From Echinometra lucunter (Eukaryota; Echinodermata; Echinoidea; Camarodonta; Echinometridae): DNA of 64,000 nt. Shown piece after piece: positions 1 through 64,000 of this stretch (position 1 is its first letter; each line of letters opens with the position of its first letter). The position numbers and the translations under genes are program-made. The notes under the pieces are model-generated. The model saw nothing but the letters and a program-made list of their open reading frames with translations, did not search any database and was not told the origin of the DNA. The stretch lies in assembly GCA_029962745.1 (NCBI GenBank), contig CM057156.1, positions 34,185-98,184 on the forward strand. The letters are read 5' to 3'.

Positions 1-84
1 AAACCGACGGTGAAAGCGAACAGTGGCCCGAATGGCCTATCATAGTTAAGAGCGATTTGAGTCAATCTTAGTCTTTGTGAAACA

Positions 85-545
85 CACCTCGGGTGTATTT
101 TTCTCCAATACATGGTGCATTTATGGTAATAGAAGCATCGCTGTCTCTCATAAATCTGCAAATGATAGTCGTAGTCGTAGACTCAGTATGACTGATGATG
201 AGATTTGGGAATCTGAGGTCAACATCAATATTGTTCCACCGCTGCTACTGTCAAAGTAAGCCTCATCTGGTTGACTATGGGTCCAGGAACAAGCTACTTC
301 AAATTTTTGGTTTAGTTCTGTTTCCAATGAAATAAAATGGCGATGGTAAAACTGAAAGATTCAGAAATAGGTGACACAGTAATCATTGAGCAATGTCACA
401 GCAGCACAGATTTTTCATCTCCTCATGAAGATATTTAATGTTTTCATCGCGCACAAATCCAGTTTGTAAAATTAATTCAAAGAACTTAACTGCATTTGTG
501 TCACTTTATTACCATCTTAATACAAGTCGTATTTGGAGGTCCTTC
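85..545 (-). pseudogene. class A Ig receptor fragment (part of D2 plus 5' flank)
   Basis: Read on the minus strand, 85 to about 400 matches the D2 part of the class A receptors (compare 1205-1500 and 22320-22620), including the FPNRI-type signature and the cysteine-tryptophan strand. From about 401 to 545 it matches the 5' flank that precedes every class A gene (compare 1960-2100, 9000-9160 and 23060-23220). The signal peptide and most of D1 are therefore deleted, with flank joined to late D1/D2. No open frame links the pieces and there is no start codon, so it is a dead copy. The window starts inside its 3' side, so the original extent is unknown. Confidence 0.75.
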
Positions 546-911
546 TCTAACAGTCAAAGTATATGATACAAACGGTGAAAGAAGACACAGGTATACCAAA
601 AGCCATCGGCGTAAATCCACTTCGAGGAGTGGGGGGGGGGGGAATGATCGACTTTTTTGCCAATTTTTTTTTTCTGTCGAACTCACACTTAAGTATAAAA
701 ACACGCGCTCACCCACCTGCACAGTCCCATTTTACACACATTTTCATTTTTATCTTGCGAGCGAGCGAAGTGAGCGAGCCAAAAAAATAATACTTTGCTG
801 GTTTTCAATCGAATTTTCAAATAGAAACTCTAAAATATGAGACATTTGCAAATAGAAACTCTAAAATATGAGACAAAAAATAATAAATCAACATTTTACT
901 AACTGATTAAT
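546..911. other. intergenic, with G-run and 31-bp tandem repeat
   Basis: No gene seen. It holds a run of G near 630-641, a gagcgagcgaag-type GA/GC motif near 758-780 that also occurs in the repeats near 14,330 and 14,480, and two tandem copies of a 31-bp unit (about 818-848 and 849-875) just downstream of the receptor stop codon at 912. Confidence 0.6.
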
Positions 912-1922
912 TCAAATATCATTGGTGACTTCGACTACTCGCAGAGATGTATAACTTGATACCGTTACATCTTCGGAGATGTGGGCTTTACATTCGATTA
1001 GCAGGGATTGGTCACTATCTTGTATGTTTACAAGAGACATAACTTTATTGTTTTTGATGAGACGCTCTTGACTAACCAAGGGAGCACTTCCATTAACGCT
1101 TACATTCCAGGAGATCTCAGGAGAATAATTCTCATTACCAGATGTACAGACGAACGATGCAATGGAACCAAAAGGCACTTCTTTAATGAAGGGGTCTACT
1201 CTTACTAGTCCGGGTGTATTCCCTCCAATACATGGTGCGTTTATGGTTATAGAAGCATCGCTGTCTCTCATACATCTGCAAATGATAGTCGGAGTATCAC
1301 TGGACTCAATACGACTGATAATTCGATTTGGGAATCTGAGGTCAACATTAATTATTTCACTGTTTCTACTGTCAAAGTAAGCCTCACCTGGCTGATGATG
1401 GATCCAGGAACAAGCCACTTCATATTTTTGGTTCTGTTCTGATCCTAGAGAAGAAAGAAGATTTAAATGGGAACTTGCAGAATCTTGTATTGACGAAATG
1501 GTAACCATTGCCGTCCCAAGCGGTATGAATCTTCTACGAGATCCATAGTCATAGCCACATTCATAAACCCCAGCCTCCGTTGACAAGTCAATGGACTTGA
1601 TAAGAAGCGTATATATTTGTCGAGACTGGTCAATAACTACTTGGTAGTTACTTGAATCTACATCGTACCTTTCAGCGGGGTATATGTAATCATTTCTACT
1701 GATATATCGCCGACGTAAAGGTTCAATAAAATAGGTCCAAAATAATGTCTTTTCATTGTCATTATTTAAATCGCAAGTTAATGTCACTCTATCACCTTCC
1801 ACTACAGTCTGATTTTGTGGTCCAACTTCCAGAAATATAGCACACGACACTAATGGACATAAGAGATATATCCAAAGGACGGAGACAATTCCAGAATGCA
1901 ATAAAGCTTTGATGAAAGCCAT
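912..1922 (-). CDS. class A Ig-domain protein, no membrane anchor
   Basis: Encodes about 336 residues in one exon. The frame extends to 1928, but that codon is GTG; the ATG at 1922 matches the start shared with the plus-strand paralogues. Residues 1-27 are a signal peptide (hydrophobic core, ending near VSC). D1 (about 30-130) is a V-set-like Ig domain with Cys50, an FWTY tryptophan and the YECGY cysteine near 122. D2 (about 135-235) carries the FPNRIISR signature; D3 (about 240-330) has FVCTSG and an SWNV tryptophan. It stops right after the D3 end (VVEV...), exactly where paralogues continue into stalk, transmembrane helix and tail. It is either a secreted decoy-like receptor or a 3'-truncated copy. 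The frame is clean over 1 kb and the 5' flank is intact, so expression is plausible. Confidence 0.72.
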   Translation of the reverse strand: MAFIKALLHSGIVSVLWIYLLCPLVSCAIFLEVGPQNQTVVEGDRVTLTCDLNNDNEKTLFWTYFIEPLRRRYISRNDYIYPAERYDVDSSNYQVVIDQSRQIYTLLIKSIDLSTEAGVYECGYDYGSRRRFIPLGTAMVTISSIQDSASSHLNLLSSLGSEQNQKYEVACSWIHHQPGEAYFDSRNSEIINVDLRFPNRIISRIESSDTPTIICRCMRDSDASITINAPCIGGNTPGLVRVDPFIKEVPFGSIASFVCTSGNENYSPEISWNVSVNGSAPLVSQERLIKNNKVMSLVNIQDSDQSLLIECKAHISEDVTVSSYTSLRVVEVTNDI

Positions 1923-2160
1923 GTCCACTATTTGTAGTTTAACCGATATCGTATCAGCAAAGAATTGTCAGCTGCACACGAAGATATTTCAATTATTAAA
2001 CGTTTCCATCCAATGTGTTAAACTATTTCAAAGGACTATCTGCAATTATGTCACTTTATCACCATCTGCAGTCATATTTCGAGGTTCTTTTTCAAGAGTG
2101 GAAGTAAAGTCATTAATGACGATACGGATAAATCATTAAACGATAAACCTGCCAATGTTT
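1923..2160 (-). promoter_or_regulatory. conserved class A 5' flank
   Basis: This stretch is kept at the same place upstream of the class A copies at 8955, 23032 and, in the fragment, 401-545. It is the probable 5' UTR/promoter region. No convincing TATA box was seen on the minus strand, so the role rests on position and on conservation across paralogues, which simple recent duplication could also explain. Confidence 0.4.
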
Positions 2161-2819
2161 CACACCCTTTTAATTCTATTGTTCTAACATGTCTACATGT
2201 CTACAACATGGAACTAAGATTTTTTTTTTGTATCTCCAAGTTCATTAATTGTTAATGACCTAATAATGTCCAGGCAGATTAAATGTCTTGTTAGCAAGTT
2301 GGCAAAGATTTTCTCTTTCCAGGTGGACATGTCTCCAGTGAAGACCCAGATTCCGCGGCTGCGAAATAGCTATGACTTGACTTAAATAGACAGCAACATG
2401 ATTTGAACAACCTCATATAAATTTTATTGAATTTTAAACGCATGTCCAATTTCGTTATGAGAAGCCGCCCATGCCTTTAAAAGTGTGATCGAAGAATGCA
2501 ATGTACACTTCAAATGCAATTTGTACATCATGCACATCGCATTTAAACTGTTTCCTCTTGTGAAAGCTAGGCGAAACAAATTTGAGAACTGTGGGGGCGG
2601 GAAGGATGACGGATGGGTCATAAATGACACAGTTATGCTTCTTCTTATTATCATTATTTCCTTTTCCCCCTTTTTAAAACTATGTCTTCATACATAATTT
2701 TGTTTTCATAATTTGTTTCTCCATTGTCACGATTATCCTGCCTTGTAGTGCACCACTATCTTATCACTCATTTTTCAGTTTCAATTCCCTACTCTCCAGT
2801 TCCATGATGGATGGGGAGG
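2161..2819. other. duplicated spacer upstream of class A gene
   Basis: No gene seen. From about 2440 onward it is paralogous to 23262-23560 and more loosely to 9420-9960, with shared phrases around gcgaaac..aatttgagag. It is part of a segmental duplication that carried class A genes with several kilobases of upstream DNA. Confidence 0.6.
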
Positions 2820-3045
2820 ATTGCATTAATTCATGGTCAAGTGGTTGAAATAATGGACATCAGAAAAGAGGGTCGAGGGTTCAAACAATGGAACGTTAGT
2901 AATGTCAGCTGGTAAGACATCAGTAGTGTCACATGTTGATGTAAATTTACTACTCTCCGTGCACCAAGGTACCAAAGCGGTACCTTAATGTTTTAGATAC
3001 TGTGAGCTATATGAAATCGATAAGGCCAAATAAAGATAATTCCTA
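2820..3045 (+). repeat. tRNA-derived SINE-like repeat, copy 1
   Basis: Contains a tRNA-like head with an A-box-like ggtcaagtggtt and a B-box-like gggttcaaac, followed by a shared body (accaaagcggtacct...). Related copies lie at about 10000-10210 and 23630-23850, each at the corresponding place upstream of a class A gene, so the insertion predates the duplications. Confidence 0.5.
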
Positions 3046-3249
3046 GTTTCACGTCCCCTCCTCCTTCCTTTCTTCGGTGAGCCTCAAAACTTTTAAAAAG
3101 TTGTTATTTTTGTTCTCAAATGAAATCACTTTTAATCTGTGTATATCTAGACAATGAGGTTACATAAAAAAATCATCAACACCCTTAATTTTTACATTGT
3201 TTATAGCCTCTTGAGTGCATATGTCAATGAAATATTAAAAAGAAATTTA

Positions 3250-3250
3250 C

Positions 3251-3298
<48 letters not shown>

Positions 3299-3322
3299 AC
3301 ATACATACATATATATATATAT
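3250..3322. repeat. (TA)n microsatellite with TG/TACA tract
   Basis: Alternating TA broken by a short GTGTGTGT and TACATACA section. It is absent from the paralogous spacer near 23,900. Confidence 0.9.
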
Positions 3323-3355
3323 TATGAAAGTTTAGCGTCGGTGTAGAAAAGAATA

Positions 3356-3446
3356 GATATAATAATACCGTAGGAGCCAAAAATTGACTGACCATTCGAT
3401 CAGTTTTCGTCAATCAATTTTTGGCTCCTGCGGTGTTATTATTTGA
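3356..3446. repeat. short perfect-looking hairpin repeat
   Basis: Arms at about 3359-3392 and 3408-3443 are reverse complements around ggagccaaaaattgact, with a loop of about 15 bases. The shape is that of a small MITE or self-complementary insertion. No matching hairpin was seen at the paralogous site near 23,950. Confidence 0.7.
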
Positions 3447-3449
3447 CTC

Positions 3450-4969
3450 TTTCTTTGATACATACATACATACATATATATAAGAAGAAATTTTTATCAA
3501 AATTGTCCGAATACCACTTCATGTACAGAAGATATTAAGTATCAAATAACAAACACTCTCCTCCGAAGTTTGAAAATATCCGGAAGAGAAACCAAGAATC
3601 AATTTTTGTCCTAAGCTGTAGGGATACTTATAAGTGTCATAAATTCACAGATGTATAGTGATGATAATATAAACCGAAATCGGCTTTCCGCAGATTTGTT
3701 ATCTTTTGATTTGTAAATTTTGTATTCATAATCTTTGTATATAATTTGTTCTTTGTATATGTTCTTTTTATTGATTCTGAAATAATAAAAACAAACAAAC
3801 AAACAAATTGACATCCCCTACCCATGTCTTCCATGAAACTTAGTGAAACATGCCTCCTCGCTCCCTATGTGGACCGATCTAAGAGAGACCTAACCAAGAT
3901 GAAACGTATTGCTTTAACATGTTTAATCATTTATCAAGTGCCGTTTTACTTGTACCGAATCCATAAAAAGCCTCTCAAAGAGATGGAATTGAAACTAAAA
4001 TCTAAGAGTCCTTAAGCGTGCATTGTAGATCGGCCATTGATTAACAGTCTGTATTAAAATTATTTTATCATCATCATTATCATCATCATTATTATTAAGT
4101 TACGATTCATATCTACAAACTCTATCATGGGCATGACAAGCAGAATTACAGAAACTCAGTTAGTGGTCATTACACTTCTCTCTTTTTAAATTCAATACGC
4201 AACATAATAAACGAATATGATACAGAGATACTACGTAATACGTGGTGCTATCATGATTGTTTTTTGATCTGATAATGTAAAAACAAAAAATTAAAAACTC
4301 TGAAGATAATTAATCTAAGGAGGATGAATTCCTTGTGTGTATCACGGAATTCTGTAGTGAAGGTGAGCTACAGCAAACTTTAAAATGTCTTGAGCTCTTT
4401 CAAAGTTCATGTATAGTTTTTGTAACAAAAAGAAACTTGACATGAAACTGATCAAATATCGTCTAACATTGTCTACCTTGCATATTCCATGCATGATTAC
4501 CAATGAATTGTAGTGCAACTATTTGAGAGGAACGCAAATTAACGGCTACACATGGCCCTACGCTAGGACTATAGGCTAGGACCCGTTCACCCCGACCGCT
4601 CATCGCGCAACGATCACAGCGCTCTGTTATACTTAATGCGTTAAAAAATCTTCTCACTGGTTTTACAGTGCTGGCACTGTGTAATGCACGTCGATCTCGT
4701 AGAGTTTTATGTCACTGACCCTAGATCACAAATACTTTTTTTCATTTCATATTTGTTTGATATTGAACTTGACGAGGTAAAAAAAACTTCAAAATATCTT
4801 AGTTTTGCTACTTTACTGACCAGCTAAAAGCAAAGAAATCTAACGCACAATTTTTGAGGGCCTACCAAAACTTTGCATAACCTTTAAAAAATATGATATA
4901 ATTGTGAAGACCGTTATAGCACGGCTCAAAGAATATAATAAAAAATTACAGTCTATGAATTTCCTTTGA
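3450..4969. other. duplicated spacer between class A and class B copies
   Basis: No gene seen. It is paralogous to about 23,990-25,750, including the shared block at 4440-4640 (compare 24,931-25,140) that ends close to the receptor stop codon. A 418-bp MITE present in the other copy (25,135-25,552) is absent here near 4632. Confidence 0.65.
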
Positions 4970-6262
4970 TCAAGGACCGGTAATATTCGAAGAAGGATTA
5001 AGGTTAAAAGTAGGATGTTCAATATTGAAGATATATCGATTGTCTAGGTGATAGGGGTCATCATCTGTAGCTTCAGTTGTTGAGACCCCGTTATTTGAGC
5101 ATTCAACTGTTCTTATGGGACCAATTTCTAAACCTCGCTCAGCTAAAATGGTAGAATTCATTTCAGAGGTCTCTGCTGATAGTGCCGTTGAAGCATCCGT
5201 ATTGCTTTCTAGAATGTCCTCTGTTAAGGGTAGGTGATCTACGCGCCTCTGGGACATATCGATATAAGCACCAAGTCTGTCGTCTTCGATCATGTCGAGA
5301 TCATATGTCAAAGTGCGTGGATTGAATAAACCTACCGTCTCTTGAGTCACTGATGGATTAGTATGGATATCAGCTTTGATCACATTTCTTGACCGTGGAA
5401 TGTCATACGCAGTGTGCTGCATAGGATGATCTTTTATCTTAGGTAATGGTCTTGAGGATAGATCCATCTTTAGTAGAGGCCGTTGATCCATGTCTGATGG
5501 GTACATGGATGTTGTCTGTCCCCGAGTAGGCCACAACATCTTCTTTTGTTGATTTTTGTTGGGGACTTCTTCATCTATTGTTTCATATAAGGGCCCTTCT
5601 GACTGTTGTGCATGTCCTGCTTTGATGGTGCAGCCACCTGATTCCATAGTACCAGGAGATCTAATGCCCGACTGGTGTATCTTTGCACTATAGGTATGGG
5701 AATCCGGAGACACTATCTGTAGCTCTTCTGTATCTCTTGGCATCATCCCTACCACTTCCCCAGACTCTCTATCGCTCAGGACATCCCTCCTTTTGTCTTC
5801 AGCTGATATATCAAGAGTAACCTTGCTGTTCCGTTTGAATTTACGGAGGAAGTTGATTCTTATAAGAAGGACAGTAGGTATCGATATGATGACAATGCCT
5901 GCAAATGTAAAAAGAATGGCAAATGGAAGAGGTGATTTGGTCGATTCAGAAGGCCATGTTCCTGGATCGCTTGTTGGATCCGTTTCAATTAAGTCTTCTG
6001 TTCCAGCCGATGTGTTGTCAGTTATTTGACTGGTCTGACGCTCCTCAGATGAGGTTGGGAGTTTCATGGTTGTCAACTTTACTGCAGGTCGTGTTTCAGT
6101 AATATTGTTTTGATACGCTGTAGATTCGACTGTTTGAAGTGATCTCCTTTCCGTCATTTGACTTGTTTCACCCTTATCTGATGGGGTTGTGAGGTTAAAA
6201 GTTGTCTCCTCGATGATTCGAATAAGACCATAACTAGACACATTTCGATTTCCAGGAAACCG
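4970..6262 (-). pseudogene. 5'-truncated class B receptor with alpha tail
   Basis: The open minus-strand frame covers the last strand of a class B D3 (GNRN..SYGLIRII), a Thr/Ser/Pro-rich stalk, a transmembrane helix (plus-strand 5853-5925) and a cytoplasmic tail of about 300 residues. The tail shows HTYSAKI, LYETIDEE, TAYDIP, the PI3K-type YIDM and a terminal NRYIFNIEH block, closely matching 25754-27605. Homology stops at about 6262 and the upstream frame soon meets a stop. There is no ATG before the stalk (the codon at 6241 is GTG), so signal peptide and Ig domains are missing. It could serve as a terminal exon only if an undetected upstream exon exists; the paralogues have none, so a truncated copy is likelier. 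Confidence 0.7.
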
Positions 6263-6839
6263 AAAAAAAGACCCACGAAACCCTAAAACAAAGGGTTGTC
6301 ATGATTGTTGTGACCAAACTATGAACTTTGTGACAGTAATTATCTATTTCCCATAAATTTGAAGTATTATTCCTTGAAATGATACCCTAATAGCATTAAT
6401 CCATTTACGCTTCACCGAGCAACTTTCTTGTTTCCAAAATGGCATGTCTGAATCCCTTTACGCAAAATTTGGGTAAAAACGTGAACATGTTAGTATCACA
6501 TGCAAACCAGGGCTCCGATGCTTAAACTTAACATTGATCGTAATTTTGCCATCAATGGTAAGTTTCCATGGAAACCTTGAACTTTTATTGGCTGTTGAGC
6601 AATTTTTTCGTCTGGCCTAAAACTGCCTAGAACTTCTCTGCACATACAGTTGAAACAGAAGGTTCATCCCAAGGGGACAGTCAACTTCATTGCTGTGCAT
6701 ACGCGGGTCCAAAAAAAAAAAAAAAAAAAGAAAACGAAAAGAAAAGACATCCACATGAACAGCGTGATTTTCGCTGGTTAAGGCGCTTTACTCGCATGGC
6801 GCAATCTAGAAAAAGAGTTTGTTTCTCAAGTTGAGAGAA
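6263..6839. other. intergenic, no gene seen
   Basis: Unique-looking AT-rich DNA with a long A-run near 6711-6730. No receptor homology was seen between the truncated class B copy and the repeat that follows. Confidence 0.5.
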
Positions 6840-7275
6840 GGCGCTGGGATTCTAGGACCAGATAGATTCTAGTCAAATTTGACACAATGCTAGTAAAAAT
6901 ACCAGAATTCAAGCCAAGCTAACACAGGAGCCCGGGAGAACCAACACTATTGTAGTCTCAAAATTGAGACAATGCCCAGATTATAATAGACCTCTGGATC
7001 CCAAGGGCACTTACTCTACTTTAGTCAAATTTGACTAGATTCTAGTGAAAATAACCAGCAGCTTATAGTAAACACGAATGGAAAACTTTTACTAGAATTA
7101 CTTAGTTAATTTTACTATAGAATAGCGTAAGGTTAGTGTTGGTGCTGGAATGATGCGATAATGTAATCAAATTATTTTTACTAGAATCTAGTAAAAAAAA
7201 AAATTAATAAAACTAGAATTGCATCAAATTTTACTAGAACATTACTAGTCAGTCAAATTTGACTAGATATGTTTT
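6840..7275. mobile_element. MITE-like repeat with gtcaaatttgacta termini
   Basis: The motif agtcaaatttgacta, itself palindromic, recurs near 6871, 7022 and 7251, with repeated actagaatctagt-like words between. The tract separates the 3' end of the class A pseudogene from the truncated class B copy and has no coding potential. I read it as a small non-autonomous DNA transposon or a nest of them; the exact ends are uncertain. Confidence 0.45.
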
Positions 7276-7292
7276 TGGAGTGTATTCTTGCT

Positions 7293-8955
7293 CTAAACCT
7301 GTTTCATTTTGACAATGTTTGACTGTTTGACACGACTCTTGGTGAGTACGTTTCTTGTGATCAGACTTTTAATAACTCCTGAAGTGACAGATTCAACTGG
7401 AAAACAACGTAACCTCGGACCGGCATATTCTATTGCTGTAAATGTGTGAATCAGAAGAAATCGCCATTGGCGATTCATTGCTTCTCTCTTCATTGCATCC
7501 CTCAACGCAACCTCTCTTCCGCCTTCTGACAAGGATGACGATCGTGGCGACAAAGGCTACGATGAGGAAGACGAGTGTTATCACCACAACTAAAGCTATT
7601 CTCCTGCCACGTGCTGTACCGGGGTGAACAGGTTTCGTGAGTTCCATTATGCTATTTTCAGTCATAGGTCTGTCAGTTGTCCGATTTGTCTCACTCTCTC
7701 CAGGGGGTCTTCGAGAGGGAGGCGTTGTGACTTCGAGTATTCGTAGAGATGCATAACTTGATTCCGTCACGTCTTCGGAGATGTGGACTTCACCTTCGAT
7801 TAGCAGATTTTCGTCATCGTCTTGTGCATTCGCAATTGTCATAACTTTATTGTTTTTGATGAGACGCACTTGACTAACAAAGGGAGCACTTCCATTAACT
7901 CTAACATCCAAGGATATCTTAGGAGAATAATTCTGATTAACAGGTGTACAGACGAACGATGCATTGGAACCAATAGTCAATTTCCAGTGAAGGGGTCTAG
8001 TCTTACTAGTCCAGGTGTATTATCTCCAATACATATTACATTTATGGTTATAGAAGCATCGCCGTCTCGCATGATTCTGTAAATAATAGTCGGAGTATCC
8101 AAGGACTCAATACGACTGATGATGCTCTTTAGGAATCTGAAGTCAACATCAACTGTTTCACCGTTGCTATTGTCAAAGTAAGCCTCACCTGGTTGACTGT
8201 GGGTCCAGGAACCGGCTACTTCAATTTTTTGGTTTAGTTATGTTGCTAATGAAATAAGGCGGTTGAGACGGCAACTGAGAGATTCAGCAATTGGTGTCCA
8301 GTCAGTCCGCAGGTCCACAAAAAGTGGCTTCTTTCACGTAACTGGTATGCATGAACGGAACAGGCTCTGCATATTAATATGAGTTAGAACCTGTCAGAAC
8401 ACCACTTTCATTTTGGCCCTTGTTGCTCTAATACTTTATCAAATTTGATGTTTTTGATATTTATGTAAAGATGGATAATCAGTCTCTCATGCCATGTGTT
8501 TAGATTTAATGAAAAATTTGAAGAGGTGAAATTGTTGATCTAAAAAAACGATACAAAAATGATTTTTTCGCCTGCCAAAAGTTGCCATTTTGTAAGGCAT
8601 TTTGTACTTGAGCCCTCATAATTTTTACATGACCACAAAGCTGAATATCTATGCTTCATGAAAATACCAATTTTAACACATAATGCAATTTAATCGGGTC
8701 AAGAGCACACTTTACACAGACCAAGTGCAATTATCAGCCCAAAAACCATAAATACTGCTCTGTGATTGGTCTATTCAGACCACACACTCATCCTGGAATC
8801 CTAACGGTCACTTGCTGAGTCACTGAAGGTCAAATTAATGTCACTCTATCACCTTCCACTAAACATGTTAAAGTCTGATTTTGTGGTTCAACGTCGAGAA
8901 ATGTAGCACATGATACTAATGGACATAAGAAATGCAACAAAACGGACAAAGATAA
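7293..8955 (-). pseudogene. class A receptor pseudogene with alpha-type membrane region
   Basis: From right to left: signal-peptide and early D1 remnant (8832-8955), an unrelated block replacing the rest of D1 (about 8297-8831), D2 (about 7990-8296), D3, stalk, a transmembrane helix (plus-strand 7540-7615) and the first part of an alpha tail with a HIYSNRI motif. At least one base is missing near 7975-7985 between D2 and D3, and the tail frame is lost after about 7393 although homology to 17600-17710 continues to about 7293. The D3-to-tail stretch is still open for 196 codons. Damage at three points makes this a clear pseudogene. Confidence 0.85.
8297..8831. other. foreign block replacing D1 of the pseudogene
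   Basis: This stretch of about 535 bases has no similarity I can see to the receptors. It sits where late D1 should be. No inverted termini or clean target duplication were found, so replacement by recombination is as likely as transposition. Confidence 0.5.
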
Positions 8956-9210
8956 ATCTGATATTTGAATTGTAACCAGTGTCTTATCAGCAAAGACTGG
9001 TTAGCCCCACACGAGGATGCTTTCAATTTACGTTTTCCTCCATCATGTCCATGCACATTAATCCAGTCTGTAAATTGTTTTAAAGAACTAGCTGCAATTA
9101 TGTCACTCTATCACCATCTACAGTCATATTTCGAGGTTCTTCTTCGGGATACATCATTAAAGCTTATACGGATAAATCATTGACCGATAAACCTGCCAAT
9201 GTTACACACC
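8956..9210 (-). promoter_or_regulatory. conserved class A 5' flank of the pseudogene
   Basis: It retains the same flank as the class A genes at 1923-2160 and 23033-23260, although the gene body is broken. Confidence 0.4.
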
Positions 9211-9999
9211 CTTTAAATTCTATTGTTCCTATTGTTTTTCTAAAGAAGGTATTCCATAAAGCATTGGTAAATATGGAATTGCGATTTTTCGCGTCTCTAT
9301 GTTCATTAATTATTAATGACCTGATAATATCCTGGCAAATTAAACATCGTCTTAGCACTTAAGATTCTCTTTCCCCAAGTTGACAGCAACACAGCAACAA
9401 TTTAACAGCAACACAATCTGAGCATCCTCATATGGATTTTTTATGAATTTTCAATGCACGCCAAGTTTTAATATGAGATGTAAATTCAATTCAATTTAGT
9501 TTAGTATATTTGGTCATAAAAATCCATAAAATACATGCAAACAATAGTAAATGTGCATGATACAAAAAGTAGAATGAATAATCAAGAATACTACATTGGA
9601 TTTGATATGAGAGGGACAGCATAAACAGGAGTAAGCCTTGTGATTAGCTGACCATGGAACATCATACATTACTTTCGGGAAGCCTTTGAAAATACGCAAT
9701 GAAATATGCAATGAAACAATTTGTCGTCATACCTGTTAATTTGAACAGTTTCCTCGTTGTGAAAGCTAAGCGAAACCAATTTGAGAGACATGGGTGGGGG
9801 TGGGATAAGTGTAAATTTACATGTGTGTGCTTCCTGTTCTTATTCTTTCTTTCTTTTCCCTCTTTATGTAATTACGTCTTCATTTTTTTTTTCGTAATAA
9901 ACTTGGTATTGTCACGATCATCCAGCATCATAGTGTATCACTATCGTATCATTCATTTTTAGTTCAATTCTTTACATACCAGTTCAGTGATGGTTGGAG
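9211..9999. other. duplicated spacer, no gene
   Basis: Weakly paralogous to 2161-2819 and 23262-23560. Pyrimidine-rich around 9840-9890. No coding region supported. Confidence 0.5.
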
Positions 10000-10210
10000 A
10001 GAATTGCATTAATTTGTAGTCAAGTGGTTTAAATAATGGACTTCAGATAAGAAGGTCGCGGGTTCAAACTACGCAGCGTCAGCAATGCCCTGTGGTAAGA
10101 CATCAGTCGTGTGTCACATGTTGATGTTAATTTACTACTCTCCGTGCACAAGGTACCAAAGCGGTACCTGATGGGTAAGAATGCTTCAAATAGTGTGAGC
10201 TATGAAATAG
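10000..10210 (+). repeat. tRNA-derived SINE-like repeat, copy 2
   Basis: It has the same tRNA-like head (gtagtcaagtggttt, then cgcgggttcaaact) and body as the copies at 2820 and 23630. Its body is cut at about 10210 by the next repeat. Confidence 0.5.
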
Positions 10211-10345
10211 GTAGTCCACTGCCTGGACTGTTCTCTATGATCCGTACGCACACATATCAGCGCACACCATGGCTATATATATGTACACAAATAAAGTGCA
10301 CGTACGGACACAGAGCCTGAGAACAGTCCAGTACACCTTGGCAGG
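10211..10345. mobile_element. small inverted-repeat element (MITE-like)
   Basis: The left end (cactgcctggactgttctc) and right end (gaacagtccagtacacc) are imperfect inverted repeats, each followed inward by a cgtacg-containing segment. A related left end recurs near 36,648. No coding capacity. Confidence 0.5.
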
Positions 10346-11293
10346 TTTTATTGCTTTCCCCCTAAATTCAGGGGGAACTTTTATTCCGCCCACTTCATGT
10401 GGTCAAAGATTGCAAGGTCGTGATTGGTTCCCACTCATGCCAATCAAAAGATTAGGTTATTATGTAACCTTGCACCGATCGTAAACCTATAGTCTCCTTT
10501 CAAAGCCATAACTATTAAATATCATGTAATATCTTTACAATCTAACACAATTACCATGCAAAAACATCTTAGATATTTAAAAGAAAATCATAATTGTATA
10601 TTATTGATTTTAAGAATCAATTCGAATAGGTTGAAAAGTTTTGATATGATTGTAAACTACAAAGACCTATTAAACATGCTTTGCCGGAAGACTATTCTGA
10701 ACTATTCGGACAAGATCGAGAGTGGTACCAGGGAGATGGGAGTTCATTCATGTTGCACCGCTGGGCTGATTTGTCTATTTTTACAGAAAAGATAGAGGCA
10801 GTTATGGTGTGGTTTGAAGTGTCCGCTCATATATATTTTTACAAGCTATGCCCCACTTTTTACACTCTCTATTTTGTGCCGTATAGTTTATCTAGAAAAA
10901 CTTTACTGACAGTAGGCCTATGATTTTGAAATGGACAATTATATTCTTATTAAATCTGAATGATGTAAAAGTGGAACAAATAAATTCAGTTCAATTAAAT
11001 TAAATTCAATCGACTTGTTGACTTCTCATGGAGTTTATATTTGTAACTTTCCTCGCACACTTGTCGAATGGTGCGATTTGATGGTAGAAAAGTCACCAAA
11101 TACATGTATGTCTTTAAAACTCTTCCGCAAGCCACTCCTTGAAGTTTTCGTAGAATTGATATAGTTTGCAGGTAACTACTAGGTTGATTGATTGTTAGAT
11201 AGATAGATTGATTTATTGATATTTATTCGTCAAGCTTCGAACACAATATAGACATAGACAAATAACTTTGAAGCTTGATCAGGATAACCCACG
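10346..11293. other. intergenic, no gene seen
   Basis: AT-rich DNA. Short open frames around 10556-10923 have no recognisable domain and overlap one another in different frames, so I do not call them genes. Confidence 0.45.
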
Positions 11294-12627
11294 AAAGCTC
11301 GAGAGCTTATTATTTTGTGGACTTCTCATGCCCCAGAATCCATACTGAAAACTTTAAATAAACCCAGTTGGCAGATTTCCTTTAGACTTGGTATATCTTT
11401 AGAGAAGGGGCTTCTAAGGATATCTTTGGGAAGACTTTCTAAGAGATTGGGGTTGGTCAATCATTATGGTTCAATAAGAAGATACCGTCAAAGTCAAAAC
11501 TTTTTCTACGTTATGATGAATGGTATGCAAAAATGTATATAAGGTATCAGATTCATTGAACCCTCCTTTACCGGGATACAAGTTATTTGAAGAATTGATT
11601 CTTGATTTCAGTGTTTCTCATAAAGATAGAAGGAAATATAATTTTTTTGTTAAAAAAATACCAAAGTCATGGTTGGAAGCTGCTAACTCTGAAGATACTG
11701 ACAATGATGTTGTGGGTATATACTATAGTTATTGATAAACTTGTTCGAACGACAAAAAAAAAAACCCAAAAGAAAACCTAGATATGCATATACTGTAATA
11801 CAAGACTCCTGTACCCCTGATAAGCGTTATGATTACTGGGAAAATAATTCAGAATGTTCCACAAGATTAAACTGGAATCTGATTCATAATGTGAACTTTA
11901 TGTGTTCAATCAGTACTCGTTTGCGCTCTTTTTATTTCAAGGTCTTTCATAAATCCATTGCCTTAAATGACTTTTTGTTTAGGATAAAGAGAAAGGATTC
12001 ACCAAACTGTATCTTTTGTGGAACAATGCTTTTATCAATTATTCATTTGTTTTGTGATTGTGATATGGTAAACCCCCCCCCCCCCATGGTGTAATTTATT
12101 GCAAGTAATTCTTTTAAAACATTATAACTGTTTTACTTTGGATAATTTCAAGAAAATGTTTGGAGTTCCATATGACAAATTTCTGTCCTTTATATTTGTA
12201 TCTTTAGAATATTTCATTTATCTATGCAAATTCAAGAATACTAGACCAAAATCTGAATCAAGAAACATATGAAAATTCCAAAAGAGACAGTATTATGTGG
12301 CCAAGAAGAAAGGAAAACTCTATATCCACTTTAAGAGAGGGAAATTTGATTTGCAAATTTTTGTGAAGACTGTTATATTTGTTAGGGTGAAACCGTTCAG
12401 ATGTTATCAACTATACAGTAGATGTTTTTAATAACTACCACATTTACAAGATAACTGCTTTTTTTATTTATCTTTTCATTGTTGACATCATTATTCATTC
12501 ATGTCATTATTTCATTTTATTTTGTCGGTATTTTAATTGCTTCTTCATTTGCTTTGTGTGTAATCATGAAAATCAATAAAACATACGAATAATAAAAAAA
12601 TAAAAATAAAAAGCTCGAGAGCTTATT
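11294..12627 (+). mobile_element. 5'-truncated LINE (L1/Tx1-like 3' end) with target duplications
   Basis: The insert spans about 11312-12609 and is bounded by direct copies of aaagctcgagagcttatt (11294-11311 and 12610-12627). It ends in an A-rich tail just before the right copy. It encodes, with frameshifts, the C-terminal end of a non-LTR reverse transcriptase protein: about 11520-12094 includes an RSFYFKVFHKS..LNDFL segment and a CxxC...HLFCDC zinc-knuckle of the zf-RVT type. The frame is broken several times and a C-run interrupts it near 12070. It belongs to the same family as the insert at 37132-38745. Confidence 0.88.
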
Positions 12628-12954
12628 TCCAGTGGGGCCCTCAAAATACAAACTTATTAAATTGAAATTATATTAGATTGAGAAAATAATGGAAAACAAT
12701 CATTATTATACATGTATACAATTTCTGAATCAATAAAGTTATTTACAAAATTTGAAACTATCAGTTCACCTGGCAGACAAAAGCAAGGTGGTCTGTATTA
12801 GGCAATTTCAGTCATAAATCAGGATGTTATTCTCTTCTCGTCTCTGACTATTATTGACAGTTATTCCCTTAATTTCCTCTTCAAAATGAGCAAATTAAGT
12901 TCTCTGTTTTCTTTATATTAACAGATAGAGATTTCCAATGTGTTATACCATGGT
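12628..12954. other. intergenic, no gene seen
   Basis: AT-rich sequence between the LINE and the next repeat. No coding or structural signal was recognised. Confidence 0.5.
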
Positions 12955-13810
12955 AAACAGAGGCGGCAGAGCCGGGGGGGGGGGGGCACAGTGCCTCCAC
13001 TTTTCCAAGCATCCCTAAAGTGCCCCTGTTTATACTAGTACCCTTGAAAGTGCCCCTTTTCAAACCTGTTCAGCGCCCCTTTTCTTCTTACGACGGTCAT
13101 TTTTTTAATAAGTGCCTTTTTCGATTTAGATAAGTTGCCTTTCTTAAGCCCAACAACTCCCCCCTTTTTTACTGCCAATTAGTGACCCGTTCCCGTTTTT
13201 TAAGTAGCGCTAGGCCTATTTTCCCTTTATATGACTGTAATGAATATTCCTAAATTTAAATGTGATAAGTGCCCCCTTTTGACTGCTCATTTTTTGTTCT
13301 AATAGTGCAGTTGCCCTTCTGCTGAGTGACCCTCTTCATCTGTGATAATTTTTCCTTTTTTCTATTTGGGCAAGTGCCCCATTTGGAGTCAGATACATAC
13401 CCCAGCTAAATGCCCCTTTTCTTTTCTAGTATGTCCGATTTCCCCTTCTGTTAAGATGCTGTAGTGCCACAATTGCCACTTTTTGTTAGATGTGTTCCTT
13501 TTCCATTCCGGCATGTGCCCCCTTTTCAATTTGATACACATCCATTCAATTCATGTTCAGTTCCCCTTTTGCTTTGTAATAAAAGTAATTTTTCAACCTC
13601 GAATCTGATAAGTGTTCTTTTCTTTTTTTTTACTTCAAATGAGTGTCCAGTTTGATTATGATAAGCCTCTTTTCCAGGTTTTCTTTTCATTTTATGCAGT
13701 GCGATTCTTCTTCTGAAATTGCCCCTTCAAATCTGATAAAAATGTCCTTTACGTCTGATTAACACCTATTTTCTTTCTTGTGCCACCCCCCCCCCTTATA
13801 CCTTTTCACA
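12955..13810 (+). repeat. degenerate 'agtgcccctttt' minisatellite-like repeat, copy 1
   Basis: It begins with a gccgggggg...cacagtgcc leader and then repeats variants of a short phrase (gataagtgccccttttc) every few dozen bases. A second copy with the same leader lies at 45,985-46,730, and a scrap at about 52,150-52,190. No protein is plausible. Confidence 0.7.
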
Positions 13811-14289
13811 TCCAGTGGCTAAGTATAAAGTCTTCAAAATAGCTATATATCTAGTATTCAAGAGAAACTGCATAAATTGCAGTTTCTCCTATAATTCATT
13901 ACGGCTAAAGAAGTGGACTCGGAGGCAAAAGTGAGGGGCACAACACTTGGTCAACTCATGACTATTCACATAATTAGCCAAAAATGCATTGATTTCGATT
14001 GCAAATCATCAAATTTTTAATGTTATTCTTCTTAGAATTCTGTTCTCGATCATATATCCTTTTTTTACCATTGTGTAATCACTTTAAAAGGTGTGTTAGA
14101 TACATGGGCGTAGGATGCTTTTCTGAACGGGGGGGGGGGGAGGGGGAGCTGAACACACACCTGGAAATATCAATTTAGGCGCACCTCGCTAGCGCGAAGT
14201 CCCTTGCAGGGGGGGGGGGATAAGATCTAGGTGGATTACTATTACTTTAATATTTAAGGGCCATGAATCGATTTTTCAAAATTTGGGAA
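13811..14289. other. intergenic with two G-runs
   Basis: No gene seen. Long G-runs near 14,131-14,142 and 14,210-14,219 flank a GC-richer patch that resembles the edge of a dispersed repeat. Confidence 0.45.
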
Positions 14290-14900
14290 AAATTACACTT
14301 CTCGCTAAAATATGAACCTTGTGAGCGAGAGAAGCGAGCGAGCCAAAAATAACCACTTCATGTTATAAAAGAATTGTTATTTTGTCATCTAAATGCACTT
14401 CGTAGGCTATAAGAAATAATAATACTCGCCTTCAGATGACTGTGAATCTATTTTGACACCTGAATGGTTAGATGCTACGAGCGAGAGAAGCGACAGGCGA
14501 GCGAGAAAAACAGATTATTTTTTATTGTAGAAGTGTTATTCATCAAAATACGCAGTAGGCCTATAAGATGTCCAGAAATATTCGGTCACCTCACTTGCCA
14601 AATTTGTTCGCTTTCCGAAACCATCCTGTATCTTATAAAGTATACATTTATACATTTGACTTCGCTTGCCGAATTGGTTTGCTTTCCAAAGTTATCCAGT
14701 TCCTGATACGAGTGAGTGGAGCAAGCGAGGAAAAAATATGTATACTCCTTTTCATGGTAGAAGTGATAATTCGTCATCAAAATCTCAGTCATTATCTATT
14801 ATCTATTACGAGCGTCCAGAGCGAGCAAGGAAAAATGTATACTCTTTTTCGTGGTATAGAGGTGCTATTTTCGTATCCTCTGGAAAAGTATTTATCAGGA
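14290..14900. repeat. degenerate tandem repeat, about 130-170 bp unit
   Basis: Four units each start with a purine-rich gagcgag/gcgagc phrase (near 14,321, 14,478, 14,710 and 14,808), followed by aaaaa, a gtagaagtg-like word and a ttcatcaaaat-like word. The short open frames in it are by-products of the repeat. Confidence 0.6.
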
Positions 14901-15350
14901 TAGTTAGGTTCATTAAATAACACAAGGGCTTGTACAAAATCTTTGCACTATCTTTTAAAAATCTAGCCGGAATCATGTCTAGCTCAGTACTTTTTGATAC
15001 ATTCAATCTGCGAAGCTCATTGAAAACAAATTGTTTACTGACTGGTAATAACTCGAAGCTATTCACAAGTACACACTTTCCTTCGTAAAAACTCACGAAT
15101 ACGATTTTTGTCTGGGCTGAAAAGATGGAGTTCGTCTACTAATTTTTGACGGCCACATTTGTAAAATACGAATTAAATTCATGAGCTATACCATCTTATC
15201 ATGACATAATTTCTCATCAATTTTAGACTCTTGTCTCTTGTTCTTTCCTCTTCTTACTTTTTAATCCTAAACTGTTTAGATTTTGCCAAAGTCTTTTCAA
15301 ATCATGTTTGTTTTCTTCCATGTTGTTTTATAAGTATTCGAGTTTAGCCT
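14871..15350 (-). pseudogene. non-LTR reverse transcriptase relic (start of RT domain)
   Basis: On the minus strand, 14871-15096 encodes a segment with FVFNELRRLNVSKS, DMIPARFLKD and a later TFPEDTKIA. This is the usual opening of the RVT_1 domain in CR1/L2/Jockey-type LINEs, where K-D-IPxxxLK and FPxxWK occur. The conserved tryptophan after FPED is lost and stops interrupt the frame on both sides. Further decayed LINE sequence seems to continue to about 15,350. There is no catalytic YxDD block here. Confidence 0.65.
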
Positions 15351-15594
15351 TTCTAACCTGTCTTTGGACCAGAATACTTAAATCACGAACACCCCCTAAT
15401 ACATGTACTGGCAGATCTCACGTTATCCATTATTCAAGCAGATAGTTTTTTCGAATTTTGTTTGTTTTCTTCTATCTTGTTTTGTAAGTATTCGAGTTTA
15501 GCCTTTCTAACCTGTCTTTGGACCAGATTTCTTAAATCAAAAATCATACACCACCTAACAAATCTCACGTTATCCATTATTTAGGCAGACTTTT
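15308..15594. repeat. two-copy tandem duplication, about 158 bp
   Basis: About 15308-15446 and 15466-15594 are close copies, sharing a long gagtttagcctttctaacc-containing core and a tctcacgttatccattat end. It lies in or beside the LINE relic. Confidence 0.75.
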
Positions 15595-16510
15595 AGTTAA
15601 CTTCAGCTCAGCAATATCTGGAAAATTTTTCTCCAATACGAAGCATATCTTATATCATGGAGGTATACTTCCATGCCATGTATTTGGACGTGTGGAACGT
15701 CTTGGGAAAGGGTCAATAGCTGCATGCATTGATCACTCTCACATTCACCAATAAGCACACACAGACACACATACACACTGGCCTTGACTGACCAGCTGAC
15801 CCCTCATCAAACCAAACATGCACCATTCATGAGAGGGTCCTTATTTGGGAAGCGGGGTCATGGGGTCACTGCTCATTAAAATCGGACCTCGCTGCCGAGG
15901 TTTGCTGGTCGTTTTTTTTCGGGGAAGGTGAATTCGTGGGGTAAGTGACTTCGTGGGGAGATACCACATCAGCGCGCGCGCACGCATGTTCGGGAATTGG
16001 TGACAGTTTAAAACGACCAGCAGCTGGTCTATGAAATAGGTAACCTGCTGGACATGCTGGGGGTGGGTTAGTGCTGAAGGAAATAAAGTACTTCGCGTGG
16101 TGGGCATGAGTATCATAGAAGTATCAAATGTCATTAATCACACGTATCTTGCGTATTGACAACCCCTGCCCACACACGCTTCGTGAAATAAATTTAAAAT
16201 TCTTCTATGAAACATAGTGACACCTGCCTCCTAAGATCCATTCTATCAGTCTTAAGGAGACAAAGTGAAGATAGAACGCCCTGACCTACCTAATACTGCT
16301 AACTTGGTTCGAATCCAGACAAATCTCTGAAAGACAAACTGAAACTAAAATTTAATGCACTGTCGACCATTGGTCAAAAAACCGTAGATTTCTAATTATG
16401 GATAACAACTTGGAACTGCAATTTTCAAAATGACTTTGATAGTTATGATTATGTATAAGCTACATCACTGGCACGACGAGGATAATTGTTTTTCTGCTAT
16501 TAACTGCATT
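15595..16510. other. spacer paralogous to class B downstream DNA
   Basis: No gene seen. About 16,050-16,220 matches 24,135-24,260 (shared words around gtagtgctgaag and aataaagtacttc). As at 24.1-25.7 kb and 3.5-4.9 kb, this DNA leads up to the stop codon of an alpha tail, so the three alpha-tail genes share their 3' flanks. Confidence 0.6.
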
Positions 16511-16813
16511 GAAACAAGATTTGAAAATGAAATAATCTCAAATTAGAAGCAGGCGAAATTTCACACAAACATGATAAATCTAAAGTGAAAGTAAGCAAGA
16601 GTGAATTTCAAAATGTTTACTTGAGAATAAGTGCCATAAACATTATTTTGCAACGAAACAGAATTTGAAAATGAAATAATCTAAAATTAGAAGCGGGCGA
16701 TATTCCATGGTTTACATGGAATTTCACACAAACATGATAAATCTAAAGTGAAAGTAAGCAAGAGTGAATTTCAAATGTTTACTTGAGAATAAGTGCCATA
16801 AACATTATTTAGA
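16511..16813. repeat. two-copy tandem duplication downstream of the alpha-tail gene
   Basis: About 16511-16653 and 16660-16813 are near copies that share tttgaaaatgaaataatct at the start and gtgccataaacattattt at the end. The second has a small extra block with ccatggtttacatgg, itself inverted. Confidence 0.8.
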
Positions 16814-16861
16814 AGATCGCTATGACACATTGCAATGAATAAAATCAACAATTACTACAGT

Positions 16862-18131
16862 TTATGAATTTCCTTTGATATAAAGAACCGGTAACATTCG
16901 AGAAGGGCTGATGTTAAAAATAGGATGTTCAATATTGGAGATATATCGATTGTCTAGTTGTGAGGGGTCATCCGAATCATCTATACTTTCAGGTAATGAA
17001 ACCCCGTTATTGGAACATTTCTCTATGTGATTTATTTCTGTACCTCGCTCAGCTAAAAATATGGTCGAATTCATTTCAGAGGTCTCTCCAGAAACTGCCA
17101 GTGGAGCATCGGTGGTGTTTTTTAGAGTGTCCCCTGATAAGGGTACGTGATCTACGGCTCTTTTGGACATATCAATATAATCATCAGATTTGTTGTCTTC
17201 AAAATCATATGTCCAGGTGTGAGGATTTAATAAACTCACCGTCTCTCGAGTCAAAAGTTGATTGATATGGATATCGGCTGTTATAACATTCCTTGACGGT
17301 GGAATGTAGTCATATTTAGTGACTGAATTCTTTGGACACTGTGGCAAGGGTCTGTTGTGCAGATCAATAGCCTTAGAGGGTACAGCCCATTGATTCATAT
17401 TGGACGGACAATTCGATGACATCTGTTCTAGTGTATGGGTCGACTCCAGGTGTTTTTTGTCTTGCCTAGAGACGCCTGTCTTCGTCCTCTCTACATATGC
17501 ATTTGAAGTAAAGGGTTCATCCGTTATTTTTTCATATAATGAAGAATCTATGCCTTGCCTTTCCAAATCATGCAAATGGGGAGGTTTCTGCCTAGGGCTT
17601 TCTTGTTTTAAACCTGTTTCAGTTTGACATGATTCTTGGTGAGTGCCTTGCTTGTGATCAGATTCTAACTCCTGACGAGAATCCGAAATAATACAAACTA
17701 AACTTACGTCGGACCGGTATATTCTATTGCTGTAAGTGTGTGAATCAGAGGAAATCGCCATTGGCGATTCATTGCTTCTCTCTTCATTACACTCCTCAAG
17801 AGAACCTCTCTTCCGCCCCCTGACAAGGATGATGATGGTGGCGGCAAAGGCTGCGATGAGGAAGACGAGTGTTATTACCACAACTAAAGCTATTCTCCTG
17901 CCACGTGCTGTACCGGGGTGAACAGCTTTCGTGAGTTCCATTACGCTATTTTCAGTCGTTGGTCTGCCAGTTGTCCGATTTGACTGACTCTCTCCGGGGG
18001 GTCTTCGAGAGGGAGGTGTTGTGACTTCGACTATTCGCATAGATGCATAACTTGATACCGTCACGTCTTCCGAGATGTGGACTTTACATTCAACTAGAAC
18101 GTATTGGTCACTATCTTGTGCTTTTATAATA
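16862..18131 (-). pseudogene. 3' half of a class A/alpha receptor split by a transposon
   Basis: The minus-strand open frame starts at the transposon edge in mid-D3 (..QDSDQYVLVEC..), then runs through an SRRPPGESQSNRTT stalk, a transmembrane helix (plus-strand 17826-17903) and a tail of roughly 320 residues. Tail motifs are HTYSNRIYRS, SLYEKI (fits the S/I/V/LxYxxI ITIM pattern), YDYIPPSRN, the PI3K-type YIDM and NRYISNIEH. A missing base near the end replaces the SNITGP-type terminus of its paralogues with a slightly longer one. The 5' half is at 22138-23032 and both halves are otherwise open, so disruption looks recent. A transcript starting in the transposon arm could still make a membrane-anchored stub, but nothing shows that it does. 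Confidence 0.85.
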
Positions 18132-19066
18132 GCAGCAATAGTGGGCCCCCTGGAAGGTGTTAATTGGTTACTTCCGGTAAACAATACGGAAGCGGAAATG
18201 AGTTGATGAGTTATCCTTCCGGTCTTGGAAGTTGTTAATGAGGGTGTGTCCATCCGGAGGATGATAGATGGGGGTGGGAGGTGACACATTGGGCCCACCA
18301 CTGATGGTGGGCCTTTCCTGAGGGGCTGCCAACATATGAAACATTTTCAGGAGCGAGAGGGGAGGAGCAACCTGAGCATGCATGCCTGTGTTGCCAATGC
18401 ACATTTATACAGTTGACCAACGGGAATGGGAGGATTTCGATAGGGGAAGTGACATCACCTTGTTGCACTACTAAAGCAGCACTAGCAGCTATTGGATGGA
18501 GGTAAATCATGGCAATGGCAGAAAAAACATATTGTATTGGGTATCAAGATTTGTATTTTGTATGTTTGTGTGTCAGTATGTGTTGTTGTTGTGTTTGTTT
18601 TTGCTACCTGTGATTGAAATCATGGTGCGTCTTTTTGATCGTATCTTGACTCTGTAGAACACTCTCCAAGTCATTTACCGATTGGAGTTTGTCTTTTACT
18701 TTGACCCATTCACATCGCCACTTTATTTAGACTCTCTCACAATGCTCTGTTATAATTCACCACTGGACTTTATCACATTTTCACAATGCCACTTTATTTG
18801 GACTCTCTCGCAACAGTGTCATACTCATCATTGGACTTCATTACACTTTCACAACTTCACTAGCACTCTATACATTGCCAACCCATTTTGCTCTGTGTTT
18901 TAGCGCCACGGACTTTGTCTCTAGGCCAATATCATTGAGCAGTTACCAGTCACATCCCCTTAGACCAATATGGGCACCACAGTCTAACGACATAATATTG
19001 CAGTTTAACGCCGTAACACTGTAGCACCATACATAAACGCCGTAACGCCGCAGATGGCATATTTTA
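18132..19066 (+). repeat. left inverted arm of the 4-kb transposon
   Basis: It pairs with 21203-22137 over its whole length. Its inner end contains repeats of a gccgtaacgccg-type word, as does the body near 19,460, the usual look of subterminal binding sites. Short open frames inside it are mirrored exactly in the other arm and are not genes. Confidence 0.88.
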
Positions 19067-19068
19067 TC

Positions 19069-19283
19069 TCATCGGAGAAGTGACTGTTGGTTCCAATGCA
19101 TCGTTCGTCTGTACATCTGGTAGTGAGAATTATTCTCCTGAGATCTCTTGGGAAGTAAGCGTTAATGGAAGTGCTCCATTTGTTAGTCAAGAGCGTCTAA
19201 AAAAAAACAATGAAGTTATGTCTATTATAAGCAGCAATAGTGGGCCCCCTGGAAGGTGTTAATTGGTTACTTCCGGTAAACAC
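19069..19283 (+). repeat. inverted copy of the host-transposon junction
   Basis: About 158 bases of receptor D3 sequence (19069-19227) are followed directly by about 55 bases of transposon tip (19228-19283). Together they are the reverse complement of 22083-22297, the true right-hand junction, with about one mismatch noticed in the host part. The host piece is coding sequence of the very gene that the element interrupts. Confidence 0.85.
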
Positions 19284-19372
19284 GCACGCACGCAGAAGAC
19301 GGTGTAACGCCGTCTTCTGCCCTCGCACGGCGTTTTTCTTTCACAGTGCAACGCCGTCTTCTGCGTGCGTGC
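19284..19372. repeat. GC-rich hairpin
   Basis: Arms 19284-19302 and 19354-19372 are exact reverse complements (gcacgcacgcagaagacgg and its complement). A third partial copy of the arm (ccgtcttctgc) lies between them at 19310-19320. It begins right where the copied transposon tip ends. Confidence 0.85.
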
Positions 19373-19578
19373 AGACATTTCAAGGATTCCAGCACTGGTG
19401 ATGCTTGGCGGTGTGTCGAACGCGACATGATACCTGCGTGTATGGATATGTCTTATGCGGCGTTACGGCGTTAAAGTACGGCGTTACGATGATAAAAACA
19501 TGCGCAAAATGACAAACGATATATCATAACGGATTAGTCGATTTGCATCATTTGCAATCTTGGTATCATCGAGACAAC

Positions 19579-19695
19579 ATGAATACATTGTGTACATTTG
19601 ATTTGTCCAATCGTTACAGCTGTTCATTTTGCGATAAGACGTATAGTCGCAAGTTCGACATGAAGAGGCATGAACAAATGTGCATCATAAAATGA
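19579..19695 (+). CDS. short C2H2 zinc-finger ORF of the transposon
   Basis: Encodes 38 residues with one classical finger: CSFC, a DKTYSRKFDMKR core, then H and C (C2HC spacing). Its TGA stop overlaps the ATG of the next ORF as ATGA. The two frames were probably one protein before a one-base shift, which would make this the DNA-binding N-terminus of the acidic protein. It could equally be a real two-ORF layout. The function inside the element is unknown. Confidence 0.5.
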   Translation: MNTLCTFDLSNRYSCSFCDKTYSRKFDMKRHEQMCIIK

Positions 19696-20282
19696 AAGAG
19701 AATAAATATGGAAATGAGGATTCCAGCATTGATGATGAAGCTAGTGAAGCAAATTATCCATCTGAACCGCCGTTTAAAAAGCAAAGGGTTGAAGAATCTA
19801 GCAACGACGATGATGATGCTGAAACCAGTGATCCAGAAAATGAAGGAGAGGATGATTTGTCAAATTCTGAGGTACCTGGTACGGAAGACCCTGAAGACAA
19901 TCCAGCTTATCAGGAATGGCTTGAACAAGCCATGGAAGACACCAAGGAGTTGAGGAATGAAAAATACCAAAAATACATCTCCCAGGGTATGGACGAAGAC
20001 GAGGCTAAAGAAAAGGCTCATGTGAAAGTTCTATGGACCGTCAAACGGAACTTTTTTGATCTTTACTCTCAGTTCTTACAGGAGAGCTTGCATCTTGAAG
20101 AAGATGACACCAACATTGAAATTATGACTGATCTGACAGAGAAAGTAAAAAATGGTATGGAATTTCCAAAAGCCGTGCGGAGAGTTTTAGTCAAACATGG
20201 TACAAAGTTTGAGGGTTTATTCCAGTATCAGGAAGAGGATGAAGATGATGGTGAAGAAGATACAGAGAGGGGTCAAAAGTAG
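19692..20282 (+). CDS. acidic hypothetical protein of the transposon
   Basis: Encodes 196 residues from the ATG at 19692; an in-frame GTG at 19680 is not taken as the start. Residues 1-70 are very acidic with a basic FKKQR patch that could be a nuclear signal. A helical middle follows, with NPAYQEWLEQAM, YQKYISQGMDEDEAKEKAH and FFDLYSQFLQ. Then comes a block with PKAVRRVLVKHG..FEGLFQY, and the end is again acidic. I recognise no named domain. With the overlapping zinc finger it looks like an accessory or regulatory protein of a large DNA transposon. No transposase or integrase catalytic residues are visible. The long clean frame within a young insertion suggests it was recently functional. 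Confidence 0.6.
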   Translation: MKENKYGNEDSSIDDEASEANYPSEPPFKKQRVEESSNDDDDAETSDPENEGEDDLSNSEVPGTEDPEDNPAYQEWLEQAMEDTKELRNEKYQKYISQGMDEDEAKEKAHVKVLWTVKRNFFDLYSQFLQESLHLEEDDTNIEIMTDLTEKVKNGMEFPKAVRRVLVKHGTKFEGLFQYQEEDEDDGEEDTERGQK

Positions 20283-20340
20283 TGATAACTATTCAAAGCA
20301 TGACATCTTTTATAGCCAAGTAATATACAATGTGTATGTA

Positions 20341-20640
20341 GTATACCGGGCATGTCGGCTCAATTGAGATAGCGTCCACCTCATAAACGGGAGGTCGCGG
20401 GTTCGATCCCTGGCCGAGTCATACCAAAGGCTTAAAGAATGGGACCTTCTGCCTTCTAGCCAGGCACTCGACATACAAGAATGGAGATAATAACATATTA
20501 TGTTATACAGGGCCCGCTGGGAGAGCAGTTGAAAAAAACTGAAGCCGCTACCCTTGGTAAATAAGACGCTATTATTGTTATCATTATTATTAGTAGTAGT
20601 AGCATCATCATTAATATCAATATTAATATTATTATGGGGT
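20341..20640 (+). repeat. tRNA-derived SINE inside the transposon
   Basis: The head is tRNA-like: an A-box-like ggctcaattgagatag, an anticodon-loop-like ctcataa and a B-box ggttcgatccc. A non-tRNA body and an ATT-rich tail (about 20,575-20,637) follow. This is the standard layout of an RNA polymerase III-derived SINE. Secondary structure is too degraded for a working tRNA, and the extra body argues against one. Confidence 0.75.
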
Positions 20641-21202
20641 AAAATGTAGTCTATTTCATCATGTCATTTGCTTGAGCGTAAGCTCGCTGGGGGGGGGGGG
20701 GGGGGGGGTCTTGTAGAAATCTCTGTTATATGGTGTTATGTTTGAAGCTTAACTTATACCTCACCTGTACATTATGCATTTTTACACCAAGACTGACATA
20801 CACTGTACTTGCAATAAAGTTGAAAAGAAAACACTACATACCTCACTTCCGTTTCTCTACGATGTTGTGTTATTTTGATTGCTGTGTGTCTTCCATACTA
20901 TTAATTACCATAGATCTACATGTACCTAAGTTTTGATCAAACCAACAATATACCCTTCATTACTTTAATAATACAGTCTCATAAAATACATCTACAAGAC
21001 CTCATATGACTCGGATCTAAAATAGTTACGGGAAGTCCCAACATGACGTCACAGAGCTAGAAAAAACAAACAAAACAATACAAAAAAAAAAGTCATACAA
21101 TGTGTGCACGGCAACATATTACAGTCACCACGTCATCACACATTGACCCGAGGCGATATACATGTAAAAACAAAAAAATTTGAACATGAAGATAAAAATG
21201 CT
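20641..21202. other. transposon body, non-coding remainder
   Basis: It holds a long G-run (about 20,690-20,708) and AT-rich sequence up to the right arm. No gene supported. Confidence 0.5.
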
Positions 21203-22137
21203 TAAAATATGCCATCTGCGGCGTTACGGCGTTTATGTATGGTGCTACAGTGTTACGGCGTTAAACTGCAATATTATGTCGTTAGACTGTGGTGCCCATA
21301 TTGGTCTAAGGGGATGTGACTGGTAACTGCTCAATGATATTGGCCTAGAGACAAAGTCCGTGGCGCTAAAACACAGAGCAAAATGGGTTGGCAATGTATA
21401 GAGTGCTAGTGAAGTTGTGAAAGTGTAATGAAGTCCAATGATGAGTATGACACTGTTGCGAGAGAGTCCAAATAAAGTGGCATTGTGAAAATGTGATAAA
21501 GTCCAGTGGTGAATTATAACAGAGCATTGTGAGAGAGTCTAAATAAAGTGGCGATGTGAATGGGTCAAAGTAAAAGACAAACTCCAATCGGTAAATGACT
21601 TGGAGAGTGTTCTACAGAGTCAAGATACGATCAAAAAGACGCACCATGATTTCAATCACAGGTAGCAAAAACAAACACAACAACAACACATACTGACACA
21701 CAAACATACAAAATACAAATCTTGATACCCAATACAATATGTTTTTTCTGCCATTGCCATGATTTACCTCCATCCAATAGCTGCTAGTGCTGCTTTAGTA
21801 GTGCAACAAGGTGATGTCACTTCCCCTATCGAAATCCTCCCATTCCCGTTGGTCAACTGTATAAATGTGCATTGGCAACACAGGCATGCATGCTCAGGTT
21901 GCTCCTCCCCTCTCGCTCCTGAAAATGTTTCATATGTTGGCAGCCCCTCAGGAAAGGCCCACCATCAGTGGTGGGCCCAATGTGTCACCTCCCACCCCCA
22001 TCTATCATCCTCCGGATGGACACACCCTCATTAACAACTTCCAAGACCGGAAGGATAACTCATCAACTCATTTCCGCTTCCGTATTGTTTACCGGAAGTA
22101 ACCAATCAACACCTTCCAGGGGGCCCACTATTGCTGC
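21203..22137 (-). repeat. right inverted arm of the 4-kb transposon
   Basis: Reverse complement of 18132-19066. Its outer end abuts the 8-bp target duplication and D3 of the interrupted receptor. Confidence 0.88.
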
Positions 22138-23032
22138 TTATAATAGACATAACTTCATTGTTTTTTTTAAGACGCTCTTGACTAACAAATGGAGCACTTC
22201 CATTAACGCTTACTTCCCAAGAGATCTCAGGAGAATAATTCTCACTACCAGATGTACAGACGAACGATGCATTGGAACCAACAGTCACTTCTCCGATGAA
22301 GGGGTCTACTCTTACTAGTCCGGGTGTATCATCTCCAATACATGGTACATTTATGGTTACAGAAGGATCGCTGTCTCTCATAAATCTGCAAATGATAGTC
22401 GGAATATCACGGGACTCAATACGACTGATGATTCGATTTGGGAATCTGAGGTCAACATCAATTGTTTCACCGTTGCTACTGTCAAAGTAAGCTGTACCTG
22501 GTTGACTGTGGGTCCAGCAACAAGCTATTTCAAAATTTTGTTTTTGTTCTGTTCCTGATGAAATAAGATGGTTGAGATGGCAACTGAGAGATTCAGGAAA
22601 AGGTGACACGGTAATCATTGCCGTCGCAAGCGGTGTGAATTTTCTACCAGATCCATATTCATACCCACATTCATAATTCCCAGCCTCCGTTGACAAGTTG
22701 ATGGACTTGATAACAAGCGTATATATTTGTTGAGACTGGTCAATACCTACGTTATAGTTATTCGGATCTACACCATACCCTGTAGTGGGGTATATATATT
22801 CATTGCTACTGATATATCGCCAACGTCCCGGTTCAATAAAATAGGTCCAAAATATTGTGTTATCATTGTCATTGTTCACATCGCAAGTTAATGTCACTCT
22901 ATCACCATCCACTACAGTCTGATTTTGTGGTCCATCTTCCAGAAATATAGCACACGATACTAATGGACTTAAGAGATATATCAATAGGACGAAGATAAAT
23001 CCAGAATGCGAGATATCTTTGTTGAAAGACAT
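22138..23032 (-). pseudogene. 5' half of a class A receptor split by a transposon
   Basis: A true ATG at 23032 opens a signal peptide (about 27 residues), a V-set D1 with the TCDVNN cysteine and YECGYEYG, a D2 with FPNRIISR, and a D3 that breaks off after ..NNEVMSII at the insertion site. The intact paralogue at 54250 continues from the same residue into the sequence found at 18131 and leftward, so this and 16862-18131 are one gene. If transcribed, the frame ends about a dozen codons inside the transposon, giving a secreted D1-D2-partial D3 product. Confidence 0.88.
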
Positions 23033-23260
23033 GACCGATATTTGAAGTGTAACGAATGCCTTGTCAGCAAAGATTTGTCAGCTCCACACAAAGATGCTTT
23101 CAATTAAGGTTTTCCTTCATGCACATTAATCCAGTCTGTACAATTTTTTCAAAGAACTAGCTGCAATTATGTCGCTTTATCACCATTTACAGTCATATTT
23201 CGAGGTCCTTCGGGGTACATCATAATTTGTCATACGGGTAAATCATTAACCGATAACGCA
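23033..23260 (-). promoter_or_regulatory. conserved class A 5' flank
   Basis: Same flank as at 1923-2160 and 8956-9210. Probable promoter/5' UTR region by position; no core element identified. Confidence 0.4.
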
Positions 23261-23629
23261 TGTCCAAGTTTCATTATGAGAAGCCACCTATGCTTTTGAA
23301 AATGTGACTGACGGAAGAATGCAATACTTGTACATATTATATGCAAAATGTACCTCATACACACTACATCTAAATCGCTTCCTGTTTTGTAAAAGTTAAG
23401 CGAAACCAATTTGAGAGTTGAAGGGGCGGGTAGGATAAGTTGTACTTGGCATATGTATGCTTCCTGTCCCCCCCCCCCCCCCCCATCCCATTGCAACTAA
23501 GTCTTCATAATTTTCTTTTCATAATTTGCTTCTCCATTGTCTGAATCCTCATGCCTTGTCATGCTTGTAGTGCATCACTAATATATCACTCATTTTGAGT
23601 CGCTATACCAGTTCCATGAAGTGTGGGGA
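23261..23629. other. duplicated spacer with C-run
   Basis: Paralogous to 2440-2760. It contains a long C-run at about 23,468-23,484. No gene seen. Confidence 0.6.
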
Positions 23630-23850
23630 TTGATATTTTTTAACTCGTAGTCAAGTGGTTCAAATAATGGACTTCAAATAAGCAGGTCGTGGCTGGTCGT
23701 GGGTTCAAACCACAGAGTATCAGGAATGCCAGGTGGCACATGCTAATGTAAATTTACTACTCTCCACCCACATACCAAAGCGGTTCCTGATGGGGAAGAA
23801 TGTTTCAAATACTGTGAGCTCTGAAATAGATAAGGCCAAATAAGAATAAT
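23630..23850 (+). repeat. tRNA-derived SINE-like repeat, copy 3
   Basis: Shares the tagtcaagtggttcaaa head, the gggttcaaacc B-box-like word and the body with the copies at 2820 and 10000. The head has a small internal duplication near 23,690. Confidence 0.5.
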
Positions 23851-25134
23851 TCTTATAGTTTGTCGTTGTCTCGTCCTTCCTTTCTTCGGTTAGCCTTAAA
23901 ATGTTAGTTATTTTGAGGGCGTTTGAGGGTCTTAAGCGCTAATATCAATGAAATATCTTAAAGATGCATCAAAATGAGAAAAAAGGAGAAGAAGAAATTT
24001 GTATCAAAATTGTCAGTGTAGTATTTCATGTACCCAAAAGAAATCAAATATTAATTAACATGACACCCCCTGGCATCCTCCTCCATTTAAAAATATCAGG
24101 ACGAGAAATTAGGAGTCAATTTTACTTGGCCCAACCTACTTGAGGTGGGGTAGTGCTGAAGAAAATAAAGTACTTCCCGTGGTGGATACGAGTGTCGTAG
24201 AAGTATCAGTATTCACACAAACTGACATCCCCTACCCATGTCTTCCAAGAAACCTAGAAACACGTGCCTCCTCGCTCCCTATGTGGACCGATCTAAGAGA
24301 GATTTAACCCAGATGAAACGTATTGCTTTTAACATATCAAATACTTGTCAAGTACTTATCAAGTACTGTTTTACTTGCTTCGAATCCATAATAAGTCTCT
24401 GAAAGAGGTGAAATTGAAACTAAGATCCATGAGTCCTTATAACATGTATAAGCATCCATTGTCGACCATTGAATAATGGTTCGTTATTTTGGTGTATGGA
24501 TGAGAACTTGGAAACTCCTTTTTAATTAAGTTATGATTCTTATCTACCAAGCTTCATCATGGGCATGACAGGCAGAATTGCAGACATTCAGTTAGTGGAT
24601 ATTATGCTTCCTCCTCTTTTATTTAAATACACTACATAAAAAACAATTCGGCATATACAGATATGTACAGAAACTATACGTAGTCCATGATGCCATAATG
24701 ATTATGTTGTTGTTGTTGTTGTTGAAGTTGTTCTGATATTGCAACAAAAAATGATAAACTCTGATTTTTTTAAAGATAAATTAATCTAAATGGAGAGGAT
24801 AAATTTCATTGTGTACACTGTGTATAAATAAATCTGTAGTGAAAGTGAGCGAGAGCACACTTGAAATGGCACGTTTACTTGTCTTGCGATTTGAATAGTT
24901 TTGGTAGCAAAAAGAAACTTGACATGCATGGAACTGTATAACTATCGTCTCACATTGTCTACCTTGCATAAAAAGAAACACACGTGAAATAACGTAAAAT
25001 TCCAGGCGTGATTTTCGGTGAAATTTTAGTTGTAAATATCTGAGAGGAACGCAAATTAATGACTATACTCTGCCCTACGCTAGGACCTGTGAACCCCCGA
25101 CCGCTCATCGCATAACAATCACAGCGCGTTGTTA
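23851..25134. other. duplicated spacer downstream of class B gene
   Basis: No gene seen. Paralogous to 3050-4640. A (GTT)n run lies at about 24,704-24,723. Confidence 0.6.
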
Positions 25135-25552
25135 AACCCGGCGCACACTGCACATGCTGCACGATCCGACTGTGATCCGATTTGGGAAAATTTTGTTATA
25201 GCATTTGATATGAACATTCAAACATATAAAATCCTCGTGATCAAAGTTTGGAATAGCCGTATTAAGACTAAAATTGAAATTCTGCGAGTCTCCCTGTAGG
25301 AATAAAAGCAAATTCAATTCCAAATTGTAGTGACGTCATAGCAATCTTGCGATCGGCTAAAATTTGAAGCCGATTTGGCCTTTACTCCGACCACAAGGCT
25401 TGCAGTTAACCAAAATATCGAATTTGGTATTGCTATCATTATTCCGAACTTCAAATAAGACAATTTTACTTGCTTGAACTTTAATGTTTAATGCAAAATG
25501 CCATTTGTTGGAAAATCGGGTCGCAGTCGGATCCTACAGTGTGTGCCGGGCT
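25135..25552. mobile_element. 418-bp MITE with 3-bp TTA target duplication
   Basis: The left end (cccggcgcacactg) and right end (cagtgtgtgccggg) are imperfect inverted repeats, and a second inverted block with gatccgact follows inward. TTA flanks both ends (25132-25134 and 25553-25555). The paralogous spacer near 4632 lacks it, which gives a natural empty site. A 3-bp TTA/TAA duplication suggests a PIF/Harbinger-type MITE; no transposase is encoded. Confidence 0.75.
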
Positions 25553-25753
25553 TTAGGCCTATACTTGTCGCGTAAACAGAGTTCTCACTGGTTTTACAGA
25601 ACGGGCCTCGAGACCGAGATGAAAATATTTTTCGTCTTTACAAGATCTTAGTTTTGTTAGTATCTTGCTAATGACCAGCTAAAAGAAATTGAGAAGATCG
25701 TTATAACACGGCGCAAAAATAATCAACAATTACAGTTTATGAATTGCTTTTGA

Positions 25754-27605
25754 TTAAGGACCGGTAATATCGGAGGTAGGTGTGAGGTTGAAAATAGGAT
25801 GTTCAATATTGCAGATATATCGACTGTCTAGTTGTGAGGGGTCATCATCTGTAGCTTCAGTTGTTAAAACCCCGTTATTTGAACATTCAACTGTTCTTGT
25901 GGGATCTGTGTCTGTACCTCGCTCAGCTAAGATATTCGAATTCATTTCAGGGGGTCTCTGCGGATACTGCTTTTGAAGCATCCGTATTGCTTTCTGGAAT
26001 GTCCTCTGTTACGGGTAGGTGATCTAGGAGCCTTTGGGACATATCGATATAAGCAGCAAATCTGACGTCTTCGAAATCATATGTCAAAGTGCGTGGATTG
26101 AATAAACGTACCGTCTCTTGAGTTGATGGATTGGTATGAATATCAGCTTTGATAACATTTCTTGACGGTGGAATGTCGTACGCAGTGCGGTCCATAGGAT
26201 GGTCTTTTATCTTAGGTAATGGTCTCGAGGATTGATCCAGCTTTGGTAGAGGCCGCTGATCCATCTCTGATGGGTACATGGGTGTTGTTTGTTCCCGAGT
26301 AGGCTGAAACATCTTCTTTAATTGATTTTTGTCGGCGGCTTCATCATCAATTGTTTCATAGAAGGACTCCTCTGAGGGGTGTACCTGTTCTGCTTGGATG
26401 GTGCAGCCACCTGATTCCATAGTACCAGAATGCGACCTAATGCCTGACCGGTATATCTTTGCACTATATGTATGGGAATCCGGAGACACTGTCTGTAGCT
26501 CTTCTGTATCTCTTGGCATCATCCTTACCACATCCCCAGACCCTTTATCGCTTAGGTAATCCTTCCTTCTTTCTTGGAGGAAGTTGATTCTTATAAGAAG
26601 GACAGTAGGTATCAATATGATGAAAATGCCTGCAAATGTATAAAGAATGGCAAATGGAAGACTGAATTTGGTTGATTCAGGAGGCCATGTTCCTGGATCG
26701 CTGGTTGGATCCGTTTCAATTAAGCCTTCTGTTCCAGACGATGTGTTGTCAGTTTTTTGACTGGACTGACCCTCCCCAGGTGAGGTTGGGAGTTGCAGGG
26801 TTGACATCTTAGCTGGAGGTCGTTTTTCAGTAATGCTTTTTCGATTTGTTGTAGATTCTACCGTTTGAAGCGATTGGATTTCCGTTGTGTGATTTATCTG
26901 GCCCTCACCGCATGGAGTTGTGAGATTAAAAGTTGTGCCCTTGATGATGCGCAGAAGTCCATAACCTGACATACTGAGATTTCTAGGAAACTGAATATGA
27001 CATTCTACAAGCAGAGATCGCTCACCCTCATGCTTAGTTACAATAACATTGACATTTTGATGTTGCTCCTTGTCAGCGAGAGATACATTTCCATTATAAC
27101 TTACCATCCACGAGAGTCGGGATGGATGCCAACCACTATAGCAGGTACATTCGAATGAGGCTGTAGAACCAACCTTTACTTTACTGATAAAAGGGTCCAC
27201 TCTTATCAGTTTTGCTAAATCTTTCAGGCATGGTGTACTGGTCACTGAAGTGTTGTTGTCGGATAAAAAATGACATGCAATGTTTTTAGCAATACTTGAA
27301 TTCACCCGACTTATGATACGATCAGGGAAAGGAAGATACTTATCGATTTTTTTGCCATTACTTCTCTTGAACTGAGCCTGATATGCTTCCCTGTGATTCC
27401 AGGAACACAACACTTCAAAATCACGGTTTATCGGTGCTTCTGAAGGCAGACTATAGAACTTACATTTCGGAAGACCGAAAGTTTGTGGAGTACCAATGTT
27501 AAGAGTTGTAGCCACCGATATCGTAAATGTCATTAATAACATCAGAAACGCTGTCCACAGAATAGACCATAACTGATGACATATAACTCTTCGATTCGTT
27601 GCCAT
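25754..27605 (-). pseudogene. class B Ig receptor with alpha tail, frameshifted near its C-terminus
   Basis: Start chosen at the ATG at 27605 (MATNRRV..), which begins a signal peptide; the open frame reaches 27686 only through a TTG codon. The mature N-terminus (ATTLNIGTPQTF) is followed by a D2-like domain (LCSWNH, FPDRIISR, a later cysteine pair) and a D3-like domain (FECTCYSG, LSWMV, LVECHI). Next are a Ser/Thr stalk, a transmembrane helix (plus-strand 26583-26655) and a tail with HTYSAKIYRS, SFYETI (fits the ITIM pattern), TAYDIPPSRN and YIDM. A run of five G at 25950-25954, where the paralogue at 4970 reads gagg, shifts the frame. The usual last 75 or so residues continue in another frame to 25754. 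It could be a mild pseudogene, a gene with an altered C-terminus or a homopolymer error. Confidence 0.78.
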
Positions 27606-27750
27606 ACTTTTGATTAGACCCCGGTCTCTGACTCCAGAAAGACATCGGCATGATCGGTCTTCCTTCAATGGAAGCTGTATAGTCAATAAGCTGTCGAATC
27701 CCCGTTTCCAGTTTATTATTCTTTTTCATAGACAAAACGCCTTTTCAGAG

Positions 27751-27757
27751 TTTTATA
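27751..27757 (-). promoter_or_regulatory. TATA box of the class B gene
   Basis: Reads tataaaa on the minus strand, about 150 bp upstream of the ATG at 27605, in a context (tgtataaaactc) kept in the gene-less copy near 33,107. That predicts transcription starting near 27,725 and an unspliced 5' UTR of about 120 bases. Confidence 0.5.
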
Positions 27758-27759
27758 CA

Positions 27760-28570
27760 ATCCAATTTCCTTTTCCTTCTGGATTGTTCAAAGAATAGAA
27801 TTAATAGCAGTTTGGTGATTTAAGACAAATCGTAGTCTCATCCAAACAAATATTTTACTTTACTAACTTCTTGAATGTTCACGAGACGATGTATGATGTA
27901 GATTCTTCCTCTTCCACCAACCAAACCAAATAAATGTGATGTGAGTTTTGGCTCAGTAGCCTCTGTGACTTTTTATACAGACGTATGGTTTCTACGCCCT
28001 TCATACTTCAAGCTGAAAGATACCACAGCCATATTAGATATTTCAAAGAATAATCTTTCTAAAAATGAAAGCGAAATCCAAATCATGATTTAGGGTGGCC
28101 TGTAAATCATTTAATTAAGGCATGAAGATCTAGGAGGTGCTTTCTTGTTTTGAAACGTCATTAAAGTGTTTTGTCCATAGAATTACCAGAAAGCTCGGTT
28201 CTAATAGAGTCGTACACACGCACTAATCATGCTCATGTTGGTTTACGCTGGGCCATGTTGTCCACGATCTCCACGATTTTAATAAGAGAATGGTGATGAG
28301 CGTGGGATGAAACTCGATTCTATCAAGTTTTTCTATAACCCCATACGTTTCTACCACGCTCTATATACGCTCTACTACGATTCATCAAGTTTACCAAGAT
28401 CCCCTACGATGCCGCAATAATTTATGCCGGGTTTGCAGTCACGATGTCCAAAATTGAGCATGGGGGTCGTGGGGTCGAATCGTGATTATCTTGAAGGAAC
28501 TTGGTGGAATAGTAATAAGCCTGATGAACATGGGCGTCGTGGGGTCGAATCGTGACGATCTTGAGAGAGT
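27760..28570. other. class B upstream DNA, copy 1 of a segmental duplication
   Basis: No gene seen. It is paralogous to 33,190-33,283 plus 35,640-36,105, to 36,380-36,640 plus 37,030-37,131, and to 38,756-38,930. It contains two tandem copies (28,458 and 28,529) of a block with gtcgtggggtcgaatcgtga, which recurs at 38,900. Confidence 0.65.
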
Positions 28571-28739
28571 TAGACAAATAAATAGATTCGGTTTATTTTT
28601 TTTTTTTAATGGACAGACAGCCCGAAGGCTGAAAAGTGGAGTGTACATAAATCATGACAATTATGAAATTGCAAACATTTAAAATTTAAAATTTAAAATA
28701 GGCAATAGCATGAATAAACATGGCTGATTATAAACATAT

Positions 28740-29720
28740 AAACGAAGGAGGAACAGAAATTAATATAAACAGAAGGGAGGAAAAGGAAGCAGAGAGAGAA
28801 GAAGAAGAAGAAGAAGAAAAAGACAGAAAAAGAAGAAAAAACAATATATGGTTGATCAATGAAACATGTACAAACGTCGTGAATCTATAAGAAAAAAGAA
28901 TTCGGTATAAAGACATATATAGGCCCAACAAATGACAAAATGCTAAAATGCTAGCTGGCCTTGTGAATATCATGTACATGTATAGAGAAGACGAAGGGAA
29001 TATGTGATGCAGAAGAAGGGCAAGGAAGATACGCGACAGAAAGGAGAAGAGATAAAAGAAAAAGGAAAAAGAGAACCAAGGAAACGACATGACAGAAGAA
29101 GAAAGGGACACGAGAAAGATGAGAAAGAGGGTAGTAGAAAAAGGAAATGATCAATAAATGAAGCAAAACAAAATAGAGGAAGGAGAGTTGAGGTAAAGAT
29201 AAAAAGATAGGGAAAGAAAAAAAAGAAAAGGAAGGAGAAAGGGATAGAGGAGGTGGCATCAACATAACTTCCAATACATGAAGAATCATAAAAACTAGCT
29301 TGAATTGATCCATCTAAAGTGTGCAAATCTGAGCATTTAAGGAAATCAAGCAATAAAAACTGGTTTGAAAATTAGAATTGAAACATTAAGGGCAAAGTAG
29401 GACGGTAAGTAGATCGAGATATTACTTATAATTTATACATAAAATTAAGCAACAACTAGTCCATAATTAACTTAATAGGAGGTGAAAGAGAAATAGGAAA
29501 AGAAGAGCTATAGGAAGTTGGTAATAAAGTAGAGAAGAAAAAAAAGGAGAAAAGCCATAAAGAAGTGTAAGGGGAGTTAAAAAGAAGATAGGAAGGTAGA
29601 CGTAGGGCCATGAAGGATGAAAACAAGAGGTCAAATAGAGAAAGACGAGAAAAGGAAAAAGGTGAAAATAAGAAGCAAAGAGGCACTGGCAAGATATGCA
29701 TATACATGTACATGTACATG
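28740..29720. repeat. purine-rich low-complexity tract
   Basis: Long stretches of A and G with (GAA)n near 28,795-28,825. The minus-strand open frames here are Ser/Phe/Leu-rich artefacts of the composition. Confidence 0.8.
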
Positions 29721-29896
29721 ATAAACCCATAATCATACCTGCAGTTGAGTTGAGAACAGATACGATATGCGGTATTGCAGATTGTTTATTTCTGCGAGTT
29801 CTACAGAGTGGTGTGTCCAGGCATTCAGAGTTTCTTAGCTGAAGTCTAGAGCGGGACTGCGACTGTCTGGTAGGGGGGAGCAAATCGCGATGACGC

Positions 29897-30560
29897 TCAG
29901 ATCGCAGCTAACCAAGACCGAAACGAAGCAAGAGTCCATCCCTTCGTTGAGAGACCATACAAGGCAAGCTGTTCAATATACGGCAAGACGTTCGGGAATG
30001 CAATACAGCGTAAAGCTCGCTTCCCGCGTTCTAGTTCTTCAGTCTGGGCTGTACTTAAACTAGAACTCCAAACTGGCGATCCGAACTCTAACAGCGGGCG
30101 TATATATGTTTTGTATATAGATGGGCAAAGGTCATTCACATTTACGCCATGCTCCTTCAGAACATTGAAGATGTAGAATCGCCGTGTGGTGCGTGAGATC
30201 ATGAGCTCAACCTGGCGATCGAAACTGAGATTAGACTATATCGTGATTCCGAGTAACACCATGGATTCCACCCATTCTAAACGACAATCATTGATGTGAA
30301 GAGTAGCTTTAGGAGGGAGAGATTTCATGAAGCTAAACTGCATGGCCTTACATTTCTAAAGTTTTAGTTTCATGTCATTTGCGACACACCATTCCCTCAA
30401 GGCATCAATATGGCTCTGCAAGAAACTAACTTGACCTTTGCGAACAGCTTCAAGAAGACTCAAATCATCCACATATTTCCAACGATAATCAGTGGTTAAA
30501 GCGGCATCGTTTGGTGGAATAGTAATAAGCGTGATAAGCGCGATAAAATTTTGCACCATC
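29897..30560 (-). pseudogene. non-LTR reverse transcriptase relic (catalytic end of RT)
   Basis: Reading the minus strand from 30,560: a YVDDLSLLE block (the F/YxDD catalytic motif), LREWCVANDMKLK, KCKAMQFS, a VLLGITI segment, then after a stop ISRTTRRFY, YIRPLLEFGSPVW and ELERGKRALR. This order is diagnostic of CR1/L2/Jockey-type LINE reverse transcriptases. Stop codons near 30,238 and 30,358 break it. Direct copies of ttggtggaatagtaataagc lie outside it at about 28,501 and 30,512. They may mark the insertion of the whole 2-kb block into the class B upstream DNA. Confidence 0.8.
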
Positions 30561-30593
30561 AAAAATTTTATTACGCTCATCACTCTAATACCA

Positions 30594-31463
30594 CTTTCAC
30601 ACCAAACAAATATAACGGAATAAAAGCGTTTTTTGAAAAAAAACGCTTTGGTATGAACACTCGGCAAAGCGTCATATTTGAAAACGGAATCAAATATTCC
30701 GCAATCTACGTGTGAGGTCTATCACTAGGTTTTGAGGTGTTTTGAAAACGGAATATTCCAAATATGACGCTTTATTTTTTGGTATGTACAGAAAAAAGGA
30801 AATAAAGCGGAATGAAATGTCAAAGGTCAACCAGGTTCCCACCAAAAACCCGGAAAATGCGGGAAACGAGTGAAAGCGCGGGTATCTTCGATCGCAGCGC
30901 TAGCGAGCTGCATGGATCGGCATGGCAGTACAGCGTACGTTCGACGCTACTAGCTGCATGGACGCGAATCATGTATGAAGAAACAAACGCGTTAGCATTC
31001 GTACATTAGTTTAAAAATTAAAGTATACATACAAATAAAAAAAATAATTATTAAGTAAATTTAAAAAAATTGCAATAAGTTAAGTAATAATTATACATTT
31101 CATTCTGAATAACTGATTTGTTTTGTTACATATATCGAATAAAACAAAAAAAATATACAGCTAGAGATACCAAATGCATGGTGGGTAATGACGTATTTCC
31201 GCACTCTCTCACACCGTAATATTACGCTTTCGCTAAAAACGGACTTCATTGGTTCAGTGTGAACAGAAACCAGAAGCGTTTTGGAAGCGTTTTGAAAGTG
31301 AAGCGTCATGAAATATAACGGCATGGATATTCCGTTTCGGCAGTGTGAAAACAGTATCAGTGTGAACAGAAACCAGAAGCGTTTTGGAAGCGTTTTGAAA
31401 GTGAAGCGTCATGAAATATAACGGCATGGATATTCCGTTTCGGCAGTGTGAAAACAGTATTAG
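30594..31463. mobile_element. 870-bp inverted-terminal element
   Basis: The ends are ctaataccactttcacac and the complement of ctaatactgttttcacac. Inside, gcgtcat, gttttgaaa and ggaatattcc-like words recur near both ends. The paralogous DNA at 38,999-39,020 runs straight across the site, giving an empty site. No transposase seen. Confidence 0.65.
31255..31460. repeat. 103-bp tandem duplication at the end of the element
   Basis: Copies at 31255-31357 and 31358-31460 are identical or nearly so, duplicating the right terminal region of the surrounding inverted-repeat element. Confidence 0.88.
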
Positions 31464-31529
31464 TTGAATGTGATCATTCAACCGCGAATTGATAGGTATC
31501 ATTTGCAAAAGTCGGAAACACCCTTCCAA

Positions 31530-31830
31530 AACATGAATTCTCTCTGTCTCGTTCTCTTGCCCTTTCCTTATTCTCTCATCTATCAGGCTCTCTCTCTCTC
31601 TCCTCCGCTTTTTGTCTAAACAATCCTCTCTCTAGCATTCTCCCTCTCCCTTTTTGTTTCTTATCTCATTTATCACCCCCACTCTCTGTCTCTCTCTCTC
31701 TGTCTCTCTCTCTCTCTTTCTCTCCTCTTTCTTCTCTTGCCATGCCTCCTCAGTCCCCTTTAGTTCTCTTTCTTTCTCTTTCTCTCTTGCTTTGTCTTTT
31801 CCCTCTTCTTTTAATTAAGTCACGTTTGAT
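31530..31830. repeat. CT-rich low-complexity tract
   Basis: Runs of (CT)n and (TCTC)n. A similar tract lies at the paralogous position 39,100-39,360. Confidence 0.85.
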
Positions 31831-31846
31831 TATATGATTAAATATA

Positions 31847-32055
31847 CACTCTAAAATATTTCTGTAAATTCTGTAAAATACTGTATTATTTACAGTTAAA
31901 TACACTATTTTGCTGCTGTTCACAGTTTTACCATTATTTACCGTAGAATTAATAGTGCAATACTGTAAAAAAAAAAAATAGTGCAATTAATTACTGGCCA
32001 TTCTGCAGCCAGTAATTTACTGTTATTTTTTGCAGCATTTTTTTTTTTTACAGTG
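31847..32055. mobile_element. 209-bp MITE with TA target duplication
   Basis: The termini cactctaaaa and ttttacagtg are inverted, with TA on both sides (31845-31846 and 32056-32057). The interior is rich in further inverted ctgtaaa/tttacag words. TA duplication and CACTGTAAAA-like ends fit a Tc1/mariner-type MITE. Confidence 0.7.
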
Positions 32056-32965
32056 TAAGCAAATCCTCTTAGCTTTCTGTTTCTTTATTTGTAAAATGGT
32101 AATACAAACTTGACTGATACAACCCTCCTTTAAAGTAAGAAACTGTGATGTGTTTTACGTCTTCAACTTTTTTCCCCAATGCTCGTTATAAAAATTTCAA
32201 TTTTGATATTTTCCGCTATGCAGTTCTTAGTAGCATGGATTTTATCCCGAACTGTCATTGTTTTTTTTTTTAAATTTCCTTGCTGTGTGTGCGTCTGTGG
32301 GTGGGCGATTATCATCTTTTTCAGTATAGCATGTTCGAATAATAAACCTTTGAACTGAATTAAAATGAAATGACATGCTCGTCCATACCTCCATTGAACA
32401 TACGTATAAAATGAAGTGGATATAGCGCCATCTCACATATATTCCGACCAAATAATTGTAGGCCTAGTCCATTTCATTTTTATGTTGGATCTTGTATGTT
32501 GTTCTAATGTTTGGTACAGATAAAATTTGCGTTAGATTGACTTACGGGAATGATTCCAGTGACGTCATGTTTCATCATATAGGGAATGGCTGTGTATCGT
32601 GTGGGGTGGTGAGGGGAGGGGGTAGTTAGGGGGTAAGCGCCTCCATCAAGGGAAGTGGCACTGAAAGACGAGGTTGTTGCCCGCCACCCACCCAACCCCC
32701 CCCCCCCCCACAGACGGTATGTATTTAATCGTTATCAGCAAATGTTTTATATCTAATGATTTACATACATGATTTTAAATCGATACCTTTAATAAGGACG
32801 AACAAATTCAAAACTTCCTCTAGAAGCAAATCTATGAAATCTTTTATGTGAATTTGACCATAACGTGCTCATTCATCACATTGATTTGAACTTCCAATCG
32901 AATTACATTTAGAAACCTACTGCCGAATAGACGTGATACTTTCTCCATGGATGCTATAAACAAAC
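32056..32965. other. duplicated non-coding DNA
   Basis: No gene seen. Its right part (about 32,560-32,965) is paralogous to 40,110-40,515. A C-run lies at about 32,695-32,709. Confidence 0.6.
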
Positions 32966-33283
32966 AAAATGGCATATAACTCTTCGATTCGTTGCCTTGC
33001 TTCTGATTAGATCCCGGTCTCTGAATTCAAAAAGACATCGGTCTTCCTTCAAAGGAAGCTCGAATCACCTTTTCTGGTTCAATTTCTATCACATTAACGC
33101 CCGAGTTTTATACAAATTTTTAAAAAAAAATGCTGTCTTTCTTGTGGAGTATTCAAAGGAATATCAATTTGGTGCTTTAAGGCAAATCGTAGTCTCATCC
33201 AAAATAATTTTTATTTTACTTTACCAACTTCTTGAATTTTCACGAGACCATGTACATGTAGATACTTCCTCTTCCACTAAATA
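32966..33283 (-). pseudogene. class B 5'-end remnant
   Basis: Matches 27,580-27,900: the first codons, 5' UTR and TATA region of the class B gene. The start codon is changed (AAG in place of ATG near 32,995) and no Ig domain follows; the DNA beyond is unrelated. Upstream it runs into the fold-back element. Confidence 0.75.
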
Positions 33284-35635
33284 GGGACTCCGTGCATCAT
33301 CAAGGAACATTTCAACCAATTTTTTTTGTAGCGCCTGAAGCGTCAGTTTAATAGTTTTTAATGTTCCCATTGCTTATCATTTTATTGTGTCCCATGGGGT
33401 TCAAAGTTGGCCATTTCGGCGGCCATATTTGATTTTCTAAATGAAAATAAGGTATTGTCATACATTTGGATCTGAACATCTTCCAAACATGAATATATAC
33501 ATTTTCAACATCATTTTAATAGGAGGAATAGAATGGAACCCTTAATTGCACAATGAGAGCAATAGTTTTGGGGGAAAATTTATGCCAAAATTTGCAAACT
33601 GTTAATCAAAAAATTACATATGCATTACTATATTTCTGTTTTATTACAAATAGCAACAACGAATGCGTGTTTTGAGCATTCGGTTTGACGAAATATATAT
33701 TTACAAGAATGGTAATATGCTTCATGACGGTATTCATGATTTCATTCACACAAAAGGAGGAAAAAATACACCAGCATGTATTTGCCATCTCGAGCAAAAA
33801 TGTGCCAAAAGAGTGACCCTCTATGTTGGCCTATGCAGCATAGTGTGTACTTCTAAACTGGGATCCAGAGGGGTTCCACTTAGCGCAAAGTATCCTTTTT
33901 CATGTACAAGGCCGTAATCCACGGACAAAACTTTGCTAGGTAATAACGCCTGCCGTGCACAATGTAGTTGGGGAGGTCAGGAGGGGGCCCCCAAATAGGT
34001 CAAAAAGACGAGCTGCATGAGTGAAAAACGTAACTTCATGAAACCTAGTGGAGTGGTAGAGCACGATCCCTGAATCATAAATGACCACTGCCAGACATTG
34101 TAAGTGGTGGGTTGTGCCCGACAGACGCCCCAAAATGTCAAAATGTCCTTTAGTGTACAATGAGAAAATGACAAGTTTAAGACAATGGACTAGATTAGCA
34201 AAAACAAAGTAACGTTGAAACTTGGTGGAAATTGTTAAAGCATGACTTCCTGTATCATTCCTGTTTCGACATAATTTTTATTGGGGGACGGGGCGTCTGG
34301 CGGGCACGACCCACCACTGAAAATGTCCGGCGGGCGTCATTCATCATACAGGGAGTCATGCTTTACGATTTCCACCAGGTTTCATGAGGTAGTTACTTTG
34401 TTTGTACTAATAAGCTCATTGTCTCAAAATTATCATCTTATCATTTATGCACTAATAAATAAATGAGTGTTTTCAGGGGCCTGTTGCATAAAACTTTTGC
34501 CAGACTTTTTTTCTGGTAAAAAAAGTCTGGCAAATTTTTATGTACTGGAAAACTATGGCAATATTTTTTTTGCCGTAGTTTCCTCAAATTTTGCCATAAA
34601 AAACTCCGGCAAAAGTTTTATGCAACGGGCCCCAGGCGTCTGGCGAGCACAACCCACCACTGATAATGTCTGATGGGAGTCATCCATGATTCAGGGAGTC
34701 ATGCTTTACAATCAGTTTCACAAGGTTTCATGGAGTTACTTTGTATTTACTCGTCTCAAAGATATCATCTTATCATTGTGTTCTAATAAATGGGAGTTTT
34801 GACATTGTAGAGCGTCTGACGGGTACTGAACTAGAAAGGCCTTTTCTAGCACCACTGGCAATGTCTGGCAGTGGTCATTCGTGATTCAGGTTTCATGCAG
34901 TTCCTTTTTTTTTTCGCTAATCCAGCTTAATATTTTGACCTATTTGGGGCCCCTCCTCAAAGCCCCCACCACATTTTGCAAGACAGATATATCCCTATAG
35001 CATAGTTTTGTCCGTAAATTTTTTCGCCATGTACGTGAAAGGGATACTCTTCGCTAAGTTGAACGCCCCCCCCCCCCCCCCCCGGCTTCCGGTTTAGAAG
35101 TACACACTAGTACGCTGAATAGGCCAACATAGAGAGTCGCTCTTTTGGCCGATTTTTGCTCAGTATGGAAAATATTTTCCCTCACATTGTGCGAATGAAA
35201 TCATGAATACCGTTATTCTTGTAAATATATCCTTTTTCAAACCCAATGATAAAAACACGCATTCATTGTTGCTCTTTGTAATAAAACAGAAAAAAGAATT
35301 AATGCATTTGCAAATTTGGGCATAAATTTTCATTTTTCTCCAAAACTGTTGTTCGACTTGTGCAAATAACGGTTCCGGTCGATTCCTCCTATCAAAATAA
35401 TGTTGAAAAATGTATACATTCATGTTTGTAAGATGTCCGGTTCCAAAATATGACAATACCTGATTTTCATTTTTTTTTTTAAATCCGATGTGGCAGCCAA
35501 AATGACCGATTTTGAGCCCCATGGGACACGATTTGGCAATGGGAACATTAAAAAAAACACAATTTTACACTTAAGGCAACATTAAAAAAAAAAAGCAGGT
35601 TAGCAAAAATATTCCCTGATGGTGCACGGGGACCC
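33284..35635. mobile_element. fold-back element with inverted arms of about 650-700 bp
   Basis: The left arm (about 33284-34010) and right arm (about 34915-35635) are diverged reverse complements. They run from gggactccgtgcatcatc-type ends to ccccaaataggtcaaaa-type inner ends. The centre holds three direct copies and one inverted copy of a 150-bp unit with ggcgtctggcgggca and gggagtcatgcttta. No coding region is supported. It interrupts class B upstream DNA that is continuous at 27,900-27,950. The exact target duplication is unclear. Confidence 0.75.
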
Positions 35636-36104
35636 ATATTTCCGACTACACTAAAAAAAAAATGAGAGTTGAGATTTGGTTAAGTAGCCTCTGTGACTTT
35701 GTGTATAAACGTATGGTCTTTACGCCTTTCATACTTCACACCTGAGTCGTAATAGATCTCTCAGACATTGTCTTTCTAACTGTCTAAAATGAAAGCGAAA
35801 TCCAGATCATGATTTAGAGTAGCCTGTATCATTGAATTAAGGCATGGAGGTCTGAGGTACTTTCTTGTTTTGAAACGTGATTGAAGTGTTTTGTCCGTAG
35901 AATCACCAGAAAGCTCGTTTCAAATAGAGTCGTACACATGCACTAATGCTGGGCTTACACCGGGCCACAATTTCCAGGATCTCTATGATTTTGATAGGAG
36001 AATGGTGATGAGCATCGGGTGAAACATGATTCTGCCAATCTTCGCTATAACCCCATACGTTTCTATCACGCTCTACTACGATTTGTCAAGTTTATCAATA
36101 AAAT
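35636..36104. other. class B upstream DNA, copy 2
   Basis: Paralogous to 27,935-28,400. No gene seen. Confidence 0.65.
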
Positions 36105-36375
36105 TTTCGGCCGTGGAAGTTTTGCTGTTCAGAGAATGATAATCGACAGTTGATTATTTTACTACCACTAAAATTCACCCGAATAATGATATGATCGGGG
36201 AATGTAAGATAATTATCGATTGTTTCGCCATTACTTCTCTGTAAACGAGCCTGATGCTTGACTATAATTCCAGGAATGCACCAATTCACCATCACGGTTC
36301 AAGTAATCTTATCTTACATGACATAGAGTATAGATCTTACAGCTCGAAGACCGAATGTCTGCAGAGTACCGATGT
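36105..36375 (-). pseudogene. class B D2-domain fragment
   Basis: On the minus strand this matches the D2-like domain of the chimeric gene near 42,890-43,150: TIDNYLTFPDHII and a following N-linked site. Here C-terminal residues are missing and at least one frameshift separates the domain from the preceding linker. It is a scrap between two copies of class B upstream DNA. Confidence 0.75.
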
Positions 36376-36379
36376 TAGG

Positions 36380-36644
36380 ATTTAATCATCTTATATTCCT
36401 CTTCCAAAAACCAAACCAAAGAAATGTGAGTTGAGTTTGGTTCAGTATAGCTCTACATGACTTGCATACAAACTTCTGTTTTATACCCCTTTCATACTTC
36501 AGGTTGAATGTTTTTTAAATAAAAGCGAAATCCAGATCAGGATTTAGAGTAGCCTGTACATCATTAAATTAAGGCATGAAGGTCTGGGGTGCTTTCTTGT
36601 TTTGAAACGTGCTTGAAGTGTTTTGTCCATAGAATTACTAGTTC
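36380..36644. other. class B upstream DNA, copy 3 (left part)
   Basis: Paralogous to 27,890-28,190 and interrupted at about 36,645. Confidence 0.6.
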
Positions 36645-37028
36645 ACTGCCTGGACTGTTCTCTATGATCCGTGCGCACCGTTCATGAGCTCACACATCAG
36701 CATTCGCTCACTCCCCCCCCCCCCCCCCCGCCTTGTATCGCCGCCCCTGAATACCATACCTTTTAAACACCAAAAGCTACCACAACTTTCTTCATTCATA
36801 TCTACAAGTGAATAAAATAAATGCAACTGGGAAAATTTTTACTTATGGACTTGAAATGGAAATTTTGCCGTGATTTTGTTGATCGAAGAGTACATGTCTT
36901 CATCCTTTTGCATGTTGTGTACTGTGGTTTGTTTGTCTTTGCATCATCAACAAAAGATTCGTCAAATCATCACGTGGTGAGCGGACTTGACCCCAGGGCG
37001 GACTAGCCTCGCTCTCCCCTACTTCAGG
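36645..37028. other. insertion of unknown type
   Basis: It begins with the ctgcctggactgttctc word that forms the end of the small element at 10,211. It contains a C-run (36,714-36,729) and no recognisable gene. Class B upstream homology resumes at about 37,030. Confidence 0.45.
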
Positions 37029-37120
37029 GTCACCGTTGTTTACACTGGGCCACATTGTCCACGATCTCCACAATTTTGATAAGAGAATGGTGATGAGCGT
37101 GGGTTGAACACGATTCTATA

Positions 37121-38756
37121 AAGTTTTTCTACAGCGCTTGACAGAAATATCAGTACCATTGCAGACCTGTTTAACCCACCTCATCCTGGTTATAAGCTTT
37201 TTGAGGAACTAGTTTTAGATTTCAATATTCCTACCACTGATAGAAGGAAATTTAATTTTCTGTTGAGAAATATTCCAAAAGAATGGATTGAGAATTTTGA
37301 TTGTGACATTGTTGGTGTACATGATACCATAGTTTTGAAACTACTGAGCTATAAAAAGGTCCCAAATAATTAATGTATACAATTTATTACTTGCTCCTCA
37401 TAGTCCTGATAAAGGATATGCCTTTTGGACTAACAACTTACCAGTATCACCCAACACTAACTGGGAAAAGGTTCATAATACAAATTTTTTCTGCACTATT
37501 GATACTAGAATTAGATCTTTTTATTTCAAAATTTTTCACAGAGCAATTGCTTTGAACGATTTTCTTTATAAGATCAAGAGGAAAGACTCACCCAGCTGTG
37601 CTCTTTGTAATAAAAAAGAGGAAACAATGATTCACTTATTTTGTGATTGTGAAAAAGTAATTCCAATTTGACAAGATCTTCTTTCAGTGATTCACCGAAA
37701 AGGTGATCCTAATTTCAATATTTCAAATTTTGAAAAACTATTTGGAGTTTGTGGGGATAAATTTATCTCATTTTTATTTCTACTGCTGAAATATCATGTA
37801 TATTGTTGCAGATTTAATGACAGTACACCTAATTTTGTGTCTTTTAAATCCTTTGTGAAAAAACAAAAGGATATGGAGTACAATGTCGCCAAAAAAAGAA
37901 ACAAATTACCTGCCCACTTTAAGAAATGGCGTTTTGATGTTTAAAATTATACATTTTATCGCTTTTATTGACCCCCATGTCATTGTGTAATTCTTGCAAC
38001 CGCCCGACTATTCTAATTATGCACAGAAATGCTTGTACAATTTGTGTGAGATCGGTTCCTCCAATAGCATGAATGGGCTACCCCGGGGCTCTGGACCGCA
38101 ACTCTTTGGTCGTTTTTGCTTAGCATGGGAATTGAGAGTTAGGGCTGGCTTGTATCATATTTTTGTTTGGAATATTTTGTGGTTTGTTCACGTCTAAACT
38201 ATTACGGTGAACTCCTTGTGAAACGGGATCATTGAACTTAAGAGGTGCGCATGAATACCAAAGGTTTTCATAGAACCCCTTTTTTTCTTTATCTCAAATT
38301 TTTCAGATTCTGTTTTTAGTCATAAAATATAAACATATCTTCGTTGCACAGAGCCTGCACTGTTTCAAGAGTCTTTCATCTACGTTTGTTTAATCTGTGA
38401 ATGGAATAGAATTGGTTGTGTTTGATATAAATCCGAGTCAGCCCTGACTCTCCCCCCCCCTTTTTTTTTCCGGACTTTCGTTCGGCTTGCGGTGCTTCTG
38501 TCCTCGGGGTATCCCACGTTCTATTTTGTAGTACAAGTACTTGATGTTTCTTGGTTTTCTTTTTCTTCTGCTGCCTTTTCCAGTAATAGTTTATTCTTAT
38601 TTTGTCTGCCTTTCCTTTTTTATTTTTATTATTATGTGTTTATGTATTTTATTTCTTATATTGAATCCTGCCAATCATGTAAATATGTGATTCTGCTGAT
38701 TTACTTTAATAAAACATACAACAAAAAAAAGAAAAAAGAAAAAAAAAGTTTTTCTA
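37121..38756 (+). mobile_element. 5'-truncated LINE (L1/Tx1-like) with target duplications
   Basis: The insert 37132-38745 is flanked by direct copies of aagtttttcta (37121-37131 and 38746-38756) and ends in an A-rich tail. It encodes the C-terminal region of a LINE polyprotein in broken frames. An RSFYFKIFHRAIALNDFLYK segment, a CALC...HLFCDC zinc-knuckle and a C-terminal frame ending at 37944 are visible, followed by about 800 bases of 3' UTR. The flanks join to give the class B upstream sequence seen uninterrupted near 28,325. It is of the same family as the insert at 11,312. Confidence 0.9.
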
Positions 38757-41700
38757 TAGCCCCCATACGTTTCTATCACGCTCTATCACGCTCTACTACC
38801 ATTTGTCAAGTTTACCAAGATCTCTTACGATGGCGCAGTAATTTATGCTGGATTTACAGTCACGAAGTCCACAATTTAAGAGAATCGTGATGAGCATGGG
38901 GGTCGTGGGGTCGAATCGTGACGATCTAAAGGGAGCTTGGTGGAATCGGTATAAGCGTGATGAGCGTGACAAAATTCTGGACAATCAAAAAGTTTGTTAC
39001 GCTAATCATGCTAATTTGAATGTTTTCATTCAAACGCGAATTAATAGGTATCATTTGCAAACGTCGGAAACACCCTTCTCAAGCATGAGTTCTCTCTATA
39101 TTTTTCTCTTTCCCTTTCCTTGTTTTCTCATCTATCATGATCTATCTCTCTCCCGCTATTTGTCTGAATAACCCTCCCCCTCCACTCTCTACCCATTCTC
39201 TATCTCCCTTTTTTGTTCCTTGTCTCATTTTCAGCCCCCCCCCCACCTCTTTCTCTCTTTCCTCTTTCTTCTCGTCTCTTGCCTCCTCCTTTTCTTTCCT
39301 TCTCTCTCTCTCTCTTTCTTCCTTCATCTTTTCCCTCATCTTTCTCTCTAAGTCACTTTTCATGATTATGATTTACTGTAAATATATTTGCAACATGGAT
39401 TTTATCTCCAACTCATGGCCGTACGCTGCGGGGAGGGCATTTTCAAAACTTACATTTTTTACTGAAAATTTTCACAAATCCATGAAAAGTATTCACCAAA
39501 TCCTTCAATTTCAATTTTAAATATGCAAAAAAGCCTTTGTGACCAGCTCGGTTTTGAGCTTCTTTTTTACGCGTCTTGCCCCCCCCCCCCCCGGAAAAAA
39601 AAAATCTGCGTAAGGCCCTGCTCCAGCTATCATTGATTTGTCCTTACTGTGTACGTGTGTGTGGGTGTGCGTGTGTGAGGTGAGTGTTGTTGTGTGTTTA
39701 TCTTTTTTTTCATATATATGTATATATAAGGGGCTTCATTCCTCCTTGTTTTGCTCATTGACTGATCACTGCTGATGTCTTATCTACGAAAATATGCTAT
39801 GGAAACAAAATGAAGACTTGTATTATATTATTTTGCTTATATTGATTTATATAGATGTATTGATATTCATTTTAAATGAAATCTCTAATAAAAACATTAT
39901 GGAAAAAAATCTTTCGTATGTATTATGTTCGAATACTAAACCTTTGATTGAACTGAATTGAAATGAATAGACATTTAAGTAATGTTTAGAGTGAAGTGGC
40001 TTTAGACCCATCTCATCTATACTCGAACAAAATAATTGTATTCCATTTCATGTTATGTTTAACATTGTTCTGTCTGTTTAGAAAACACATGAAAATGCAT
40101 TGTGGGCATGAATGATTCTGATGACCTCATGTTTCCCTCAATTGCTATGTATTGTGTGGGATGGTGAGAGGGGGTAGTTATGGGATACGCGCACGCGCCT
40201 TCAGTCTTGGCAGTGGCAGTGAATAGACGAGGTTGTCAACATAGGTTTTTATTTTTAATGATTTTATACACAGCCATGTTTTGAATCGACATCTTTAATG
40301 ATGACGAAAAATTTACGACTTCCTCTCGAAGTAAATCTATGAAATCGTTATTGCATAACTAAGTATTCTACAAAACAGTGTTGATTTCACTTTATGTGAA
40401 TTTGACCATACTTTGCTGATTCATGTCACTGATTTGAACTTTCAACTTGAATCCAATCACCTTCAGAAAACCTACTGCCCAGTAGACGTGATACTTTCTT
40501 CATGGATGCTATAATTAAAAGCAAAATATTTCTGAGAATGAGAATAATTGTCTATGACACACACGAGCTTAGTTCCTTGAAATATAGCTCATACATGCGT
40601 ATTATCTTTTAGTTAAATGTTTCATAATCACCATAAGAATGGATTTTTAAACTAACAATTCAAGATTTGAAAAGTGTAGGGTTGTATTACCCAATGAAAT
40701 AGTGAAACAAATGGAAAGCATTATAAAGAAACTTCCATGCCCTTTATCATTCAATGTGTGTAAAGAAACTTGAAAATGACTGAGATATGGATAAAGCGGG
40801 ATAGGGGTTTTTATATGCCTTACCGTTTACTTCTAGTATACTCTTTTTTCACAGGATATTTTTAAAATTAAATCATAATACTATAAATTCAATAACATTA
40901 TGAAGATCCACAAAGCATGCAGAGAGAAATTCATAGTTGGTGAGGTTGTTTTTTGTATTGCATTTATATTCAGCATTATGTCAATGTCATTTTTTATAGT
41001 ACATTTCATCCTGCAGCAAGTATCTAATGCTATATAATTATACAAACATCATAGACTTACGTACGCTGAGAAGTGCAAACAGTTTTTAAAATATACCCTT
41101 AAAATTGTTGAAAGACTTTTCAAGTGTTCAAAAAGTAAAAACGAAGATTCAGAAACTATCGCAATGTACTTGATATGGGTTCCTTGTAAGAGTTTAATCA
41201 CACTTTGCCCTGTTGCACACTAAAGTTTGTTTTATTTTCAATACTCGAATTTCTTATAAGAAAGCCAGATAAAAGTAGAAAAAATGATTTTTTTATAAAG
41301 TGATTACTTTATGTACCTAAAAGCGAATAATGAGTGGGTTTTCTTTTTCTTTCTTGTGTTTCTTCCTTAATCTGTCGTTAATACAAAAACATAAGGATAA
41401 CAAGAGGGTGAGTTCTGGAAAAAACAGAATATGCCAGCTTGTAAAACATAGTTAATTTGCTGATGTTGCCGCGTTAGATATTTCTCCCTTCCTGAATTTA
41501 AAAAGAAAAAATCTTAGGGCGATGAAAATTGCTTGTAAATCTGTTAATTATTTAATGGAAAGTAGTTTAAAAGGTACAGCTTGAAGGGAAAAGGGATTAT
41601 TCTCCTGAAAGGAAGATAATTGGTGGCGCCGAATCTTGATCACATTTTTTTTCCTCGGGGAATTGTAAGAGGTATGAATGGTAAGTCGATTTAGGCCTTA

Positions 41701-41869
41701 GAACAAAAAGACAGGGATGTCCTTTGAAGTTCCCAGATGTGTGAGGGAGAGCATGTCTTCACCCCTCCCTATTTAAGCATATTTTAGAGTGACTTCGACA
41801 GGTCAGGCACATTTTACCCCCAACCCCATTCATTTGTCTTTCTTGTCATTGAACATTGGTTTCATTGCT
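38757..41869. other. non-coding DNA, left part duplicated
   Basis: 38,757-39,180 and 40,100-40,515 are paralogous to class B upstream DNA and to 31,464-32,990. It includes a CT-rich tract (39,100-39,360), a C-run (39,580-39,593) and a GT/TA tract (39,650-39,730). From about 40,520 to the receptor stop at 41,870 I see only AT-rich unique sequence. Confidence 0.55.
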
Positions 41870-44533
41870 CTACTGATCATCTTCAAGAAGAGGCGTGAAT
41901 GTGCACTGTTGTCTTGTTATTGTCTGACGTATTGGTCCTTCTGATACATCAGCCTCAGGTTCAGCATACACGTTCTCCTCAATGGACTCCAGTGGATGCA
42001 AGGACGGTATGCCGAGCGATGAAGATAAAATGGGAATGTTCTGATCACTTTCATCATCATGATTGACCATAAGAACATCGCTTTGGTGTTCCTGCACGCG
42101 TTTGTCTTTGAAGGATAGAGCATACCACTCCGAACTCTCTTCGTGTATGATGTGGGGGATATTCGAAAGCTCGATGGCATCGGTCTTGCCATCGTCGGAC
42201 AGACGACATGGTAAGGACATTCTTTTTCGTTTCCTTAGAAGATACACTATGGCGATTGAAAGCAAAAGTATGAACGCAGCGGCTAAAACCGAGATTGAAA
42301 TCATCACTACAAATCCTTCCTTGGAGGGTGGAGTAGGTTGTGTTTGATCCCTTGTAGATTCTACTGTTTTAACTGATGTGTTGTCAGTTATTTGACTGAT
42401 CTGACCCTCCTCCGATGAGGTTGGGTGTTTCATTGTCGTCATCTTAACTGCAGGTCGTGTTTCAGTAATATCATCACGCTTTGTTGTAGATTCGACTGTT
42501 TGGGGTGATTGACTGTCCGTTATTTGATTTGTCTGGCCCTCACCAGGTAGGGTTGTGAGTTTTAATGTCGTCCTTTCGATGATGCGAAGAAGGCCATAAC
42601 TAAACATATTGCGATTTCCGTACGACAGATAAATATGGCATTTTACTTGGAGATGGTCGCCATCCTTCTGCTTGTATACAGAAAAATTGACATTGGGATA
42701 CAACTCACTCCGATCACGGTCAACGGCAGAGAAATTTCCATTAGAGTATACGTTCCAGAACAGCTTAGATTGACTACCCTTATCGTTGAAGGTACATGTG
42801 AATAACGAACTAGAACCTTCGCTCATTTCATCAATGAAAGGGTCCACTCTTATATAACTAGCCGTATTCTCTTTTTTGCAAGATGTATTTATTTCGGCCA
42901 TGGGATTTTTGCTATTAAGAGATAATCGACAGCTGATGTTTTTACTAACACTAACATTCACCCGACTAATGATATGATCTGTGAATGTAAGGTAATTATC
43001 GATTGTTTCGCCGTTATTTCTCTGTAAATGAGCCTGATATGCTTGACTAGCATTCCAGGAACACATCACTTCATAATCACGGTCCGAGACTAATTCTTTT
43101 AAAGGCAAGTGATAGAACTTACAGCTCGCAGCACTGGATATTAGTGGAGTACCAGAGTTAGGAGTTGTAGCTTTCGATGTTTGTGGAGTACTAACGTTAA
43201 GACTTGTAGCCACTGATGTCTGTAGAGTACTAACATATAAAGTTGCAGCCACTGATGTCTGAGGAGTAGTAATGTTACGAGTTGTAGCAACTGGAGGCAT
43301 CCGTGTTGCAGTGATGGGCGCACTACTTTGATTAATTTCGTAGGTAGTTTGACTAATTCCGTTACTGGGTGTCCACTGCGTTGGATTCTCATCAAGAGAA
43401 GGAGTATTCATCTCGACGATACGAAGAGCTCCAAAACTGGATATTTTCACATTGTCGGACACATCGAGCACACACTCAACAAGTAGGGATTTGTTAGACT
43501 CGCTGATGTTCACGATCGATATGACATTTTGATTCTCTATCAAATGTTCTTGACCAAAGAGAGATGCATTCGCATCATAGTGAATCTTCCAAGAACTATT
43601 GTGCGATGCGCTCTGGTTGAAGAGAGAGCATTTAAATGTGGCGTTGGACTTCACGGTAACTTCATTGATGAAAGGATCCACTCTGAGTATCCTTGTATTT
43701 TTGTTTCCGATACATGAAGCGTTCACTGTTTCAGGAGAACTACTGCTGAACATCGAATGGCATGTAATGTTTGGAACTTTGCTACCTTTTATCCGACTAA
43801 TGATTCGGTCAGGAAAAGTCAAGTGATTAAGGACATATCCACTGACGTCTTCAAAATGTGCTTTGCCTTCGTACCCTTGGGTCAAGAAACAAGTTATTTC
43901 AAAAGTATCACCTTCTGCCTCAGACCCCAGTGAAGGTAGGAGACTCATTAGGCAGCTCAAGGAAGGTTTGATCCTTGGTGTGCTTGGTAAGATTGTGACC
44001 ATGGCGGTAGCAAGCGGCACAGTGTAAGAGGCACATGCATACCCACATTCATACATACCGGCATCTGTCGGGAAAGTGGCGACCTTTATTATTAATTTGA
44101 ATGTTTGTAAGGATTCATTAATGACAACTTTATAGTTATCTTTGTCCTGTCTGTCATAGATGCAGTCATTTATGCTGATGTTTCGACGAATACCAGGCCC
44201 ACTCAAGTATTTCCAAACTACAGATTGATTATTTTCATTGTTTAGATCACAAGTCAAGGAAACTCTTTGTCCTTCCTTTCGTGTCTTGTTTTTTGGTCCA
44301 TTTTCAAGAGTTGTAAAACATGAATGGTTGCTATCTACTGAAGTTTCACCTCCGCCTGTAGTGACTGTTCCATATGCAGAGCTCTGTAGAGATGAAGATG
44401 TGAAATTGTTGGATGACTGATTGTGAGAATTAGTTTTAAGTGTTGTAGCGCATGACATGGAACATAATAGATACAATATGATGAACATCATATAGCAAAT
44501 TGCAGAATACTCGTTTACTCCGTTAGCAGCCAT
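41870..44533 (-). CDS. chimeric A+B Ig receptor with short beta tail
   Basis: Encodes 887 residues in one exon from a true ATG at 44533. The signal peptide (1-28) resembles the class B one. A class A ectodomain follows: D1 about 75-180 (Cys95, Cys162, DAGMYECGY), D2 185-285 (FPDRIISR), D3 285-380. A Thr/Ser linker (385-470) with 13-residue repeats joins it to class B domains D4 475-570 and D5 570-665. Then come a stalk, a transmembrane helix (about 740-766) and a tail of about 120 residues with WYALSF and VYAEPE. The first beta-tail tyrosine (TYDAI elsewhere) is here TDAI, and the tail ends where the longer beta tails go on with the YETI, YADI and YEIM motifs. Probably a membrane receptor signalling weakly, or binding YxxP-type SH2 partners. 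Many N-glycosylation sites. Frame intact. Confidence 0.85.
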   Translation of the reverse strand: MAANGVNEYSAICYMMFIILYLLCSMSCATTLKTNSHNQSSNNFTSSSLQSSAYGTVTTGGGETSVDSNHSCFTTLENGPKNKTRKEGQRVSLTCDLNNENNQSVVWKYLSGPGIRRNISINDCIYDRQDKDNYKVVINESLQTFKLIIKVATFPTDAGMYECGYACASYTVPLATAMVTILPSTPRIKPSLSCLMSLLPSLGSEAEGDTFEITCFLTQGYEGKAHFEDVSGYVLNHLTFPDRIISRIKGSKVPNITCHSMFSSSSPETVNASCIGNKNTRILRVDPFINEVTVKSNATFKCSLFNQSASHNSSWKIHYDANASLFGQEHLIENQNVISIVNISESNKSLLVECVLDVSDNVKISSFGALRIVEMNTPSLDENPTQWTPSNGISQTTYEINQSSAPITATRMPPVATTRNITTPQTSVAATLYVSTLQTSVATSLNVSTPQTSKATTPNSGTPLISSAASCKFYHLPLKELVSDRDYEVMCSWNASQAYQAHLQRNNGETIDNYLTFTDHIISRVNVSVSKNISCRLSLNSKNPMAEINTSCKKENTASYIRVDPFIDEMSEGSSSLFTCTFNDKGSQSKLFWNVYSNGNFSAVDRDRSELYPNVNFSVYKQKDGDHLQVKCHIYLSYGNRNMFSYGLLRIIERTTLKLTTLPGEGQTNQITDSQSPQTVESTTKRDDITETRPAVKMTTMKHPTSSEEGQISQITDNTSVKTVESTRDQTQPTPPSKEGFVVMISISVLAAAFILLLSIAIVYLLRKRKRMSLPCRLSDDGKTDAIELSNIPHIIHEESSEWYALSFKDKRVQEHQSDVLMVNHDDESDQNIPILSSSLGIPSLHPLESIEENVYAEPEADVSEGPIRQTITRQQCTFTPLLEDDQ
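43149..43295 (-). repeat. 39-bp (13-residue) coding repeat in the linker
   Basis: Three to four tandem copies encode variants of TPQTSVATSLNVS. The class B gene has a single version (ATTLNIGTPQTF) right after its signal peptide, so the linker looks like an expansion of that mature N-terminus. Confidence 0.85.
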
Positions 44534-45984
44534 CTTTGTCTTATAGGAATAGTCTCATTTACGTCTGTCTTCGATTCACCCTATGTACAAGATATTCATG
44601 AAACCTCCTTTAAAATCCATTCCGTACAGACTGAATCCTGTAACGTTTAATTCCCCGTGTCCATATCGACTATTTATCCATCGGAATTGTAGGTCCTATG
44701 CAAGAGCACAGAAGATACAGAATAAACTTGCAAGTCAGGTTAAGGTAAGGTACTGATCGACAATCCCGAAGCTCAACATTAATAAACGCAGTATTTTACC
44801 AGCTACTTCCTCGTCAGTCCCTGGTAGAAGATCTTTCTTGGTTGCGATTTGTCCTTTGTGGTTCAAGAGGAGATGAAAGTAATTCAAGCAATACATGATT
44901 GATTTCCTTTCAGACGTGAAAGTGAAAGTGCAATTCAGTGAATGATTAAAGAGGAGTTTCCCACGTTAGAAGGAAGAAGAGATTTATGACATTTGCAGCT
45001 CAGTATAAAGCTCACATGCATGAAGTATATATATTACAAAAGAAAGCACAGGATGTACGATACCCTTGCAAACTGATGCATGCATTTCGAGCTTAGTAGG
45101 CCTACATCCATGGGTAAAAAGAGTATGGCCAGTTCTGTTTCCTGCATGGTTTTCATAAATGCACCAATCCAAAAAAGACTTTCGTTAGATACCACAAATG
45201 TTCATGCAAATTTGGATATAATGTTTTCCATTTTGAAAATTGATACATCCCACCAGGTCAGTGTTCCTGCGTCCTAAAATTTCCTTTGTCTTATTCGGGT
45301 TGGATCAGAGTTTCACCAAATCAAATGTACGCTTTTCCTTTCTTTTCTTTTTCTTTATCCCCCTTTCTTTCTTTCAGTAGTCCCATTGGTCGTAAAGCTC
45401 ATTTGAACTTTGGGGCTTTGACTTTGAGGTGCAATTTAGAGTTGATGACTTTTCGGACTGCTCTGCTGCTACTTGCTCATCTGTTGCTAGTCTTTGCGTA
45501 ACCAGCCGTTTGCATATAGGAAGCCTTCCGAAATTGTGAGCGTGTTCTTACATGGTCAATTGACTGTGCACTCAGAACTGTGTTCAAATTATAATGGCAA
45601 ATGATAACGCAGATAGATAGAAATAGCTATAGCGGTATAGTTGTCGTGTGGCCAGTACGAGTGTAAGGACGTATTAGCAGAGAAAGAGAGAGTTATAATG
45701 GTAATGACAATGGTAATGATAATGATAACGACATGAGAATGATAATAATAACAAGAACAACAACACAGAAATATCAACATTGTATATCATTTGCAAGAAT
45801 ACTGCTTTTGATAACCTACCTTACTTCTATAGCTAGGATTTGAATCTATTGTAACATTCATAACATATTATTTTGTCAAGGAGTTATCACTATGTGAAGA
45901 CGGCCTTTAATTTTTTTAATATGAAAATATTTTCATATGGTATAAATAACACCATCCTTAAGCATTTTCCTTTTAACGTCGATA
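44534..45984. other. upstream region of the chimeric receptor
   Basis: No other gene seen. It holds the interferon-regulatory-factor-like and kappaB-like words listed separately and a CA/AT-rich microsatellite-like stretch near 45,690-45,770. Confidence 0.5.
44918..44962. promoter_or_regulatory. IRF-like and kappaB-like sites upstream of the chimeric receptor
   Basis: gaaagtgaaag at 44918-44928 fits the GAAANNGAAA core bound by interferon regulatory factors. ggagtttccc at 44953-44962 resembles a kappaB site. They lie about 390-430 bases upstream of the ATG. Chance matches are possible at this length. Confidence 0.3.
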
Positions 45985-46730
45985 GAGGGAAGGCGGAGCC
46001 GGGGGGGAGTGGGCACAGTGTCTCTCCCTTCCCACTATTCCAAGCACCCCAAAATTGTCTCTTTTTACCCATGAAAATAGCCCTTCCCAAAAGTGTTCAG
46101 TGCCCCCTTTTTCTTCTTACAAGGGCCCATTTTTTAATAATTGCCCTTTAACCTTCTAGTAAGTTTCTTTTTTCGCTCCAGATAAGTCGCCCTGAAGAAA
46201 TCCTATAACTTCCCCTTTTTACACAAGATTGGCGACTCTTTACCTTTTTACTAGCGCTCTTCTGAGAAGTACCACCTTATATCACTTCTAACAGTCTAAT
46301 GAGTGTCGATATCAAAATGTGATAAGTACCCCTCTTGACTGTCCATATTTGGTTCTATTTGTGCAATTCTCCTTCTGATGAATGCCCCATCTCACCTCTG
46401 ATATGTTCCGAATTCCACTTGGGCAGGTTCCTTCCCCATTTGAAATTTGATATATGCCCAAGTTTCATTTCTGTTATCATGAATATTATCATGAATATGT
46501 TCCATTTTCCTTTTTGGTGACGTGCTGTAAGTGCCACAAGTGACCTTTTTGTTTTCTGATGTGTCCCTGTTCTATTCTTGATGTGGCCCTTTTAAAACTT
46601 GATACACACCCAATCGATTTCTGATAAGTGCCCCTTATGCTTTCTAATGGTGCCATTTCTCATGACGATAAGTGTCCCCTTGAATCTGATATTTTCTTAT
46701 TTTTCAAAGCTCTCTCGCACTTATCAAATC
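45985..46730 (+). repeat. degenerate 'agtgcccctttt' minisatellite-like repeat, copy 2
   Basis: It has the same gccggggg...cacagtg leader and the same recurring gataagtgccc phrases as 12,955-13,810. Confidence 0.7.
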
Positions 46731-46933
46731 TTAGGCACAGCTTCAAGTGTGTTGTAACCATAAAGTCTTTTCAATTCTCATATTCATGTCGACATTGTGC
46801 TTAAAATTAATCCCCTTTTCAGTTTGATCTTTTTTCTTTTATCGATCGTGATGAGACCTCGAAAAATGCATTGAAAACCCGCTTGGTCAGTAAGGAAAAT
46901 GACCGGATTAATGGATGAAAATATCAATGATAG

Positions 46934-47801
46934 TGTCGTAGTTCGGATGAGGTCACTCAGATGAGTACAAGGGCAACTGATTCGTGTACAGTGTACAGTG
47001 TACTTGTCTTTTATTCATCCAGCAGAAAATCAGACAAAGACAAAAAACAAACCCCAGGATCAACACCCACTCGTCACGTGATCTTGAACCAACACTCCAA
47101 CAACACACTGGCTGGACTCAATTCCAGTGTAGGAATTATACTTGTACTGCACACTTCGGAAGATCTGAAGTGTTGAGAACCACCAAAACGAACTTTGGCT
47201 TTCACCCCACAAAATGTGATACTACGCTGATACAAGCTCAAGAAGGAATGAATCCCGATACCTCCCCCGATGCTACATGTATTCTGCTCACATCACCAAC
47301 CTAACCGTATCACTATGAATTAATGCGCCTTGCATCATTAAGACCTTCAATCTCTCACCTTCAACAATCTTTCTAGATACCTGTTTACAATGTACCTTTT
47401 AACTAATTTGCATATCTTCCGACCATTAATCTGTTAACAAAATGAAAGTGCCTACTCTGTTACTAGGCAGAACTAATTTATCTTTTGCAGGAATATCGCA
47501 CACTGATTAGTCTTCATTCATGAACACAGGACAGAAGCCCAGCTGTAATTAACAAAATAGGAATCCAAAGAACCCTACACGGTGATTTGTTTTCATTCAC
47601 AAAAACTAGATGGATGCGATTGTTAGTCGTGTTTGACAAAACAAGGAATCCAACAACTTCGCAACCCAGATGACACGTCTTATTGAAAACTTTGCATAGC
47701 CAATTCCTCAAATTTCTTCTCAACTAAGAGCGAGCCAAATCGAGCTTCAAATATCTTTATCTATAGAAGAAAATACTCTGGCTAGAACTCAACTTTCCAC
47801 A
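46934..47801 (-). repeat. 3' LTR of the retrotransposon
   Basis: Closely similar to 51012-51883 along its whole length, with scattered substitutions and 1-2 base indels. Confidence 0.9.
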
Positions 47802-49139
47802 ATTTCCCTACTCAAGATAAAGTCGACCCGACTATAATATAGCGCATAATTCAATGTAATATGAGGTCGAATTATTCACTACTACAATCAATATTCAAAA
47901 TCACAACAAAGATTAGAAAGTATATTGTATCTATCTTCCAGTTCGCTGATTCAAAGAAAGAAATTAATATCTACCCTCTGGATGCTATTAAATCAAATAT
48001 GTCTTTTCAATTTCTTGATTATTCTCCAATCTTGATCAAGGTTCTGCCTTATTACTTCTTCAACATAATTTATGTAAGAAAAAAAAATCTTTCATTGAAC
48101 TTCTAACAGTAAAAAGTCCACTTATTTCTTGGAATGATTGAAATAATAAAACTAAACAATCCAGATTCAGCCAAATCAAACCTGATTAGCATGTTACAAT
48201 AATTCTTTTCCAAACTTCACTCATTTGTCAGCGAACTAAACAAGGTTTAGGATGAAATTACTGACCTCTTCAAATTTCAACCCAGCAATAAATTTGTATA
48301 AGATACGCATCTGTCACGAAGAACTGAAAGCAAGGAGTTATCTTGTCTTCTAATAAAAAATTGATCTCAAAATGTAGAATTTCAAACTTGAACTGAAAGT
48401 AAAAATCTTAATCCCTAATAGCAAATTAGGCTGAGAATCAAATTGTATTTGATTTTTTTTTTCTTCTATCCTGAGGACTAGAGACTACAGTTAATTTATT
48501 GAATCCTGTCAAAATTGAATGAGAATTACTGCTAGCCAATTATGTGTGTTTTAAGGATTAGATTAGTTTTTTTTTGTTTTGTTTTTTAGAATTAGAACAA
48601 AGGCAAATCTGGCTCAAAGAAACTAATATACACCAAGCAAGCCTTGCAAAAGAAATCCTATATAATGACATAGTCCAAATTTTCTTTTAGCAAAATTTGA
48701 CTCCCATATTCCTAAATGAAAAACTAAATCAGCTAGGCACTTGTAGCTCCAATAATTTTCACTAAATTAAGCTAGTTTGATTAAATCAGTCTCTAACGGG
48801 ATCAATTTTTCATGAAATAAGTAATAAATCCCCGAACAATCATACTGGACGACCAGTAACAGCTGAAGTCGGCAAACGATAGGGATTACGATTTTTTTCC
48901 ACGTGTGGATCTCGTGGAGCGTCTAACTTGTCTAGTCTCTGGGGTTTCAGAGTCACTACTGGTTAAATATAACCATATTGGTACATCATCATCATCATCA
49001 TCACTATCTGTATCATCAGTATCATCATGATGACTCTCTTCTATCTCATTCTCTGAATACCTGTCGATATCACTGGGTACTGGAAATACATCAATAGACT
49101 CTCCTTCTTGACGAGGAACAATTATTAATCATCGTCTAT
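47802..49139. other. retrotransposon interior downstream of integrase
   Basis: AT-rich with stops in all frames. A run of ATC/ATG trinucleotides lies near 48,986-49,030. A purine stretch next to the 3' LTR may be the remains of a polypurine tract. No envelope-like gene is supported. Confidence 0.5.
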
Positions 49140-50389
49140 TCACCCACTTCGATTTACCACCAAAACCTGGCCGTATCTGAAGAACATCATTCTCCTCTTT
49201 TTTGCAACGATCAAATAAAGAGAATCCTCATATTTGTTCTGCAACTTGTGACGCTCTGAAAAAGCATCACGGCGGAGTAACACTCGATCCCCTAGTTTCA
49301 AGACAGGAACATCTCCAGCCTCTTGTCTCTGCTCCTCTTTCAGTGCAGCTCTTTGCCGATCTACTACAATCTGATAAGCTCTTTCCATGAGCTTGTTTTG
49401 ATTTTCCACATAATCCTCACTCCAGGACAACTTTGATCTACTCAACAGTTGATCAATCGGCAACTGAGGACCTCGGCCGAACATCAGAAAATAGGGAGTG
49501 ACCCTAGTGACACGATGGGGGGGGGGGGGGGGGGGATAGTATTGTACCTGAAGACTATGTGTTTAATCAACTCTGGCCAACGCCTTCTTTGTTTAGGATT
49601 CAATGATCTCAGTAACCCACAAAGAGTTCGATTAAATCTCTCACACTGCCCATTACCTTGGGGGTAATATGCAGTGGTACGGGACTTCTTGATGTCATAT
49701 ATTTGACATAATTCTGCAAATGATCTTCCTTGATCGGAATGAATTCTACCGGGAATTCCATAACGGACAAACCACTCATCTCTTAAAATCTTTGCTACGG
49801 TTTATGCAGATTAATCGTGACGAGGAATTGCTTGTGCATACTTACTGAATACGTCAGTAAGTACCAAAACATCTTCATAACCTTGCTGTCCCTTGTCTAA
49901 CTTCAAAAAGTCCATCGCTAATACCTCCTAGGGTCGAAAAGCTACTAAATGTCAAGGAGAAGGACAAATAGTAGGAAGGGGTGGTTTCGATGTAACACAC
50001 CTAAAACATCTCTACACATACTCCTTCACAGTCTGAGACATACCCGGCCAATAACACCTCTCCTTCAGAAGATTCAAAGTACGATCTATCCCTTGATGAC
50101 CCCATTGATCATGCACGAGTTCCATCACAGTCTTCTTCAAAACTTCTGGAACTAACAGCTGTAGGGCCTTACCATGGACAGAATCTTCTACTTCACGGTA
50201 AAGAACATTTGCATGTTCTACATACCGAGACCATTCTCTCAACCAACCACTAACAAGATCAAACAGTTTCGGATCAATGAACTGACCCGGTTCCCAAACT
50301 CTCTTTTTCAAACATCTCACTTCTTGAAGTATAGGATCATTAGCTTGGAGAATTGCTATGTCTTCAAAACTATACGAAGGCAACATCAT
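49140..50389 (-). pseudogene. integrase region of the retrotransposon
   Basis: The minus strand shows, in order, an HHCC-type zinc-binding segment (50012-50389, with HDQWGHQGIDRTL), a DDE core (MDFLKLD, VLTDVFSKYA, HSDQG and YYPQGNGQ..E, about 49,560-49,950) and a C-terminal segment with LKLGDRVLLRR (49140-49484). Stop codons occur in the core near 49,805 and 49,930, and the G/C-run at 49,517-49,533 shifts the frame. Confidence 0.85.
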
Positions 50390-50760
50390 AGGAACCCAAC
50401 TATCTTCTTGGTCAATTGATTCACTAATTTACTAATCTCTTGAAACACAGACACTGGGGTAGTCTTTTTTACTTCATTTATCATCACAGCAACCTCGTCC
50501 ATACCCAATGGTCGTCTGCTTAGTGCATCTGCTGCTTTATTCGCAGAGCCAGGACGATATTTTACCTCAGTATGGTATGCTGCTAACTGCGCCACCCACC
50601 TAGTCTCTGTGGCTCCCAATTTAGCATTTCTCAAGTGTACTAGAGGGTTGTGGTCTGTGAAGACCTCACAGTGTTGGCCCTGAATACACGAACCAAATTT
50701 GTCCACTACAGCCCATTTAAGAGCAAGTAACTCCAACTTGAAGCTGTTGTCACTCTACCA
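50386..50760 (-). pseudogene. RNase H region of the retrotransposon
   Basis: ELLALKWAV, the VFTDHNPL motif, RWVAQLAAYH and the NKAADALSRRP end are the standard gypsy-type RNase H landmarks. The frame changes just before the zinc-binding part of integrase (50386-50389). Upstream it joins directly to non-coding leader, so everything N-terminal has been deleted. Confidence 0.88.
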
Positions 50761-51011
50761 ACGCTATCACTCTCTATGACGCTGTCATCGATGCAACCGT
50801 CAGACGCTCTCATCTCCCCGATCGTCCGACGCCGTCGTCACTGCAACCATCCGACGCTCTCGTCACTTTAGCCATCTGATGCCGTTGTCGTCGCACCAGC
50901 CGTCTGACGCCGTCGTCGTCGCACCAACCGTCTAACACCTCCCTCGTTGAACCTGGGGTTGTCCCTCATAATCAGCGCCTAATCCTGACCTATCCTGTGC
51001 GTGACGCCATT
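50761..51011. repeat. retrotransposon leader with GTC/CGAC-rich repeats
   Basis: Degenerate copies of a roughly 30-bp phrase containing ccgtctgacgccgtcgtc fill most of it. The putative primer-binding site adjoins the LTR. Confidence 0.6.
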
Positions 51012-51883
51012 TGTCGTAGTTCGGATTAGGTCACTCAGATGGGTACCAAGGCAACTGATTCATGTACAGTGTACAGTGTACTTGTCTTTTATTCATCCAA
51101 CAGAAAATCAGACAAAGACAAAAAACAAACCCCAGGATCAACACCCACTCGTCACGTGATCGTGAACCAACAATCCAACAACACACTGGCTGGACTCAAT
51201 TCCAGTGTAGGAATTATACTTGTACTGCACACTTCGGAAGATCTGAAGTGTTGAGAACCACCAAAAACGAACTTCGGCTTTCACCCAACAAAATGTGATA
51301 CTACGCTGATACAAGCTCAAGAAGGAATGATTCCTGATACCTCGCCCGATGCTACATGTATTCTGCTCACATCACCAACCTAACTGTAATCACTATGAAT
51401 TAATGCGCCTTGCATCATTAAGACCTTCAATCTCTCACCTTCAACAATCTTTCTAGATACCTATTTACGATGTACCTTTTAACTAATTTGCATATCTTCC
51501 GAACATTGATCTGTTAACAAAATGAAAGTGCCTACTCTGTTACTAGGCAGAACTAATTTATCTTTTGCAGGAATATCGCACACTGATTAGTCTTCATTCA
51601 TGAACACAGGACAGAAGCCCAGCTGTAATTTACAAAAAAGGAATCCAAAGAACCCTACACGGTGATTTGTTTTCATTCATAAAAACTAGATGGATGCGAT
51701 TTTTAGTCCTGTTTGACAAAACAAGGAATCCAACAACCTCGCAACCCAGATGACACGTCTTATTGAAAACTTTGCATAGCCAATTCCTAAAATTTCTTCT
51801 CAACCAAGAGCGAGCCAAATCGAGCTTCAAATATATCTTTATCTTTAGGAGAAAATACTCTGGCTAAAACTTAACTATCCACA
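51012..51883 (-). repeat. 5' LTR of the retrotransposon
   Basis: Pairs with 46934-47801. It starts tgtcgtagttcgga and ends tatccaca. Confidence 0.9.
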
Positions 51884-52583
51884 ATAGGAAGATCCCTAAA
51901 ATAAATTTGTGGCATATCTTTATCATTAAGTCACCGTAAATCATGCAAATGCCGTGGTCATAAGCCAAATAAAAACTTAGCATTTTGTTCCCTCTCTCCG
52001 CTCCCTCGCAAATGAGTAATGAAAGCAATCTTAACAATGGCAAAGTAGTAAACATGCTAAAGATAAGAAAAATTATATCTAAAATAATCCTTAAACGAGT
52101 ATTAAACAGAATGTACGGCTATACCAACTGCTCAAAACGCTCCTTTTCCTTCTTGTGTTCACTATTTGTAAGTGCCCCTTTTCACTAGTACCAGCCAACA
52201 CATTGAAAGACGCCTCGCCGCCCGCCGCCCCTACGTCGATGATAAATGATAGTGGTAATGATGTATTCTCATTTTTATCCCTGCCCTTCAAGAAAAAATA
52301 TTTTTGATCCAGAGTGGCTTTTAAAAAAAGAGTAACAGTGCAATGTTATGTGTTTTCAGTTTTTTGTTTTTGTTTTTTTCTTGTCACATATGCTTTAAAA
52401 GTCTGGATACAAATACAATAATACTCGTTTTAACTTCATACTAGTCTACTCTTCACCAGTGTAGTGTTATGTAATCTTACAGTTTGACAGCCTTTTGTTG
52501 TTGTTGTTGTTATATTATCATTTATAGGTCATTGACGTTATCAGCAACCAGAGGTGAGCGTAATGATTGCTGTAAAGGCCTGA

Positions 52584-52588
52584 TATAT

Positions 52589-52637
<49 letters not shown>
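52584..52637. repeat. (TA)n microsatellite
   Basis: About 25 uninterrupted TA units. Confidence 0.95.
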
Positions 52638-52639
<2 letters not shown>

Positions 52640-53121
52640 TGTATACCTATATCCATTGCTTCAAAGATTATGTGTTAGTTTCAAAGAAAGGTCAAACGAA
52701 TGACAGTAAATCTGTATCTATTTAGGTGAAAGCAAAGTGAACGATTGAACAATATTATTTCAAACGTATAAGCGTATAAGAAATGTTTGTATTGGGGTAT
52801 AGATTGGTCATACAGATGTCGGCATTGCTGGGTAAACCAGATTTCGTTGTGTTTTTTTTTTATTTGTTTGTTTTTGTTTGTTTGTTTGTTTGTTAGTTTG
52901 TTTGTTAGCTTGTTTTTTGTGGAGTTTTTCTTGTAGTCCAAATACGAATTATTCTGCTGAAATTTAAAGTGCAAATAAAATCATTTAACCTATTTGGCGT
53001 GTGCCTAAGTTTCTCTAAAGACGATAAGATTCTTATGACATTCATGCTGCTAATAATGCTTTGTTTTTTAAAGTGTCTGCATGCATGTCTGCAATCAAAC
53101 TTTTTGACGAGACACGTCTCA

Positions 53122-53134
53122 GTGAAAGTGAAAC
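53122..53134 (+). promoter_or_regulatory. IRF/ISRE-like site upstream of beta receptor 1
   Basis: gtgaaagtgaaac contains GAAAGTGAAAC, an exact GAAANNGAAAC core. It lies about 1.1 kb upstream of the receptor start. A further match, gaaattgaaagtgaa, is at 53793-53807, and its counterpart upstream of receptor 2 is near 59,571-59,585. Function is inferred from the word only. Confidence 0.35.
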
Positions 53135-53332
53135 ACAAAGTTCAGTGGGCTGCATGGTAGCTATTTTCCTCTGGTAAATAATGAGCACTTGAGAGTTGAG
53201 ACCGCTCTGGCAAAACGTTTATAATTAGGACATGGTGAATGATCCGAGAGATAATCAGGAAATTCGACGTCATGTCCTCAAGTTGATATAGGCCTGCAAG
53301 TAGGCAGTTTTCCCATGAGGATATAGATACTT

Positions 53333-54249
53333 ATAAAATGGCATGTCAATTTTCCATTCACTATAGTTGTGATGGTCGTCCTCGAGATGGTCGTCTCTGC
53401 TAAAACTGTAGGAATAGGTAAAGAAGAGACAAGAGCAAAAGTGAGCCAGTGATATACCTTGTTTGTACACATAGTACATGTAGTACATGTAGAGTAAGAG
53501 ACGCCATATTGCATAATCATGTTCTTTAAGGTCAAGAATTGCCGTTTTCGTTTTGGTGTCACGTCCTTCTCATGGTCACAAGCACGATACAATATAAGCA
53601 TGAATAATTCTAACAAAATATCCAGGAAATGATGTGAATGTTAGAACAAATAATATTAGGCATCAGATTCCCCTTCGCTTTCACCACAACATTATATCTT
53701 CTGTCATTAAAGTTCAACTGCAGTCGCTAAGTGCAACTAACCACCAGCTTCTAAGAAAATCCGAAAATAGCATCATTAAACGCATCGCATCTGAAATTGA
53801 AAGTGAACTAAAGTTTGACCAGGCTGACTGAAAGTAATATCCATCCATTTACTCTTATAATTGTTGCATTAGTCTTGTTAGATGACACCAGCAGTATGCC
53901 TCTTACCAGGTTGAGTATTTCGGTCATAGCGGTCGACCTCATTGATTTCCTTATCATTGTGCATTGATTCGTCATTGTTATAGGACTTGTTTCCAATAGC
54001 TTCCGTGATCTCACTGATTTCTGTTTACATTATATTGTGCGAATCATTGTTTGCTGTGGAGATATTATACATGACTTGTAGGACATGCTCCATCGTCATG
54101 CTTATTTGCCAGTATATATTAAGATGACTGCCAGAAAATACTTTGACAGATTGGATTCGTCTGAGTAATAAGAATTTTACCTTACTTTCTCCGTATGGGC
54201 TTGGTATTCCTTTGATGATGTAATAGTGGATATACTTCAGATAATGAAC
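53333..54249 (+). promoter_or_regulatory. upstream/promoter region of beta receptor 1
   Basis: Duplicated upstream of receptor 2 (from 59,092, with an insertion there). A TATA-like tatata at 54113-54118, about 137 bp before the ATG, is kept at 60,808-60,815. That predicts a start near 54,145 and a short unspliced leader. Short open frames here are not conserved as proteins. Confidence 0.5.
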
Positions 54250-56682
54250 ATGGCTTTCTTCAAAGTTTATTGGTATTCCGGATTTATCTCCGTCCTCGGG
54301 ATATATCTCTTATGTCCATTAGTGTCGTGTGTTATATTTCAGGAAGATGGACCACAAAATAAGACTGTAGTGGAAGGTGATAGAGTGGCATTAATTTGCG
54401 ATGTGAACAATGACAATGATAACACAATATTTTGGACCTATTTGATTGATCCTTTACATCGGCGATATATCAGTAGCAATGATTACATATACCCCACTGA
54501 AGGGTACGGTGTAGATTCAAGTAACTACAAAGTAGTTATTAACCAGTCTCAACAAATATATACGCTCGTTATCAAGTCCATTAACTTGTCAACGGAGGCT
54601 GGGATTTATGAATGTGGCTATGTATATGGATCTAGTAGCAGATTCACATCGCTTGCGACGGCAATGATTACCGTGTCACCTTTTCCTGAATCTCTCAGTT
54701 GCCATCTCAACCAACTTATTTCATTAGGAACAGAACAAAACCAAAACCAAAATTTTGAAGTAGCTTGTTCCTGGACCCACAGTCAGCCAGGTACAGCTTA
54801 CTTTGACGGTAGCAACGGTGAAACAATTGATGTTGACCTCAGATTCCCAAATCGAATCATCAGTCGTATTGAGTCCCGTGATACCCCGACCATCATTTGC
54901 AGATTTATTAGAGGCAGCGATGCTTTTATTACCATAAATGCACCATGCATTCGAGAAAATACACCCGGACTATTAAGAGTAAACCCCTTCATCGGAGAAG
55001 TGTCTGTTGGTTCCAATGCATCGTTCGTTTGCACTTCTGGTAATCAGAACTATTCTCCTGAGATTTCCTGGGATGTAAGTGTTAATGGAAGCGCTCCCTT
55101 TGTTAGTCAAGAGCGTCTAAAAAAAAACAATGAAGTTATGTCTATTATAAAAGTACAAGATAGTGACCAATACGTTCTAGTTGAATGTAAAGTCCACATC
55201 TCGGAAGACGTGACGGTATCAAGTTATGCATCTATGCGAATCGTTGAAGTCACAACGCCTCCCTCTCGAAGACCCCCCGGAGAGAGCCAGTCAAATCGGA
55301 CGACTGACATGACTGATAGACCAACAACTGAAAATGACGTCATCGAAATTACGACTCCTGTCCAACCTGATACAGGAGGTGGCTGGAAAATAGCTTTAGC
55401 TGTGATAATAACACTCGTCTTCATCATAGCAGCACTTGTCCTCATCATCGTCGTCCTTGTCATTAAGCGAAAAAGGGGATCTCTACGACGTAAGTACTCT
55501 GAAGGAAAGGCGCATACTTACGATGCGATTGAGCTCCAAAAGATTTCGCATACCAGGCACGATGGCAGCTCACAATTATATGCCCTTTCCTTCAAAGATA
55601 AGAAATCAAAGCGACATCTGAGTGACGGTTTCGACACCAACGAAATGGACGAAGGAAATTTCAAAGGCTCACTTTCGTCTTCTTGCGGCATGCTCAACTT
55701 GCAACCCGAGTCAACAGATGAGCAGGTCTACGCTGAACCTGACACCACCACTGAATCCGGAAATCAGCTCCAGAACAATTCAAGGCGTCTCTGCAACTCA
55801 ATGCCAATCCTGGACGCTAGCGAATACGAGACGATATCAGAGCCGAAAGCTCGATCAAAACAAATGGCAAAGACTTTGTCGACGTTGCCCATCAGCTCCA
55901 ATTGCAGCAGCCGTGGTGACCGAAGATGGACCTCACAGAGGATGAAGAAGGATGCTCCCTGGACACCTCCGATGTCAAGACACGCCACATCATTCCGAAA
56001 ACCAGGGGTCAAAGATCCTCACGCTGATAGTGACTATTACGCAGATTACGCAGACATCGAAGGCGTGGGTAGCAGGTCTTCTCGAAATACTCTCGATGAT
56101 GAAATCCTCGATACTTATCTTAGTAACATCCCGAGTTCCTCTAGCTCTTCTCTTCATAAGAACATGAAAAATAACAAGGCCACGTCACTCAACAGGGCCA
56201 TGTCATGTCGCCCTGGCCCACCAAAACCTCAACGTGGAAAATGCCAGTCCATGGGTATTCCAACTTACAGCACGATCAGTGACTACGAGATCATGAGCAA
56301 GCAAGTCAAACAAATCAACGAAGACGACAATGACTACGATGAGTGCGACCAAAGCGAGCCAAGTTTTCCGATGAGTAACTACGATCGACCGAGGAACCCG
56401 AGTCATGTTAAAACCGCGTACACCCTCCCAAGGCTTACTGAAGGAGCCACGGAGGTGATGATGAAGCAAGGGTATGGAAGAGAAGGACGAAAAGTAAAGA
56501 GTTTGGATGAGGGAGAGTACGAATTGATTGGTGATGAAGGAGGATTTCGTAAAAACTCGACTGAGGTTCCTAAATCTTCTCAGTATGCTGATATTGGTGA
56601 TACCATGAAGGTATATGCTTCAGTATTGGACAATGATGTCACTGCATCTGAATGGCATCAGGAAGACGACGACGATGACTAG
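54250..56682 (+). CDS. class A Ig receptor with long beta tail (beta receptor 1)
   Basis: Encodes 810 residues in one exon. The open frame reaches back to a GTG at 54226; the ATG at 54250 (aacATGg) is preferred because receptor 2 lacks the ATG at 54244. Layout: signal peptide 1-27; V-set D1 (Cys50, FWTY, Cys122 in YECGY); D2 about 137-240 with FPNRIISR; D3 245-340; stalk; transmembrane helix about 378-404, then KRKRG; tail of about 405 residues. Tail tyrosine motifs include TYDAIEL, LYALSF, VYAEP, SEYETI, YADI, YSTI, the PI3K-type YEIM, EYELI, SQYADI and VYASV; several fit SxYxxI. Compared with receptor 2, about 50 tail residues including a LYAKP motif are missing. One lost base turns the last tyrosine codon into TAG, removing six residues. 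I infer an SH2-recruiting, probably inhibitory or mixed receptor. Confidence 0.88.
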   Translation: MAFFKVYWYSGFISVLGIYLLCPLVSCVIFQEDGPQNKTVVEGDRVALICDVNNDNDNTIFWTYLIDPLHRRYISSNDYIYPTEGYGVDSSNYKVVINQSQQIYTLVIKSINLSTEAGIYECGYVYGSSSRFTSLATAMITVSPFPESLSCHLNQLISLGTEQNQNQNFEVACSWTHSQPGTAYFDGSNGETIDVDLRFPNRIISRIESRDTPTIICRFIRGSDAFITINAPCIRENTPGLLRVNPFIGEVSVGSNASFVCTSGNQNYSPEISWDVSVNGSAPFVSQERLKKNNEVMSIIKVQDSDQYVLVECKVHISEDVTVSSYASMRIVEVTTPPSRRPPGESQSNRTTDMTDRPTTENDVIEITTPVQPDTGGGWKIALAVIITLVFIIAALVLIIVVLVIKRKRGSLRRKYSEGKAHTYDAIELQKISHTRHDGSSQLYALSFKDKKSKRHLSDGFDTNEMDEGNFKGSLSSSCGMLNLQPESTDEQVYAEPDTTTESGNQLQNNSRRLCNSMPILDASEYETISEPKARSKQMAKTLSTLPISSNCSSRGDRRWTSQRMKKDAPWTPPMSRHATSFRKPGVKDPHADSDYYADYADIEGVGSRSSRNTLDDEILDTYLSNIPSSSSSSLHKNMKNNKATSLNRAMSCRPGPPKPQRGKCQSMGIPTYSTISDYEIMSKQVKQINEDDNDYDECDQSEPSFPMSNYDRPRNPSHVKTAYTLPRLTEGATEVMMKQGYGREGRKVKSLDEGEYELIGDEGGFRKNSTEVPKSSQYADIGDTMKVYASVLDNDVTASEWHQEDDDDD

Positions 56683-57848
56683 ACAGTGACTTTGATTAAT
56701 ATCGTTCTTTGAAGCAATACAGTACTACCAACTGACAGAAAGGGTATATCACTGGAAACAACCGATTATGATTACTCGGAAGATGTTCAATAGCAGTTCT
56801 GATATGAATGATGATGATTGTATTTTTCCATAATGTTTGTACAAAGTATACGTTTAGTCTTGACACTTCTTTCCAATTTTATTCACTTTCATACGAGTTG
56901 AATCAACTCTTTTAGGGTACAAACAATATGCTTGATTATTTTTATCCTGGCATGCTCATAGGTGAAATAATACAAGTAGAAAGCAGAAGAGAATTTTATC
57001 ACACTTCAAGCAGAGACGATTGTTTTCCATATTGAATTTTAAACGTTTTGCTATTGGTATAATTACATGTATGTCTCCATATGTGGAGATAAAGAGTTTT
57101 TTAAATTTAATGATTAGTAGCAATATTCACGAGATAATTTGTGTAACCATGTTAACACAGCATATTGGTAGTGCTTTGAATACTTGAATTTGATACAAAG
57201 TTTCTTATGTTGAATTTGATAAGTCCTTTTATTTGGAGAGTTTGTTGTTCACATTTGTATATAGTTATGTATTAAGACTTAGCCCATGGGCTCCATTACC
57301 TCTGTGATATAAACTGTAAATGTGTTCCGGATATCGCTCAAAATGACCTCGAAAGACTTCGTAACATGAATAGGAATGAAATAGCTGAAATAGACACAAC
57401 AGTTGAGATTATGCAACAAACATTCATGGTCATTTCAAATTCCATTCAGCTGATAAGACGGAATATTCAGCCGTAGAGACCTCAATTTACCAGGTAACAT
57501 GTTGGAAGCATGAATCGATATATGAATAATAACATGGAAGCTCCTAATGTAGTGATTGCAGAGCATCTTCAGGGTTTTTTCCTAGTGGAGTGCTCAAAAA
57601 CAGAAAAAAGAAAAGGAAAAATCTTAAGATGAAAAATACAAAGTTAAACATTGAAGAGCAAACCCCGAACAATGCAGTAAAACCTAAAAACATGAGGTTT
57701 CTCAGGAAACACCACCCTTTGTTACCAGCAATCCGTATTTATTTATTTCGGACCATTCACATTTCCTGGTTATGATATTATCTGAGAATGAAACACAATA
57801 GTTCTTCAGCATAGTGCATGCCCATGGAAAAATAGGCTAATGTTAATG
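56683..57848. other. 3' flank of beta receptor 1
   Basis: 56,690-57,130 is nearly identical to 63,550-64,000 and is probably 3' UTR plus flank. The rest is AT-rich with no gene seen. An A-rich patch near 57,590-57,650 gives a Lys/Asn-rich artefact frame. Confidence 0.6.
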
Positions 57849-58769
57849 TTAATATTGTCCATATAATAAGGTGTCAAAACTAATATAGTTCTTGTCGTCT
57901 GGTGCTGCGTTCATGTTAACCTTTGAACATTCCCATTTCTTCGTGCCTTTTTCTCTGTAATAAAGGACCACATCAGTGCCTTCTACTGTGATTTTCGTTG
58001 ACTTATTTTCCTCCTTTCTCATCTTGTACGCCACTTTCGCGAGCTGATTTCGCCTTGTTTTCATCGGTGGTGGCAAATCGGTAGGTACCGTTATCCGGGC
58101 GCGTTCTCACGACTGCTTAAACGGGAAAAGTTGTCTTCGTAGGACGAAAGAACGCTATTGCGTTGAGCCATATAGACAAATTTCGCGATAATTGGCTGTG
58201 TCGTTGTCAGCTTTCCTCTGAGGTAGTCGATGAGCGTTGACCAGGCTAACAGACTCTGTGTCAGCTTTACTTATGCCAAGAACAACGAATGCATCACGAA
58301 GAACTTTGAGGACATTTTCATTTTCCGTTTTCTTAATGCCGTAGAATAGTAGGTTGCTTTTCCGTTGATAAATTTATGATTCGATCAACTTCCTCTCTAG
58401 CATTTTGATTTTTTCAGACAGCCTGCTTTCAAGCTGGGGTAGCTTCTCATTTTCTATTTCCAAAACTCTGGATGCATTATCTGACACAGCTCCCTCCAAA
58501 TCACTGACTTTCTTGGTAATCATATTTAACTCTTCCTTAACTTGGTCGAGTTTTGCACAGACTTTATCCTCTGACTGTTTAACTTAGCACATAATATCAG
58601 CTAATGTAATCTCACCTTCACATCCAGTATCTCGTTGAGGTGACTTGCCCGATCTAGCAGCTGTATTGCCGGGTGGCGACTCGTTTGGGCGTTGGCTTGA
58701 CATGGCGTTGACCGTTGCCTCCTGTGTCGTAGTTTTACTTCTCAAATTATAGCTTTTCGACTGCTCCAT
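57849..58769 (-). pseudogene. L1-type LINE ORF1 relic
   Basis: A true ATG at 58769 opens MEQSKSYNLRSKTT and a Ser/Pro-rich stretch. After a stop at 58584 the same frame continues as a heptad-like coiled coil (VSDLEGAVSDNASRVLEIEN...REVDRI). Frameshifted pieces of the RNA-binding part extend to about 57849 (KTRRNQLAKVAYKMRK..). YNLRSK starts and this coiled-coil-then-basic-domain order are typical of ORF1 proteins of L1/Tx1-like LINEs. ORF2 is absent, so it is a 5' fragment. Confidence 0.65.
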
Positions 58770-59091
58770 TAGTTCCGATAATCATACAAGGCATTGACGC
58801 TATTCCTTAAACAGTAACTGTGTATCAGGATCCGAAATAAAGTCAAAATAAAAACCAGTCTTTCAAACAAAAAAGGGTGGTATTTCCCCAGCAAATGAAA
58901 ATTACGCCATGTTCAGCTGACGTCCGGGTGGGTGTATGGTAGTGGGTGTGTTTGTGTGGTTGTTTTTGTGTTAGCGTTTGTGTGAGGAGTATGCTCTACT
59001 GACCAAAATGTTGCAAGGGATTTTAATTTGTGCGTTACAAAGATAGTTATAAATATGACGGAAACGATAGTGGAAATAATAGCATACTTTT
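58770..59091. other. intergenic between the tandem beta units
   Basis: Possibly includes the 5' UTR of the LINE fragment. A GT-rich stretch lies at 58,925-58,985. No gene seen. Confidence 0.5.
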
Positions 59092-59958
59092 AAAATGGCA
59101 TGTCAATTTTCCAATCACAATAGTTGTGATGATCGTTCTCGAAATGGTCGTCTCTGCTAAACATGTAGGATTAAGTCAAAAAGAGACGTGAGCAAAAGTG
59201 AGCCAGTGATTTATCAGTTTTTCCCTTGTTTGTACACATAGTACATGTAGAGTACATGTACAGTACAATACGCCATATATTGCATAATCATGTCCTTTAC
59301 TGTTTAAGGTCAAGATTTGCCGTTTCCGTTTTAGTGTCACGTCCTTCTCATGGTCACAATTACGACACAATATAAACATTAATAATTCTAACAAAATATC
59401 CAGGAAATTATGTTAATGTTAGAACAAATGATAATATCAGATTCCCCTTCGCTTTCATCACAACATCATATCTTCTGTCATTAAAGTTCAACTGCAGTCG
59501 CTAAGTGCAACTGACCACCAGCTTCTAAGAAAAATCCGAAAATAGCATCATTAAACGCATCGCATCTGAAATTGAAAGTGAACTAAATTTTCAACCAATG
59601 TAACAACCTAACGGTTTTCTCCTCTCATGTAGTAGCATTATCATTATAAAGGAATATCATAATGGCTAAACTTTACATGCTGAACGACAATTCTTTTCTA
59701 GAGTCTCAAGGTGAATCTGTGATCGTGCATACATGAGTTCGCTTTGTGACTGCATCTATCATGTATCATGGAGGCTGTAATTCTGTACCCATTCATGATA
59801 TCTGAGAGCTTACGAATTCATTAATGTTGTGATGATTAAGTTATCACTGATTTATCAGTCAGTCCTAATGACAAAAAGTGCAAATTGATACTACAATTCT
59901 TCCATAACACAGGCAAACACACTCCTAGTCTCTCCCTCCCTTTCACGCTCCCCCCCCC

Positions 59959-59993
<35 letters not shown>

Positions 59994-60945
59994 AGTCTAC
60001 GATTTGATATTTTTGTAGTGTCTTCCTTTTCCTTATCTTGTGTACCCAGAGCATGCAGAGTATACACGGACCTGTTAATAACGCGATTTTACCATGGCTT
60101 ACCAAATTTGCTACCAGATTTGTATGGTCCCAGGCATTTCTAGAAGGAAGTTATTGCGCACTATGTTCAATTTTATCTATAAAGGGGGCAATGTGTTATC
60201 TTCCTTTATTTATTTATTTATTTATTTATTTATTCATTCATTTATACTATCTTATTCTAGTCACTATCTTTTCTTTGAAAATAAATGATATAGCAATTCT
60301 ATCTCTCCTCATTTATATTATTTTTCCTCTTTTTCTTTCTCACTTTTTTTTCTTATAAAATTTTGGCTGAACTTTTATCAATTTGATCCTACCCCCCCCC
60401 CCTCCTGCAACCACAAACGCGGACACCTTATTCACAATGATTTAGAGACTCGTCCCTGATATTGTTATGACCATGTGACTTCCCCAATAATATTTGAATA
60501 AGAAAAGTTGACCAGGCTGACTGAAAGTAATATCCATCCATTTACCTTTATAATTGTTGCATTAGTCTTGTTAGATGACACCAGCAGTATGCCTCTTACC
60601 AGGTTGAGTATTTCGGTCATAGCGGTCGACCTCATTGATTTCCTTATCATTGTGCATTGATTCGTCATTGTTATAGGACTTGTTTCCAATAGCTTCCGTG
60701 ATCTCACTGATTTCTGTTTATATCATATTGTACGAATCATTGTTTGCTGTGGAGATATTATACATGACATGTAGGACATGCTCCATCGTCATCATTATTA
60801 TTTGCTAGTATATATTGAGATGACTGCCAGAAAATACTTTGACAGATTGGATTCGTCTGAGTTATAAGAACTTTGCCATTCTTTCTGCGTATGGGGCTGA
60901 TATACTTTTGATGATATAACAGTGGATATACTTCATTTACTGAAC
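59092..60945 (+). promoter_or_regulatory. upstream/promoter region of beta receptor 2, with insertion
   Basis: 59,092-59,589 and 60,509-60,945 match 53,333-54,249 in order. The intervening 59,590-60,508 is extra sequence with (CT)n at 59,955-59,994 and (TTTA)n at 60,206-60,240. A TATA-like tatata lies near 60,808-60,815, about 135 bp before the ATG. Confidence 0.55.
59590..60508. repeat. insertion with microsatellites in the duplicated promoter
   Basis: About 920 bases are absent at 53,811. Ends are not clean inverted repeats and no target duplication was found. The region contains CT and TTTA repeats and short artefact frames. Confidence 0.5.
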
Positions 60946-63546
60946 ATGGCTTTCGTCAAATATCATTTGTATTCCGGATTTATCTCCGTCCTTTGGATAT
61001 ATCTCTTATGTCCATTAGTGTCGTGCGTTATATTTCTGGAAGTTGGACCACAAAATCAGACTGTAGTGGAAGGTGATAGAGTGACATTAATTTGCGATGT
61101 GAACAATGACAATGATAACACAATATTTTGGACCTATTTGATCGAACCTTTACGTCGGCGATATATCAGTACCAATGATTACATATACCCCACTACAGGA
61201 TACGGTGTAGATTCAAGTAACTACCAAGTAGTTATTGATCAGTCTCGACAAATATATACGCTCGTTATCAAGTCCATCGAATTGTCAACGGAGGCTGGGA
61301 ATTATGAATGTGGGTATGAATATGGATCTGGTAGAAGATTCACACCGCTTGCGACGGCAACGATTACCGTGTCACCTATTCCTGAATCTCTCAGTTGCCA
61401 TCTCAACCGTCTTATTTCGTTAGGAACAGAACAAAACCGAAATTTTGAAGTAGCTTGTTCCTGGACCCACAGTCAGCTAGGTACAGCTTACTTTGACAAT
61501 AACAACGGTGAAACAATTGATGTTGACCTCAGATTCCCAAATCGCATCATCAGTCGTATTGAGTCCCTAGATACTCCGACTGTTATTTGCAGATTTATGA
61601 GAGACAGCGATCCTTCTGTAACCATAAATGCACCATGTATTGGAGATGATACACCCGGACTAGTAAGAGTAGACCCCTTCATAGGAGAAGTGACTCTTGG
61701 TTCCAATGCATCGTTCATTTGTACATCTGGTAATCAAAATTATTCTCCTGAGATTTCCTGGGATGTAAGTGTCAATGGAAGCGGTCCCTTTGTTATTCAA
61801 GAGCGTCTCATAAAAAACAATGAAGTTATGTCTATTATAAAGGTACAAGAGAGTGACCAATACGTTCTAGCTGAATGTAAAGTCCACATCTCGGAAGACG
61901 TGACGGTATCAAGTTATGCATCTATGCGAATTGTTGAAGTCACAACACCTCACTCTCGAAGACCTCCCGGAGAGAGTCAGTCAAATCGGACGACTGACAT
62001 GACTGATAGACCAACAACTGAAAATAGCGTCATCAAAATTACGAATCCTGTCCAACGTGGTACAGGAGGTGGCTGGAAAATAGCTTTAGCTGTGATAATA
62101 ATATTTGTCTTCATTATAGCAGCACTTGTCATCGCCATCGTCGTCCTTGTCAGAAAGCGAAAAAGGGGATCTCTACGACGTAAGTACTCTGAAGGAAAGG
62201 CGCATACTTACGATGCGATTGAGCTCCAAAAGATTCCGCATACGAGGCACGATGGCAGCTCACAATTATATGCCCTTTCCTTCAAAGATAAGAAATCAAA
62301 GCGACATCTGAGTGACGGTTTCGACGCCAAGGAAGTTGATGAAGGACATTTCAAAGGCTCATTTTCGTCTTCTTGCGGCATGCTAAACTTGCAACCTGAG
62401 TCAACAGATGAGCAGGTCTACGCTGAACCTGACACCACCACTGAATCTGGAAATCAGCTCCAGAACAATTCAAGGCGTCTCTGCAACTCAATGCCAATCC
62501 TGGACGCTAGCGAATACGAGACGATATCTGAGCCGAAAGCTCGATCAAAACAAATGGCAAAGACTTTGTCGACGTTGTCCATCAGCTCCAATCGCAGCAG
62601 CCGTGGTGACCGAAGATGGACCTCACAGAGGATGAAGAAGGATGCTCCCTGGACACCTCCGATGTCAAGACATGCCACATCATTCCGAAAACCAGGGGTC
62701 AAAGATCCTCACGCTGATAGTGACTATACGAAAATGACTATTGAGAATAAGGTCCCATCTGCTTCTGACATCACCAAATCACCAGGCAGAGTCCCACTTT
62801 ACGCTAAACCTGACAAGAAGAAGAAATCTCGGAGTAAGGAAATTTCGTCACATGACAATGACACGAATGGAGTTGAATGTAACATTGGTTCCGATTACGC
62901 AGACATCGAAGACGTGGGTAGCAGGTCTCGAAATACTATGGATGATGAATTCCTCGATACTTATCTTAGTAACATCCCGAGTTCCTTCAGTTCTTCTCTT
63001 CATAAGAACATGAAAAATAACAAGGCCACATCACTCAACAGGGCCATGTCATGTCGCCCTGGCCCACCAAAACCTCAACGTGGAAAATGCCAGTCCATGG
63101 GTATTCCAACTTACAGCACGATCAGTGACTACGAGATCATGAGCAAGCAAGTCAAACAAATCAACGAAGACAACAATGACTACGATGAGTGCGACCAAAG
63201 CGAGCCAAGTTTTCCGATGAGTAACTACGATCGACCGAGGAACTCGAGTCATGTTAGAACCGCGTACACCCTCCCAAGGCTTACTGAAGGAGCCACGGAG
63301 GTGATGATGAAGCAAGGGTATGGAAGAGAAGGACGAAGGGTAAAGAGTTTGGATCAGGGAGAGTATGAATTGATTGGTGATGAAGGAGGATTTCGTAAAA
63401 ACTCGACTGAGGTTCCTCAATCGCCCCAGTATGCTGATATTGGTGATACCATGAAGGTATATGCTTCAGTATTGGACAATGATGTCACTGCATCTGAATG
63501 GCATCAGGAAGACGACGACGATGACTACGACAGTGACTTTGATTAA
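60946..63546 (+). CDS. class A Ig receptor with full-length beta tail (beta receptor 2)
   Basis: Encodes 866 residues in one exon, the most complete member. The ATG at 60946 (aacATGg) is the first in frame; the frame reaches 60922 only via GTG and CTG codons. Layout: signal peptide 1-27; V-set D1 (Cys50, YECGYEYG); D2 with FPNRIISR; D3 with ICTSG and SWDV; Pro/Thr stalk; transmembrane helix about 377-403; tail of about 460 residues. The tail carries TYDAIEL, LYALSF, VYAEP, SEYETI, LYAKP followed by a lysine cluster, SDYADI, YSTI, YEIM, EYELI, QYADI and VYASV, and ends in an acidic DDDDDYDSDFD. SxYxxI sites suggest SHP-type phosphatase binding, YEIM suggests PI3K, and YxxP suggests Crk/Abl-type adaptors. 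These are inferences from motifs. Tandem neighbour of 54250-56682. Confidence 0.9.
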   Translation: MAFVKYHLYSGFISVLWIYLLCPLVSCVIFLEVGPQNQTVVEGDRVTLICDVNNDNDNTIFWTYLIEPLRRRYISTNDYIYPTTGYGVDSSNYQVVIDQSRQIYTLVIKSIELSTEAGNYECGYEYGSGRRFTPLATATITVSPIPESLSCHLNRLISLGTEQNRNFEVACSWTHSQLGTAYFDNNNGETIDVDLRFPNRIISRIESLDTPTVICRFMRDSDPSVTINAPCIGDDTPGLVRVDPFIGEVTLGSNASFICTSGNQNYSPEISWDVSVNGSGPFVIQERLIKNNEVMSIIKVQESDQYVLAECKVHISEDVTVSSYASMRIVEVTTPHSRRPPGESQSNRTTDMTDRPTTENSVIKITNPVQRGTGGGWKIALAVIIIFVFIIAALVIAIVVLVRKRKRGSLRRKYSEGKAHTYDAIELQKIPHTRHDGSSQLYALSFKDKKSKRHLSDGFDAKEVDEGHFKGSFSSSCGMLNLQPESTDEQVYAEPDTTTESGNQLQNNSRRLCNSMPILDASEYETISEPKARSKQMAKTLSTLSISSNRSSRGDRRWTSQRMKKDAPWTPPMSRHATSFRKPGVKDPHADSDYTKMTIENKVPSASDITKSPGRVPLYAKPDKKKKSRSKEISSHDNDTNGVECNIGSDYADIEDVGSRSRNTMDDEFLDTYLSNIPSSFSSSLHKNMKNNKATSLNRAMSCRPGPPKPQRGKCQSMGIPTYSTISDYEIMSKQVKQINEDNNDYDECDQSEPSFPMSNYDRPRNSSHVRTAYTLPRLTEGATEVMMKQGYGREGRRVKSLDQGEYELIGDEGGFRKNSTEVPQSPQYADIGDTMKVYASVLDNDVTASEWHQEDDDDDYDSDFD

Positions 63547-64000
63547 TATCGTTCTTTGAAGCAATACAGTACTACCAACTGACAGAAAGGGCATATCACT
63601 GGAAACAACCGATTATGATTACTCGGAAGATGTTCAATAGCAGTTCTAATATGAATGATGATGATTGTATTTTTCCATAATGTTTGTACAAAGTATACGT
63701 TTAGTCTTGACACTTCTTTCCAATTTCATTCACTTTCATACGAGTTGAATCAACTCTTTTAAGGTACACACAATATGCTTGATTATTTTTATCCTGGCAT
63801 GCTCATACGTGAAATAATACTAGTAGAAAGCAGAAGAGAATCTTATAACTCATACTTCAAGCAGAGACGATTGTTTTCCATATTGAATTTTAAACGTTGT
63901 GCTATAGGTATAAGTACATGTATGCCTCCATATGTGGCGATAAAGAGTTTTTTTAATTTAATGATTAGTAGCAATATTCACGAGATAATTTGTGTAACCA
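63547..64000 (+). other. 3' flank of beta receptor 2
   Basis: Nearly identical to 56,683-57,135 and probably 3' UTR. The window ends inside this duplicated stretch. Confidence 0.7.

Follow-up and report, generated by a model that had tools for sequence, protein, structure and literature searches.

The window, a stretch of 64,000 nucleotides of Echinometra lucunter DNA analysed over its whole length, contains a cluster of immunoglobulin (Ig) receptor genes comprising three complete single-frame genes, one split gene, one frameshifted, nearly complete gene and five remnants. The products follow a common plan of Ig domains, one transmembrane (TM) helix, called by hydropathy, and a cytoplasmic tail; signal peptides were called by eye. 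The forward-strand gene at 60946-63546 (w60) is complete and encodes 866 residues arranged as signal peptide, V-like first domain (D1), D2, D3, stalk, one TM helix and a class-A tail with 19 tyrosines. Its tandem segmental duplicate at 54250-56682 (w54), on the same strand, encodes 810 residues and ends in a class-A tail with 18 tyrosines and an internal deletion relative to w60. On the reverse strand, w41 (41870-44533, 887 residues) is likewise a complete single frame, in which D1-D2-D3 are followed by a second D2'-D3' unit, a long Thr/Ser stalk and a short class-C tail (YALSFKDK, YAEP). The nearly complete gene w25 (25947-27605, reverse strand, 552 residues) has a signal-peptide-like start, a D2'-D3' unit without D1, a TM helix and a class-B tail; a frameshift near its 3' end places the final stretch of the gene in a different frame, at 25791-25949. 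The remnants, all on the reverse strand, are the 5'-truncated w4 (4970-6298: D3' end, stalk, TM and class-B tail), the ectodomain-only w1 (912-1967: signal peptide and D1-D3, with a stop right after D3 and no TM), the frameshifted w7 (7393-8297: D2, D3, stalk, TM and the start of a class-B tail, with a signal-peptide remnant standing apart at 8833-8949), the end of a D1 with part of a D2 (92-389) and a piece of a D2' unit (36125-36376).

The first-pass annotation had proposed a cluster of single-frame Ig receptors whose long members, w41, w54 and w60, each read as one open frame, and had joined 22138-23032 to 16862-18131 as a split gene. The three frames and the split gene were both confirmed, and the proposed cluster is supported. 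These open reading frames are not products of chance, because they are homologous to one another and to 11 database proteins. In three genes the genomic frame is open from the signal peptide to the end of the tail, and the cluster genes are apparently one-exon genes, although introns may lie in their untranslated parts. The first-pass annotation had suggested that a retrocopy may have founded the family; w54 and w60, at least, are segmental duplicates that take in their flanks and not separate retrocopies. The two may be uncollapsed alleles, as they differ by 3-9% depending on the region.

The split gene (w22) lies on the reverse strand. Its 5' half, 22138-23032, encodes the signal peptide, D1, D2 and most of D3, with 89% DNA identity to both w54 and w60; its 3' half, 16862-18130, supplies the end of D3, the stalk, the TM helix and a class-B tail. 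Between them lies a 4-kb element (18132-22137) with inverted arms of about 935 bases each (18132-19066 and 21203-22137), which are identical in 934 of 936 aligned columns when the left arm is taken one base long. A perfect 8-base target duplication, TTATAATA, flanks the element at 18124-18131 and 22138-22145. Because of this duplication and the inverted arms, we dropped the reading of w22 as a rearranged gene; the splitting element is a recent inverted-repeat DNA insertion. Within it, at 19069-19230 on the forward strand, the D3 stretch of the split gene itself recurs as an inverted copy; this copy continues, with 99% identity and as far as 19282, into a duplicate of the end of the element. 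The class-B status of w22 rests only on the half of the gene beyond the insertion.

The tails fall into two unrelated classes, A and B, with the short class C akin to the start of class A. Class A, found in w54 and w60, is long and tyrosine-rich (17-20 tyrosines), and its tyrosines are kept in relatives above the average for the whole tail. In w60 this tail contains 13 Yxx[ILVMP] sites, well above chance (2000 shuffles averaged 3.9), and two sites of ITIM consensus, which is no excess over the 0.7 of the shuffles (p = 0.15). YxxP exceeded shuffled expectation in two of four class-A tails (p < 0.05), as did YxxM in two of four, and one SEYETI (SxYxxI) site is kept in all four full class-A tails. 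Class B, found in w4, w7, w22 and w25, has fewer tyrosines, no excess of Yxx[ILVMP], an RPLP stretch and a conserved HxYSxKIYRS-like box; its ITIM-like, YxxM and YxxP sites were at chance level in all five tails tested. The only match between the classes, of the database class-B protein P0005 to w60, is marginal (E 0.005); a single tail common to all copies was rejected. The first-pass annotation, which had described one shared tail with SxYxxI, YxxM and YxxP motifs, thus overlooked the main point: its description suits class A, whereas class B is a different tail and class C, with YAEP, has neither SxYxxI nor YxxM. Its reading of a plain ITIM-type receptor cluster is narrowed to the single conserved ITIM-like site of each full class-A tail, with no enrichment over shuffles in either class. 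Among 14 tails checked none contained an ITAM and two, those of w54 and P0006, had hemITAM-like sites; a lysine was present in one of 14 TM stretches, that of the class-B protein P0003. Conservation of the class-A prolines comes close to that of the class-A tyrosines (19 of 26 prolines and 15 of 19 tyrosines in comparison with P0002).

At least 11 relatives were found in searches that each scored about 8,000 candidates, and both tail classes occur among them. The two that carry species names are from the sea urchins Lytechinus variegatus and L. pictus, the other nine being ENA records. The earlier claim of lineage specificity is thus likely to hold, given the two named sequences, at a search depth that falls short of proof. 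Several relatives are incomplete: P0002, P0004 and P0009 begin within D1, P0010 lacks D2-D3 and P0008 has no TM helix, which may reflect frameshifts, gene-calling faults or introns. An earlier account might be in print, for example where the immune genes of the purple sea urchin have been surveyed; our literature search, sparse for subscription journals, found no description of this receptor family among the papers listed.

With an Ig-fold ectodomain, a signal peptide and one TM helix, the products have the make-up of Ig superfamily membrane receptors. Pfam Ig_3 scored above its cut-off for D1 in five of nine receptor reading frames scanned, with weak matches at D3 in P0006, P0008 and w25; D2 alone and D3 alone of w60 gave no Pfam Ig match. 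For D2, modelling suggests an Ig fold. Sequence searches of the PDB returned weak matches only, and a fold comparison, which re-examined structures already listed by Foldseek, points to an Ig fold and not to kinship. The ectodomain appears to be the faster-evolving part. The ectodomains of w54 and w60 differ at 79 of 1005 sites and their 5' flank, taken alone, at 24 of 368, near the ectodomain level, and the difference between D1 alone and the flanks is not significant (p = 0.07). For D1, dN/dS lay between 0.59 and 1.53 in six pairwise comparisons of close copies in the window, based on small counts.

In the ectodomain tree, grouping follows lineage (judged, Lytechinus excepted, by sequence likeness) and not tail class. 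Three ectodomain clades are present, each with mixed tails. The class-B genes do not form an ectodomain lineage of their own: a single clade of tail-B ectodomains fails the AU test, in which the groups were the tail classes and the tree had already been seen. One class-B gene has a recombination point in its stalk, with an ectodomain side like that of class-A genes and a tail side like that of another class-B copy. The class-B copy used in this comparison, w7, is decayed. Near-identical ectodomains are carried on different cytoplasmic tails, and the ectodomains are homogenised as in vertebrate paired receptors, here within single open frames.

Pairs of this kind include Siglec-11/16, kept alike by gene conversion (PMC5701461), and CEACAM1 with its ITAM-bearing relatives (PMC2832619). 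In the parts of these accounts available to us, near-identical ectodomains sit on different tails and members recombine around the ligand-binding domain, as in the cluster, whereas the domains lie in separate exons, unlike the single open frames found here (PMC5701461, PMC2832619). Opposed signalling through ITIMs and through ITAMs or adaptors is also described there; no such arrangement was evident in the urchin sequences, and sequence by itself does not reveal the sign of signalling. The likeness is one of organisation, and we claim no sequence kinship.

We favour, with a probability of roughly 0.6, a paired-receptor-like set of germline-encoded, single-frame type I membrane receptors in which one kind of recognition event leads to different outputs. 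The fast-evolving ectodomain, with its V-like first domain, would bind ligand; exchange within the open frame, by recombination or gene conversion, would keep the ectodomains of neighbouring genes alike while the cytoplasmic sides differ. Class A would act as a docking tail, its many Yxx[ILVMP] sites being phosphorylated by Src/Syk-type kinases and recruiting several SH2 proteins, which we take to be Crk/Nck-like for YxxP, PI3K for YxxM and SHP-like for SEYETI. The RPLP stretch of class B would be a fitting site for an SH3 domain. A single recognition event would thereby feed into different outputs, with coelomocytes as the plausible cell type. The first-pass suggestion of a recognition cluster is a reasonable one because of the V-like D1, the apparently faster ectodomain and the tail swapping; the putative role would be one in recognition or immunity.

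An unlikely explanation is that the genes encode developmental adhesion receptors, with a part in cell-cell recognition like that of KirrelL and Lv-IgTM, in the embryo or among skeletogenic cells, and with tail variety tuning adhesion or fusion and not immunity. Adhesion signalling also suits YxxP/YxxM docking tails, and Lv-IgTM, reportedly from a study by Ettensohn and Dey in 2017, offers a Lytechinus precedent. As far as the available text describes them, kirrelL is an intronless Ig-domain membrane gene required for skeletogenic cell fusion (PMC8903837), so that intronless Ig membrane proteins were already known in echinoderms, and Lv-IgTM is an Ig and TM protein of skeletogenic cells that regulates skeletal branching (PMC6768484). 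Both were compared by description only; kirrelL differs in being a developmental fusion protein, for which that text describes no swapped-tail cluster (PMC8903837). A conserved developmental gene would not be expected to occur in many copies, some of them decayed, to have a V-like D1 or to exchange its ectodomain.

The array is unstable: several copies have decayed, there are duplications, and elements have inserted into it. Tail mixing might be mere unequal crossing-over within it, with no selected link between the shared ectodomain and different outputs. We consider such neutral turnover improbable, since classes A and B are each retained among the database relatives, conservation of the class-A tyrosines exceeds that of the tail overall, and mixed tails are kept in each of the three ectodomain clades. 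That the picture is partly an assembly or allele artefact, arising from false tandem duplicates and a hairpin read behind the inverted repeat, seems highly improbable. The near-identity of the inverted arms and the 96-99% identity reached by w54 and w60 in some 250-column blocks would fit it; the perfect target duplication, the divergence of the w54 and w60 ectodomains and the fact that class-A and class-B genes can hardly be alleles of one another argue against it.

Vertebrate paired receptors have conversion-matched ectodomains, for which the suggested causes include pathogens exploiting inhibitory receptors. Extending the paired-receptor-like reading, we tentatively propose, at somewhat less than even odds, that sea urchins evolved a paired-receptor system of their own: a clustered single-exon family of V-type Ig receptors in which conversion within the exon would homogenise the recognition part in each species while old, unrelated tails are kept, so that neither splicing nor separate exons would be needed for one surface to serve different outputs. 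Such a convergent echinoderm set of one-exon genes would be an independent test of why pairs arise, and candidate recognition receptors for coelomocytes would have been named. Among invertebrates, the Alr receptors of Hydractinia are also clustered and combine a V-type Ig domain with one helix and a tail bearing tyrosine motifs. The fester co-receptors of Botryllus, in the part of the account available, are likewise clustered, and their V-type Ig domain and single helix are joined to tails that bear ITIM, hemITAM or core tyrosine motifs (PMC12065747); for both systems we claim likeness of architecture and not sequence kinship. The Botryllus receptors differ in their additional sushi domain and in motifs that alternative splicing can change (PMC12065747).

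The genes named in the first-pass annotation were borne out by a listing of stop-to-stop open frames longer than 150 aa and by their translations. Three are intact, with both start and stop codon: w41 (41870-44533, reverse strand), w54 (54250-56682, forward strand) and w60 (60946-63546, forward strand), and the segments 22138-23032 and 16862-18130 (the latter, the 3' half, termed w16) are the two halves of a split gene. A tblastn search of the window with these members located further copies at 25947-27605 (w25), 4970-6298 (w4), 912-1967 (w1) and 7393-8297 (w7), as well as remnants at 92-389 and 36125-36376. The window contains no runs of N, and ARAGORN found no tRNA in it. w54 and w60 are tandem copies whose flanks were included in the duplication. 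Protein searches, each scoring about 8,000 candidates, found 11 relatives, two of them named: Lytechinus variegatus LOC121414882 and L. pictus LOC129261709 (P0008 among the database proteins, numbered with the prefix P). These names make a sea urchin, or a near relative of one, the likely source of the window.

In the shared layout a signal peptide is followed by domains D1, D2 and D3, a Ser/Thr stalk, a single helix and a tail. A Pfam scan identifies D1 as a V-like Ig domain, and PDB sequence searches add weak V-domain matches. D2 alone has no Ig match in Pfam; it is predicted as a beta domain whose structure model can be aligned to the second half of Fab chains. D3 was poorly modelled by structure prediction, and Pfam gave no match for D3 of w60 alone and weak Ig matches at D3 in P0006, P0008 and w25. 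In w41 a second unit, D2'-D3', follows D3, and in w25 this unit stands alone behind a signal-like start. Diverged duplications within 26740-43171 link the regions at 27-28 kb, 36 kb and 42-43 kb, a pattern in the sequence that suggests an older duplication of the entire D2'-D3' block. The w1 copy is ectodomain only, with a stop directly after D3; it may encode a soluble form instead of being a dead copy. In the P0008 database protein no transmembrane helix lies between D3 and the tail; either the gene model is at fault or this is a soluble form made by splicing.

Regions C-terminal to the helix were sorted by BLASTP into class A (w54, w60, P0002, P0004 and P0007), class B (w16, w25, w4, w7, P0001, P0003 and P0005, with P0010 added by alignment) and a short class C (w41, and P0008, whose best match is w41). 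The only cross-class match at E < 0.01 joins P0005 (B) to w60 (A), with E = 0.005, and the P0006 tail matches neither the A/C nor the B group. In class A, tyrosines are conserved more than the tail as a whole: 15 of the 19 in w60 recur in P0002 and P0004 alike, compared with 142 of 462 for all residues (p = 1.4e-5). Positions near tyrosines are kept at 50/131 versus 77/312 elsewhere (p = 0.006). Conservation extends to prolines, 19 of the 26 in w60 being found in P0002. Yxx[ILVMP] sites exceed shuffles in all four full class-A tails and in none of the five class-B tails tested. RPLP occurs in five of seven class-B tails checked (w16, w25, w4, P0003 and P0005), the exceptions being the short tails of w7 and P0001; none of the five class-A tails checked has it.

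Ectodomain trees were built with 14 rows and with 10, the smaller leaving out the distant w41, P0002, P0004 and P0006; w41 and P0002 carry a long-branch warning in the larger. One clade holds window copies with tails A, A and B together with the ectodomain-only copy, a second the two Lytechinus proteins with tails B and C, and a third four further database proteins with tails B, B, A and one unassigned. Ectodomains are thus common to different tail classes. A single clade of tail-B ectodomains is rejected: constraining the four tail-B rows to group lowers the log-likelihood by 247 units (AU p = 1.5e-6), and the same rejection is obtained from D1 alone and from D2-D3 alone. Once A and C are pooled, eight rows of the 10-row tree require a minimum of four tail-class changes.

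As far as the stalk the class-B w16 resembles class-A w60, and from the stalk on it resembles class-B w7; beyond this region the A and B tails are unrelated. Informative sites favour w60 over w7 by 27:8 left of the switch and 3:33 right of it (permutation p = 0.0002), w7 being a decayed copy whose private changes could swell the left-hand count and are few on the right-hand side. The switch is similar with w54 in place of w60. As every gene is a single frame, the exchange appears to have taken place inside an exon. The patterns described for Siglec-11/16 (PMC5701461) and for CEACAM pairs (PMC2832619) resemble the ectodomain sharing seen here.

The first-pass annotation had set the single frames against the one exon per domain normal for animal Ig receptors. 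The single frames themselves stand, and are less surprising than it suggested, since intronless genes abound in sea urchins, with 2482 counted (PMC3155783), and kirrelL, an Ig membrane gene, is likewise intronless (PMC8903837). The unusual feature is that single-frame genes join unrelated tails to matched ectodomains, an arrangement described by none of the papers listed in the literature searches.

Between w54 and w60, differences number 79/1005 sites in the ectodomain, 42/1219 in the tail and 39/835 in the pooled flanks (24/368 in the 5' flank alone); D1 alone compared with the flanks gives p = 0.07. For this pair dN/dS is 1.15 for D1, 0.61 for D2, 0.27 for D3, near 1 for stalk and TM, and 0.36 for the tail. 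When six pairs of close window copies are compared, the D1 ratio lies between 0.59 and 1.53. All these counts are small; the values fit either relaxed or diversifying selection on D1 and prove neither.

Ligand binding by the ectodomain would cluster the receptors, whereupon class-A tyrosines could be phosphorylated and SH2 proteins dock; class B might instead act through its fewer tyrosines and the RPLP stretch. The names of signalling partners for these motifs are presumed from general motif knowledge. None of 14 tails checked contains an ITAM, and two have a hemITAM-like site (EGEYELI in w54, DDGYIEI in P0006). One of the 14 helices, that predicted for class-B P0003, has a lysine, a single case resembling vertebrate receptors that use ITAM adaptors; some vertebrate receptors pair with such adaptors through a charged helix residue (PMC2832619). 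Support for a likeness to paired receptors comes from structure and evolution and does not extend to the sign of signalling.

The split gene is broken in the present assembly by an insert at 18132-22137, a recent DNA element whose inverted arms of ~935 bases agree at 934 of 936 aligned columns and which has an 8-base target duplication. Within it, 19069-19282 is an inverted copy of the D3 stretch of the host gene itself, fused to the end of the element, and an acidic 202-aa frame (19674-20282) has no Pfam match above cut-off. At 46934-51885, two direct repeats of ~870 bases, 96% identical, flank reading frames whose motifs resemble those of Gypsy-type integrase and RNase H; this is probably an LTR retrotransposon.
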